A stretch of 64,000 nucleotides of DNA from contig NC_092676.1 of the NCBI RefSeq assembly GCF_964355755.1, forward strand, positions 18,024,288-18,088,287, in the 5' to 3' direction. The notes beneath the pieces were generated by a model. That model was not told the DNA's origin. It searched no databases and saw only the letters and a program-made list of their open reading frames with translations. Position 1 is the stretch's first letter, and the number at the start of each line of letters is the position of its first letter. The translations under genes and the position numbers were made by a program. Source of the stretch: Antedon mediterranea (Eukaryota > Echinodermata > Crinoidea > Comatulida > Antedonidae). This document shows, one piece after another, positions 1 to 64,000 of the stretch.

Positions 1-1228
1 AATAAAATAATGCCGCAAAGAAAACATTTGCGAGAGAATTCTGAAGCGCGTGTGAAAAAAACTTACGTCCGACAATCGTAATACTAGGCTTAAAATTAAA
101 CTTTAGCTAATATGCTTAGCCCTAACCCAGAGGCCTATGCAGAAAATAATTTAATCAATATTTATATAATAATAATTGGTGTAATATTTTAATAATGATA
201 CGCTATTCCTGTTTTAGTAGGCTAGGTATATTACGATTTTTATTTATTGTTGTCCATGTACGTACTAATAAACCTGGCGCTATAGTTTCCTTTGCTTGTA
301 TTTTTACTCCAAATTTGATAACTAGCTTTATCGTGTGAATACCACACCTTAGAAGTATACCTCATGAGTACTGTACTGTACTTTAATGAAAGAATCACAT
401 AAAAAGTAACAAATAAATCCTTAAATTAATGATTTTACAGGCGTGTTCCTCCCACAATTTTTGCGAATTTCACGCATGTTCAATATTTTTGTTTCTACAA
501 TAATAGAGGACTAAAACTCAGTGAAATCCGTCAATTTCTCATGCATTTATTGGTGAAAAACACGTTTTATTCCAATATATTTGTTAATATGTCAATAAAA
601 ATACTGTAATAATGTTACCACTGATACTGTTCTGTTTTCAAAGAATAATAATCGATCCTAAATCAACATCACTACCTAGCCTAGACCTAGGACATCCTAC
701 TAAGGATTATGATGAATTGTTTTATGTTATTCTTTAAAAGGTTAACGAAACCGTGCACAGCATCAACAGTAACATTTTTCCTTACTGACCGACAAAATCT
801 TCACCAAATAATGCGTTAAATATATAGATTACACAGAGTTTTTAGCCCTCTAATTATTTTTGCTCTTTTGGCGTTTCATAGAAACCAAAATATTGAACAT
901 TGAGTGTGCGAACTTCGCGAACCGTATGCGAGAAAAACGTCTGTAAAATCACAAATTTAACGGATTTATTCTTCATTAAAGTAGGCCTACTAATTCTATG
1001 GTGTGGTATTCAGGATAAAGCATGGTTAACATATTTCGAGTTAAAATACAAGGAAGGTGCAAAAAGGGAACAAGCCTACTAGCGGGCCTAGGCTACTTTA
1101 ATTTTGTTGATTTCCTGCCTCGCAATTTTGAGAAATGATAAAATGGTGCCTCGCATTTTTTGATGATGGTAAAACGATGCCTCGCATAAATTTGTGACTT
1201 GCCGCACTTGCCTCGCTCTTTGTTACTA
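1..1228. other. AT-rich DNA left of the duplication
   Basis: No gene recognised. The longest open frames here are about 60 codons and have no recognisable domain. Scattered AGGCCTA words occur. Homology to the second duplication unit begins only near 1228, so this stretch lies outside the copied segment or belongs to the far end of a neighbouring unit. Confidence 0.5.
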
Positions 1229-1554
1229 CCCCACAATACATTACCACTCACTGCAAGATTTGATACAGGAAACACAAGAAAAATGATGAGATATTTTGAC
1301 TATGTTGCAATCTTTGGCAGTGTCCACATCAGACTAATTCACAAGTTTACTTTTTATGTGATACTCCTACTTTAAAGTACTTATGAGGCCTAATTCTAAG
1401 GTGTGGTATTCAGGATAAAGTCAAAATACTTACAAGGCAGGTGCGAAAGGGAACAAGACTATTGCAGGCCTAGTGCCCACATAAATAAATAGGCCTACAC
1501 CAGAAATTTTTTTATTAAAATATATAAAACACAACCAATTTCAAACGTCTAATA

Positions 1555-1786
1555 AAGGCATAGGCCCTCTACCTTTTGCCTAGGCCTGTGCTTAGGCTTA
1601 TGCCTAGCTAGGCATAGTAGTAGAGGCCTAACCAGGTAGGTAGGGCCTAGGCTATGGGAATAATCCGGGCCTATAGGATAGGCCTATCCTACCTATATAG
1701 CTAGCCTTAGGCTTGGGCCTAGGCTAGCTAGGCATATTAATAAGCCAAAGCACAGGCCTAGGCAAAAAAGTGGAGGGCCTATATAC
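1555..1786. repeat. CCTAGGC-rich inverted repeat (MITE-like)
   Basis: The left arm near 1558-1620 contains TTTGCCTAGGCCTGTGCT. The right arm near 1725-1785 contains AGCACAGGCCTAGGCAAA, its exact reverse complement, and flanking bases also pair. The middle is packed with AGGCCTA and CTAGGC words, so the whole block can fold. A second copy lies in unit B. No coding capacity. Confidence 0.65.
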
Positions 1787-2892
1787 ATTTATACCAGAGT
1801 ACCTGAACTTACAAGGAGATTTACTATACTTAAATAATTCTTAAAGGTTTTAAAGATACTGTATAAACTTTAAAGATATTTTCAAGATCTTCCACGTGTT
1901 ATTCATGATCTTCAAAACATTAAAATATCGCCCTCAACTTTTAATGTGGAGTAAACTTTTAATGGTCTTTTACTGTTACATCATCATCAGAACCCCCTCT
2001 CAGTTAAATAGATTTTAGAAAAAGACACATTTTAAATGATTAGTAGCCTCCCCCCCCTCCCAAAAAATACAAAAATGGCTGCATGTTTATATTTTTACCA
2101 GGTTCTGGTTATTAATAAGAACGAGCCTATGTACTGTCTATAGTTAAATAGCAAATAATTAAACAGGCGTTACAACAGTAATTATTAATTAGATTTAGAT
2201 TGATATTATTTGTTATATGAAAACAAAATGTTCACTTTCTGGACTCCATCATGTTTTAATTTTACATGTTTTAAGTGCATCCATGATAGTAAAATGACAA
2301 AAACAGAAAACGTAATGAAAGACTAGTCATAATTACATTACCATTTTAAATCTCAAGCACAATCAAGAATAACAAGAGTGGCTCAGATAAAAGTCTCCGT
2401 CTGGAATTGATGGTCTGGAAAAAGGCCGCAGTTTGTCGGTGATTTTGATGTTTCAATTGGCTTTAGAATAAGATTACACTTTTCATAAAGGGAATGATTG
2501 GTAGAAGTTACCATACCGCACATCATCGGATCATATGACCTTTACTCCATCACCCAGCTCAACCATTTGAAAAATGACATGCTTGTTAATCACCATAGCA
2601 GCAATCTCTTGGGACCAAAATGTTAAAATTGTCTCAACAGGCATGTTTTTTTAGATCAACCTCTTGATTTCTCATCACCTTATTTCAGCTGGAATCCTCC
2701 TCCAAATGATTCCAACGTTTGGTAGTTATAAACAACTTTACAAACTGGAAATGATAAGAAGTTTGAAATCCAAAAGTTTTAAGTATGTATGTGTTTAAGA
2801 TTCATACATTCCATCTTCTCATATCTGCTACGTTATTCCTGATATAATATGGAATGACTTTGTTTAGTTCTTAACAGTTCGTGTATTGTAGG

Positions 2893-2962
2893 GGGTGTCT
2901 AGAAAACTAAGATATCTTGGGTCTTACTTTTTCTTAGACAGTTCTTAGTTTTCTAGACACCC
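2893..2962. repeat. 70-bp hairpin MITE
   Basis: GGGTGTCTAGAAAACTAAGA at the left end pairs with CTTAGTTTTCTAGACACCC at the right end, leaving a short centre. The near-terminal inverted repeats and lack of coding suggest a very small MITE or a conserved hairpin. Confidence 0.65.
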
Positions 2963-3836
2963 TATTTTAGGGGCCATCATGAGACAAACTTTTGCTTCTA
3001 ATGAGAAGGTACCAGTTATTATTATTCACTAAATAAATATGGAATAAATAATTAATCCACTTTTACTATTCAGATTATTGGCATGAAAGAAACTGTAAAT
3101 TAACCAAACGCTCTAAAACCTACCAACACTCAGTGTGTGTTTACCTGTATGTTTGCCTATACTTTCCTGAATAGTAACATTGTAGGTTTGATAATTTTCT
3201 AGTCAATTGATTATTGTGAAAATTAACCTGTTATATCATTCAAAGGTTGTAGATATAATTATATTGCTGAATTTAATATTATGTTTTTAATAATTGATAC
3301 TGTAATGGGATACAAAAAACACCAATCATAATAAACATGCAGAAATTCTATGTTTAGTGAGTAGGTGGCAAGTAATATTAATAATTGGTAGACGTGACGA
3401 AATAGAGAAATCTCCAAGAAATGTTAATTGTTTTGTAACTTGGCAATAGTGATGCAGTTTCCCTGAAATAATAAAACTATGAGTTGAATTGAATCTGTTA
3501 ATAAATTATCTGTAGTAATTCATTGATAATAGTTTAAGATGATGGGCTGTTAAATTGCAAAATCGCAGAGTATGGACACCCACCTCTTTTTCTACCTTTT
3601 GATTAAAAAAAACATTTTACAAAAACCCCGACATCATTGCCTACTCTCTGGCTCTCTGGCTCTCTGTCTGAGATAGAATGTCCATCCGTCCGTCCCTTTC
3701 GTTAGCCTGTTAGTTGGCCACTGTGTATGCTTTCATTAATCATTTTGCTGTGATCGATTCGATGCATGTAATGTCCCAACTAAATGTATTTTATTGGCAA
3801 AATCTTTAATTAAAACAATCATCTAAACCTCACTAT

Positions 3837-5078
3837 CATTTAAATCATCAGTGGAGGCTGTAAATTGCGGAGTGCCTCAAGGGTCGGTTTTAGGACCACT
3901 ACTATTTTTAATTTATGTAAATGATCTTTCTAGATCAACTGACACTCTGAAAGTCATATTCTTTGCTGATGATACTACGATTTTGTTTTCTCATTCTGAT
4001 ATCAATGTCTTATATAACACCGTCAACACTGAACTAAATAAAATGACTGACTGGTTCATCTCAAATAAGCTTATTGTTAATGTACAGAAAACTAATTACA
4101 TTTTATTTCGTACTCAACAAAGACAAATTGATTTCTCTAATCTTAATATTTACATTAACAATAATATTATTGAACGTAAACCCGAAGTTCTATTCCTCGG
4201 AGTTTATCTACATGAATACTTGAGATGGACCAGTCATCAAGCGTATGTATCTAAAAAGATATCTAAAGTAATTGGCATCCTTTGTAAATTAAGACACTTT
4301 TTTCCACAACATATCTTACTCTTGTTATATAACACCCTTATACAACCTCATCTTCTTTATTGCAACATTATTTGGGCAGCCGACTACCCATCAAATTTAG
4401 AAAAACTTAATAAACAAATTAAACGTGCTGCCCGTATTATTACTTTCTCTCACTATCTCGCTCCTTCCCAACCTTTACTTAAAAAACTCAATATTCTTAG
4501 TCTACATGATCTATTTACAACATAAATTGCTTCCTTTATTTTTCAATTCTTTAATACCAAACTCCCTGTTACAATGTCTAATCTATTAAGTCATCATACA
4601 AAATCACACAAGTACTATTTACGTATCGACAATAAATTTCAGCATCTTGATGTACCTCCTTTTAGACTGAAAATTTCCGAATATTTTGTTTCTGTTTCAG
4701 GACCGCGAATCTGGAATGATCTTGATGATAAACTAAAGCATTTTAAATCTCTTTATACTTTTCGTAAAAATTTTAAAAAATATCTTATTTCTTTATACTA
4801 ATTTTAATATTATTATGATTGTAGTACACTGAAAGTATCTATTTTTATTTCATCGTTTTTTGTTTTTATTTATTATTTTATGTAGTAAATCGTATTAGTT
4901 TAAATGTATGTGTATTGTTTCTGGGGTCTTTCTCGAGACAAGAAACTTGTTTTCTTCTAGAGAAGACCCCAAATGATGGCTTATTACTATGTTTTCATTT
5001 ATGTACACACCTATAATTATATTATACTGTATAATGCCATTGTTGAATAAATAAATGTTTTTTGAACTTTGAACTTGA
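3837..5078 (+). mobile_element. 5'-truncated LINE (L2/CR1-like), unit A only
   Basis: Interrupts DNA that is continuous in unit B near 48478. The 5-bp word ACTAT occurs at 3832-3836 and again at 5079-5083, consistent with a short target duplication. The element holds the C-terminal half of a reverse transcriptase, a 3' UTR with a GGGGTC...GACCCC hairpin around 4922-4970, an AATAAA stretch and a TTGAACT-type repetitive tail. Truncation at the conserved GVPQG region means it cannot move by itself. Confidence 0.9.
3851..4798 (+). pseudogene. LINE reverse transcriptase, C-terminal fragment with one stop
   Basis: The reading begins just before the RT motif CGVPQGSVLGPLLF, followed by the catalytic FADD box (about residues 38-41), the thumb region and the usual LINE C-terminus ending in a GPRIWNDL-type motif. 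A single TAA at 4523-4525 interrupts the frame; the same frame continues to a stop at about 4799. The fingers domain and the endonuclease are absent because of 5' truncation. Dead copy of a Jockey-superfamily RT. Confidence 0.88.
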
Positions 5079-5130
5079 ACTATTAACATGGTATGAATCG
5101 GTACATATATTGCACTTCCTATCTTAAGCT

Positions 5131-5278
5131 CTGTCTACACTATCAAACTTTATGTGAAAAAAATGTGATGTGCCCAAATATGGTAGTGATATGCCCAAAT
5201 ATGGTAGTGATATGACACCATCCTGTCCATATATGGACAGTGGGCACATCACATTGTTTGTTGCATAAAGTTTGATGA
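5131..5278. repeat. Palindromic MITE-like element
   Basis: The left arm ATCAAACTTTATG...GTGATGTGCCCA pairs with the right arm TGGGCACATCACA...CATAAAGTTTGAT, leaving a CCATATATGG-rich centre. Unit A has an extra direct repeat of AAATATGGTAGTGATATGCC that unit B lacks. Confidence 0.6.
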
Positions 5279-5721
5279 AATAAATCAAAACTCCCCAGCG
5301 GCCACCATAGGAATTCCCAATCCTAAAGTTATTCCCAAGCTTCTTACACTTTGATGTTTATTTTTCTTTTAATGAAAATTGTTTTATATCTAATAATTAC
5401 AAGAAACTTTATCAATCACAAATTGTTTTATTTCAAAGCCTGTGTTAACACACAATCAAATGTAATCTGAGTAAGGTAGGTTTATAAGTACATTTAATGA
5501 TCTAATAGGTACACCTGTCGATAGCGATTCATGCGGATCTCATCAATCATAAAACACGAATTTATTTGAATTTAAACATTATCAATTTACTCAATAATAA
5601 GTATAGACTGCATAAACACCATTGAAAAGTGCCACTGTCGGACATATTCCAAAACAGCAACATGTCATAGTAAATCAATAGTGTAGGCCTATATAAATCG
5701 CCCAACAATCAGTACAATACA

Positions 5722-5782
5722 GTATATATATAATATATATATATAATATATATATATATTATATATATATATATATATAATT
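5722..5782. repeat. AT microsatellite, short allele
   Basis: Alternating AT runs broken by AAT words. The same locus in unit B is about three times longer. Confidence 0.7.
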
Positions 5783-6396
5783 GGAATCTGCCGCAACACA
5801 GTATACATTGTGTTTATGAACACATTTTGTAATCTGAAATGGTAATTATAAAAACCATAGAGGTGAAATATATATATATTTTTATTTAATTATTTTTTAA
5901 CGAATCAAACAAATTGCTAAAATGACAATTCAAAATTGTCGTAGTCCACACCGATCGTACTTATTGGATCCTTACGCTAAGCATAAATCAAGATATGTAT
6001 AAATCATCAATAACCTGGAATCCGAGTATAGTAAGTAAACGATCAAAAAGCACCTTATAGTCGAGCTCGGCACCTACTCTAATAACTCTACGTATTTTTT
6101 CGCTAATAGTCTATACGCATGCTATAGCAAGTTATACTCATTTTTAGTGCATGTTCAACTGAACACATGTTATAAATGTATTGCCTGGGAAATTAACATT
6201 AGAAATCAAATACATTTCAATTCGTTATACTTTGATCAAATATTCAAACTAGAATGTTAATTTGACTCGACGAAGACAAATCTTATTTAATCATTTACAG
6301 TAAGAATTAATAGAGATAGAAAATAGAATAAAAAAAAGTGTACACAACATCAAACAAGAGTCTGCATATAAAGTAAATGATCAAATGAGCATCTCG

Positions 6397-8048
6397 TTGA
6401 ATAAGAGGTGAACCAATATATTTGGCTAACCGTGCTCAACTGATGTATGCACATAATAAGCGGTGCACCAATACATTTGGCTAACTGTGCTCAACTGATG
6501 TATGTACATAATAAGCGGTGCACCAATACATTTGGCTAACCGTGCTCAACTGATGTATGTACATAATAAGCGATGCACCAATACACTTGGCTAACCGTGC
6601 TCAACTGATGTATGTACATAATAAGTGGTGCACCAATACATTTGGCTAACTGTGCTCAACTGATGTATGTACATAATAAGCGGTGCACCAATACATTTGG
6701 CTAACTGTGCTCAACTGATGTATGTACATAATAAGCGGTGCACCAATACATTTGGCTAACCGTGCTCAACTGATGTATGTACATAATAAGTGGTGCACCA
6801 ATACATGTGGCTAACTGTGCTTAACTGATGTATGCACATAATAAGCGGTGAACTAATACATTTGGCTAACCGTGCTCAACTGATGTATGCACATAATAAG
6901 CGGTGAACCAATACATTTGGCTAACCGTGCTCAACTGATGTATGCACATAATAAGCGGTGAACCAATACATTTGGCTAACCATGCTCAACTGATGTATGC
7001 ACATAACAAGCGGTGAACCAATACATTTGGCTAACTGTGCTCAACTGATGTATGCACATAATAAGCGGTGCACCAATACATTTGGCTAACTGTGCTCAAC
7101 TGATGTATGCACATAATAAGCGGTGCACCAATACATTTGGCTAACTGTGCTCAACTGATGTATGTACATAATAAGCGGTGCACCAATACATTTGGCTAAC
7201 TGTGCTTAACTGATGTATGTACATAATAAGCGGTGCACCAATACATTTGGCTAACTGTGCTCAACTGATGTATGTACATAATAAGCGGTGCACCAATACA
7301 CTTGGCTAACCGTGCTTAACCGATGTATGTACATAATAAGCGGTGCACCAATACATTTGGCTAACTGTGCTTAACTGATGTATGTACATAATAAGCGGTG
7401 CACCAATACATTTGGCTAACTGTGCTCAACTGATGTATGTACATAATAAGCGGTGCACCAATACATGTGGCTAACCGTGCTCAACTGATGTATGTACATA
7501 ATAAGCGGTGAACCAATACATTTGGCTAACCGTGCTCAACTGATGTATGTACATAATAAGCGGTGAACCAATACATTTGGCTAACCGTGCTCAACTGATG
7601 TATGCACATAATAAGCGGTGCACCAATACATTTGGCTAACTGTGCTTAACTGATGTATGCACATAATAAGCGGTGCACCAATACATTTGGCTAACCGTGC
7701 TTAACCGCTGTATGTACATAATAAGCGGTGAACCAATACATGTGGCTAACTGTGCTTAACTGATGTATGTACATAATAAGCGGTGAACCAATACATTTGG
7801 CTAACTGTGCTTAACTGATGTATGTACATAATAAGCGGTGCACCAATACATGTGGCTAACTGTGCTTAACTGATGTATGTACATAATAAGCGGTGAACCA
7901 ATACACTTGGCTAACCATGCTTAACCGATGTATGTACATAATAAGCGGTGAACCAATACATTTGGCTAACTGTGCTTAACTGATGTATGTACATAATAAG
8001 CGGTGCACCAATACATTTAGCTAACTGTGCTTAACTGATGTATGTACA
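6397..8048. repeat. 55-bp satellite array, unit A, about 30 copies
   Basis: Period measured at 55 bp from successive GGCTAAC words. Each unit contains GTGCACCAATACATTTGG and GATGTATGTACATAATAAG. Variable sites recur in different combinations: CACC/AACC, CCGTG/CTGTG, CTGATG/CCGCTG, TGTATGT/TGTATGC. The array ends abruptly where the LTR element inserted. Confidence 0.95.
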
Positions 8049-9493
8049 TGTCGTCGTTCGGGTTCTATTCTACTTATGTCTTGTCAGGACGCACACACCA
8101 GAAGTAACGACGATACAATAAAAAGATTGGTTGCAATTTGGTATTCTTTATTTGTGAATATCCGTACTCAAGGTGAAGAACACAACAGCAATGAAATGAA
8201 AATACAAAAAAACAAAACCCCTAAAAAACAATTAGAGAAATTCTTTAACAAAAAGTATAAAAGTTGACAATACATTATCTATCTCAACTATATAAATATC
8301 TCAAAACAAACAACAAGTTCTTAACATTTCTTTATATCGCATTAAGAATATTTCTGATAAAATCATTAACTAGGCCTCAATCAGTAGCATTGTACCCATA
8401 AAAATACATGATATCAACAATCTAGCACTTGGCCATTCCGACTTACCCAACTAGAGATAAACTATCTTAAATCCTCAACTCAAGAAAATGACGGTAATCC
8501 TCCAATTTTGTGGTCAAATCTCACTTGTGCAAAACACTAAAAACAATAATCAATATAAGCCACAATAGTATAAACTAACCAACCTAATTATCTATTACTC
8601 TTCTATACTACTTATAACTAGCTCAAAACTCTAAAATATTCATTTAAAATCTGACGCTAGATCCACATGGGCGCAGCCATCTTGAATCTTTGTTTACAAC
8701 TATAGCGCCACCAATCATAAAATAAATCTTAATCAACTACAGCATGACGCCCTCATCGGTCAAAAACTAGTTTACAAATCCACCATTTTATCGATAAAAC
8801 TCATGTTCCGTGAACATAATCCTCGCAACATAATAAATACTCATAATCCAATAATTAGACTCTTCCCTCAATAATATAATTACTTATAGGTCAATCACTG
8901 ACACACAACTAGTCTGAGAAACAATATCTCCAATGTAATTATTAACTCAATTTGTACCACTCTATGACTGATTTGACAGCGAGGTACACTAGCTGATTCT
9001 GTTGGCACAAAGCGAACATTTCCAACATAACTCGGTTGCGAATAACATTCATTCGAGCCTAGCCTAAAGTTACTTAATATATCGTGCAAACTACTTTTAT
9101 CATCTACTGTAACCAACGTACCTTAGAACAAAATAATATCAATCTAAAATTTGAAATTTAACAGGTTTAATCAATCAGATGCATAAAGATAAATAACGGA
9201 TGTTATTAACCTCAATCTCAGTTATCGGCGCTCCAAAAACATCCCTCTCGCAGTCGCGGTAACAGCCTCATTACACCGAACCATCATCAAAAATTATTAC
9301 TCCTATAATCGTTTTCTTAATTCTCACTATTGCATTCAAAGTTTGTAATGTAAAGTATAACAAAATTGTATTAATGTATAAATCGTAATTTAACAACCAA
9401 GCTCTAAAATTGAACATCGTCAAATAACACTTAATTTGATGAACTATATTATTACACTGTTCTAGTTAGTTTGAATGAATTCAGTCTACGACA
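8049..9493 (-). repeat. 3' LTR of the Gypsy-type element
   Basis: 1445 bp with TG...CA ends. It is the 3' LTR because the element reads on the minus strand. It joins the 55-bp satellite at 8048. Short open frames inside it occur identically in the other LTR and are not convincing genes. Confidence 0.92.
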
Positions 9494-9592
9494 AACCATC
9501 CTGACTCAGAACATTCGCCCCGAATGTGAATTTACAAAATAAAATAACATATAAAAAAAAATCTACAATATAATTAATACTATAATCCACCA

Positions 9593-10936
9593 TTACTTCT
9601 CGAAAACAGATCTAGGCCACTGACCCGGATTACTGTGTGTCCCTTTATTTACACGTACTGAGCGCCTCACTGGATCAATCTCTTGTTCCACCACTCTATC
9701 CGGCATCTCTGGAATCTCAATTTGTAGAAGAAAATCTTCTTCCTCATCTGAAGAATCATTACAATCATTTTCTTCATCTACCTCTGGTCGCAATGGCATC
9801 TTATTCTCTTCATCTACCTCTGGTCGCAATGGCATTGGCCACTCTTCCAATATTTCATCACGAGGATCCTGTATAATCAATTTGCGGTTTACTGTCTTTA
9901 CTTTACCACCTAATGCTGGTCGGATTTTGTACACGTCTTCCTCTCTATTTACATCCTCTATGATATATGGCTCCCTATGATAACGGTCAACCAGCTTGTG
10001 TCTCCCAGTAAAAGCTGTTTGCTTCAGCAATACCTGTTCACCAACTTTAAACGGTTTCGACTTTACCACCCTGTCATCATGTAACCGTTTATCACTCTCT
10101 CTCGTCATTTTGATTTTCCTCTCGGCAATCTCTGCCGCTTTCTGCAAGGCATCTGCCTGACGCTGCACATAATCATTCTCCCAATCTTGATGTGTTTTGT
10201 GAATTAGTTGATCCAAAGGAATAGTAGGTTGTCGCCCATACATAAGCTTATATGGTGCTACATTGGTGGCTCGATGGGGTGTTGAAATATAGAATACCAA
10301 TTGAATGCTTAAGAGAGCAAGCAAAACCGTCAACAACAACAATGTATCTCCCATTACTTTCCTCATCCAGATGAATGAATAATCTCGATTCACAGCACTC
10401 AGCTCTTCTATAGGTTCAACATGCGATCCAACATCATACCCCTTCGTAGTTACTCCTTCTTCAACAGCAACTTCTCCTATCATCACTCCCAAACAACCAT
10501 TGATTTGTTCAACAACTATTTCGTCCGCAAGTTTGACATCCACAGCTGTTCCTAAAATGGTCCCAGCATCAACAACTACTTCTTGATCACTTTCGTTTGC
10601 TACTGCTAATTGACAAACAGATCTTTCCTGATGAGAAAAACCATCTAATACCCTTACTGGTCCTTTCATGCTCGACTCCACCAAGATGCTTCCAACTTCA
10701 GAGTGTTTCGATATCACACATTCCACTTGTCGCACTGTCAGAGGAGGGAAAACTTCTTGATTATTTGTCCTCACATTAGACTCCTTCTCTTCCGATTTTA
10801 AGACGTCACTTACCAGGTCCCAGGCTTCGTTCTTGTTTTTATTACCCTGACATAAGACAGCTCTTAATGCATTACAACCAAGAATAATCGGGAAATCAAC
10901 TCTGCGTTTACTCATAACATGGTCTTCCACAACCAA
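9593..10936 (-). pseudogene. pol: Pol remnant: protease end joined to integrase C-terminus
   Basis: The frame opens with the protease end (VDFPIILGCNALR). It then runs through a linker and jumps, near residue 190, to the C-terminal part of a Gypsy integrase (ATNVAPYKLMYGRQPTIPLD, then the GEQVLLKQ-type SH3-like fold near residues 320-370) and an acidic tail. No RT, RNase H or integrase DDE core is present, so roughly the middle of pol has been deleted. The overlap with gag plus the change of frame at a T run could be a recoding site, but a one-base indel is the simpler reading. Confidence 0.85.
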
Positions 10937-12269
10937 AAAACCCTACATCAGCAGTTGTGTCAAACAGTGAAATAGTCGTCTTCAAGTACCCAACAATCGG
11001 AATAGTCATCCCAGTTACTCCAACTACTTTCATAGCAACATCGCCTCCTAGGACTCCAAGGGTAGGCCGAAGTACTTCTTGGTAACAACTCAGAGGAATA
11101 AGACTGGTCTCAGCTCCAGTATCCAAGATACACCCTAATTCTCTCCCACCAATAATTAACTTTGCCGTCGGACTGTCTGCTATCAGTAAGCTTCTTAAAA
11201 CATCATTATCTGCCAACTGTGAAGAATGTGATACTATCCCAACACCAGGTGTCACTACCGTAGATGCCGTTGTTGCCGCTTCTGATGGTTGTGGTGCAGG
11301 AAGTTCTATACTGTCTACTTGGTTTCTCTGTGGGCAATCCTTCTGCATATGGCCAGGGTTCCCACATTTGTGACACTTCGTTGGACATCTACAATCTCTT
11401 TTCACATGCCCTTTCCTCCCACAGTTGTAACAAGTCTCTTCTCTCCTTTCACTTCTACCACCTTTTAAAGTCTTCACTACTCCCACCATATCTTGGACCA
11501 TTTCCTTCAACTGATTGAGTTCCCCTTGTAACTTTAAAATGTGGTCTTCTCCTTGCACTCTAGCCACAGATACTGGTTGAACTTCCGAAACCTCTCTTAC
11601 TCTTGCGTTTACAGACTGAACACTTTGGTCTTGGAATAGTTCCATCACTTCTTCTCTCATAACTAAAAACGATTTGTCTTTACTCGCAATTATAATCCTC
11701 CTCAACTCCCTCTGAATACTCTTATCCCGAACTCCTGTCACCAATCTTTCTTTTAAAGTGCTATCTTTTAGCTTTGTCAGCGCCTCTTTCTCTTCTCCAC
11801 TAGCAGCTGCTTCCATCCGATCATACAGTCTGATTAGGGTACCACTAAAATCTGCGAGTGTTTCTCCCTCCAATTGTTCTCTCTCATGCAGCTTTGTACT
11901 CAAAGACTGTACACGCTCACCTGGTCCAAACCTCAGTTTTAGAATCTTAATAATCTCGGCACTATCTTCTTTTACACCCGCCTCCCGACAAAGGATCTCT
12001 TCCTTAGCTGCTCCAGTCAGGTGTGTTAACAGAGCTTGGGCCTTATCACGTCCCGTTAATTTATAGAATGTTGAATACTCCTCAAATTCAATTATCCATT
12101 CATGCAAGGACAGGTCACCAGGATTCAATGGTTGCCCTTTGAACTTACTTAATTTTATTGCTGGCATCGTTCTAGCGGAAGAAAGGTTCTGGAACGCACC
12201 AGTCAAGGCAGCCACCATTTCTGCAATACCAGCAGGAGCTGCATCACCACCTTCAGCATTTGCCATCTC
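10908..12269 (-). CDS. gag: Gag with two zinc knuckles fused to the start of protease
   Basis: Structural polyprotein of the LTR element. The open frame extends to 12323; a Met at about 12267 (MANAEGGDAAP) is the more likely start. A Gag-like helical region is followed by a coiled and charged segment, two CCHC knuckles (CYNCGRKGHVKRDC and CHKCGNPGHMQKDC) and then the retropepsin active site LDTGAETSLIP, all in one frame. The frame ends shortly after a run of six T on the minus strand, and the protease continues in another frame in the next entry. Gag would assemble particles and bind element RNA. The zinc knuckles and DTG motif appear intact. Confidence 0.88.
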   Translation of the reverse strand, partial: EMANAEGGDAAPAGIAEMVAALTGAFQNLSSARTMPAIKLSKFKGQPLNPGDLSLHEWIIEFEEYSTFYKLTGRDKAQALLTHLTGAAKEEILCREAGVKEDSAEIIKILKLRFGPGERVQSLSTKLHEREQLEGETLADFSGTLIRLYDRMEAAASGEEKEALTKLKDSTLKERLVTGVRDKSIQRELRRIIIASKDKSFLVMREEVMELFQDQSVQSVNARVREVSEVQPVSVARVQGEDHILKLQGELNQLKEMVQDMVGVVKTLKGGRSERREETCYNCGRKGHVKRDCRCPTKCHKCGNPGHMQKDCPQRNQVDSIELPAPQPSEAATTASTVVTPGVGIVSHSSQLADNDVLRSLLIADSPTAKLIIGGRELGCILDTGAETSLIPLSCYQEVLRPTLGVLGGDVAMKVVGVTGMTIPIVGYLKTTISLFDTTADVGFFGCGRPCYE

Positions 12270-12443
12270 AATATAATTTGGGTTACAGAAATATATAAAT
12301 AATAAATGCAATACAAATCTCAATAAATCCTGATTAGTACATCAATTTATGCATTTCACAAAACTATCTAAAATAATACCGTTAACTCATTAATCACTAA
12401 GTTGAGGGTTTTCCACTTGATCTTCAATCTTGAGTTGCAATCA

Positions 12444-12460
12444 TCCCACTTCTGACACCA
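12444..12460 (-). promoter_or_regulatory. Primer binding site, tRNA-Leu type
   Basis: On the minus strand the sequence two bases after the 5' LTR is TGGTGTCAGAAGTGGGA. It starts with the TGG that pairs with CCA and is complementary to the 3' end I remember for animal tRNA-Leu. The tRNA identity is from memory; the position and the TGG start are seen directly. Confidence 0.75.
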
Positions 12461-12462
12461 TT

Positions 12463-14786
12463 TGTCGTCGTTCGGGTTCTATTCTACTTATGTCTTGTCA
12501 GGACGCACACACCAGAAGTAACGACGATACAATAAAAAGATTGGTTGCAATTTGGTATTCTTTATTTGTGAATATCCGTACTCAAGGTGAAGAACACAAC
12601 AGCAATGAAATGAAAATACAAAAAAACAAAACCCCTAAAAAACAATTAGAGAAATTCTTTAACAAAAAGTATAAAAGTTGACAATACATTATCTATCTCA
12701 ACTATATAAATATCTCAAAACAAACAACAAGTTCTTAACATTTCTTTATATCGCATTAAGAATATTTCTGATAAAATCATTAACTAGGCCTCAATCAGTA
12801 GCATTGTACCCATAAAAATACATGATATCAACAATCTAGCACTTGGCCATTCCGACTTACCCAACTAGAGATAAACTATCTTAAATCCTCAACTCAAGAA
12901 AATGACGGTAATCCTCCAATTTTGTGGTCAAATCTCACTTGTGCAAAACACTAAAAACAATAATCAATATAAGCCACAATAGTAGCGACTAGCAAAACCG
13001 CTAGAGGGCAGCAGACATCTTTAGGGAATAGACAAGTGTGACCCTTAACCTGTTAAAAAGGGGTCAACTTGCGCATGAATTTACGAACTCTGATTGGCTA
13101 TTCAGAAAAAACGAATGACTGTACGATCTTTTCCGGAAAATTCCGATGAAAAATTTGAAATTCCTTTGCCCACATGTCTTCGCGATGACATTTTATTTTG
13201 GGCTCGAAATGTTAGTAAAATCAGAAAAAATCGAAAACATGCCTAATATTTTGGGATTTTGCTTATATATTTTAGATATATTTATATTTTAACAGTGTAC
13301 GCCTTTGGTTTTACATAAATATCACCTATATTGGATCACAAAAGGTTTTTAATCACCTGATGCTAGGTGAGTAAGCAATTCTAGGCCGCGAAGTGCCTGA
13401 TGACGTCATCACACAGCCTGGCTGAGGTGGGGGTATTCCTCCGGGACATTCGCGCAGTCCGGGGAGAGGGTAAACATAAAATAAGTACTTTTTATCTTAT
13501 TTTTGTGATTTTGACACAATTTCCAAACAAAATGTGGTATTATGCAAATATATATTTGTCACCATCAACTTTCTAATTAAAAATATGTTCATAAAATGTA
13601 TTTATATGTGTTTTAGTAGTATTTTCACCCAGTGACTATTTGTGTACAAGGTCACAAACGCGGGGTGGGGATTCCTATGTAAACAAAGGATAGTGATGGT
13701 GCCAAATTTTTACACCTTATTTTATTCATAACTTTCGAAATACTCAATCAATTTTGTTGATTTAAAGTTTAAAATGCTTACGATTATATACTCTTTCAAA
13801 CTGAACACTATTCAAATGCAGAAAGATAAATTGAAAAATATATGCCAGTCCCTAACAATAGTATAAACTAACCAACCTAATTATCTATTACTCTTCTATA
13901 CTACTTATAACTAGCTCAAAACTCTAAAATATTCATTTAAAATCTGACGCTAGATCCACATGGGCGCAGCCATCTTGAATCTTTGTTTACAACTATAGCG
14001 CCACCAATCATAAAATAAATCTTAATCAACTACAGCATGACGCCCTCATCGGTCAAAAACTAGTTTACAAATCCACCATTTTATCGATAAAACTCATGTT
14101 CCGTGAACATAATCCTCGCAACATAATAAATACTCATAATCCAATAATTAGACTCTTCCCTCAATAATATAATTACTTATAGGTCAATCACTGACACACA
14201 ACTAGTCTGAGAAACAATATCTCCAATGTAATTATTAACTCAATTTGTACCACTCTATGACTGATTTGACAGCGAGGTACACTAGCTGATTCTGTTGGCA
14301 CAAAGCGAACATTTCCAACATAACTCGGTTGCGAATAACATTCATTCGAGCCTAGCCTAAAGTTACTTAATATATCGTGCAAACTACTTTTATCATCTAC
14401 TGTAACCAACGTACCTTAGAACAAAATAATATCAATCTAAAATTTGAAATTTAACAGGTTTAATCAATCAGATGCATAAAGATAAATAACGGATGTTATT
14501 AACCTCAATCTCAGTTATCGGCGCTCCAAAAACATCCCTCTCGCAGTCGCGGTAACAGCCTCATTACACCGAACCATCATCAAAAATTATTACTCCTATA
14601 ATCGTTTTCTTAATTCTCACTATTGCATTCAAAGTTTGTAATGTAAAGTATAACAAAATTGTATTAATGTATAAATCGTAATTTAACAACCAAGCTCTAA
14701 AATTGAACATCGTCAAATAACACTTAATTTGATGAACTATATTATTACACTGTTCTAGTTAGTTTGAATGAATTCAGTCTACGACA
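12463..14786 (-). repeat. 5' LTR of the Gypsy-type element, split by a nested transposon
   Basis: Same LTR as 8049-9493, but 2324 bp long because a TIR element with an 8-bp target duplication sits inside it. Removing the element and one copy of the duplication leaves exactly 1445 bp. Confidence 0.92.
12983..13854. mobile_element. hAT-like non-autonomous element nested in the LTR
   Basis: Present only in the 5' LTR. ACAATAGT is found at both edges (12976-12983 and 13855-13862), an 8-bp target duplication typical of hAT. The ends TAGCGACTAGCA and, inverted, TAGGGACTGGCA form imperfect terminal repeats. No transposase frame. Exact boundaries may be off by one base because of the overlap between duplication and terminal repeat. 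Confidence 0.8.
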
Positions 14787-15332
14787 TACATAATACATGT
14801 AGCAGTTAAAAACAAAGAGTGTATACAGGCCTACAAATGTGAACACATATTGTAAATATTACCTGACTAACATTCAAAAACCAAATTTGTTTTAACTGAA
14901 ATATTTCAATTAAGACTGCTTAGCATCATCAAAAGCTCTGCAATCAAACACGCGCATGTACGTTGCACTTATTTAATAATTACAGCAAACATAATAACAA
15001 CAAAAAATATATATTAAAAGGTAGTGTATAACGGTTGCGATCCGAGTTGGTTCTAAACTGCCTCGGTCCAAAGTCAAGTTTAGGGGCGACTTAAACGGCT
15101 ACCATATAAACTATAGTAAAATATTGCACTCATTAACATTTTTATCACACATGTTTTTTTACAAGAAATATTCAATTGTTCTGTATGTAAGTGATGGACA
15201 ATACAATAAATAACAATATAGCCACATAATGCCTATATAGCTTCAATATACCGAGTATCACAAACATTACAATTAAGATATACAATTTATTTTAACGAGT
15301 GCAAAAAATAGTAGGTACATTAATTATAAGTA
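14787..15332. other. AT-rich DNA of unit A, no gene seen
   Basis: Colinear with about 52695-53233 in unit B. No coding signal. Confidence 0.55.
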
Positions 15333-16535
15333 CTAGATGGTACGCTCGCGTACCATCTAGGTCGTGCCCACAGATGGTTCTCGAATACACAGTAATTTCA
15401 GCGTTAAAAAACTGGCGATTTCAAATGTACAATAATGCAGGACAATAATACATGTCATTTACAGGAACGATTAAATAGACACGATGATTTATGTACTCAA
15501 CTAAAATTAGCACACTGGGAATTACTTCCGAAAGAGAAAGTTGTCACAAAATGAGACAAATTGTTTAAGTAAAATTTAAACAAACTTAATTTGTGTTTTG
15601 TATGTAACATTATGGTTGAGAGATAGGGAAGAGGATGGGTGCAAAGAGGAACAATTTTTAAATATATTCTTTATTTTGTAACGAAATATTAATTAACATG
15701 TTTTACAAATAATATACCACTAAACACAGTAAAACATTGCGATGTAATACTTTGTTGAAACTATCACCGTCGTAGTCGATTGAAATAGTACAGTACATGT
15801 AACGATACACTACGACGTATGTTTATATATAATGTTAAACAATTTGTGAAAACCACCTCTATTCAGGTCAAATCATAAATTCGATTTAATCGGTAATAAA
15901 TATTAAATTACGGCGACTGAAAACGCTAGCTCATTATCCGTTTAAAAAAAATTATATCCAACCTCTGCAGCACAGATTGAAAAAAAAAATGGATCGAATT
16001 TCTGTTATGAGTATACAGTACTTTCCTTTACGACGTCTGAGGGAATAGACACTTGTGGAACGACACAGAGATTGGAATGTTCCATTCATCACAAATCAAT
16101 ACATTTGTATAAACGTATATTAAATCTATCAAAATAGTATTTTTTAAAGAAAATCGGCCTGTCTTCAACATTATGATACTGTACTCGAGCTGTTCAACCA
16201 GTTTTCAGCTATTAAAAACAATTATCGTAGGAGGAGATAGGAAAATGCGAAGCCTCCTCGTATTTTTGTGGCGGGTATTTTTCAAGATGGACATCCATTA
16301 GACAGTGTATACCACGATCGGAAAACACCCCTATCTGGGGCAAATCGTTGAACCTAAATTCGTTTTAATCGTCAATAACTAATTATCTAACTTAATTTAA
16401 TTAGTAAACCGGGTTACATCAGGTGGTTAAAATCAGTACCGAAAGTACGAACCAACTTTACATACCATCGACTAAAAATTCTAAAAGTAAGGCGCGATTT
16501 ACCGAATTTTGCCCTTATGTAAATTTATATATAGA
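15333..16535 (-). mobile_element. Helentron-like non-autonomous rolling-circle element, copy 1
   Basis: Absent from unit B, where AATTATAAGT is followed directly by AAGTGAAAAC. Read on the minus strand, the element starts TCTATATATAAATTTAC and ends with a hairpin closing in CCATCTAG. It sits between two T residues with no target duplication. The 3' hairpin arms CTAGATGGTACGC / GCGTACCATCTAG are perfect. No Rep/helicase frame, so it is non-autonomous. The T^T target and lack of duplication fit Helentron-type Helitrons. Confidence 0.8.
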
Positions 16536-17206
16536 AGTGAAAACAATAAAATAAATAACAATGATAGGTATTTGTAACAATCTATATTTATAAATTTAAA
16601 TCAAGATATAATCATTAAACGATAACAAGACAGTAGGTTAAATAGGTAAATTATGTAGAATTGATTTGAATACAAACATCACAAAATATGATTTTAACAA
16701 TGCTTCAAGCGATGTTAAAATCATATTAAACAAATGTATTAATAAAGTAAATATTTTTTTTTTCAATATTTTTCTATTATAATAAACATATTGACATTAT
16801 AATTACAATCAAGAGCAACAGTAATATATTCTATATATACAGTGTAAAATAAATAATCTATAAATTATTAAATATTATATTCTATATGTCAAATAATTAA
16901 TCTATACATTTCTAAATTTAAGAATTGGATAACATAACATTTAAGAGTGAAAATGAATACATTGAAATGAATTCATTTACAGTATAATCCTTCATAACAT
17001 TGTCATAATATAAATATATATAAAATACATTAAATCTAATTATATGCATGGAACAACTGTGGTAATTAAAACAAATGTATTAATTATTAAAGTGCAATAA
17101 TAAGAATAACCAAACATTTGTTAAACTTTGGAATGAGTGCATTGGCACTCAATCTGTGAAAGTCAGTGCATCAAAACATCAAGATATTTAAATACACATG
17201 ATATAT
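16536..17206. other. AT-rich 3' flank of gene A
   Basis: No gene seen. Colinear with unit B around 53233-54330. May hold the 3' UTR or polyadenylation region of gene A, but no specific site is clear. Confidence 0.5.
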
Positions 17207-17427
17207 ACTGGAGAGTGATGGTGTAATGGTAATATCGGACTAGCATGTGATAGGCATGGGTTCGAGGTTATCTGTACCATACTAATTGCATCCTTAGGCA
17301 AGATGCTTTACTCTCATTGCCTAATCTGGTATGCGCTGCACTGCTGGCTGCCATGGGTCCGTGGAGGGCCTAATCCGAATTTCCTCACTGAGGACAAATA
17401 TTAATACAAAATACAAAAAAAATACAA
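17207..17427 (+). mobile_element. tRNA-derived SINE, unit A only
   Basis: The head resembles a tRNA: the A box is near TGGTGTAATGG and the B box is GGTTCGAGG, followed by a tRNA-unrelated body and an A-rich tail with ATACAAA repeats. Unit B has uninterrupted ATGATATATCACAAC at the same point. The tRNA-like part lacks the pairing of a functional tRNA. Confidence 0.8.
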
Positions 17428-17667
17428 ATATCACAACAAATTTACAATAAAATACAGCAACAATACCAAACAGCCACAAGAATACATTTCCTGAAAAGTA
17501 CAACTCAACCCTAAAAGTTATATGCAGGTTGAAATAGTACTTTTGGCTGACTTTAACAATAAACAGATCAAATGCAAGGAACAATGCAATTCTTAAACAG
17601 AATGCAGATAGAAAGTACAAGATACTATACAACTATAAATTTATAACCTCGATCCACTGACAAAGCC

Positions 17668-18652
17668 TTAACGGTTTGTTTTTTCGCTTGAACACGTATA
17701 TATGATCGTGTACAGATACGGATTAACTGCTGAGTTGATCGGTAAAATGAAGGTTGCTGCCCAAACATATATTTCTGCAGGGATATCCCAATGTTTAGTT
17801 TCCGAGCAAATTCCCATTAAAATTATGGGAAACCAGCAACAAAAATCTGTACCAATTATAAACACTAGCTTCCGTGCAATTCGCAACTGTTCTTCAAGGC
17901 TTTTCCTTCTATTAACAGTCGCTGATGATCTTTTCACAGAAAAAAATATTGTGAGATAACTAACGACCATGACCAAGAAACCAAAACCGTTAAACGCAAT
18001 GAAGATAGCAGTGGCATACTCCCAGCCTGGTAAATGACTTCGAGTTAGCGGTAACGGAAGGCAGACACTCTGTTTACCATAGTAGTTCTCTCCAAAGTAA
18101 GGCAGGTCGATGAAGCTCAACCTGTTTGCAGCTACCGGTAAGAAACTGATAGCAGCAATAACAACCCAAGCAATGACGATGACTATTTTGCATGTTTTAC
18201 GACTGAGACGTCTAGTGTTAAAAGGACTAACAATGTTTACAGCCCGGTCGACGCTCATAACCATCAACGTAAACACCGAGCATTCACTGGAAAGAGTAGA
18301 AATAGCACCTGCAAAACTGCAAGTGAAACTACTTTTCCAATATTCTAGAACTTCCGAGTATCTACCTCTATAGTGAATATCAGCCCCTGCAATAATTAGC
18401 AGATACATTGCCATAAGTAGATCAGAGATGGCAAGACTGGAGATCAGCATGGAATCAACAGTTTTATCTTTATTGCAACACCTTGATATGAGAACAAGTG
18501 CATTGCCAATAATGGAGGAAACACCAATTACGAGCATCAACACCCGAAGCGATTTCCTTTTTAGTAAATCTTGGCATGATGCGAAAGCATCAGTGGGTTC
18601 ACAGATCTCAATGTCACCAACAACACAACACAAATGGAAAAAATCTGAATAG
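17668..18652 (-). CDS. 7TM exon of gene A, relaxin-receptor-like GPCR
   Basis: Encodes the hinge and all seven membrane helices. The exon starts in phase 2 after TTTTCATTCAG, at 18652; a Met start is not expected because upstream LRR exons splice in. Counting from Leu at 18633: hinge cysteines 2, 3, 11 and 20; TM1 30-50 with GN; TM2 62-84 with Asp71; TM3 from Cys105, ending in DRA (129-131) where rhodopsin-class receptors usually have DRY; TM4 149-168; ECL2 with YYGKQSVC, Cys191 pairing with Cys105; TM5 206-232; TM6 255-277 with CWFP; TM7 288-312 with NPYLY. The C-tail is only about 10 residues. ECL2, TM6 and TM7 strongly resemble RXFP1/2. Differs by two residues from the unit B copy. Confidence 0.93.
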
Positions 18653-19119
18653 CTGAATGAAAAGAAATAGGATAGTTATATATTCATTACTGATAATTGT
18701 AAAGTGTAAATAGCTAATTGCTAATTTCAAAAAGTGTAAATAGCTAATTTAAACAAATTTAATATTAGCAATTTTTTTCTTGCCAGCATGTATTTATTAT
18801 ATGGAATTCGTTTTTGATCTGGAATACAACTTTTCCCCTTTTCAGCAGTACAGTTGGGGTCAACATTTTCTATCATAACTCTTTATCATTACAGGCCTAT
18901 TACATTATTTTACCGGCTTTTTCACTGAGATTGAGAATTTCACATGTATGAATTCTTTTGATAACTTGTTAACAACTTGTTACATTTGAAAATAAAGTGT
19001 ATCTGTGAAATTTGTACTAAATGGCATTTAAATACAAAAATCAAAGGGGAACAACAGCTCCCATCACACCACCCTACATACAGCCATTTGCATTCATAAT
19101 GTCAAATAAATTTACTTAC

Positions 19120-19191
19120 AACTGTGTTAAATTTACCAACTCTTTAAAAGTCTTGTCTTCATAATCTTTCAAGTTGTTGTATGTTAGGTTT
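19120..19191 (-). CDS. Last LRR exon of gene A, divergent
   Basis: 72 nt between CCTACAG and GTAAGTAAA, phase 2-2. Encodes an LRR with NLTYNNL and a FKELVNLTQ end, clearly different from the amplified cassettes. Its partner is 58221-58292. It is joined directly to the 7TM exon and probably caps the solenoid, so it seems excluded from cassette exchange. Confidence 0.88.
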
Positions 19192-19946
19192 CTGTAGGAT
19201 AATAAATTCAGAATGATCATATTCATTTAATAATAACTTTAAATTCACATGTCATGAGGAAACTTTCTGAATGATTGAAATCAAAACTGTACTGGGTTTG
19301 GTTTACTTAGCATTCCTGCTCCCAAAAGTCATCCATTCATAGAAGCACTGATGAAGAAAGTTTATCCATGGTGGCCATAGAATGGTCCTGAAACATACTT
19401 TGGCTTTAGTTGATAGAAGTTTGAAACATTTTATTAGAAATAGAGTATATGTAAAGTTATAAACTTTGTGGCAATGACAATGTTTACAAAAAGCTGAATG
19501 TGCATTAGAGGCAAGAATACAAGCAGGTGTCTTACAATACAGATTATGAACTTACAGAATTAAAAGTGATGAAGCAAATGGAGAAAATGCACCATCCTCT
19601 ATGTTAGTTATAGAGTTGTTCTGTAACTGACTGTTAACAAATTAACAACAAAAATTATGATCCTAAATATAGTTATTTCAGGACTGAAGATGATCAACTG
19701 CAATTGCCTTTATTGGTATTTACTGCTCTGTCACAGTACTATTTTATTCAATGTAATCAACTAAAGTACATGTTTTAAAGATACAGTATACTGTCCAATT
19801 TACTATTAATCTTTGTTAAATATGCCGTTCTAATGTCACATAATAGTAATCATCAGTCAACAAATTTAAAAATAAATAACAATTATTACTATCAACTATG
19901 ATTAATGAATTAAGAGTATAACACAATACGTACAAAACATACTTAC

Positions 19947-20018
19947 AATATTTGCAAATTGTTCAATCCATCAAATATACCAGCTGGTAAATTACTAATT
20001 TGGTTATTATCCAAAAAT
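19947..20018 (-). CDS. LRR cassette exon, gene A (FLDN/QI)
   Basis: 72 nt, acceptor TTTCAG, donor GTAAGT, phase 2-2. The frame reads FLDNNQISNLPAGIFDGLNN and onward, a complete 24-residue LRR. Variable block 1 is F-L-D-N; variable block 2 is QI. Confidence 0.9.
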
Positions 20019-20385
20019 CTGAAACAAAATGAACAACATTTAAAGTGAAGTTTGACTATTTTATATTTTACCCATGGTTTCACTTTGTTATCTTTAGTTT
20101 ATTTTAACATAATTTAATAAGCAAAAGTACATATAAGGGCACTATACTGTATTTCATTAGTGATACTATATCAATCATATTGATTGAATTATTAGTGTCT
20201 ATGATTCATGCACCTTTCTGACCGTTGATCATTCACTAGAGCACTGTTAATATGTCCATTAATACAACATCTGTATCATTTTTTTTAAAGCCAACACATT
20301 AAAAATATTTCATTTATGTAAAAATAATGTTTCAAATTTTTAGTTTTTGTTTAATAATAACCCAATAAGTACAAAACAAACTTAC

Positions 20386-20457
20386 AAGTCTTGCAAATTG
20401 TTCAATCCATCAAATATATCAGCTGGTAAATTTCGAATTTCATTACCATTTAACCAT
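20386..20457 (-). CDS. LRR cassette exon, gene A (WLNG/QD)
   Basis: 72 nt, acceptor TTTTTTTAG, donor GTAAGT, phase 2-2. Has WLNGNEIRN in place of the usual NQISN, so it belongs to the NEI subtype with 20734 and 63555. Confidence 0.9.
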
Positions 20458-20733
20458 CTAAAAAAAATAAAAAGTTTAAAAGTGAAATTTGTCTATTTTA
20501 TCACCCATGCTTTTACTAAATTTGTTTTCCTTCGTTTATTTTAACATACTTTTTAAGGCACATTTGTATGATAATTTATGTATGATAATTTTGTTCAGTT
20601 CTTTTTGTTATTATATTAGGCCATCTGGAATGATTAATGTTTAAGTTAAATGCCTTCAGTTGATTATGTTGCTATTAACTATGATTAATGAATTGTGAGT
20701 AATAATAATGCAATAAGTACAAAACATACTTAC

Positions 20734-20805
20734 AATCTTTGCAAATTGTTCAATCCATGAAATATATCAGCTGGTAAATTACTAATTTCATTACCACTCA
20801 ACAAT
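20734..20805 (-). CDS. LRR cassette exon, gene A (LLSG/QR)
   Basis: 72 nt, acceptor ending TTCAG, donor GTAAGT, phase 2-2. Reads LLSGNEISNLPADIF and onward. Helentron copy 2 begins 64 bp beyond its acceptor side. Confidence 0.9.
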
Positions 20806-20868
20806 CTGAAAAAAATTAAAAATTTACCACATTTAAAAGTGAAATTTGTCTATTTTATCACCCATGCT

Positions 20869-22628
20869 TCTATATATAAATTTACGTAAGGGCAAAATTC
20901 GGTAAATCGCGCGTTATTTCTAGAATGTTTACTCGATGGTATATAAAGTTGGTTCGTACTTTCGGTACTGATTTTAACCACCTGATGTAACCCTGTTTAC
21001 TAATTAAATTTAGTTCGATAATTAGTTATTGACGATTAAAACGAATTTAGGTTCAACGATTTGCCCCAAATTGGGGTGTTTTTCGATCGTAGTATACACT
21101 GTCTAATGGATGTCCATCTTGAAAAATACCCGCAGACGATAATACGAGGATGCTTCGCATTTTCCTATCTCCTCTTACGATAATTGTTTTTAATGGCTGA
21201 AAACCGGTTGAACAGCTCGAGTACAGCATCATAATGTTGAAGACAGGCCGATTTTCTTTAAAAAATACTATTTTGATAGATTTAATATACGTTTATACAA
21301 ATGTATTGATTTGCGATGAATGGAACATTCCAATCTCTGTTCCACAAGTGTCTATTCCCTCAGGTGTCGTAAAGGCAAGTCCTGTATACTCATAACAGAA
21401 ATTCGATCCATTTTTTTTTCAATCTGTGCTGCAGAGGTTGGATATAAATTTTTTTTAAACGGATAATGAGCTAGCGTTTTCACTTGCCATATATTATGTA
21501 CAAATCGTTATTATTGCAGTTAAACCACGAACATTATCACCCTTCCCTCACTGGCATGAGTAGCGTTGTAAAACCAGTAGAGGATAGGCCTAAGGTACAT
21601 CACATGGCCTAAACGCAGAACAACGTTGGTGGGTAGGGTAGGAACCCCGGTAGGAACCAACTTAACTATGAATTGGCTCTAAGAAACAATTGAAAACCAT
21701 TAGGCCTACTAATTAAGTTGAGTTGGATAATTTAATATTTATTGACGATTAAATCGAATTTATGATTTTCCCCGAATAGAGGTGGTTTTCACAAATTGTT
21801 TTACATTATATAAACATATACACGTCGTAGTGATGTATCGTTACATGTACTGTACTATTTCAATCCACTAGGACGGTGATAGTTTCAACAAAGTATTACA
21901 TCGCAATGTTTTACTGTGTTTAGTGGTATATTATTTGTAAAACATGAAAACAATAATAATAATAATAACTGGTACTTGATATAGCGCATTATGCTGAAAG
22001 CCTCAATGCGCTTTACAAAGACAGAAAAATTTAGAAAATTACAAATTAAAAAGGTGGGTTTTGAGGAGAGATTTGAAGACACTGGTGGAAGTAGCCTGAC
22101 GGATTTCAATAGGCAACGCATTCCATAGAGAAACGAATGCCGAAGAAAATGAACGATTTCCATAAAACTTAGTGGAAGGATGAAATATATGGGCAAGAAG
22201 AGACTCAGATCTAGATCTCAGAGACCGCTTAGGAACATAAGGTTGAATAAGTTCAATTAATATTTCGTTACTAATTGGATAAAGAATAAATTAAAAAATT
22301 GTTCCTCTTTGCACCCATCTTCTTCCCCATCCCTCAACCCGAATGTTACATACAAAACACAAATTAAGTTTGTTTAAATTTGACTTAAACAATTGGTCTC
22401 ATTTTGTGACAAGTTTCTTTTTCGGAAGTAATTCCCAGGGTGCTAATTTTAGTTGAGTACATAAATCACAGTGTCTATTTATTCGTTCCTGTAAACGACA
22501 TGTATTATTGTCCTGCGGTACGTACATTTGAAATCGCCAGTTTTTTAACGCTGAAATTATTATGTATTGGAGAACCATCTGTGGGCACGACCTAGATGGT
22601 ACGCGAGCGAAGCGAGCGTACCATCTAG
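20869..22628 (+). mobile_element. Helentron-like non-autonomous element, copy 2
   Basis: Same family as 15333-16535 in the opposite orientation: starts TCTATATATAAATTTAC and ends GCGTACCATCTAG. The flanks CCCATGCT and TTTACTAAATTTG are contiguous at about 20501 and 63688 in related introns, so the insertion is between T and T without target duplication. It lies in an intron of receptor gene A. It carries extra sequence (about 21481-21730) relative to copy 1, plus a nested LINE tail. Confidence 0.8.
21945..22254 (-). mobile_element. Truncated LINE tail nested in Helentron copy 2
   Basis: On the minus strand one frame encodes FSSAFVSLWNALPIEIRQA, the conserved C-terminal block of L2/CR1-like reverse transcriptases. 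It is followed by a 3' UTR with GTAAAGCGCATTGAGG and GCGCTATATCAAG and a terminal ATT repeat. It is absent from Helentron copy 1 at the equivalent place, so it inserted after copy 2 formed. Confidence 0.8.
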
Positions 22629-22850
22629 TTTACTAAATTTGTTTTCCTTCGTTTATTTTAACATACTTTTTAAGGCAAATTTGTATGATAATTTATGTAT
22701 GATAATTTTGTTCAGTTCTTTTTGTTATTATATTAGGCCATCTGGAATGATTAATGTTTAAGTTAAATGCCTTCAGTTGATTATGTTGCTATAAACTTTG
22801 ATTAATGAATTGTTAGTAATAATAATGCAATATGTACAAAACATACTTAC

Positions 22851-22922
22851 AACCATAGCAAATTGTTCAATCCATGAAATATATCAGCTGGTAAATCACT
22901 AATTTGGTTGTCATGCAAATGT
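22851..22922 (-). CDS. LRR cassette exon, gene A (HLHD/LW)
   Basis: 72 nt, acceptor TTTTTGCAG, donor GTAAGT, phase 2-2. Reads HLHDNQISD and ends NNLLW. First cassette of a three-cassette block that is repeated about 2482 bp further up. Confidence 0.9.
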
Positions 22923-23714
22923 CTGCAAAAACAAAAATAAACAACATTTAAAAGTGAAGTTTGACTACTTTATACTACCCATAGTTTCACTATTTTGTTT
23001 TCTTTAGTTTATTTTAACATAATTTTTTATCCAACTTTTAGAATTTATGTATGATTATTTTTGTTCAGTGAAAACTTGTAACATTGAAAGCTGAAACAGA
23101 ATTCAGATCTTACAAAAAGAGCACTGTGAATATGTCTATTAAATACAACAATTTGTTTCATTTTGGTTAAAATCAACATATCAAATATATTTGATTTATA
23201 TGAAAATAATGTTGAAAAATTAATGTTTTTGTTTAATTTGATTAACTTAAATTAATCATTTCACAATTATTTTACAAATGTTATAATAAATTCCAATTAT
23301 GCTATTCATCATCATCATGAACACTGAACGTCATGTTACATAGTGCACTTAAAATTTCTCCAATCAGAGAGATTATTGGCCAAAGTGTACATAGACTTAT
23401 TTGTTCTATAATTTTTATCCATGTGGTTTTAGGTCGTGTCTTGACTTTTCTAATTGATTCAGATAGAGTTCATTGCACTGGGATATCGTAGTCTAGATGA
23501 AGAAAGTGTCCACACCATGTCAAGCGTCTTCTCTTTATAACTCTGTTCCATTTTTCTTCATTTGTGCTGTTATATAAATCTATATTTGTTATTATATTAG
23601 ACCATCTGGAATGATTAATGTTTAAGTTAAATGCCTTCAGTTGATTATGTTGCTATTAACTATGATTAATGAATTGTGAGTAATAATAATGCAATATGTA
23701 CAAAACATACTTAC

Positions 23715-23786
23715 AAGTATTGCAAATTGTTCAATCCATGAAATATATCAGCTGGTAAATTACTAATTTGGTTATTATCCAACCAT
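23715..23786 (-). CDS. LRR cassette exon, gene A (WLDN/QY)
   Basis: 72 nt, TTGCAG acceptor, GTAAGT donor, phase 2-2. Identical in translation to the cassette at 26197, its partner in the block duplication. Confidence 0.9.
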
Positions 23787-24433
23787 CTGCAAAAACAAAA
23801 AACATTTAAAAGTGAAGTTTGACTACTTTATACTACCCATAGTTTCACTATTTTGTTTCTTTAGTTTATTTTAACATACTTTTGTATCCAACTTTTAAAA
23901 TTTATGTATGATCTTGTTTATAAAAGAAAGTTGAAGAATTAATGTTTTTATTTAATATGATTAACTTAAATTAATCATTTCATAATTATTTTACAAATGT
24001 TATAATAAATTGCAATTATTGCTATTCATCATCATCACAAACACTGAACGTCATGTGACATAGTGCACTTAAGATTTCTTCAATCAGAGAGATTATTGGC
24101 CAAAGTGTACATAGACTTATTTGTTCTATAATTTTTATCCATGTGGTTTTAGGTCGTGTCTTGACTTTTCTCATTGATTCAGATAGAGTTCATTGCGCTG
24201 GGATATCAGAGTCTAGACTAAGAAAGTGTCCACACCATGTCAAGCGTCTTCTCTTTATAACTCTGTTCCATTTTTCCTCATTTGTGCTGTTATATAAATC
24301 TATATTTGTTATTATATTAGACCATCTGGAATAATTAATGTTAAGTTAAATGCCTTCAGTTGATTATGTTGCTATCAACTATGATTAATGAATTGTGAGT
24401 AATAATAATGCAATATGTACAAAACATACTTAC

Positions 24434-24505
24434 AACCATAGCAAATTGTTCAATCCATCAAATATATCAGCTGGTAAATTACTAAATTGGTTGTCACTCA
24501 AAACT
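24434..24505 (-). CDS. LRR cassette exon, gene A (VLSD/LW)
   Basis: 72 nt, TTGCAG acceptor, GTAAGT donor, phase 2-2. Reads VLSDNQFSN; Phe replaces the usual Ile. Partner at 26917 differs at one residue (Ser to Gly), an exposed position. Confidence 0.9.
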
Positions 24506-25331
24506 CTGCAAAAATAAAAAATGAACAACATTTAAAAGTGAAGTTTGTCTACTTTATATGCTACCCATGGTTTCACTATTTTGTTTTCGTAAGTATATTT
24601 TAACATAATTTTTTATCCAACTTTTGGAATTTATGTATAATTATTTTGTTCAGGGAACTTAACATTGCAAGTTGAAACAGAATTCATATCTTATAAAAGA
24701 GAGCACTGTGAATATGTCCATTAAATACAATAATTTGTTTCATTGTGGTTAAAATCAACACATCAAAAATATTTGATTTATATGAAAATAATGTTGAAAA
24801 ATTAATGTTTTTTGTTTAATATGATTAACTTAAATTAATCATTTCAAAATAATTTTACAAATGTTATAATAAATTGCAATTATTGCTATTTATCATCATC
24901 ATCATCACGTACCCTGAACGTCATGTGACATAGTGCACTTTTAAGTCTTAAAAGACTTCTCCAATCAGAGAGATTATTAGCCAAAGTGTACAAAGACTTA
25001 TTTATTTTTTCTTTTTGCATCATTTTCTATAATTTTTATCCATGTGGTTTTAGGTTGTTCTCTTCTGTCATTGATTCAGATAGAGCTCCTTGTGCTGGGA
25101 TATCATAGTCTAGACAAAGAAGGTGTCCACACCATGTCAAGCGTCTTCTCTTTATAACTCTGTTCCATTTTTCCACATGTGTGCTGTTATATAAATCTAT
25201 ATTTGTTATTATATTAGACCATCTGGAATAATTAATGTTTAAGATAAATGCCTTCAGTTGATTATGTTGCTATCAACTATGATTAATGAATTGTGAGCAA
25301 TAATAATGCAATATGTACAAAACATACTTAC

Positions 25332-25403
25332 AATTCTAGCAAATTGTTCAATCCATGAAATATATCAGCTGGTAAATCACTAATTTGGTTGTCATGCAAA
25401 TAT
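25332..25403 (-). CDS. LRR cassette exon, gene A (YLHD/LE)
   Basis: 72 nt, TTGCAG acceptor, GTAAGT donor, phase 2-2. Partner of 22851 in the block duplication; differs by Tyr for His and LE for LW, all at exposed x positions. Confidence 0.9.
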
Positions 25404-26196
25404 CTGCAAAAACAAAAATAAACAACATTTAAAAGTGAAGTTTGACTACTTTATACTACCCATAGTTTCACTATTTTATATTCTTTAGTTTATTTTAACA
25501 TAATTTTTTATCCAACTTTTAGAATTTATGTATGATTATTTTTGTTCAGTGAAAACTTGTAACATTGAAAGCTGAAACAGAATTCAGATCTTACAAAAAG
25601 AGCACTGTGAATATGTCTATTAAATACAACAATTTGTTTCATTTTGGTTAAAATCAACATATCAAATATATTTGATTTATATGAAAATAATGTTGAAAAA
25701 TTAATGTTTTTGTTTAATTTGATTAACTTAAATTAATCATTTCACAATTATTTTACAAATGTTATAATAAATTGCAATTATTGCTATTCATCATCATCAC
25801 AAACACTGAACGTCATGTGACATAGTGCACTTAAGATTTCTTCAATCAGAGAGATTATTGGCCAAAGTGTACATAGACTTATTTGTTCTATAATTTTTAT
25901 CCATGTGGTTTTAGGTCGTGTCTTGACTTTTCTAATTGATTCAGATAGAGTTCATTGCGCTGGGATATCGTAGTCTAGATGAAGAAAGTGTCCACACCAT
26001 GTCAAGCGTCTTCTCTTTATAACTCTGTTCCATTTTTCTTCATTTGTGCTGTTATATAAATCTATATTTGTTATTATATTAGACCATCTGGAATGATTAA
26101 TGTTTAAGTTAAATGCCTTCAGTTGATTATGTTGCTATTAACTATGATTAATGAATTGTGAGTAATAATAATGCAATATGTACAAAACATACTTAC

Positions 26197-26268
26197 AAGT
26201 ATTGCAAATTGTTCAATCCATGAAATATATCAGCTGGTAAATTACTAATTTGGTTATTATCCAACCAT
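26197..26268 (-). CDS. LRR cassette exon, gene A (WLDN/QY)
   Basis: 72 nt, phase 2-2, canonical splice sites. Appears identical to 23715 at the nucleotide level. Confidence 0.9.
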
Positions 26269-26916
26269 CTGCAAAAACAAAAAACATTTAAAAGTGAAGT
26301 TTGACTACTTTATACTACCCATAGTTTCACTATTTTGTTTCTTTAGTTTATTTTAACATACTTTTGTATCCAACTTTTAAAATTTATGTATGATCTTGTT
26401 TATAAAAGAAAGTTGAAGAATTAATGTTTTTATTTAATATGATTAACTTAAATTAATCATTTCATAATTATTTTACAAATGTTATAATAAATTGCAATTA
26501 TTGCTATTCATCATCATCACAAACACTGAACGTCATGTGACATAGTGCACTTAAGATTTCTTCAATCAGAGAGATTATTGGCCAAAGTGTACATAGACTT
26601 ATTTGTTCTATAATTTTTATCCATGTGGTTTTAGGTCGTGTCTTGACTTTTCTCATTGATTCAGATAGAGTTCATTGCGCTGGGATATCAGAGTCTAGAC
26701 TAAGAAAGTGTCCACACCATGTCAAGCGTCTTCTCTTTATAACTCTGTTCCATTTTTCCTCATTTGTGCTGTTATATAAATCTATATTTGTTATTATATT
26801 AGACCATCTGGAATAATTAATGTTTAAGTTAAATGCCTTCAGTTGATTATGTTGCTATCAACTATGATTAATGAATTGTGAGTAATAATAATGCAATATG
26901 TACAAAACATACTTAC

Positions 26917-26988
26917 AACCATAGCAAATTGTTCAATCCATCAAATATATCAGCTGGTAAATTACTAAATTGGTTGTCACCCAAAACT
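26917..26988 (-). CDS. LRR cassette exon, gene A (VLGD/LW)
   Basis: 72 nt, phase 2-2. Partner of 24434 with a single A-to-G difference that changes Ser to Gly. Confidence 0.9.
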
Positions 26989-27814
26989 CTGCAAAAATAA
27001 AAAATGAACAACATTTAAAAGTGAAGTTTGTCTACTTTATATGCTACCCATGGTTTCACTATTTTGTTTTCGTAAGTATATTTTAACATAATTTTTTATC
27101 CAACTTTTGGAATTTATGTATAATTATTTTGTTCAGGGAACTTAACATTGCAAGTTGAAACAGAATTCATATCTTATAAAAGAGAGCACTGTGAATATGT
27201 CCATTAAATACAATAATTTGTTTCATTGTGGTTAAAATCAACACATCAAAAATATTTGATTTATATGAAAATAATGTTGAAAAATTAATGTTTTTTGTTT
27301 AATATGATTAACTTAAATTAATCATTTCAAAATAATTTTACAAATGTTATAATAAATTGCAATTATTGCTATTTATCATCATCATCATCACGTACACTGA
27401 ACGTCATGTGACATAGTGCACTTTTAAGTCTTAAAAGACTTCTCCAATCAGAGAGATTATTAGCCAAAGTGTACATAGACTTATTTATTTTTTCTTTTTG
27501 CATCATTTTCTATAATTTTTATCCATGTGGTTTTAGGTTGTTCTCTTCTGTCATTGATTCAGATAGAGCTCCTTGTGCTGGGATATCATAGTCTAGACAA
27601 AGAAGGTGTCCACACCATGTCAAGCGTCTTCTCTTTATAACTCTGTTCCATTTTTCCACATGTGTGCTGTTATATAAATCTATATTTGTTATTATATTAG
27701 ACCATCTGGAATAATTAATGTTTAAGATAAATGCCTTCAGTTGATTATGTTGCTATCAACTATGATTAATGAATTGTGAGTAATAATAATGCAATATGTA
27801 CAAAACATACTTAC

Positions 27815-27886
27815 AATTCTAGCAAATTGTTCAATCCATGAAATATATCAGCTGGTAAATTACTAATTTGGTTGCCCCACAAAGAT
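27815..27886 (-). CDS. LRR cassette exon, gene A (SLWG/LE)
   Basis: 72 nt, phase 2-2. Third-copy position of the block (2483 bp above 25332): its block 2 (LE) matches 25332 but its block 1 (SLWG) matches gene B 62660, a mosaic. Confidence 0.9.
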
Positions 27887-28545
27887 CTGCAAAAATAAAA
27901 AATGAACAACATTTAAAAGTGAAGTTTGTCTACTTTATATGCTACCCATGGTTTCACTATTTTGTTTTCTTTAGTTTATTTTAACATAATTTTGTATCCA
28001 GAAAGTATATAAAAAGTTGAAAAATTAATGTTTTTATTTAATATGATTAACTTAAATTAATCATTTCAAAACAATTTTACAAATGTTATAATAAATTGCA
28101 ATTATTGCTATTTATCATCATCATCACGTACACTGAACGTCATGTGACATAGTGCGCTTTTAAGTCTTAAAAGACTTCTCCAATCAGAGAGATTATTAGC
28201 CGAAGTGTACATAGACTTATTTATTTTTTCTTTTTGCATCATTTTCTATAATTTTTATCCATGTGGTTCTAGGTTGTTCTCTTCTGTCATTGATTCAGAT
28301 AGAGTTCATTGTGCTGGGATATCATAGTCTAGACAAAGAAGGTGTCCACACCATGTCTAGCGTCTTCTCTTTATAACTCTGTTCCATTTTTCCTCATTTG
28401 TGCTGTTATATAAATCTATATTTGTTATTATATTAGGCCATCTGGAATAATTAATGTTTAAGTTAAATGCCTTCAGTTGATTATGTTGCTATTAACTATG
28501 ATTAATGAATTGTGAGTAATAATAATGCAATAAGTACAAAACATA

Positions 28546-29482
28546 CCGTATTTTCCGGAGTATAGGTCGACCCCAAGTATAAGTCGACCCCCAACTTTGA
28601 CCTAGAATATCGTTGATTTTGGTATGACCTGAATATAAGTCGACCCCCAAAATCGGCTAATAACACAACTTACTTTAAAGTTCAAAGAAGGCTAGAAATG
28701 TATGAAATGTGGTTGTTTGTTATACAATTATTAAAGTGTAGGCCTAATCAATATCGGACGGACGTAATCACAACGGCTTCGCCGCCGTCTTCGCCAGCCT
28801 ATAATAAATGACAGCGATGTAGCGTTACAGTACTTGCCATCAGCGATGTTTTTTCGCGTCACTCGAATAAATTAAAACGAGTTTTTCGTTAGGAGGCTTA
28901 TTAAATTGTACAGGCGAGTAGTTGTAAATCGCGTTATCTGTAAATGTACACGCGCCGGACTGAGGAGAATTTATTTATGAATAGACATGCGCAGTAATTG
29001 TAATTACGAACAAACAAACAAACTGCGCATGTGTATAGATGAAAATATCGCGCAATAACAAACATGCTGCATGGACATTCCAACATCGTGTAGTTCGTTT
29101 GTGGTGTGTGTTACGATGTTTTCGCGTGTGAATACGAAGCATATGAAACACAAACGAAAACTATTTATTCTTAATTATTTTAATAAAAGCGTAATATAAA
29201 CATCAACATTAATCTGTGTTATATATTAATAGTACTTGTACCACCAGTACTTGTTGGAGTTGTATTATTTTGTACAATGTAGGTATTATTAAATTGAAAA
29301 CTCCTGTGAGTGATTGATGATAGGCCACTGACCTTGCTAGGCCTTGACAGCTGACGGCTTTTGAACGAATTTTTTCGGCTTGATTTTTTTCAAAAATCGC
29401 ATGGTCGGAGTATAAGTCGACCCCCCGATTTTGCAATTAAAATTTTCCCACAAAGTCTCGACCTATACTCCGGAAAATACGG
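28546..29482. mobile_element. Tc1/mariner-type TIR element with TA target duplication
   Basis: Ends CCGTATTTTCCGGAGTATAG and, inverted, the same sequence followed by GTCGA. Flanked by TA on both sides; the cassette intron would be continuous as ACATACTTAC without it. Internal GTATAAGTCGACCCC words recur near both ends. No transposase. The TIR resembles a family widespread in animals (from memory). Confidence 0.87.
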
Positions 29483-29489
29483 TACTTAC

Positions 29490-29561
29490 AATCCTTGCAA
29501 ATTGTTCAATCCATCAAAAACACCAGCTGGTAAATTACTAATTTGGTTGTCATGCAAATAT
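29490..29561 (-). CDS. LRR cassette exon, gene A (YLHD/QG), transposon at its donor
   Basis: 72 nt, acceptor TTTTTACAG, phase 2-2. Reads YLHDNQISNLPAGVFDG. A TA-flanked TIR element begins 8 bases into the intron; the retained GTAAGTA is still a strong donor, so the exon may still be used. Confidence 0.87.
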
Positions 29562-30002
29562 CTGTAAAAACAAAAAATGAACTGTATATTTAAAAGTGAT
29601 GTCTGTCTAGTTTATGTTACCCATGGTTTCACTATTTTGTTTTTTTTTTAGTTTAACATAATTTTTATGCCAAACTTTTATGATAATTTATGTATGATCT
29701 TGTTCAGTGAAAACTTTTAACATTGCAAGTTGAAATAGAATTCATACCTTACAAAAGAGAGCACTGTGAATATGTCAATTAAATACAACAATCTGTCTCA
29801 TTTTGGTTAAAATCAACACATTAAATTTTTGATTTATGAAAATAATGTTGCAAATTTAATTTTTTTGTAATATGATTAATATTACTTACATAGACGATTC
29901 ACAATTATTTTGTAAATGTTACAATAAATTTCAATTATTATTTTCAACTATGATTAATGAATTGTTAGTAATAATAATACAATATGTACAAAACATACTT
30001 AC

Positions 30003-30074
30003 AATCTTTGCAAATTGTTCAATCCATGAAATATATCAGCTGGTAAATTACTAATTTGGTTGTTATCCAACCAT
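30003..30074 (-). CDS. LRR cassette exon, gene A (WLDN/QR)
   Basis: 72 nt, TTTCAG acceptor, GTAAGT donor, phase 2-2. Upstream intron contains the foldback element and the chimeric LINE. Confidence 0.9.
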
Positions 30075-30276
30075 CTGAAACAAAAATAAACAACATTTAA
30101 AAGTCAAGTGTGTCTACTTTATATGCTACCCATGGTTTCACGATTTTGTTTTCTTTAGTTTATTTTAACATCATTTTTTATCCAACTTTTAGAATTTATG
30201 TATGATTATTTTGTTCAGTGAAAACTTGTAACATTGAAAGCTGAAACAGAATTCATATCTTACAAAAAGAGCACTG

Positions 30277-31793
30277 TTACAACCGCTAATGTAGAAAACG
30301 CCAGCTAATGTCGAAACAACCGTTAATGTAGAACAATCCACCGCTTATGTAGTAAAACCTCCAGCTAATGTAGAAATACCAACAGCTTATGTAGTAAATA
30401 AAAATCAACACCAGCTAAAGTAGAAACAGTCAACAGCTTATGTAGTAACGAAAATTGCCTCCCAGCTTATGTAGTTACTATCGCCAGCTAATGTAGAAAA
30501 TGTTATATATTTTACAAAAATGTCTAATTCATGTGCAAATGCATCGATCTTTACTTAGCTATCAGTCTTTCCACCTCTCGTAAGCAACCAACTTTCTAAA
30601 ATGACCACACATCGTAATAAGCTACCATCTCTGTTAAGGGACCGCTTCTCATAATCGACCACGTCTCGTAAGGGATCACCTCCTCTCGTAAGGGACCGCT
30701 TCTCATAATCGACCACCTTTCGTAAGCGACCACACCTCTCGTAAACGACCACCTCTTTTAAGGGACCACGACCTCTTTCTCCCTATTAACGGACCGCTTC
30801 TCATAATCGACTATCTCCCGTAACAACGACCTCTGGTAAGTGACCACCTCTATTGAACGTCCACCGTTTCTATTAAGGGACCGCTTCTTATAATCGACCG
30901 CCTCTCGTAAGTGATCACCGCCTCTCATAAGGAACCGCTTTTCATAATCGACCACCTCTCGTAAGCGACCACCTCTTTTAACGACCACACCTCTCGTAAG
31001 TGACCACTTCTTTTAAGGGACCACGACCTCTTTATCTCTATTAAATATTCAATGATGAGAAGCGGTCCCTTAACAGAGACAGTGGTCGTTCAATAGAGGT
31101 GGTCACTTTCGAGAGGTCATTGTGATGGGAGATGGTCGATTATGAGAAGCAGTCCCTTAATAGAGGTGGTGGTCCTTTAAAGTAGGTCGTCACTTACGAG
31201 AGGTGGGGTCGTTAAGAGAGGTGGTCCTTTAAAAGAGTCGTCACTGACGATTATGAGAAGCGGTCCTTTAATAGAGAGAAAGAGGTCGTGGTCCCATAAA
31301 AGAGGTGGTCACTTATGAGAGGTGTGGTCCTTAAGAAAGGTGGTCGTTTACGAGAGGTGGTCGATTATGGGAAGTGGTCCCTTATGAGAGGAGGTGATCC
31401 CTTACGAGACGTGGTCGATTATGAGAAGCGGTCCCTTAACAGAGATGGTTGCTTACGATGTGTGGTCGTTTTAGAAAGTTGGTTGCTTACGAGAGGTGGA
31501 AAGACTGATAGCTAAGTAAAGATCGATGCATTTGCACATGATTTAGACATTTTTGTAAAATATATAACATTTTCTACATTAGCTGGCGATAGTAACAACA
31601 TAAGCTGGGAGGCAATTTTCGTTACTACATAAGCTGTTGACTGTTTCTACATTAGCTGGTGTTGATTTTTATTTACTACATAAGCTGTTGGTATTTCTAC
31701 ATTAGCTGGAGGTTTTACTACATAAGCGGTGGATTGTTCTACATTAACGGTTGTTTCGACATTAGCTGGCGTTTTCTACATTAGCGGTTGTAA
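30277..31793. mobile_element. Foldback element with long inverted arms
   Basis: The two ends are reverse complements for several hundred bases, starting TTACAACCGCTAATG. Flanks carry AGCACTG on both sides (7 of 9 bases match, as for a decayed Mutator-type duplication). The outer arms contain many copies of GCTAATGTAGAAA or GCTTATGTAGTAA words; the inner arms are made of GACCACCTCTCGTAAG and GGGACCGCTTCTCATAATC repeats. No transposase. Lies in the intron above the 30003 cassette. Confidence 0.87.
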
Positions 31794-32842
31794 CAAGCAC
31801 TGTGATTATGTCCATTAAATACAACAATCTGTCTCATTTTGGTTAGTAACCAACGACTTAAATATATTTGATTTATATGAAAATAATGTTGAAAAATTAA
31901 TGTTTTTATTTAATATGATTAACTTAAATTATTCATTTCACAATTATTTTACAAATGTTATAATAAATTGCAATTATTGCTATTTATCATCATCATCACG
32001 TACACTGAACGTCATGTGACATAGTGCACTTTTAAGTCTTAAAAGACTTCTCCAATCAGAGAGATTATTGGCCAAAGTGTGCATGGAATAATTTATTTTT
32101 TCTTTTCTATCATTTTTATCCATGTGGTTCTAGGTTGTTCTCTTCTGTCATTGATTCTGATAGAACTCCTTGTGCTGGGATATCAGAGTCTAGACAAAGA
32201 AGGTGTCCACACCATGTCTAGCGTCTTCTCTTTATAACTCTGTTCCATTTTTCCTCATTTGTGCTGTTATATAAATCTATATTTGTTATTATATTAGGCC
32301 ATCTGGAATGATTAATGTTTAAGTTAAATGCCTTCAGTTGATTATGTTGCTATCAACTTTGATTAATGAATTGTGAGTAGTAATTTTTTTTTTTTCTTTT
32401 CTTTTCTTTATTAAAAACAAACCAATTGGCAGCAAATCTGCTGAATTGCATGGTAAGGGACAATATACATTCAAAAGACAAGTAAAGTAATAGTCATCAT
32501 TAAACAAAATTATCACAATTACAAAATATATGTAAATTTAAACATAAAGTATAAAAAATATAGTCATATTGCAAGGATATAGTATACATTATTACTTAAT
32601 TACAGTATAAAAATATAATCTTAAATTTAAGTTGCAGTATTTACTTTGATTTCTTAATTAAGGTTTACATCAGTCGACTTCAGACAATTAAATAATTACA
32701 ATTATACATTTACAAAAACATTAAATTCAAAATTAAATGAGAATTAAAAATAAATTGAGTCAAATTCAAGAAATTTCTACTAGGCCTATATGTCAAATTG
32801 ATTAATATTTGGTTACATTATACATTTATTTTCTTTTATTAT

Positions 32843-33985
32843 TTAATCAATACTGTTGAGGCAGCGAGTGAGAAACGGGATTGCACTGTTTCCATATCTA
32901 TTTGTCTTATTTTTGGGGACCTGGTATGTATTACTTTTCCGTAAGGCCATATTATGCGTACTCATATTTCTCGGAAACCACTCAGCATATCTATACGCAT
33001 TAGCACATTTCTTTGCAAATTCAATGCATAGTTGGTAACGTCTCTCAGTCATAGTATGGAGTCCCAACTGCTTCAGTGACTCCGTGTATGATACGTAATC
33101 CGCACCAACGATAATGCGGCATGCTCTCTTTTGGATTCGCTCCAATTGGCAGGTCTGTTCCTTGGTTATACTGCTATGCCAAACCGGGACAGCGTACTCA
33201 CTTATTGGGCGAACATAACACGTATACACGGAGATCAAATCTTCAGTCGGGACACCAAACCGTTTGAGACGTGATAGCATGTATAGTCGTCGACTACTTT
33301 TACTAATAATATCGTTAAGGTGGGACTGCCAGCCAAGATTGGACTGGACAGTCAGGCCCAGAAGCCTGGTCTCAGACACCGCCTCAAGCTCCACCCCAGC
33401 GATTTGAAGGTGAGGAGGGTTAGGCGGTTCCTTCATAAAACAAACCTGCATAACCTTGCACTTACTGGGGTTGAGCTCGAGACGGTTGTCCGTTGCCCAA
33501 GCATCCAGATCCTGAACATCCACTCCAATCTGGCTGGGTTGATTTGCGGGACGAACTTCTACAAGGCTGAGGTCATCAACATACTTAAAGCTTTTAGCCA
33601 GAGACTCCTCAGAGGCATTATTGATAACAACCATGAAGATTATGGGGCCTAGCTTGGTGCCTTGTGGGACTCCACAAGAAAGCGTCTCCCACCGTGACAA
33701 GGCAGACTGGTATTGCACTCGTTGGCGACGAGATGTAAGGAAGTTTGTTATCCATGGCAGTAACTCGCTTCTGACACCAAGCTCGAAGAGTCTCTGAATA
33801 GCTAAAGTATGATCGATACAGTCAAACGCCTTGGAGAAGTCCGTCACAATAAGGGTGCCAACATTCTTACCCTTGTCTGTACCTTTAAAAAACAAATCAA
33901 GTATTTCAATAAGACAATGGGCAGTGGATGATCCTTTTATGCCACCATATTGGTTACGATCAATTTCTTTACCTATATCTTCCAT
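32843..33985 (-). pseudogene. Second reverse transcriptase (YVDD type) and LINE C-terminus
   Basis: Continues the second RT after a one-base frame change: QYGGIKGSSTAHCL, VTDFSKAFDCIDH, CGVPQGTKLGPIIF and the catalytic YVDD (about residue 140), then RLLGLTVQSNLGWQSH and the tail NAIPFLTR-type C-terminus (GNSAIPFLTRCLN). Belongs to a different LINE lineage from the FADD RT above. Confidence 0.85.
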
Positions 33986-35376
33986 AACCCAGTTGGAAAC
34001 AAATCCTTCGCAAGAATCGATGTCAAAGATATTGGTCTTAATTTAGAGATTGAGGCAGGGGTAGTCTTTGGGATAGGGGAAATTGTGGCATCCTTCCACA
34101 TTTTAGGAACAATTCCCTCTTTTAGAGATGAGTTAAATAAGTCACAAATGGGAACAGTGTCGATTCGACGGGCCTGACATGGAGAAATTGAATTGAAAAT
34201 TACGGAACAATATTCAAGGTGAGGACGTATAATAGATTTGTATAAAGATAAAAGTGCCCTGCCGTCGTTCATAAACCTACAATTTCTCCATATTAAGCCC
34301 ATCATTCTATTAGCTTTTGACAACACATGATTAATATGTGAACAAAAATTTAATTTACTATCAATAAAAATACCTAAATCTTTCCATACATAAACCATCT
34401 CAAGATCATGTCCATTCAAATTATAATTGAAGAGCACAGGCCTTTTTTTAAGTGTTATAGATAAATATTTGCATTTATTAGCATTCAGTTTTATCCCCCA
34501 CTTCTCCGTCCATTCCACGAGACCATCCAGATCCTCCTGAAGTGAAAAAGCATCCTGTGGAGTGGTAATCACTTTGAACAATTTCAGATCGTCAGCAAAT
34601 GAAAGAGACTCGGAATGATAAAATTTTAAAGGAAGATCGTTGATAAATAAATTAAACAAAAGCGGGCCCAGGATCGAGCCCTGCGGAACGCCCGATAACA
34701 CAGGGAGCCAATCAGATGTCTCTCCCCCAATGACAACACGCTGTTGTCTATTAGTTAAATAGCTTTTAAACCAACTTAAAAGTGAACCGGATAAACCAAA
34801 TTTTGAAAGTTTAAAAATAAGCAAATCATGGGAAACGGAATCAAAAGCCTTAGAGAAATCAGTGTAAATCACATCGCACTGCTTCTTGCTGTTAATTGCA
34901 TCGTATGATGTAGCAAGAAGCAGTGCGAGGTTGGTTTGACATGATCTCCCAGAGACAAAACCATGCTGCCTAGGACTTAAAGCATTAGCAACATGTGATG
35001 ACAAACCATCATGCACAATGCGCTCAAAAATCTTAGACATAGTAAGCAATAACGAAATAGGACGATAGTTACAGATTAGTTTTTTGGGACCACTCTTGTG
35101 AATTGGGACAATATTAGCGTGTTTCCAAGATGAAGGAAAAACCCCAGAACTGTTGGCATTTATAGCTTCTGCTATTGCTTTGTTATCATCCGGTTGGACC
35201 CCTGGGACAGTAATAAGGGCTCGCTGTTGGCATTTGTTTGTTATTAGTTGAATACCTTTGTGCCAGCCAGACGGGTCACTTGACTTAAGATTTTGAATGC
35301 AATCTCTGTAATGGAATTTCTTTGCCTGATCTATGAGTCGTATAACTTTGTTGCGCAAGAAACGCCAGAGAAACAT
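33973..35376 (-). pseudogene. First reverse transcriptase, fused in frame to the start of a second
   Basis: RT motifs in order: HKSGPKKLICNYRPISLL, GFVSGRSCQTNL, YTDFSKAFDSVSH, GVPQGSILGPLLF and FADD (about residue 280). It runs into the thumb (GIFIDSKLNF, YKSIIRPHLEYCSVIFN) and then, near residue 403, changes to the beginning of another RT (SSLKEGIVPKMWKDATISPI, then KLRPISLTSILAK). The C-terminal end of the first RT is absent. Ends where a frameshift carries the second RT into another frame. Confidence 0.85.
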
Positions 35377-35411
35377 CTTTTTCTCGGCAAAAGCAATCTG
35401 TCGTTTTCTAA

Positions 35412-35855
35412 TTAAGTCTTTTTCTCAGTAGAGATCCATGGTTTGTCCTGAGAATGATGTTTAATTAATTTAGTAGGGAAGTGATTGTCAATTGCATCCT
35501 GAACGGTAGTGTAAAATGCATCAGCCTTATCAGATGTAGAGGATGCATCAAGAACTTCATACCAAGGATGATTGGTTATCCATCTTCCAAACTCATAAAT
35601 ACAATGTTTACGTAATGGCCTAACTAATCGTTTAATTTGTTTACCCGTTTTACTACAACCGATTGGTGGCAGGTAGATGGTATTATGATCGCTTCTTCCA
35701 ATCGGAGAGCATACAATAGGCTTCTTATAATAGTTCTTTAAATTAGTAATTACCAAATCTAATATGGCATCACCCCGAGTAGGCTGGTCTATAATCTGCT
35801 TCAACGAGTGAGCTCTACACGTACGTACGTAGGACGTACTCGAAGCCATATGCAT
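35412..35855 (-). pseudogene. LINE endonuclease C-terminal part and linker
   Basis: Contains LDLVITNLK and GRSDHNTIYL, the SDH motif of AP-type LINE endonucleases, followed by a linker rich in basic and aromatic residues up to PWISTEKK. Separated from the N-terminal part and from the RT frame by frame changes. Confidence 0.8.
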
Positions 35856-35892
35856 TCCAATTCATCTGGGACAATGATGTTATTTAATGTAC

Positions 35893-36537
35893 TTACAGGT
35901 AGGCTGTCCTTGACATAAACGGCCACTCCACCCCACGCTTTCCACTTCTCTTTGTAGTAAAAACATTAAACCCGCTTACTGCTATATAGTCATTATCAAC
36001 CTTATCTGATTGCCAGGTTTCGGTAATAACAGCGATATCGGTGGTACTGACATCAGTTTGTTTCAATAATATTTCAAGTTTTTCGGGTTTTTTCAATAAA
36101 GATCGGGCATTAGTAAGGAACACACCTGGAAGAAACTTAGCAGTGAATTTTGCTGTTAATTGTGCAGGTAAAACGTATGCGAGTACAGGCGGTGGGCGAA
36201 TATGACAGATGGATGGAACTGCTGGTCTGTTTCTAAAAATTACCTGTATCGGGCGTTTGATTTTCCGACCACCCCGTCTACCTCTACGAAATGCGGTTTT
36301 AAGTATACCAAGATCATCAAGCTTGTGCTTTATACTAGATGAAAGTTTAGCACCCTTAAGTGCAAGTGACTTCAACGTCTTAGCATTGTATACATACCGC
36401 GTTCGAGTGTAGGGCAGCTTCACAAGTGTAGAAAACAATAGTCTCATACATTCAGCTATGTACCACCTGTTGATTGCGTTCGCTACGTACCACCACTGGT
36501 GTAGAGCGTTGGGCCTAGGCAATTCTGTATCACTCAT
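35893..36537 (-). pseudogene. LINE N-terminus and start of endonuclease
   Basis: The likely start is Met at 36537 (MSDTELPRPN); the open frame extends to 36720 but that part looks like 5' UTR. A basic stretch (RRGRRGGRKIKRP) is followed by the endonuclease start FLTNARSLLKKPEKLEILLK and AVITETW with the catalytic Glu. The frame is lost at a G-run just after GKRG, where family members continue into the middle of the endonuclease. Confidence 0.8.
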
Positions 36538-36745
36538 GTTGATAAATTTGTTACAAAAATCGTGCAAATGTCTACAGGTCTTGTCGAAAATCAGTAATAA
36601 TAAACTGCATTCATAATACATACGGTCACGGAAAAATATCACTTGGAATTCAACAAAAACTGAACAAAATAACAAGACAAGAAAAGTGTGACTGCTACCA
36701 AGCGCCACCAGATACCACAATACTGTATGTACAAAACATACTTAC

Positions 36746-36817
36746 AAGTATTGCAAATTGTTCAATCCATGAAATATAGCAGCTGGTAAATTACTAATTT
36801 GATTTCTCAAAATATCA
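36746..36817 (-). CDS. Atypical first cassette of gene A, acceptor uncertain
   Basis: The donor GTAAGTATG and the QY end with FHGLNNLQY match the cassettes. Similarity stops within the RNQISN region, and no AG exists at the 72-nt boundary. A possible acceptor TATAG would make an 81-nt exon ending at 36826, which keeps the frame (72 + 9) but has a weak pyrimidine tract. This is either the ancestral array-edge exon with unrelated upstream intron, or a damaged cassette. The chimeric LINE ends about 20 bp beyond its donor. Confidence 0.55.
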
Positions 36818-36826
36818 TATATGTTA

Positions 36827-39552
36827 CTATAACTCGTGTTCTGCACGGTCTTTTTCTGCCTTAATATGTGGTTTTATACTTTGCATGGACAAGTATAATA
36901 ACAACGCACTTTAATAAAAGTACTTTGACAAATTATTAAAATGAAAACAAATTGTATCACGAATAAAATTCGGAACTAACTGTATTTACGGCCATTGGTT
37001 TGTTATACACTATCCCTTCACTTTAAAATATATGTAGCTGTGCTGTGTAAATTAGATGATGCTGTGTAAATTAGATGATGCGCGCAAACACACAACGAAA
37101 GTATTAAAATGCCAAACTATATCATTAATATGTATTATGTATATGTATATGTATATAATATGTATTAATTATTTGATATGTAGAGATAAAAAAAAAGTGG
37201 ACAAAAATCAAATGAAAAACACATTGCTGCACAAACACGAATTGTTAAGTTTATTGGGCAGACATCTCGGTCCTAACGGGACACAGGAAGATAGCCTACA
37301 GTTATTCCTGCAAGCTTACTCAATAAAACTCAGCTATCGGGATTTCACTCGAAAAATGTCTTATCAAATCTCCCTATGTAATTTTATAATACAATTCCCC
37401 ACAATATATTCTGATTCTTTATGGCGTATATTTAATTTGATCTTTATTAATTTGCAGTATAATTCCTATTATTTAACTACTGTACCTTCACACACGTGTG
37501 GTATGTTTTAAAATAAACAAAAAACTGAAATGGCTATGATTAATGGCCAATTTTTTTTTCTTCTTCCAAAGGGACACTGTATTGATTGATGGAAAGTGCC
37601 TGTTTCCAGTCACCTTTAGGGTCAAATCTATTATTTTAACGGCTCCCTTGTGTATAAAAGAGAGAAAATATTTGAAACTAAGGTGAACTTATCTTAAACC
37701 CGGAAATTACTTTGACCGGGAAGAATTGAAATTGAGAGGAAAATCCAATGTTGAAATCATAAATGTTGTTAAAAAACTCTTTATAATATCTTCCTAAGAT
37801 ATAAATATGGAACAATAGCGTCGGCGTGCACACTAATGTTATCAAATCTACGTTTCGCGGTACATCTCGGATAGATAAGGTAGGTATCCAAGGCGGAGAT
37901 TTGTACCAAAGTTTTTGCATTGTGCTCGCCTACGTCAGAATTAACCATAATTTATATATAGATAATAACGATTTACACACGTGGGCTTACGCTTTTTTTG
38001 CTTACATAAAAAAAAAATGTTAGCCTAGCGTTGCATGCTCCAAGCATGGAGGTCTATTTGTTACATCCAGTGATTTGTAAAAGTCGGAGGCTGGATGGCA
38101 ATCTATAGTGTTATCGCAGTTCAAGAATTGATTCTCCATGGAGAGGGAACCAACATGATGGCGGCTACAATCGACCAATCAGATATGCCCTACGCAGTAC
38201 GCACTACGCCTGTGTTAGTTTAGTTTAGTTTAGTTATAATGGGAAAGTTTAGGCGAGTGCCTTTTTAACCCCATATCAACTACATTGTGTCGATGCGATT
38301 CTTGAAGGTGTTAGTGGTCTCAGAATTAACAACGTCAGCTGGTAAACTGTTCCAATGGTTTATTACTCGTTGCGAGAAGGTATGTCTTCTACAGTTCAAT
38401 CCTTTATGGAAAATAGGCTTGAAAAATCTCAGGTGATGTCCTCGAGTAATTCTGCTAATATTACTTCTCATCTGGAAAAAGTCATCCTTGAGCCTATCTG
38501 CATGAGAACGATGCGCAACGCGCGTTAAGCACATGAACGCGAACGCATTCTATATGATCCTCGTCAAAGGTCAAAATTAGGAGTTTATTGACAGTTTTAT
38601 GATTTTTATTACATTAGAACAAATACAAACAAATACTTTGCGAGTAATTTGAGACCACAATTATCACTTTTTGACCAGTGGTTGATGAGATATTCATATG
38701 GCCAATTTCTTGACCAGTGGTCAGAAAAGAGTTTCTGTCCACTTTTGGCAACAAATTACCCATTAGAGTGAATAGAAATATGGGTCTTCTGAGTAGTTTG
38801 GCACAAAAATATTCCAATACACCCAGTAGTTACCAAGTTACGCACAGTCCTGACTTTGACCATATTGACCTTTTGGCCCCTGTACTGACCAAGCATTCCA
38901 ATTTTTTTTCGGCCAACAGCAAAAAATTGATTTGTATAGATATAAGGAAGCAAAAAAACATTGTTAACATACTTTGCTAGAGGGTGCACGTAAACCCTTT
39001 CTGGCTCTCCAACTAAATATATTACCAATGGCATTTAACCGATTATTAAAATTTTGTAGTAAATTACTCTCATACTATTTTTAATTGGTTTATTTATTTT
39101 TTTGGCAGAAAGAGAGGCCAACAACACTGTATTGCATTGTCAGCTGGTATGATATAGCTTATTACTTTATTGGTCTTAAAATCAAAGAGGCAATCAATAA
39201 CTTTTCAAGATTGGATTCGAGACAATTACAGTTTCTTGAAAAGGAAAATATACTACTTACTGCAAATAGAAAAACAAATTATGCAGTTCAGGGCTATTGT
39301 TAGGATAGATAAATATGAACTTCTTAGAGTGTTAAAATATAGAAAATTAAAATGTTCAAATAATAACCTCAGTTGACAGTTTACCATTTTACTTTTAACA
39401 AAGTGAATCACCTGGCTTATATTTTAGGTCACATCTAAGAACTCTGATACTTCATGCAAAACAACACATAAAAACCGAGTGAAAACATTCTGTTGTTTTA
39501 GAGAAAAAAAATTATTGTTATAACACACTATAATAGGTAAATTTAAACTTAC
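36827..39552 (-). other. Long intron of gene A
   Basis: No exon recognised. Open frames of up to 151 codons lack known domains. Holds a truncated LINE tail (38214-38540) and unclassified repeat-like DNA. Confidence 0.5.
38214..38540 (-). mobile_element. Truncated LINE tail with ACTAA repeat
   Basis: The minus strand encodes RGHHLRFFKPIF and FSQRVINHWNSLPADVVNS, the conserved C-terminal block of CR1/L2-like reverse transcriptases (38280-38534), and ends in an ACTAA repeat tail (38214-38236). Severely 5'-truncated. Confidence 0.82.
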
Positions 39553-39624
39553 ATCGATTGAAGACTTGATAAATTATTATCCTTAAAGATATTTAAAACC
39601 CTCTCATCATACCCTTGCAGCCAC
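39553..39624 (-). CDS. First LRR exon of gene A
   Basis: 72 nt between TTTCATAG and GTAAGTTT, phase 2-2. Reads WLQGYDERVLNIFKDNNLSS and onward; NIFKDNNLSSL is a good LRR beta-strand and asparagine turn. It is unlike the amplified cassettes in sequence and sits between LRRNT and the array. Confidence 0.8.
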
Positions 39625-40829
39625 CTATGAAATAATAAAATAAAACAATTTGTCAAAAACTAAACAAATTTATTATTGTCTTGAAGACTGATCATGATGA
39701 TGGGACTGATATATCAGTTCCATCATTACAATTATGGACAATTTAATATTGGTGGTATAATACATACAAGAACAATTGAAAACTATCTTTGGGCATCTTC
39801 TTATTAACTATTTATCATTTGGGAAAGTTAAATGTTGATTTTATTTCACATACTTTTTCCAATGATAATGAAATATGAGAGGGTAAAAACTTACCTGTAT
39901 AATTAGTGTTCGCTGTAAATTCAGTTTACTTATTAACTACACATACTTTATCTAACTAACAACAGGACGCTGAGCTTGACTTGCCAACATATGCTATCAT
40001 AACGAACGTGTATTGAAATGATGTCAACCTTCATTTTGACAATGTTGACATTAAAATGCATAATAAAATCAGATGATGTTTATACTCACTTTATTGTTAT
40101 GTTTCACCAAAAGCTGCCTCTTATATACATACCTTAATGTACACATTTATTAATTTATATTGAAAGTGGGAAGGGTTTTGTATATTAAAGCAAGGCTATC
40201 AATAAGTGTGCGGATTATGGATGGTACCGTTTTGGTACCCACAGATCAGTCAAGCGTATACGGGGTGGAGACTTGTTTCGAAACTAGAGTTACCCTGCCT
40301 TTGATCTGGTCGAGCTCAGCGTCCTGTTGTTAGATTGCCTTGCACATACACATGTTAGTAAGAGAATATTTTGGCTTTAGTGAGAAATATGATAGAAATG
40401 TATTTTTCTGGAAATAATTCAATATTTTCTGATATTACATAACATCAGATAATTATCAGATATTATTCTATAATTCTTTAATTTGTATTTATATTGGAAA
40501 CACAACTAGTAATTCTTTTAATATTAAGCCTATATTATATGATTTGAGAAATGGTAGGAAAGAAACTTGCTGTTGGTGAATTAGCAATACTGAAGGAAAC
40601 TAGCAGTAAGAAGACATTGAACATCTTAGGTAGAATAGCCAAGGTGGTAAATTAATGTATATTATAAAGACATCAAAAGTGTCAAAAAAGAACCCTGAGT
40701 TGAATAGAACAATCAGGCTTTCAACTCATGAACATTTTCAATAAAACTATAAAACATTCACAACACATTATATTCTTAACTAAATTTTGATTAATTAATC
40801 TGTCACTTAAATGTTGAATCGATGTGCAT
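39625..40829 (-). other. Intron of gene A, AT-rich
   Basis: No gene or clear repeat recognised. Confidence 0.5.
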
Positions 40830-42423
40830 GTTGTAAAGTACTAGACATCTATTAGAGGCCTAAATACTTTAAACTGTGTTATGTATCTATAAACCTGTTG
40901 TAAAGTACTAGACATCTATTAGAGGCTAAAATACTTTGAACTGTGTTCTGTTTCTATAAACCTGTTGCAAAGTACTAGACATCTATTAGAGACAAGAGTG
41001 AGTGAGTGGCCGAGCGGTTAAGATAGTGGAACCGTAATCATGTAGCCATAACATCGGCAGGGGTTCGAGGCTCACTCACTCCATGGTTCTGGTGGTAGAA
41101 CGAGTCTTCTCGGATAAGGACTATAAACCGTAGGTCCAATGTACACAACTTGCTCGTGTGCACTTTAAAGAACCTAGTACATCTTTCGAGATGAGTAGGG
41201 GGTTACCCCGGTGTATTAGTACATCACAGCCACTGATCACCAACTGGGCCCTCTGGGAGATCAGTCTTTGACTGAAGAGATTACCCAGTATAAAGATAAA
41301 ACAAACAAACAAACAAAAATACTTTGAACTGTGTTATGTTTCTACAAACCTGTTGCAAAGTACTAGACATCTATTAGAGGCCTAAATACTTTAAACTGTG
41401 TTATGTATCTATAAACCTGTTGTAAAGTACTAGACACCTATTAGAGGCCTAAATACTTTAAACTGTGTTATGTTTCTATAAACCTGTTGCAAAGTACTAG
41501 ACATCTATTAGAGGCTAAAATACTTTGAACTGGGTTATGTATCTATAAACCTGTTGTAAAGTACTAGACATCTATTAGAGGCTAAAATACTTTGATCTGT
41601 GTTATGTTTCTATAAACCTGTTGCAAAGTACTAGACATCTATTAGAGGCTAAAATACTTTAAACTGTGTTATGTATCTATAAACCTGTTGTAAAGTACTA
41701 GACATCTATTAGAGGCCTAAATACTTTAAACTGTGTTATGTTTCTATAAACCTGTTGTAAAGTACTAGACATCTATTAGAGGCCTAAATACTTTGAGCTG
41801 TGTTCTGTTTCTATAAACCTGTTGCAAAGTACTAGACATCTATTAGAGGCTAAAATACTTTGAACTGTGTTCTGTTTCTATAAACCTGTTACAAAGTACT
41901 AGACATCTATTAGAGGCTAAATACTTTGAACTGTGTTCTGTTTCTATAAACCTGTTGTAAAGTACTAGACATCTATTAGAGGCTAAAATACTTTGAACTG
42001 TGTTCTGTTTCTATAAACCTATTGCAAAGTACTAGACACCTATTAGAGGCCTAAATACTTTGAACTGTGTTCTGTTTCTATAAACCTATTGTAAAGTACT
42101 AGACATCTATTAGAGGCCTAAATACTTTGAACTGTGTTCTGTTTCTACAAACCTGTTGTAAAGTACTAGACATCTATTAGAGGCTAAAATACTTTGAACT
42201 GTGTTCTGTTTCTATAAACCTGTTGTAAAGTACTAGACATCTATTAGAGGCTAAAATACTTTGAACTGTGTTCTGTTTCTATAAACCTGTTGCAAAGTAC
42301 TAGACATCTATTAGAGGCTAAAATACTTTGAACTGTGTTCTGTTTCTATAAACCTGTTACAAAGTACTAGACATCTATTAGAGGCTAAAATACTTTGAAC
42401 TGTGTTCTGTTTCTATAAACCAA
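40830..42423. repeat. 67-bp minisatellite in an intron of gene A
   Basis: About 19 copies of a unit containing AAAGTACTAGACATCTATTA and AAACTGTGTT, with a period of 67 bp measured between successive GACATC words. Two subtypes alternate (GAGGCCTAAAT and GAGGCTAAAAT). Interrupted by a SINE. Confidence 0.92.
40995..41317 (+). mobile_element. tRNA-derived SINE inside the minisatellite
   Basis: Head GTGAGTGGCCGAGCGGTTAAG with A box TGGCCGAGCGG and B box GGTTCGAGGC resembles tRNA-Leu or tRNA-Ser. It is followed by a body and an ACAAACAAAC tail. It splits one 67-bp unit. Confidence 0.87.
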
Positions 42424-42581
42424 AGTGATTAAAGCACTTGACACAACCAACAATCAAGCACACAAAATTCACTAAATATTAAACTATTTCAAAAGATTGA
42501 TTGTAAAATTTACTTTTTTTAAATTTAATTTATGAATGTTAGTACTAGGAGTGTCAAGAATCATTAACATTGTATACTTAC

Positions 42582-42726
42582 ATGCGTTCTAAAGGCTTAT
42601 ACTTATTCATCTTAATGATCAATGCTGCTATGTCACTCCATGGCACTGTTTTCTTCACACACTTGATGTCAAAATACAAATTGTATTGATCCTCTATACC
42701 ATAACATATGCAATCAATTGGACATT
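42582..42726 (-). CDS. LRRNT exon of gene A
   Basis: 145 nt between TTTTAACCACAG and GTAAGTATAC, phase 1-2. Encodes CPIDCICYG and a fourth cysteine about 15 residues later (DIKCVKK): the CxxxCxC...C pattern of an N-terminal LRR cap. It ends KPLER and joins in frame to the first LRR exon. Caps the solenoid at its N-terminal side. Confidence 0.83.
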
Positions 42727-43449
42727 CTGTGGTTAAAACATAAATGTTAGATAAATATTTAAAAAAAATAGAACTTTACATAAGCATAGGGATGGTATTG
42801 TCCTGATTATGATAGATACGCCCTCCACAAAATGTGTATTTATTTTCATCTTTCTGGTTTTGTACCTTCTTCTTTCTAATTTTTTTTTTATATATATATT
42901 GTTTGAATTGATGGAAGCCAAAGTGAACCATGTTATATATCAAGTAACACAAGTAGACACTTAAGATATTAGATGGAGAAATGTCAATTGAGATGTTAAT
43001 AACATTCTTGCATTAACAATGCTATTTTTATCTAAAAGACATTCTGATCACATGATTGGCCATAGAAACAGAAATTTAGCACAAAAAAAACAAAAAGAAA
43101 TCGTCATACAGTAGATAATCAGACACAACACAACAGAAAAAAAATCATTTGAATATATCATTACATTTTAAATACATATTTTTTATTTTTGCTATGTTTT
43201 ATTTATTCAGTTGAACATTCCATACCTTACCTTATACTGCATGCCAGTATAAAGGAAGTGTAGGTTAAACAGTAGTGTAGGTTGGAGACAGCATAACAAA
43301 AACAGAGTTGGATCATTAGATACCAGTTCAGGGATTTAAGAGTAAATATCAGTCATTAAATTGTATTAGAAGTTAGTAATAGAACCACGAAAGAAATCAG
43401 TCAATACTAAATACGAGCATTAAGCAAGTATAAGGTTCATTAAACTTAC

Positions 43450-43563
43450 TGATTTCACAATGAAGACCAACATATTTATCAGGACAAACACATGTATTAT
43501 TTGACATGTGACATGTACCTCCATTCTGACATGGATTGCTGTTACACATAGTATCTTCAGTTC
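43450..43563 (-). CDS. EGF-like exon of gene A
   Basis: 114 nt between TTTTGTTAG and GTAAGTTTAA, phase 1-1 as usual for EGF exons. Six cysteines in the pattern C-4-C-5-C-6-C-1-C-8-C with CQNGGTC and CPDKYVGLHC. It splices to the LRRNT exon to give GLHCEIKCPIDC. RXFP1/2 carry an LDLa module at this end; an EGF module here is unusual. No upstream exon was identified. Confidence 0.83.
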
Positions 43564-45684
43564 CTAACAAAATAAAACAAACTGTTAAAGTGAGAATTAC
43601 ACACACCATCTTTGATTATAATATTTCTATATACCACAGCCTATAGGCCTACTTTACTATGTACAGTATATTCTAGTCAACTTAATAGACTTTTTCTTTG
43701 AACTCCATCTAAAAGAGGCAATTTCATTTTAATACATAAAAAAAGAAAGTATGGTAATTGAGTCTAAATTGCAAGTAGGCCTACTTAAGTGATAACTTTG
43801 TCAAAGTGTAGATACTCAGAATGAATGAAAAATAAATGATGAAGAAACCCAAAAGAACTTTACATACTTTTCAATTCAATTCAATTCAATTCAATTCAAC
43901 GTAAACATTTATTTTCTTTCTTTCAATCAATAATAAAACAAATGAATAAGGTATTAAAAAAAAGTAATCCTATCCTTTATTTAAAGGTAATCAATATTAC
44001 AGTAAATTGTACAATTCATTTTCCAAATAACAAAATAAAATGCTATAAAATAATAAACATAATTGATTGAAGACTAAAGTTTTAAGGGGTTATTCACCAA
44101 TTAGAAATCTTTTTACCACTTATTTACGGTAGTCCAGTAAAAATTGTGAATTTACTACATAACAAGTAACTACTACATAACAAGTAACGACTACATAATA
44201 GACATGCATGTTATTGCTTAAACATAGTTATGGGACTTACAGATAATATGGTCAAACAAAACCTGCTAACCACAAACTTTTATCTGTATAAATAACATCT
44301 TCCAATTTAAATTTCAAAGAAAACAATTTTGTTACAAAACTTTTGTAAAGAATATAAACAACACAAAAAAAAACATTTAAAAAATTTGTTCTCAAACAGT
44401 CAATTAATCCTACTGCTGCTACACAATCAAAATAAATGAATCATACCATTTGTGGAACAACTACACAATTTGAATCCAACAAAAATTATAATGCACTGCA
44501 AGGTAAACATTTTATCAAAATCCTTAAACTCGCAATAGAAATCCAGCACAAATCGTAATAGAAATCGTAACAGAAATCCTGCACAACTCGTAATAAAAAT
44601 TCTGTACAAATCCTGACAGAAATCCTGCACAAATCGTAATAGAAATCCCACACAAATCGTAATAGAACCTTTAACTCAATCATTTGGTTTAATGCGAGAT
44701 TCATTATTGGAAAAGATACTTCATCAATTTTTAATAGTAAACTTCTTTTTAAAAATTTATATAAATCACTCCACCAGACCATTTGTTCTTAATAAACAGG
44801 ATATGATGATCTTGGTGGATGTCAGAATATCTTCATCAATATGATATTTGTTTATTAATTCATTTTAACTTTTTCTCCATTTTAGTAACAAAACTATAGG
44901 TTTAAAAAAAAGATCTTTTATAGTAGAACAAAATAATAATTTATCTTTAAAATCAAATACTGTTAAATACTACAGTAGTTGTGTATTTAGAAGTCCAGAC
45001 GCATGCCTCGCAAAATCAAGAAGAAATTCACTACAAGTGACCAAAATTTTATTGCCCTCTCAATTTCTTGGATATGGCAGCCAAAATGATCAAATATCTA
45101 GAGACTTTACTGTTTATTAAACAACTAATGCCAAACATTGTTAAAAAAGTGGTTTGGGATTTATTGAAATACTCTTGATGTTTTAAACAAATTTAAAAGG
45201 TGTTCATCTCTTCTGACTGCATATTTAAACCAAATAAGATACAGTAGTCTTGCTAATTCAGTAATATCACTGAAACTGTGACAAAAAAGCAACAAACATC
45301 AATCATATTGATGAGGTGACCAAAACAAACCTTCCAACTCTGGATATCAAGAGGTTTTATGAAACTATACAGGGCGCTATAATAATACATCAAGTCACAG
45401 AGATGACTCAAAATATCGGGAGACTATTGGGGAGTTGGGACGTCAAGAATTTTTCATTTTCTATGGATGGAAACTTTACAATTAGTATTCCTGAAATGGT
45501 GCTCTCCTTCCTGGCTATTACTGTAGTCCCCAGTAAAAGGAAATGTCACGACAAATATGGTCCTGGGCCAAAATCGGTTCGGACCGATTTTGGTGTGACA
45601 GGAATATAAACCTAAACCTTCACAAACCGTAACCGTTTATAGTCACGGTAAATAAAGGTAAATCTATGAACAAAGCAACTCCAC
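43564..45684. other. Upstream of the gene A EGF exon; no exon identified
   Basis: Contains a TTCAA microsatellite (about 43868-43900) that looks like the 3' tail of a minus-strand LINE remnant, and an imperfect minisatellite at 44529-44667 based on AATCGTAATAGAAATCC. The remaining exons and promoter of gene A should lie here or be missing. Confidence 0.5.
44529..44667. repeat. Short imperfect minisatellite
   Basis: Several degenerate copies of CACAAATCGTAATAGAAATC. They generate overlapping minus-strand open frames rich in LLRF and DFY that are unlikely to be coding. Confidence 0.7.
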
Positions 45685-46029
45685 CCACAATACATTTCCA
45701 CTCACTGTATTACATTTAACCTTGCAAGATTTGATACAGGAAACACAAGAAAAATGATGAGATATTTTGACTACGTTGCAATCTTTGACAGTGTTTCCAC
45801 ATGAAAGACTAATTCACAAGTTTACTTTTTATGTGATTCTCCTACTTTAAAGTACTTATGAGGCCTAATTCTAAGGTGTGGTATTCAGGATAAAGTCAAA
45901 ATACTTACAAGGCAGGTGCGAAAGGGAACAAGACTATTGCAGGCCTAGTGCCCACATAAATAAATAGTATAGGCCTAGGCCTACCAGAAATTTTTTATTA
46001 AAATATATAAAAACACAACCAATTTCAAA

Positions 46030-46266
46030 CGTCTAATAAAGGCATAGGCCCTCCACCTTTTGCCTAGGCCTGTGCTTAGGCTTATGCCTAGCTAGGCATA
46101 GTAGTAGAGGCCTAACCAGGTAGGTAGGGCCTATGGGAATAATCCGGGCCTATAGGATAGGCCTATCCTACCTATATAGCTAGCCTTAGGCTTAGGCCTA
46201 GGCTAGCTAGGCATATTAATAAGCCAAAGCACAGGCCTAGGCAAAAAAGTGGAGGGCCTATATACA
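46030..46266. repeat. CCTAGGC-rich inverted repeat, unit B copy
   Basis: Same inverted repeat as at 1555-1786, carried along by the segmental duplication, with a small deletion around the AGGTAGGTAGGGCCTA segment. Confidence 0.65.
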
Positions 46267-47322
46267 TTTATACCAGAGTACCTGAACTTACAAGGAGATT
46301 TACTATACTTAAATAATTCTAAAAGGTTTTAAAGATATAAACTTTAAAGATATTTTCAAGATCTTCCACGTGTTATTCATGATCTTCAAAACATTGAAAT
46401 ATCGCCCTCAACTTTTAATGTGGAGTAAACTTTTAATGGTCTTTTACTGTTACATCATCAGAACCCCCTCTCAGTTAAATAGATTTTAGAAAAAGACACA
46501 TTTTAAATGATTACAAACAATAGGCCCTCAAAAAAAATACAAAAATGGCTGCATGTTTATATTTTTACCAGGCTCTGGTTATTAATAAGAACGAGCCTAT
46601 GTACTGTCTATAGTTAAATAGCAAATAATTAAACGTTAATTAAAATTAAGCGTTACAGTACAGTAATTATTAATTAGATTTAGATTAATATTATCTGTTA
46701 TATGAAAACAAAATGCTCACTTTCTGGACTCCATCATGTTTTAATTTTACATGTTTTAAGTGCATCCATGATAGTAAAATGACAAAAACAGAAAACGTAA
46801 TGAAAGACTAGTCATAATTACATTACCATTTTAAATCTCAAGCACAATCAAGAATAACAAGAGTGGCTCAGATAAAAGTCTCCGTCTGGAATTGATGGTC
46901 TGGAAAAAGGCCGCAGTTTGTCGGTGATTTTGATGTTTCAATTGGCTTTAGAATAAGATTACACTTTTTATAAAGGGAATGATTGGTAGAAGTTACCATA
47001 CCGCACATCATCGGATCATATGACCTTTACTCCATCACCCAGCTCAACCATTTGAAAAATGACATGCTTGTTAATCACCATAGCAGCAATCTCTTGGGAC
47101 CAAAATGTTAAAATTGTCTCAACAGGCATGTTTTTTTAGATCAACCTCTTGATTTCTCATCACCTTATTTCAGCTGGAATCCTCCTCCAAATGATTCCAA
47201 CGTTTGGTAGTTATAAACAACTGTACAAACTGGAAATGATAAGAAGTTTGAAATCCAAAAGTTTTAAGTATGTATGTGTTTAAGATTCATACATCCCATC
47301 TTCTCATATCTGCTACGTTATT

Positions 47323-47476
47323 AATAATAATAATAATGTTCAATTTACTATAGCGCAAAATGCAGACGCCTCTAAGCGCTGAACAATCAACGGAAAAAAG
47401 AAGAGCAAAAACTATAGAAATTGCAATTTAAAAAGATGGGATTTCATGAGTTGTTTGAATGTGGTGAGTGATTCAG
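47323..47476 (-). mobile_element. LINE tail, unit B only
   Basis: Absent at the equivalent place in unit A (GCTACGTTATTCCTGAT is continuous there). On the minus strand it ends with GCGCTTAGAGGC, GCGCTATAGTAAATTG and an ATT repeat, the same tail type as 21945-22254. Confidence 0.8.
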
Positions 47477-47535
47477 TATTCCTGATATAACATGGAATGA
47501 CTTTGTTTAGTTCTTAACAGTTCGTGTATTGTAGG

Positions 47536-47606
47536 GGGTGTCTATAAAACTAAGATATCTTGGGTCTTACTTTTTCTTAGACAGTTCTTAGTTTTCTAGA
47601 CACCCT
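47536..47606. repeat. 70-bp hairpin MITE, unit B copy
   Basis: Paralogous copy of the hairpin at 2893. One arm has a G-to-T change (TCTATAAAAC) that creates a mismatch in the stem. Confidence 0.6.
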
Positions 47607-48529
47607 ATTTTAGGGGCCATCATGAGACAAACTTTTGCTTCTAATGAGAAGGTACCAGTTATTATTATTCACTGAATAAATATGGAATAAATAATTAATC
47701 CACTTTTACTTTTCAGATTATTGGCATGAAAGAAACTGTAAATTAACCAAACGCTCTAAAACCTACCAACACTCAGTGTGTGTTTACCTGTATGTTTGCC
47801 TTTATGCTTTCCTGAATAGTAACATTGTAGGTTTGATAATTTTCTAGTCGATTGATTATTATGAAAATTAACCTGTTATATCATTCAAAGGTTGTAGATA
47901 TAATTATATTGCTGAATTTAATATTATGTTTTTAATAATTGATACTGTAATGTAATGGGATACAAAAAAACACCAATCATGATAAACAGGCAGAAATGCT
48001 ATGTTTAGTAAGTAGGTGGTAAGTAATATTAATAATTGGTAGACGTGACGAAATAGAGAAATCTCCAAGAAATGTTAATTGTTTTGTAACTTGGCAATAG
48101 TGATGCAGTTTCCCTGAAATAATAAAACTATGAGTTGAATTGAATCTGTTAATAAATAATCTGTAGTAATTCATTGATAATAGTTTATGATGATGGGCTG
48201 TTAAATTGCAAAATCGCAGAGTGTGGACACCCACCTCTTTTTCTACCTTTTGATTAAAAAAAACATTTTACAAAAACCCCGACATCATTGCCTACTCTCT
48301 GGCTCTCTGTCTATCTGTCTGAGATAGAATGTCCATCCGTCCGTCCCTTTCGTTAGCCTGTTAGTTGGCCACTGTGTATGCTTTCATTAATCATTTTGCT
48401 GTGATCGATGCATGTAATGTCCCTACTAAATCTATTTTATTGTCAAAATGTTTAATTAAAACAATCGTCTAAACTTCACTATTAACATGGTTAGGTATGA
48501 ATCGGTACATATTGCACTTCCTATCTTAA

Positions 48530-48662
48530 GCTCTGTCTACACTATCAAACTTTATGTTAAAAAAATGTGATGTGTCCAAATATGGTAGTGATATGACACC
48601 ATCCTGTCCATATTATGGACAGTGGGCACATCACATTTTTTTGTTGCATAAAGTTTGATGAA
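48530..48662. repeat. Palindromic MITE-like element, unit B copy
   Basis: Copy of the element at 5131-5278 with only one GGTAGTGATATG segment, so the internal duplication in unit A probably arose after the two units separated, or was lost here. Confidence 0.6.
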
Positions 48663-49107
48663 ATGAATCAAAACTCCCCAGCGGCCACCATCAGGAATTC
48701 CCAATCCTAAAGTTATTCCCAAGCTTCTTACACTTTGATGTTTATTTTTCTTTTAATGAAAATTGTTTTATATCTAATAATCACAAGAAAAAGAACTTTA
48801 TCAATCACAAATTGTTTTATTTCAAAGCCTTTGGTAACACACAATCAAATGTAATCTGAGTACGGTAGGCCTAAGTACATGTAATGATCGTATAAGTACA
48901 ATGGTCAACAGCGACGCATGCGGATCTCATCAATCATAAAACCCGAATTTATTTGAATTTAAACATTATCAATTTACTCAATAATAAGTATAGACTGCAT
49001 AAACACCATTGAAAAGTGCCACTGTCGGACATATTCCAAAACAGCAACATGTCATAGTAAATCAATAGTGTAGGCCTATATAAATCGCCCAACAATCAGT
49101 ACAATAC

Positions 49108-49306
49108 AGTATATATATGATATATATATATATAATATATATATATAATATATATATATAATATATATATATAATATATATATATAATATATATATATAA
49201 TATATATATATGATATATATATATAATATATATATATAATATATATATATAATATATATATATAATATATATATATAATATATATATATATTATATATAT
49301 ATATAA
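49108..49306. repeat. AT microsatellite with 13-bp period, long allele
   Basis: AATATATATATAT repeats with AA doublets spaced 13 bp apart, about 14 copies. It is expanded relative to unit A. The repeat creates a spurious open frame of Ile/Tyr repeats on the minus strand. Confidence 0.85.
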
Positions 49307-49883
49307 TTGAAATCTGCCGCAACACAGTATACATTGTGTTTATGAACACATTTTGTAATCTGAAATGGTAATTATAAAAACTATAGAGGTGAAATATATA
49401 TATGTTTTTATTCAATTATTTTTTAACGAATCAAACAAATTGCTACTTATTGGATCCTTACGCTAAGCATAAATCAAGATATGTATAAATCATCAATAAC
49501 CTGGAATCCGAGTATAGTAAGTAAACGATCAAAAAGCACCTTATAGTCGAGCTCGGCACCTACTCTAATAACTCTACGTATTTTTTCCCTAATGGTCTAT
49601 ACGCATGCTATAGCAAGTTATACTCATTTTTAGTGCATGTTCAACTGAACACATGTTATAAATGTATTACCTGGGAAATTAACATTAGAAATCAAATACA
49701 TTTCAATTCGTTATACTTTGATCAAATATTCAAACTAGAATGTTAATTTGAATCGACGAAGACAAAGCTTATTTAATCATTTACAGTAAGGATTAATAGA
49801 TAGAAAATAGAATAAAAAAAAGTGTACACAACATCAAACAAGAGTCTGCATATAAAGTAAATGATCAAATGAGCATCTCGTTG

Positions 49884-52695
49884 AATAAGCGGTGAACCAA
49901 TACACTTTTGGCTAACCGTGCTCAACTGATGTATGTACATAATAAGCGGTGCACCAATACATTTGGCTAACCGTGCTTAACTGATGTATGTACATAATAA
50001 GCGGTGAACCAATACATTTGGCTAACTGTGCTTAACTGATGTATGTACATAATAAGCGGTGAACCAATACATTTGGCTAACCATGCTCAACTGATGTATG
50101 TACATAATAAGTGGTGCACCAATACATTTGGCTAACCGTGCTTAACTGATGTATGTACATAATAAGCGGTGAACCAATACATTTAGCTAACCGTGCTTAA
50201 CCGATGTATGTACATAATAAGCGGTGCACCAATACATTTAGCTAACCGTGCTTAACTGATGTATGTACATAATAAGCGGTGAACCAATACATTTGGCTAA
50301 CCGTGCTTAACCGATGTATGTACATAATAAGCGTTGCACCAATACATTTAGCTAACCGTGCTTAACTGATGTATGTACATAATAAGCGGTGAACCAATAC
50401 ATTTGGCTAACTGTGCTTAACTGATGTATGTACATAATAAGCGGTGCACCAATACATTTAGCTAACCGTGCTTAACTGATGTATGTACATAATAAGCGGT
50501 GAACCAATACATTTGGCTAACTGTGCTTAACTGATGTATGTACATAATAAGCGGTGCACCAATACATTTGGCTAACTGTGCTTAACTGATGTATGTACAT
50601 AATAAGCGGTGAACCAATACATTTGGCTAACTGTGCTTAACTGATGTATGTACATAATAAGTGGTGAACCAATACATTTGGCTAACCGTGCTCAACCGCT
50701 GTATGTACATAATAAGCGGTGAACCAATACATTTAGCTAACCGTGCTCAACTGATGTATGTACATAATAAGCGCTGCACCAATACATTTGGCTAACCGTG
50801 CTTAACTGATGTATGTACATAATAAGCGGTGCACCAATACATTTAGCTAACCGTGCTCAACTGATGTATGTACATAATAAGTGGTGCACCAATACATTTA
50901 GCTAACCGTGCTCAACCGCTGTATGCACATAATAAGCGGTGAACCAATACATTTGGCTAACTGTGCTCAACTGATGTATGCACATAATAAGCGGTGCACC
51001 AATACATTTGGCTAACCGTGCTCAACCGCTGTATGTACATAATAAGCGGTGAACCAATACATTTGGCTAACCGTGCTCAACCGCTGTATGTACATAATAA
51101 GCGGTGCACCAATACATTTGGCTAACCGTGCTCAACCGCTGTATGTACATAATAAGCGGTGAACCAATACATTTGGCTAACCGTGCTCAACCGCTGTATG
51201 TACATAATAAGCGGTGCACCAATACATTTGGCTAACCGTGCTCAACTGATGTATGTACATAATAAGCGGTGCACCAATACATTTGGCTAACCGTGCTTAA
51301 CTGATGTATGCACATAATAAGCGGTGCACCAATACATTTGGCTAACCGTGCTCAACCGCTGTATGTACATAATAAGCGGTGCACCAATACATTTGGCTAA
51401 CCGTGCTTAACTGATGTATGTACATAATAAGCGGTGAACCAATACATTTGGCTAACCGTGCTCAACTGCTGTATGTACATAATAAGCGGTGCACCAATAC
51501 ATTTAGCTAACCGTGCTCAACTGATGTATGTACATAATAAGCGGTGCACCAATACATTTGGCTAACCGTGCTTAACTGATGTATGTACATAATAAGCGGT
51601 GAACCAATACATTTGGCTAACCGTGCTTAACTGATGTATGTACATAATATGCGGTGCACCAATACATTTGGCTAACCGTGCTTAACTGATGTATGTACAT
51701 AATAAGCGGTGAACCAATACATTTGGCTAACCGTGCTCAACTGATGTATGTACATAATAAGCGGTGCACCAATACATTTGGCTAACCGTGCTTAACTGAT
51801 GTATGTACATAATATTGCGGTGCACCAATACATTTGGCTAACCGTGCTTAACTGATGTATGCACATAATAAGCGGTGCACCAATACATTTGGCTAACCGT
51901 GCTCAACCGCTGTATGTACATAATAAGCGGTGCACCAATACATTTGGCTAACCGTGCTTAACTGATGTATGTACATAATAAGCGGTGAACCAATACATTT
52001 GGCTAACCGTGCTCAACCGCTGTATGTACATAATAAGCGGTGCACCAATACATTTAGCTAACCGTGCTCAACTGATGTATGTACATATTAAGCGTTGCAC
52101 CAATACATTTGGCTAACCGTGCTTAACTGATGTATGTACATAATAAGCGGTGAACCAATACATTTGGCTAACCGTGCTTAACTGATGTATGTACATAATA
52201 TGCGGTGCACCAATACATTTGGCTAACCGTGCTTAACTGATGTATGTACATAATAAGCGGTGCACCAATACATTTGGCTAACCGTGCTCAACTGATGTAT
52301 GTACATAATAAGCGGTGCACCAATACATTTGGCTAACCCTGCTTAACTGATGTATGTACATAATAAGCGGTGAACCAATACATTTGGCTAACCGTGCTTA
52401 ACTGATGTATGTACATAATATGCGGTGCACCAATACATTTGGCTAACCGTGCTTAACTGATGTATGTACATAATAAGCGGTGAACCAATACATTTGGTTA
52501 ACCGTGCTCAACTGATGTATGTACATAATAAGCGGTGCACCAATACATTTGGCTAACCGTGCTTAACTGATGTATGTACATAATAAGCGGTGCACCAATA
52601 CATTTGGCTAACCGTGCTTAACTGATGTATGTACATAATAAGCGGTGCACCAATACATTTGGCTAACTGTGCTTAACTGATGTATGTACATAATA
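49884..52695. repeat. 55-bp satellite array, unit B, about 51 copies
   Basis: Same satellite as in unit A, but with about 20 more copies and without the LTR insertion. Private variants recur about 551 bp apart (for example AATATGCGG near 51649 and 52200), which suggests block duplications of about ten monomers. Confidence 0.95.
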
Positions 52696-53085
52696 CATGT
52701 AGCAGTTAAAAACAAAGAGTGTATACAGGCCTACAAATGTGAACACATATTGTAAATATTACCTGACTAACATTAAAAAACCCAAATTTGTTTTAGCTGA
52801 AATATTTCAATTAAGACTGCTTAGCATCATCAAAAGCTCTGCAATCAAACACGCGCATGTTGCACTTATTTAATAATTACAGCAAACATAATAACAACAA
52901 AAAATATATATTAAAAGGTAGTGTATAACGGTTGCGATCCGAGTTGGTTCTAAACTGCCTCGGTCCAAAGTCAAGTTTAGGGGCGACTTAAACGGCTACC
53001 ATATAAACTATAGTAAAATATTGCACTCATTAACATTTTTATCACACATGTTTTTTACAAGAAATATTCAATTGTTCTGTATGTA

Positions 53086-53995
53086 AGTGATGGACAATAC
53101 AATAAATAACAATATAGCCACATAATGCCTATATAGCTTCAATATACCGAGTATCACAAACATTACAATTAAGATATACAATTTATTTTAACGATAGTGC
53201 AAAAAATAGTAGGTACATTAATTATAAGTAAGTGAAAACAATACAATAAATAACAATGATAGGTATTTGTAACAATCTATATTTATAAATTTAAATTTAA
53301 ATCAAGATATAATCATTAAACAATAACAAGACAGTAGGTTAAATAGGTAAATTATGTAGAATTGATTTGAATACAAACATCACAAAATATGATTTTAACA
53401 TTGCTTCAAGCGACGTTAAAATCATATTAAACAAATGTATTAATAAAGTAAATATTTTTTTTTTCAATATTTTTCTATTATAATAATAATATTGACATTA
53501 TAATTACAATCAAGAGCAACATTAATATATCAAATATTAGAGGTCTACACCATATAAATAAGTGATGTACAATTAATAAATAATAATATAGCCACATAAT
53601 GCCTATATAGCTTCAAACACAAACATTACAATTAAGATATACAATTTATTTTAACGAGAGTGCAAAAAATAGTAGGTACATTAATTATAAGTAAGTGAAA
53701 ACAATACAATAAATAACAATGATAGGTATTTTAAACAATCTATATTTATAAATTTAAAATTAAAATCAAGATATAATCATTAAACGATAACAAGACAGTA
53801 GGTTAAATAGGTAAATTATGTAGAATTGATTTGAATACAAACATCACAAAATATGATTTGAACATTGCTTCAAGCGATGTTAAAATCATATTAAACAAAT
53901 GTATTAATAAAGTAAATATTTTTTTTTTCAATATTTTTCTATTATAATAAACATATTGACATTATAATTACAATCAAGAGCAACAGTAATATATT
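53086..53995. repeat. 475-bp direct duplication in unit B
   Basis: The segment from 53086 to about 53530 repeats from 53561 to about 53995 (AGTGATG...ATATAGCCACATAATGCC, then TAATTATAAGTAAGTGAAAA). Unit A has a single copy, which is where Helentron copy 1 inserted. Confidence 0.85.
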
Positions 53996-54338
53996 CTATA
54001 TATACAGTGTAAAATAAATAATCTATAAATTATTAAATATTATATTCTATATGTCAAATAATTAATCTATACATTTCTATATTTAAGAATTAGATAACAT
54101 AACATTTAAGAGTGAAAATGAATACATTGAAATGAATTCATGTATAGTATAATCCTTCATCACATTGTAATAATATAAATATATATAAAATACATTAAAT
54201 CTAATTATATGCATGGAACAACTGTGGTAATTAAAACAAATGTATTAATTATTAAAGTGCAATAATAAGAATAATCAAACATTTGTTAAACTTTGGAATG
54301 AGTGCATTGGCACTCAATCTGTGAAAGTCAGTGCATCA

Positions 54339-54657
54339 CAGGCCCGTATGCAGCATTTATAATGGGGGGGTGCGAGCGAAGCGAGAAACAATGGCTGGGG
54401 GCCAGGGGGCCGCCAAGGGCCCCCGGTCAGGGTCCAAAATTTGCGTTATTTGACGTTCTAAAGACTGATTTAAGACTCTCTGTTGTGGCTTGGGCTAGTT
54501 GAACGATGGACACCAGAACTTAACGCTTTCATGATGAGGCCAACTCAGCAGGGGTGGCGCCAGGATCTTCCCGACGCGGGGGCTACATTCCCCGACGAGG
54601 GGGCTATGCGAGCGAAGTGAGCATCACTAGGCTGAGGGCCAGGGGGCCGCCAAGGGC

Positions 54658-54690
<33 letters not shown>

Positions 54691-56496
54691 AAGCAACGCG
54701 TTCTAGCGTCATTTGAGGTCTTTTTAATCAGATTTAGGGTAGCCATTTTTTCCATTTTTTTTAATGCATAAATAAAATACTGCGTGCAAAAAAACGATGC
54801 GCGATGACTGTTTCAATCCATATTTTTCAATTTAAAAAATAAAAGTTCAAAGAAAATTTAGAAAAATAGAGTTGGAGGTCCCTATCATGGGTTGTGACTG
54901 AGCTAAGAAATGTTTGAAAAATAGAGATGTTAGGTCCCGGAAAATGTACTTCTTGTTCTTTGAAATATGACCAGCTTTATTGTTGGGGCTGAGCTAAGAA
55001 AATGTTTAAAACTAGAGCTGCAGGTCTTCAAGAAATTGCATTTTATACTTTGGAAACATCAGGCCTAGAGGCTTAAAAAAAAGGCAAGCGTAGACCTTTT
55101 TCAGTCGGGGAAATAAGTTTATTCCTCCCAGGTGTATGCATGCGTACCATCTGGACTTCCGAGTGGTGAGAAATTCATGACATACAGGATATTGAAAATG
55201 TAATAACTATAGCTATAATGTTGGCTAAGCGAAAATGGCATGTTTTTTTGTTTAGTAATGGATGAAAAATTTATTTTAGGTGCCCCACGGTACAGAAGGT
55301 TACTTGTAAATTAAAAAATTGGTGAACAAACGAACAATTAACATAATTCGTTTTTGCTGTAGTGTAGCGTACGTCGACGCAGTACACGACGTAACCGTCG
55401 GTAAACTTCGTCTGGAAAATAACACATTACACATTTTGGTCCCTGGATGAAACTTGATATCACGCGTCTCGACCCAACGTTGAATGATTCGTACAAAGGG
55501 ATACCGCCAGACTGGCAATAATGAATGCATATAAAGTGCATAATATCACTCTGACGTACTCTAACTGTCAATGAAACGTCGCGGTTTTCTAGGCGCTGAA
55601 GCTAGCTACGAAGTGAACGCGAACGCTTTTTACTGTATATTATATTCCCCGACAAAAAGTTCACGTGTTCCCTTCGGTAACCGTCGGTAAACTTCGCCTG
55701 GAAAATAACTACATTACACATTTTGGTCCCTGGATGAAACTTGATATCACGCGTCTCGACCCAACGTTGAACGATTCGTACAAAGGGATACCGCCAGACA
55801 AGTGCGTACCTAGCTAATGTTTAGTAGTAAGTTAGATCGCTGGCAATAATGAATGCATAAAAGTGCATATTAGCCCTCTGACGTACTCTCACGGTCAATG
55901 GAACGTCGTGGTTTTCTAGGCGCTGAAGCTATATGAAGTGAACGCGAACGTTTTTTACTGTATATTATATTCCCCGACAAAAAGTACCCGTGTTCCCCGT
56001 TTGGGGCTAGGCTCCCCGACGAGGGGATAGAGCCCCCGTAGCCCCCCCCCCCCCGCTGGCGGCAACACTGCAACTCAGACAGCGTAGTACGACGCTGTCT
56101 GAGTTGTAGCGCCGTATTCGATAGTGTCTGTATTTCCAGACACGTCTTTACCGCCGGTTAAGTTGTCTGTATTTCTCCAGCAAACACTTTACCGCGTACC
56201 GCGTACATGAAGCGCTAAGCTATTCTTGTCGTCACATGATCGACTGCGCATGTTTTACATCGAGTTTGTAGTCAGTTCAGATTCCGTAATTTAATTACCG
56301 GTATTTTTTCATTTTATATTAGCATATTTTTGTTTGTATACAATTGATAATGTAAATTTTGTATATATATAATGATATTGTCTTTAGTTAAACAAGAAAA
56401 GAAAAAATACCAACCGAGGAAATAGTGGACCTTTTTGGACTTAGGGGGGGGGGGGGTGCGTCTGCACCCAACGCACCCCCCCTGGATACGGGCCTG
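54339..56496. mobile_element. TIR transposon, non-autonomous, unit B only
   Basis: Ends CAGGCCCGTATGCAG and, inverted, CAGGCCCGTATCCAG. CATCA is found on both sides (54334-54338, 56497-56501), and unit A has the intact site near 17168. GC-rich, with GGGGGCCGCCAAGGGCCCCC palindromes near 54405 and 54643 and an internal duplication (55390-55620 and 55695-55930). No transposase frame recognised; superfamily uncertain. Confidence 0.82.
55378..55935. repeat. Internal direct repeat of the TIR element
   Basis: GTAACCGTCGGTAAACTTCG and about 150 following bases (TTTTGGTCCCTGGATGAAAC and onward) occur twice, about 300 bp apart. Confidence 0.85.
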
Positions 56497-56768
56497 CATC
56501 AAAACATCAAGATATTACACATGATATATCACAACAAATTTACAATAAAATACAGCAACAATACCAAACAGCCACAAGAATACATTTCCTGAAAAGTACA
56601 ACTCAACCCTAAAAGTTATATGCGGGTTGAAATAGTACTTTTGGCTGACTTTAACAATAAACAGATTAAATGCAAGGAACAATGCAATTCTTAAACAGAA
56701 TGCAGATAGAAAGTACAAGATACTATACAACTATAAATTTATAACCTCGATCCACTGACATTAAAGCC

Positions 56769-57753
56769 TTAACGGTTTGTTTTTTCGCTTGAACACGTAT
56801 ATATGATCGTGTACAGATACGGATTAACTGCCGAGTTGATCGGTAAAATGAAGGTTGCTGCCCAAACATATATTTCTGCAGGGATATCCCAATGTTTAGT
56901 TTCCGAGCAAATTCCCATTAAAATGATGGGAAACCAGCAACAAAAATCTGTACCAATTATAAACACTAGCTTCCGTGCAATTCGCAACTGTTCTTCAAGG
57001 CTTTTCCTTCTATTAACAGTCGCTGATGATCTTTTCACAGAAAAAAATATTGTGAGATAACTAACGACCATGACCAAGAAACCGAAACCGTTAAATGCAA
57101 TGAAGATAGCAGTGGCATACTCCCAGCCTGGTAAATGACTTCGAGTTAGCGGTAACGGAAGGCAGACACTCTGTTTACCATAGTAGTTCTCTCCAAAGTA
57201 AGGCAGGTCGATGAAGCTCAACTTGTTTGCAGCTACCGGTAAGAAACTGATAGCAGCAATAACAACCCAAGCAATGACGATGACTATTTTGCATGTTTTA
57301 CGACTGAGACGTCTAGTGTTAAAAGGACTAACAATGTTTACAGCCCGGTCGACGCTCATAACCATCAACGTAAACACCGAGCATTCACTGGAAAGAGTAG
57401 AAATAGCACCTGCAAAACTGCAAGTGAAACTACTTTTCCAATATTCTAGAACTTCCGAGTATCTACCTCTATAGTGAATATCAGCCCCTGCAATAATTAG
57501 CAGATACATTGCCATAAGTAGATCAGAGATGGCAAGACTGGAGATCAGCATGGAATCAACAGTTTTCTCTTTATTGCAACACCTTGATATGAGAACAAGT
57601 GCATTGCCAATAATGGAGGAAACACCAATTACGAGCATCAACACCCTAAGCGATTTCCTTTTTAGTAAATCTTGGCATGATGCGAAAGCATCAGTGGGTT
57701 CACAGATCTCAATGTCACCAACAACACAACACAAATGGAAAAAATCTGAATAG
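56769..57753 (-). CDS. 7TM exon of gene B, relaxin-receptor-like GPCR
   Basis: Same length (985 nt) and layout as 17668-18652. By eye there are seven nucleotide differences; two change residues: Asp to Glu at 56 in the first intracellular loop (CNKEKTVDS) and Arg to Lys at 171 (ANKLSF). All landmark motifs are kept: Asp71, Cys105/Cys191, DRA, CWFP and NPYLY. The acceptor TTTTCATTCAG and phase 2 start are intact, so the copy looks functional. Confidence 0.93.
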
Positions 57754-58220
57754 CTGAATGAAAAGAAATAGGATAGTTATATATTCATTACTGATAATTG
57801 TAAAGTGTAAATAGCTAATTGCTAATTTCAAAAAGTGTAAATAGCTAATTTAAACAAATTTAATATTAGCAATTTTTTTCTTGCCAGCATGTATTTATTA
57901 TATGGAATTCTTTTTTGATCTGGAATACAACTTTTCCCCTTTTCAGCAGTACAGCTGGGGTCAACATTTTCTATCATAACTCTTTATCATTACAGGCCTA
58001 TTACATTATTTTACCGGCCTTTTCACTGAGATTGAGAATTTCACATGTATGAATTTTTTTGATAACTTGTTAACAACTTGTTACATTTGAAAATAAAGTG
58101 TATCTGTGAAATTTGTACTAAATGGCATTTAAATACAAAAATCAAAGGGGAACAACAGCTCCCATCACACCACCCTACATACAGCCATTTGCATTCATAA
58201 TGTCAAATAAATTTACTTAC

Positions 58221-58292
58221 AACTGTGTTAAATTTACCAACTCTTTAAAAGTCTTGTCTTCATAATCTTTCAAGTTGTTGTATGTTAGGTTT
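58221..58292 (-). CDS. Last LRR exon of gene B, divergent
   Basis: Paralogue of 19120-19191 with no difference seen. 72 nt, phase 2-2. Confidence 0.88.
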
Positions 58293-59059
58293 CTGTAGGA
58301 TAATAAATTCAGAATGATCATATTCATTTAATAATAACTTTAAATTCACATGTCATGAGGAAACTTTCTGAATGATTGAAATCAAAACAGTACTGGGTTT
58401 GGTTTACTAGCATTCCTGCTCCCAAAAGTCATCCATTCATAGAAGCACTGATGAAGAAAGTCTATCCATGGTGGCCATAGAATGGTCCTGAAACATACTT
58501 TGGCTTTAGTTGATAGAAGTTTGAAACATTTTATTAGAAATAGAGTATTATGTAAGTTATAAACTTTGTGGCAATGACAATGTTTACAAAAAGCTGAATG
58601 TGCATTAGAGGCAAGAATACAAGCAGGTGTCTTACAACACAGATTATGAACTTACAGAATTAACAGTGATGAAGCAAATGGAGAAAATGCACCATCCTCT
58701 ATGTTAGTTATAGAGTTGTTCTGTAACTGTCTGTTAACAAATTAACAACAACAATTATGATACTAAATTTAGTTATTTCAGGACTGAAGATGATCAACTG
58801 CAATTGCCTTTATTGGTATTTACTGCTCTGTCATAGTACTATATTATTCAATGTAATCAACTAAAGTACATGTTTTAAAGATACAGTATACTGTCCCACT
58901 GTAAAAATAAATTTACTATTAATCTTTGTTAAATATGCCATTCTAATGTCACATAATAGTAATCATCAGTCAACAAATTTTAAAATAAATAACAATTATT
59001 ACTATCAACTATGATTAATGAATTAAGAGTATAACACAATACGTACAAAACATACTTAC

Positions 59060-59131
59060 AATCTTTGCAAATTGTTCAATCCATCAAATATACCAGCTGG
59101 TAAATTACTAATTTGGTTGTTTTCCAACAAT
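59060..59131 (-). CDS. LRR cassette exon, gene B (LLEN/QR)
   Basis: 72 nt, TTGCAG acceptor, GTAAGT donor, phase 2-2. Occupies the place of 19947 in gene A but carries a different block 1, the point where the two genes stop being colinear. Confidence 0.9.
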
Positions 59132-59286
59132 CTGCAAAAACAAAAATAAACAACATTTAAAAGTGAAGTTTGACTACTTTATATGCTACCCATCTGCAAA
59201 AATAAAATGACAACATTTAAAATTATTACTATCAACTATGATTAATGAATTAAGAGTATAACACAATACGTACAAAACATACTTAC

Positions 59287-59358
59287 AATCTTTGCAAATT
59301 GTTCAATCCATGAAATATATCAGCTGGTAAATTACTAATTTGGTTGTTTTCCAACAAT
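59287..59358 (-). CDS. LRR cassette exon, gene B (LLEN/QR)
   Basis: 72 nt, phase 2-2. Nearly identical to 59060, separated by an intron of only 155 bp, the shortest cassette spacing in the window. Confidence 0.9.
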
Positions 59359-60042
59359 CTGCAAAAATAAAAATAAACAACATTTAAAAGTGAAGTTTGT
59401 CTACTTTATATGCTACCCATGGTTTCAATATTTTGTTTTCTTTAGTTTATTTTAACATAATTTTGTATTCAACTTTTAAAATGTATCTATGATCTTGTTT
59501 ATAAAAGAAAGTTGAAGAATTAATGTTTTTATTTAATATGATTAACTTAAATTAATTATTTCACAATAATTTTACAAATGTTATAATAAATTGCAATTAT
59601 TGCTGTTCATCATCATCACAAACACTGAACGTCATGTGACATAGTGCACTTTTAAGTCTTAAAAGACTTCTCCAATCAGAGAGATTATTAGCCAAAGTGT
59701 ACATAGACTTATTTATTTTTTCTTTTTGCATCATTTTCTATAATTTTTATCCATGTAGTTCTAGGTTATTCTCTTTTGCCATTGATTCAGATAGAGCTCC
59801 TTGTGCTGGGATATCAGAGTCTAGACAAAGAAGGTGTCCACACCATGTCAAGCGTCTTCTCTTTATAACTCTGTTCCATTTTTCCTCATGTGTGCTGTTA
59901 TATAAATCTATATTTGTTATTATATTAGGCCATTTGGAATAATTAATGTTTAAGTTAAATGCCTTCAGTTGATTATGTTGCTATTAACTATGATTAATGA
60001 ATTGTGAGTAATAATAATGCAATAAGTACAAAACATACTTAC

Positions 60043-60114
60043 AAGACTTGCAAATTGTTCAATCCATGAAATATATCAGCTGGTAAATTACTAATTTGGT
60101 TGTCATGCAAATAT
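60043..60114 (-). CDS. LRR cassette exon, gene B (YLHD/QV)
   Basis: 72 nt, phase 2-2, canonical splice sites. Block 1 matches 25332, 29490 and 61796; block 2 (QV) is unique in the window. Confidence 0.9.
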
Positions 60115-60935
60115 CTGCAAAAACAAAAATGAACAACATTTAAAAGTGAAGTTTGTCTACTTTATATGCTACCCATGGTTTCACTATTTTGATTTCTTAA
60201 GTATATTTTAACATAATTTTTTATCCAACTTTTGGAATTTATGTATGATTATTTTGTTCAGGGTAAACTTAACATTGCAAGTTGAAACAGAATTCAGATC
60301 TTATAAAAGAGCACTGTGAATATGTCCATTAAATACAATAATTTGTTTCATTGTGGTTAAAATCAACACATCAAATATATTTGATTTATATGAAAATAAT
60401 GTTGAAAAATTTATGTTTTTTTGTTTAATATGATTAACTTAAATTAATCATTTCAAAATAATTTTACAAATGTTATAATAAATTGCAATTATTGCTATTT
60501 ATCATCATCACGAACACTGAACGTCATCTGACATAGTGCACTTTTAAGTCTTAAAAGACTTCTACAATCAGAGAGATTATTGGCCAAAGTGTGCATGGAA
60601 TTATTTATTTTTTCTTTTCTATCATTTTTTATAATTTTTATCCATGTGGTTCTAGGTTGTTCTCTTCTGTCATTGATTCTGATAGAGCTCCTTGTGCTGG
60701 GATATCGTAGTCTAGACTAAGAAGGTGTCCACACCATGTCAAGCGTCTTCTCTTAATCACTCTGCTCCATTTTTCCTCATGTGTGCTGTTATATAAATCT
60801 ATATTTGTTATTATATTAGGCCATCTGGAATAATTAATGTTTAAGTTAAATTCCTTCACTTGATTTAATGTTGCTATCAACTATGATTAATGAATTGTTA
60901 GTAATAATAATGCAATGAGTACAAAACATACTTAC

Positions 60936-61007
60936 AAGTAATGCAAATTGTTTAATCCATCAAATATACCAGCTGGTAAATTACTAATTTGGTTGTTCTC
61001 CAACAAT
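60936..61007 (-). CDS. LRR cassette exon, gene B (LLEN/HY)
   Basis: 72 nt, phase 2-2. Block 1 matches 59060; block 2 (HY) is unique. Confidence 0.9.
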
Positions 61008-61795
61008 CTGCAAAAATAAAAATGAACAACATTTAAAAGTGAAGTTTTACTACTTTATATGCTACCCATGGTTTCACTATTTTGTTTTCTTTAGTTTATT
61101 TTAACATAATTTTTTATCCAACTTTTGGAATTTATGTATGATTATTTTGTTCAGGGAACTTAACATTGCAAGTTGAAACAGAATTCATATCTTATAAAAG
61201 AGAGCACTGTGAATATGTCCATTAAATACAATAATTTGTTTCATTGTGGTTAAAATCAACACATCAAAAATATTTGATTTATATGAAAATAATGTTGAAA
61301 AAATAATGTTTTTTGTTTAATATGATTAACTTAAATTAATCATTTCACAATAATTTTACAAATGTTATAATAAATTGCAATTATTGCTATTCATCATCAT
61401 CACAAACAGGGCACTTAAGACTTCTCCAATCAGAGAGATTATTAGCCAAAGTGTACATAGACTTATTTATTTTTTCTTTTTGCATCATTTTCTATAATTT
61501 TTATCCATGTGGTTCTAGGTTGTTCTCTTCTGTCATTGATTCAGATAGAGCTCCTTGTGCTGGATATCAGAGTCTAGACAAAGAAGGTGTCCACACCATG
61601 TCAAGCGTCTTCTCTTTATAACTCTGTTCCATTTTTCCTCATTTGTGCTGTTATATAAATCTATATTTGTTATTATATTAGACCATCTGGAATAATTAAT
61701 GTTTAAGTTAAATGCCTTCAGTTGATTATGTTGCTATTAACTATGATTAATGAATTGTGAGTAATAATAATGCAATAAGTACAAAACATACTTAC

Positions 61796-61867
61796 AATCT
61801 TTGCAAATTGTTCAATCCATCAAATATATCAGCTGGTAAATTACTAATTTGGTTGTCATGCAAATAT
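61796..61867 (-). CDS. LRR cassette exon, gene B (YLHD/QR)
   Basis: 72 nt, phase 2-2. The surrounding intron resembles that of 25332 in gene A more than its own neighbours, suggesting an older shared block or exchange between the genes. Confidence 0.9.
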
Positions 61868-62659
61868 CTGCAAAACCAAAAATAAACAACATTTAAAAGT
61901 GAAGTTTGACTACTTTATACTACCCATAGTTTCACTATTTTATATTCTTTAGTTTATTTTAACATAATTTTTTATCCAACTTTTAGAATTTATGTATGAT
62001 TATTTTTGTTCAGTGAAAACTTGTAACATTGAAAGCTGAAACAGAATTCAGATCTTACAAAAAGAGCACTGTGAATATGTCTATTAAATACAACAATTTG
62101 TTTCATTTTGGTTAAAATCAACATATCAAATATATTTGATTTATATGAAAATAATGTTGAAAAATTAATGTTTTTGTTTAATTTGATTAACTTAAATTAA
62201 TCATTTCACAATTATTTTACAAATGTTATAATAAATTCCAATTATGCTATTCATCATCATCATGAACACTGAACGTCATGTTACATAGTGCACTTAAGAT
62301 TTCTCCAATCAGAGAGATTATTGGCCAAAGTGTACATAGACTTATTTGTTCTATAATTTTTATCCATGTGGTTTTAGGTCGTGTCTTGACTTTTCTAATT
62401 GATTCAGATAGAGTTCATTGCGCTGGGATATCGTAGTCTAGATGAAGAAAGTGTCCACACCATGTCAAGCGTCTTCTCTTTATAACTCTGTTCCATTTTT
62501 CTTCATTTGTGCTGTTATATAAATCTATATTTGTTATTATATTAGACCATCTGGAATAATTAATGTTTAAGTTAAATGCCTTCAGTTGATTATGTTGCTA
62601 TTAACTATGATTAATGAATTGTGAGTAATAATAATGCACTAAGTACAAAACATACTTAC

Positions 62660-62731
62660 AAGTATTGCAAATTGTTCAATCCATGAAATATATCAGCTGG
62701 TAAATTACTAATTTGGTTGCCCCACAAAGAT
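62660..62731 (-). CDS. LRR cassette exon, gene B (SLWG/QY)
   Basis: 72 nt, phase 2-2. Block 1 matches 27815 of gene A; block 2 matches 23715 and 26197. Confidence 0.9.
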
Positions 62732-63554
62732 CTGCAAAAATAAAAAATGAACAACATTTAAAAGTGAAGTTTGTCTACTTTATATGCTACCCATAGTTTC
62801 ACTATTTTGTTTTCTTAAGTATATTTTAACATAATTTTTTATCCAACTTTTGGAATTTATGTATGATTATTTTGTTCAGGGAACTTAACATTGCAAGTTG
62901 AAACAGAATTCATATCTTATAAAAGAGAGCACTGTGAATATGTCCATTAAATACAATAATTTGTTTCATTGTGGTTAAAATCAACACATCAAAAATATTT
63001 GATTTATATGAAAATAATGTTGAAAAATTAATGTTTTTTGTTTAATATGATTAACTTAAATTAATCATTTCAAAATAATTTTACAAATGTTATAATAAAT
63101 TGCAATTATTGCTATTTATCATCATCATCACGTACACTGAACGTCATGTGACATAGTGCACTTTTAAGTCTTAAAAGACTTCTCCAATCAGAGAGATTAT
63201 TAGCCAAAGTGTACATAGACTTATTTATTTTTTCTTTTTGCATCATTTTCTATAATTTTTATCCATGTGGTTCTAGGTTGTTCTCTTCTGTCATTGATTC
63301 AGATAGAGCTCCTTGTGCTAGGATATCAGAGTCTAGACAAAGAAGGTGTCCACACCATGTCAAGCGTCTTCTCTTTATAACTCTGTTCCATTTTTCTTCA
63401 TTTGTGCTGTTATATAAATCTATATTTGTTATTATATTAGGCCATCTGGAATAATTAATGTTTAAGTTAAATGCCTTCAGTTGATTATGTTGCTATTAAC
63501 TATGATTAATGAATTGTGAGTAATAATAATGCAATAAGTACAAAACATACTTAC

Positions 63555-63626
63555 AACTGTAGCAAATTGTTCAATCCATGAAATATATCAGCTGGTAAAT
63601 TTCGAATTTCATTACCATACAACCAT
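63555..63626 (-). CDS. LRR cassette exon, gene B (WLYG/LQ)
   Basis: 72 nt, TTTCAG acceptor, phase 2-2. NEIRN subtype like 20386. Confidence 0.9.
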
Positions 63627-63849
63627 CTGAAAAAAATAAAAAATTTACCACATTTAAAAGTGAAATTTGTCTATTTTATCACCCATGCTTTTACTAAATT
63701 TGTTTTCCTTCGTTTATTTTAACATACTTTTTAAGGCAAATTTGTATGATAATTTATGTATGATAATTTTGTTCAGTTCTTTTTGTTATTATATTAGGCC
63801 ATCTGGAATGATTAATGTTTAAGTTAAATGCCTTCAGTTGATTATGTTG

Positions 63850-63911
63850 CTAATTGCAATCCATGAAATATATCAGCTGGTAAATTACTAATTTGGTTGC
63901 CCCACAAAGAT
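63850..63911 (-). pseudogene. Truncated LRR cassette without splice donor, gene B
   Basis: Acceptor TTTTTGCAG and the SLWGN start are intact, but the 3' end of the exon and its GTAAGT donor are gone: exon sequence ATTGCAATCC runs straight into the intron word GATTATGTTGCTA. A deletion joined two places sharing a short GC-AATTG-like match. Confidence 0.82.
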
Positions 63912-64000
63912 CTGCAAAAATAAAAAATGAACAACATTTAAAAGTGAAGTTTGTATACTTTATATTACCCATAGTTTCACTATTTTGTTTCTTTAGTTTA

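What the first reader, a model, noticed from the sequence alone, without database searches (positions are those of the whole stretch)
19947..63626. LRR cassettes of a GPCR vary almost only at concave-surface positions
Seen directly: across the intact amplified 72-nt cassettes of genes A and B the codons for the framework (NQISNLPA, IF, GLNNL) are nearly unchanged even at silent sites. The residues at the x positions of LxxLxLxxN differ sharply: block 1 is FLDN, WLDN, WLNG, LLSG, HLHD, YLHD, VLSD, VLGD, SLWG, LLEN or WLYG; block 2 is QI, QD, QR, QY, LW, LE, QG, QV, HY or LQ. These positions line the ligand-facing side of an LRR solenoid. Known: variable lymphocyte receptors and plant NLRs vary at the same positions under diversifying selection. 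Inference: a relaxin-receptor-like GPCR is being used as a diversified recognition receptor.
Basis: partly seen in the sequence, partly recalled or inferred. Interest (0 to 1): 0.88.

Follow-up and report, generated by a model that had tools for sequence, protein, structure and literature searches.

The report
Diversified ligand-face exons in crinoid GPCRs
In a feather star, a tandem cluster of cell-surface receptors carries many near-identical repeat exons that differ mostly where the protein would touch its target, which suggests that evolution is rapidly varying what these receptors recognise, although their targets and function are untested.

Summary
The window lies in a crinoid chromosome (best protein match Antedon mediterranea, 99%). 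It holds two of four near-identical tandem receptor genes spanning about 143 kb. Recognised exons: EGF, LRRNT, 9-12 intact 72-nt single-LRR cassettes (phase 2-2), two fixed LRR exons and one RXFP1-like 7TM exon. There are 45 intact cassettes (19 in the window). Among 248 cassette pairs whose intron flanks differ by under 5%, the five x codons of LxxLxLxxN have pN about 0.46, against about 0.03 for the framework and 0.02 for framework silent sites. On a flank tree, omega is 45 at x codons and 0.87 in the framework. The four 7TM exons are under purifying selection (pN/pS 0.06-0.16), so the genes look functional. Exceptions: position 20 varies between H and D, and silent excess at x7/x8/N9 points to short-block exchange as well as point substitution. 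Best reading: germline-diversified recognition GPCRs made by exon and gene duplication, recombination and strong diversifying selection on the concave face, evolving like PRDM9 zinc fingers. An immune role is plausible but unproven; chemosensory or mate/gamete recognition remain open. No transcript data were available, so exon use is inferred.

The parts
43450..43563 (-). Gene A EGF-like exon (114 nt, phase 1-1); the same exon lies upstream in genes B, C and D
   Evidence: Sequence and splice sites read; found in all four genes
42582..42726 (-). Gene A LRRNT cap exon (145 nt, phase 1 to 2; CPIDCICYG...)
   Evidence: Found by exon scan in gene B, then by blastn in A, C, D with conserved splice sites
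36746..36806 (-). Broken cassette (5' part lost); the same remnant occurs in gene C
30003..30074 (-). Gene A cassette 1, LWLDNNQISNLPADIFHGLNNLQR
29490..29561 (-). Gene A cassette 2, LYLHDNQISNLPAGVFDGLNNLQG
27815..27886 (-). Gene A cassette 3, LSLWGNQISNLPADIFHGLNNLLE
26917..26988 (-). Gene A cassette 4, LVLGDNQFSNLPADIFDGLNNLLW
26197..26268 (-). Gene A cassette 5, LWLDNNQISNLPADIFHGLNNLQY
25332..25403 (-). Gene A cassette 6, LYLHDNQISDLPADIFHGLNNLLE
24434..24505 (-). Gene A cassette 7, LVLSDNQFSNLPADIFDGLNNLLW
23715..23786 (-). Gene A cassette 8, LWLDNNQISNLPADIFHGLNNLQY
22851..22922 (-). Gene A cassette 9, LHLHDNQISDLPADIFHGLNNLLW
20734..20805 (-). Gene A cassette 10, LLLSGNEISNLPADIFHGLNNLQR
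20386..20457 (-). Gene A cassette 11, LWLNGNEIRNLPADIFDGLNNLQD
19947..20018 (-). Gene A cassette 12, LFLDNNQISNLPAGIFDGLNNLQI
19556..19630 (-). Gene A fixed LRR exon c1 (75 nt)
   Evidence: 98-99% identical in B, C, D over 111 nt
19120..19191 (-). Gene A fixed LRR exon c2 (72 nt)
17668..18652 (-). Gene A cysteine-rich hinge and 7TM exon, with stop codon
   Evidence: Pfam 7tm_1 1.8e-31; nearest solved structure RXFP1, 5.5e-47
63855..63911 (-). Gene B broken cassette (3' part and donor site lost)
63555..63626 (-). Gene B cassette LWLYGNEIRNLPADIFHGLNNLLQ
62660..62731 (-). Gene B cassette LSLWGNQISNLPADIFHGLNNLQY
61796..61867 (-). Gene B cassette LYLHDNQISNLPADIFDGLNNLQR
60936..61007 (-). Gene B cassette LLLENNQISNLPAGIFDGLNNLHY
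60043..60114 (-). Gene B cassette LYLHDNQISNLPADIFHGLNNLQV
59287..59358 (-). Gene B cassette LLLENNQISNLPADIFHGLNNLQR
59060..59131 (-). Gene B cassette LLLENNQISNLPAGIFDGLNNLQR
58656..58730 (-). Gene B fixed LRR exon c1
58221..58292 (-). Gene B fixed LRR exon c2
56769..57753 (-). Gene B hinge and 7TM exon
   Evidence: 99.3% identical to gene A over 985 nt

Best explanation
This is a tandem cluster of four crinoid LRR-containing GPCR genes (EGF, LRRNT, 9-12 variable LRR exons, two fixed LRR exons, RXFP1-like 7TM) whose ligand-binding surface is diversified in the germline. Shown by sequence: exons and whole genes were duplicated recently; framework, introns and 7TM stayed nearly identical; the five x codons per cassette, which flank and follow the short beta-strand of the repeat, differ by replacements far beyond the flanking neutral divergence; block 1 (x5,x7,x8) and block 2 (x2,x3) are partly re-paired. 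Inferred: the cassettes are spliced in series (all are phase 2-2, so any number or subset keeps the frame); each receptor therefore presents a different mosaic concave surface; ligand binding signals through the conserved 7TM; and the selection comes from fast-changing outside molecules, most likely of microbes or parasites, otherwise conspecific or environmental cues.
For: 45 intact cassettes in four genes, with 36 distinct five-residue faces among the 44 typical ones. In 230 cassette pairs with flank divergence 0.02-0.05: x pN 0.475, framework pN 0.030, framework pS 0.020, flank 0.038. In 21 pairs with at least 600 aligned flank bases at 3% or less: flank 269/14528, x 70/315, framework 25/1197. 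Codon model on the flank tree: omega 44.5 at x (lnL -634.6, against -657.5 at omega 1 with kappa fixed at 2) and 0.87 for the framework. Four 7TM exons without stops; pN 0.003-0.007 and pS 0.023-0.059 over six pairs. Gene A's 12 cassettes, c1, c2 and 7TM splice to 665 residues with no stop. 42% of x3/x5/x7 residues are Y, W, F or H, against 16% for random codons of the window's base composition. AlphaFold2 model of the relative P0121: the 13 LRR strands that I listed are all x3-L4-x5. Seven of the eight Antedon and Anneissia rows nearest the window gene aside, the family tree gives one crinoid clade of 8 rows (100/100) with an Antedon group of 5 (100/99); a ninth crinoid row, P0023, falls outside.
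Against: No transcript, expression or binding data, so splicing and function are inferred. The first (signal-peptide) exon was not found, so no complete protein is shown. In same-residue comparisons of close pairs, silent differences are raised at x7/x8 (14 of about 47 sites) and N9 (22 of about 79), though none are seen at x5 or x2/x3; this indicates short-block exchange, which inflates counts on a single tree. 6 of the 21 closest pairs show no x change at all. The pairs share cassettes and are not independent. The framework as a whole is not clearly purifying (omega 0.87). All data come from one assembly, so population diversity is unknown. X divergence is saturated, so its rate is approximate.
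Confidence: 0.7

Rival explanations
1. Chemosensory or mate/gamete recognition: the cluster varies what external chemical or conspecific protein it detects, not pathogen recognition.
For: GPCR signalling; a GRL101-like LGR is enriched in starfish sensory tentacles (PMC6267866, passages); LGRs of this class are proposed or known to bind insulin/relaxin-type peptides (PMC8286064, passages). The same sequence evidence fits.
Against: No expression data for these genes. Very strong diversifying selection on a protein-binding face is more usual for antagonistic partners (my judgement, no call); gamete and self/non-self recognition would also produce it.
Confidence: 0.3
2. Concerted evolution alone: x codons are old variants, and gene conversion has homogenised introns and framework, without recent positive selection.
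For: Beyond 2% flank divergence, x pN no longer rises (0.475, 0.480, 0.494, 0.482, 0.454 in successive bins). Raised silent divergence at x7/x8/N9. Blocks 1 and 2 are partly re-paired.
Against: Below 2% flank divergence x pN is lower (0.219, 18 pairs), as expected if changes still accumulate. Leucines L4, L6 and L1 between the x codons and the framework silent sites are nearly uniform too, so conversion tracts would have to skip single codons; x5 and x2/x3 show no silent differences in same-residue pairs below 10% flank divergence. In a duplicate with 0 of 700 aligned flank differences (2 gaps) the only exonic change is a replacement at x7. Keeping diversity at x only still needs selection.
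Confidence: 0.2
3. Targeted mutation of x codons (a hypermutable block), not selection.
For: Very high x rate; silent excess at x7/x8/N9.
Against: Silent sites interleaved with x5 and x7 are nearly fixed (L4 TTA 44 of 44, L6 TTG 42 of 44) and x5 uses one codon per residue for all 10 residues; block 2 lies about 50 nt away with a nearly uniform framework between.
Confidence: 0.05
4. Decaying, non-functional exon array; the pattern is drift.
For: Four broken cassettes among 49 detected; transposon frames and tandem repeats between the exons.
Against: 45 of 49 cassettes keep frame and both splice sites; four 7TM exons without stops at pN/pS 0.06-0.16.
Confidence: 0.04

Closest known systems
PRDM9 zinc-finger arrays (PMC2779102, passages)
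   Same: Near-identical tandem units in which target-contacting codons vary; concerted evolution plus positive selection; dN/dS of about 10-32 reported at contact positions
   Different: PRDM9 fingers are read from one final exon and bind DNA; here each unit is a separate exon encoding an extracellular repeat
Lamprey variable lymphocyte receptors (PMC3308329, passages)
   Same: LRR cassettes at a locus; the concave surface mediates antigen binding
   Different: VLR cassettes flank an incomplete gene, in either orientation, and are copied into it somatically; here the cassettes are in-line exons with splice sites on the coding strand of a GPCR gene, with no sign of somatic assembly (not testable here)
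GRL101-like LGR cluster SudRes2 of Biomphalaria sudanica (PMC12297450, passages)
   Same: Tandem cluster of LRR GPCRs of the GRL101-like type, in a region associated with parasite resistance
   Different: Those carry LDLa and C-type lectin domains; concave-only variation of amplified LRR exons is not described in the passages I read
Relaxin and glycoprotein-hormone receptors (RXFP1, FSHR)
   Same: Closest solved 7TM sequences; LRR ectodomain
   Different: Low-copy hormone receptors; RXFP1 carries an LDLa module (recalled), this cluster has an EGF exon and no LDLa found
Highly variable plant NLRs (PMC8226289, search listing only)
   Same: LRR surface diversified for recognition
   Different: Intracellular receptors with another signalling architecture (recalled)

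Membership tests
LGR type C / GRL101-like GPCR | Rhodopsin-class 7TM closest to RXFP/glycoprotein-hormone receptors | tested here: met
   Pfam 7tm_1 1.8e-31; best solved structures RXFP1 5.5e-47, FSHR 3e-31
LGR type C / GRL101-like GPCR | Leucine-rich repeat ectodomain with an LRRNT cap | tested here: met
   LRRNT exon in four of four genes (named by its cysteine pattern, recalled); cassettes, c1, c2
LGR type C / GRL101-like GPCR | N-terminal LDLa module(s) | tested here: not met
   Pattern scan of 264 kb: no LDLa apart from one loose match inside a transposon-like frame; an EGF exon in each of the four genes. The first exon was not found, so a divergent module cannot be excluded
True GRL101 orthologue | Same clade as LDLa-bearing echinoderm GRL101 | tested here: inconclusive
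   The crinoid clade of 8 rows (100/100) does not include the two LDLa-bearing urchin rows, but the forks joining these groups are weak or open
Variable lymphocyte receptor system | Diversity at concave LRR positions | tested here: met
   that these positions are concave is known for LRR proteins (recalled)
Variable lymphocyte receptor system | Incomplete germline gene flanked by donor cassettes in either orientation | tested here: not met
   All 45 intact cassettes are on the coding strand, in line, with splice sites (both strands scanned)
Variable lymphocyte receptor system | Somatic assembly in lymphocyte-like cells | not testable with these tools
   One assembly only
PRDM9-like concerted array under positive selection | Homogenised framework with dN/dS well above 1 at contact codons | tested here: met
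   omega 44.5 at x, 0.87 framework; flank comparison
Dscam-like alternatively spliced repertoire | Different exon choices in transcripts | not testable with these tools
   No RNA data; the exons are frame-compatible (phase 2-2)

The most novel reading that the evidence does not exclude
Crinoids independently turned a hormone-receptor-like GPCR into a repertoire receptor: in-line, frame-compatible LRR exons with diversified concave faces are spliced in different numbers and combinations, so that a few genes yield thousands of ectodomains feeding one conserved G-protein output, a Dscam- and VLR-like system on a GPCR chassis.
Probability: 0.22. Interest if true: 0.95.

Novelty: new variant of a known kind. 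Interest (0 to 1): 0.78.

Why it matters
Echinoderms are described as diversifying recognition through large germline families such as TLRs, NLRs and scavenger receptors (PMC13428168, passages). Here a GPCR family carries a sharp signature of diversification centred on the ligand face, in LRR exons that can be counted and aligned one by one. It gives a direct, testable case of how a hormone-type receptor can become a recognition receptor, and the exon-per-repeat layout makes repertoire, splicing and selection measurable with long reads from individuals.

Tried and rejected
A first cassette profile wrongly included a chance match at 45909-45980; its hits at 45980 and 1494 are artefacts and were dropped. 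A hydrophobic frame starting ATG at 43609 before the EGF exon looked like a signal peptide, but the ATG is ATA in genes B and D and the stretch reads like a polypyrimidine tract before an acceptor, so I do not claim it; a filtered scan for a signal-peptide exon in 43640-56700 printed no candidate. A conserved block at 38057-38202 was suspected to be an exon and rejected: no LRRNT signature, and I judged it transposon-like. NG86 pS at x codons (0.42) is dominated by multi-hit codons and was replaced by same-residue comparisons. A search for amplified cassettes of a second subfamily by pattern did not complete. Whether other subfamilies show the same pattern is therefore open: the 9 kb that I read (L035) held two 72-nt LRR exons and one 75-nt exon with differing frameworks, and the relative on C6 has at least seven cassettes, with more framework change, in the 60 kb read. 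D100232, a divergent distal cassette, was dropped before the counts on 44. The structure job was not followed by a fold search.


Full report
WHAT IT IS. The window is part of an animal chromosome. Its 7TM exons match a deposited protein of the feather star Antedon mediterranea at 99% (P0001), and the window lies at G000:C7:18024288-18088287 of a 354 Mb, 18-contig assembly. The species is inferred from that match. I fetched 100 kb on each side and read 264 kb.

GENE ANATOMY. The cluster's genes are on the minus strand. The 264 kb hold four near-identical genes, called C, A, B, D in chromosome order, spanning about 143 kb from the 7TM exon of C to the EGF exon of D. Each has one 7TM exon (B, C and D 98.3-99.3% identical to A), the fixed LRR exons c1 (75 nt) and c2 (72 nt), an array of 72-nt LRR cassettes, an LRRNT exon and an EGF-like exon. 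The exon phases fit: EGF 1-1, LRRNT 1-2, cassettes, c1 and c2 2-2. The first exon was not found. Intact cassettes number 12, 12, 12 and 9 in C, A, B and D, 45 in all; four more are broken, making 49 detected. Gene A's cassettes, c1, c2 and 7TM splice to 665 residues without a stop. The deposited P0001 carries the last two cassettes of gene C plus c1, c2 and 7TM; its first residues resemble neither the EGF nor the LRRNT exon, so I take it for a truncated gene model.

THE VARIATION. In LRR terms each cassette reads L4-x5-L6-x7-x8-N9-Q-I-S-N-L-P-A-D-I-F-H/D-G-L-N-N-L1-x2-x3. Among 44 typical cassettes the amino-acid diversities are x7 0.88, x3 0.88, x5 0.82, x8 0.68, position 20 0.50, x2 0.47, and 0.25 or less elsewhere. 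There are 27 block-1 triplets, 13 block-2 pairs and 36 distinct five-residue faces. Mutual information links x5, x7 and x8 with one another, and x2 with x3; across blocks x7-x3, x7-x2, x8-x2 and x5-x2 do not reach p 0.05, while x5-x3 (p 0.004) and x8-x3 (p 0.002) do (no correction for the 28 tests). So the blocks are partly, not freely, re-paired.

SELECTION. Over all 946 pairs: x pN 0.477, framework pN 0.037, framework pS 0.063, flank 0.166; x pN over framework pS is 7.6 (95% bootstrap over cassettes 5.0-15.2), x pN over flank 2.9 (2.2-3.9). Many flanks are no longer homologous over their whole length, so close pairs are the better test. In 230 pairs with flank divergence 0.02-0.05, x pN is 0.475 against 0.038 in flanks. 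In 18 pairs below 0.02 it is 0.219 against 0.010. With longer flanks (at least 600 aligned bases, 3% or less), 21 pairs give flank 0.0185, x 0.222 and framework 0.0209; 6 of these 21 show no x change. On a tree made from flanks alone, omega is 44.5 at the 5 x codons and 0.87 at the 19 framework codons. The tree ignores recombination, and x is saturated, so I treat omega as 'far above 1', not as an estimate. The 7TM exons show pN 0.0026-0.0066 and pS 0.0227-0.0588 in the six comparisons, that is, purifying selection; their silent divergence is of the same order as the close cassette flanks.

RESULTS AGAINST A SIMPLE STORY. In same-residue comparisons of close pairs, silent differences are raised at x7, x8 and N9 but absent at x5 and x2/x3. 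Some of block 1 therefore probably moved as short blocks. Beyond 2% flank divergence x pN does not grow further, as expected from saturation or from shuffling of variants. The framework omega is near 1, because positions 10, 11, 12, 13, 17 and 20 vary; the residues at L4, L6, L14, P15, F19, L22 and L1 are the same in 44 of 44. Targeted mutation fits poorly, because silent sites next to the x codons (L4, L6) are almost fixed.

STRUCTURE. A direct model of gene A was not made. AlphaFold2 of the Anneissia relative P0121 (20-row alignment, mean pLDDT 79) places a three-residue strand at x3-L4-x5 in 13 of the 13 LRR-region strands that I listed; residues 252-274, which cover another repeat, are below pLDDT 50 and have no strand. 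That x residues face the concave side is established knowledge of LRR proteins (recalled). x3, x5 and x7 are rich in Y, W, H and F (42% against 16% for random codons), as expected of a binding face.

FAMILY. By sequence the nearest solved 7TM is RXFP1 (5.5e-47). The genome shows 70 matches to the 7TM exon at E below 1e-70, three of which I judged partial, in several clusters (tally by eye; 120 of 272 candidates were scored, so this is a lower bound). A framework pattern with up to 3 mismatches finds 51 places: 47 in this cluster (44 intact and 3 broken cassettes) and 4 near C6:28.62-28.68 Mb, beside a 7TM exon 91% identical. In a 26-row tree, 8 crinoid rows form a clade (100/100) with an Antedon group of 5 (100/99); a ninth crinoid row (P0023, Antedon) lies outside, and deeper forks are weak. 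The literature gives one GRL101, with LDLa repeats, per ambulacrarian species studied (PMC8286064, passages); the present genes show no LDLa and look like a different expansion.

FUNCTION. The shared signature with PRDM9 (PMC2779102, passages) says that target recognition changes fast. For LRR GPCRs the nearest functional lead is SudRes2, a region with a cluster of GRL101-like receptors associated with schistosome resistance in a snail (PMC12297450, passages); its top variants lie in a neighbouring non-GRL101 gene, so even there the receptors are candidates. A starfish GRL101-like gene enriched in sensory tentacles (PMC6267866, passages) keeps the chemosensory rival open. I give immune or symbiont recognition somewhat more weight than chemosensory or reproductive recognition.

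NOVELTY. Searches of the held papers listed nothing that by title or abstract start describes concave-only variation in LRR exon arrays of a GPCR, or this crinoid expansion; only listings and the passages named were read. LRR-based recognition, concerted arrays under selection and LGR clusters linked to resistance are each known; I did not find the combination, so I rate it a new variant of a known kind.

Noticed in passing
window 49884-52695 and 6400-8049: Long tandem arrays of a 55-nt satellite (51 and 30 copies) with nearly the same consensus, outside the cassette arrays.
   Followed up: no
window 41316-42421 and 40829-40991: 67-nt tandem repeat array between the LRRNT exon and the cassettes of gene A; matching arrays lie at the same place in genes B, C and D.
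   Followed up: partly
window 25039-25269, 27522-27752, 59750-59980, 60641-60880, 63262-63492: Introns between cassettes carry repeated open fragments (WNRVIKRRRLTWCGHL...) that resemble a reverse-transcriptase/endonuclease tail (resemblance recalled; Pfam gave nothing for the one tested); they may provide homology for unequal exchange.
   Followed up: partly
window 32846-36741: LINE-type frames, two of them with RVT_1, between the broken cassette at 36.8 kb and the array of gene A.
   Followed up: no
window 9596-12341: Retroelement-like frames, one with zinc knuckles (zf-CCHC), on the minus strand.
   Followed up: no
G000:C8:24384671-24487353: Cluster of eight related 7TM exons about 70% identical to gene A, each matched with at least one stop codon inside; could be pseudogenes or a shared earlier stop.
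   Followed up: no
G000:C7:4084537-4479910: Four related 7TM exons 120-140 kb apart; one read stretch (L035) has single-LRR 72-nt exons and a 75-nt c1-like exon, so the exon-per-LRR layout is older than this cluster.
   Followed up: partly
window coordinate -18077 (gene C, outside the window; cassette LALSFYQISN...): Cassette with Y in place of the otherwise uniform N9 and F at x8, yet intact splice sites.
   Followed up: no
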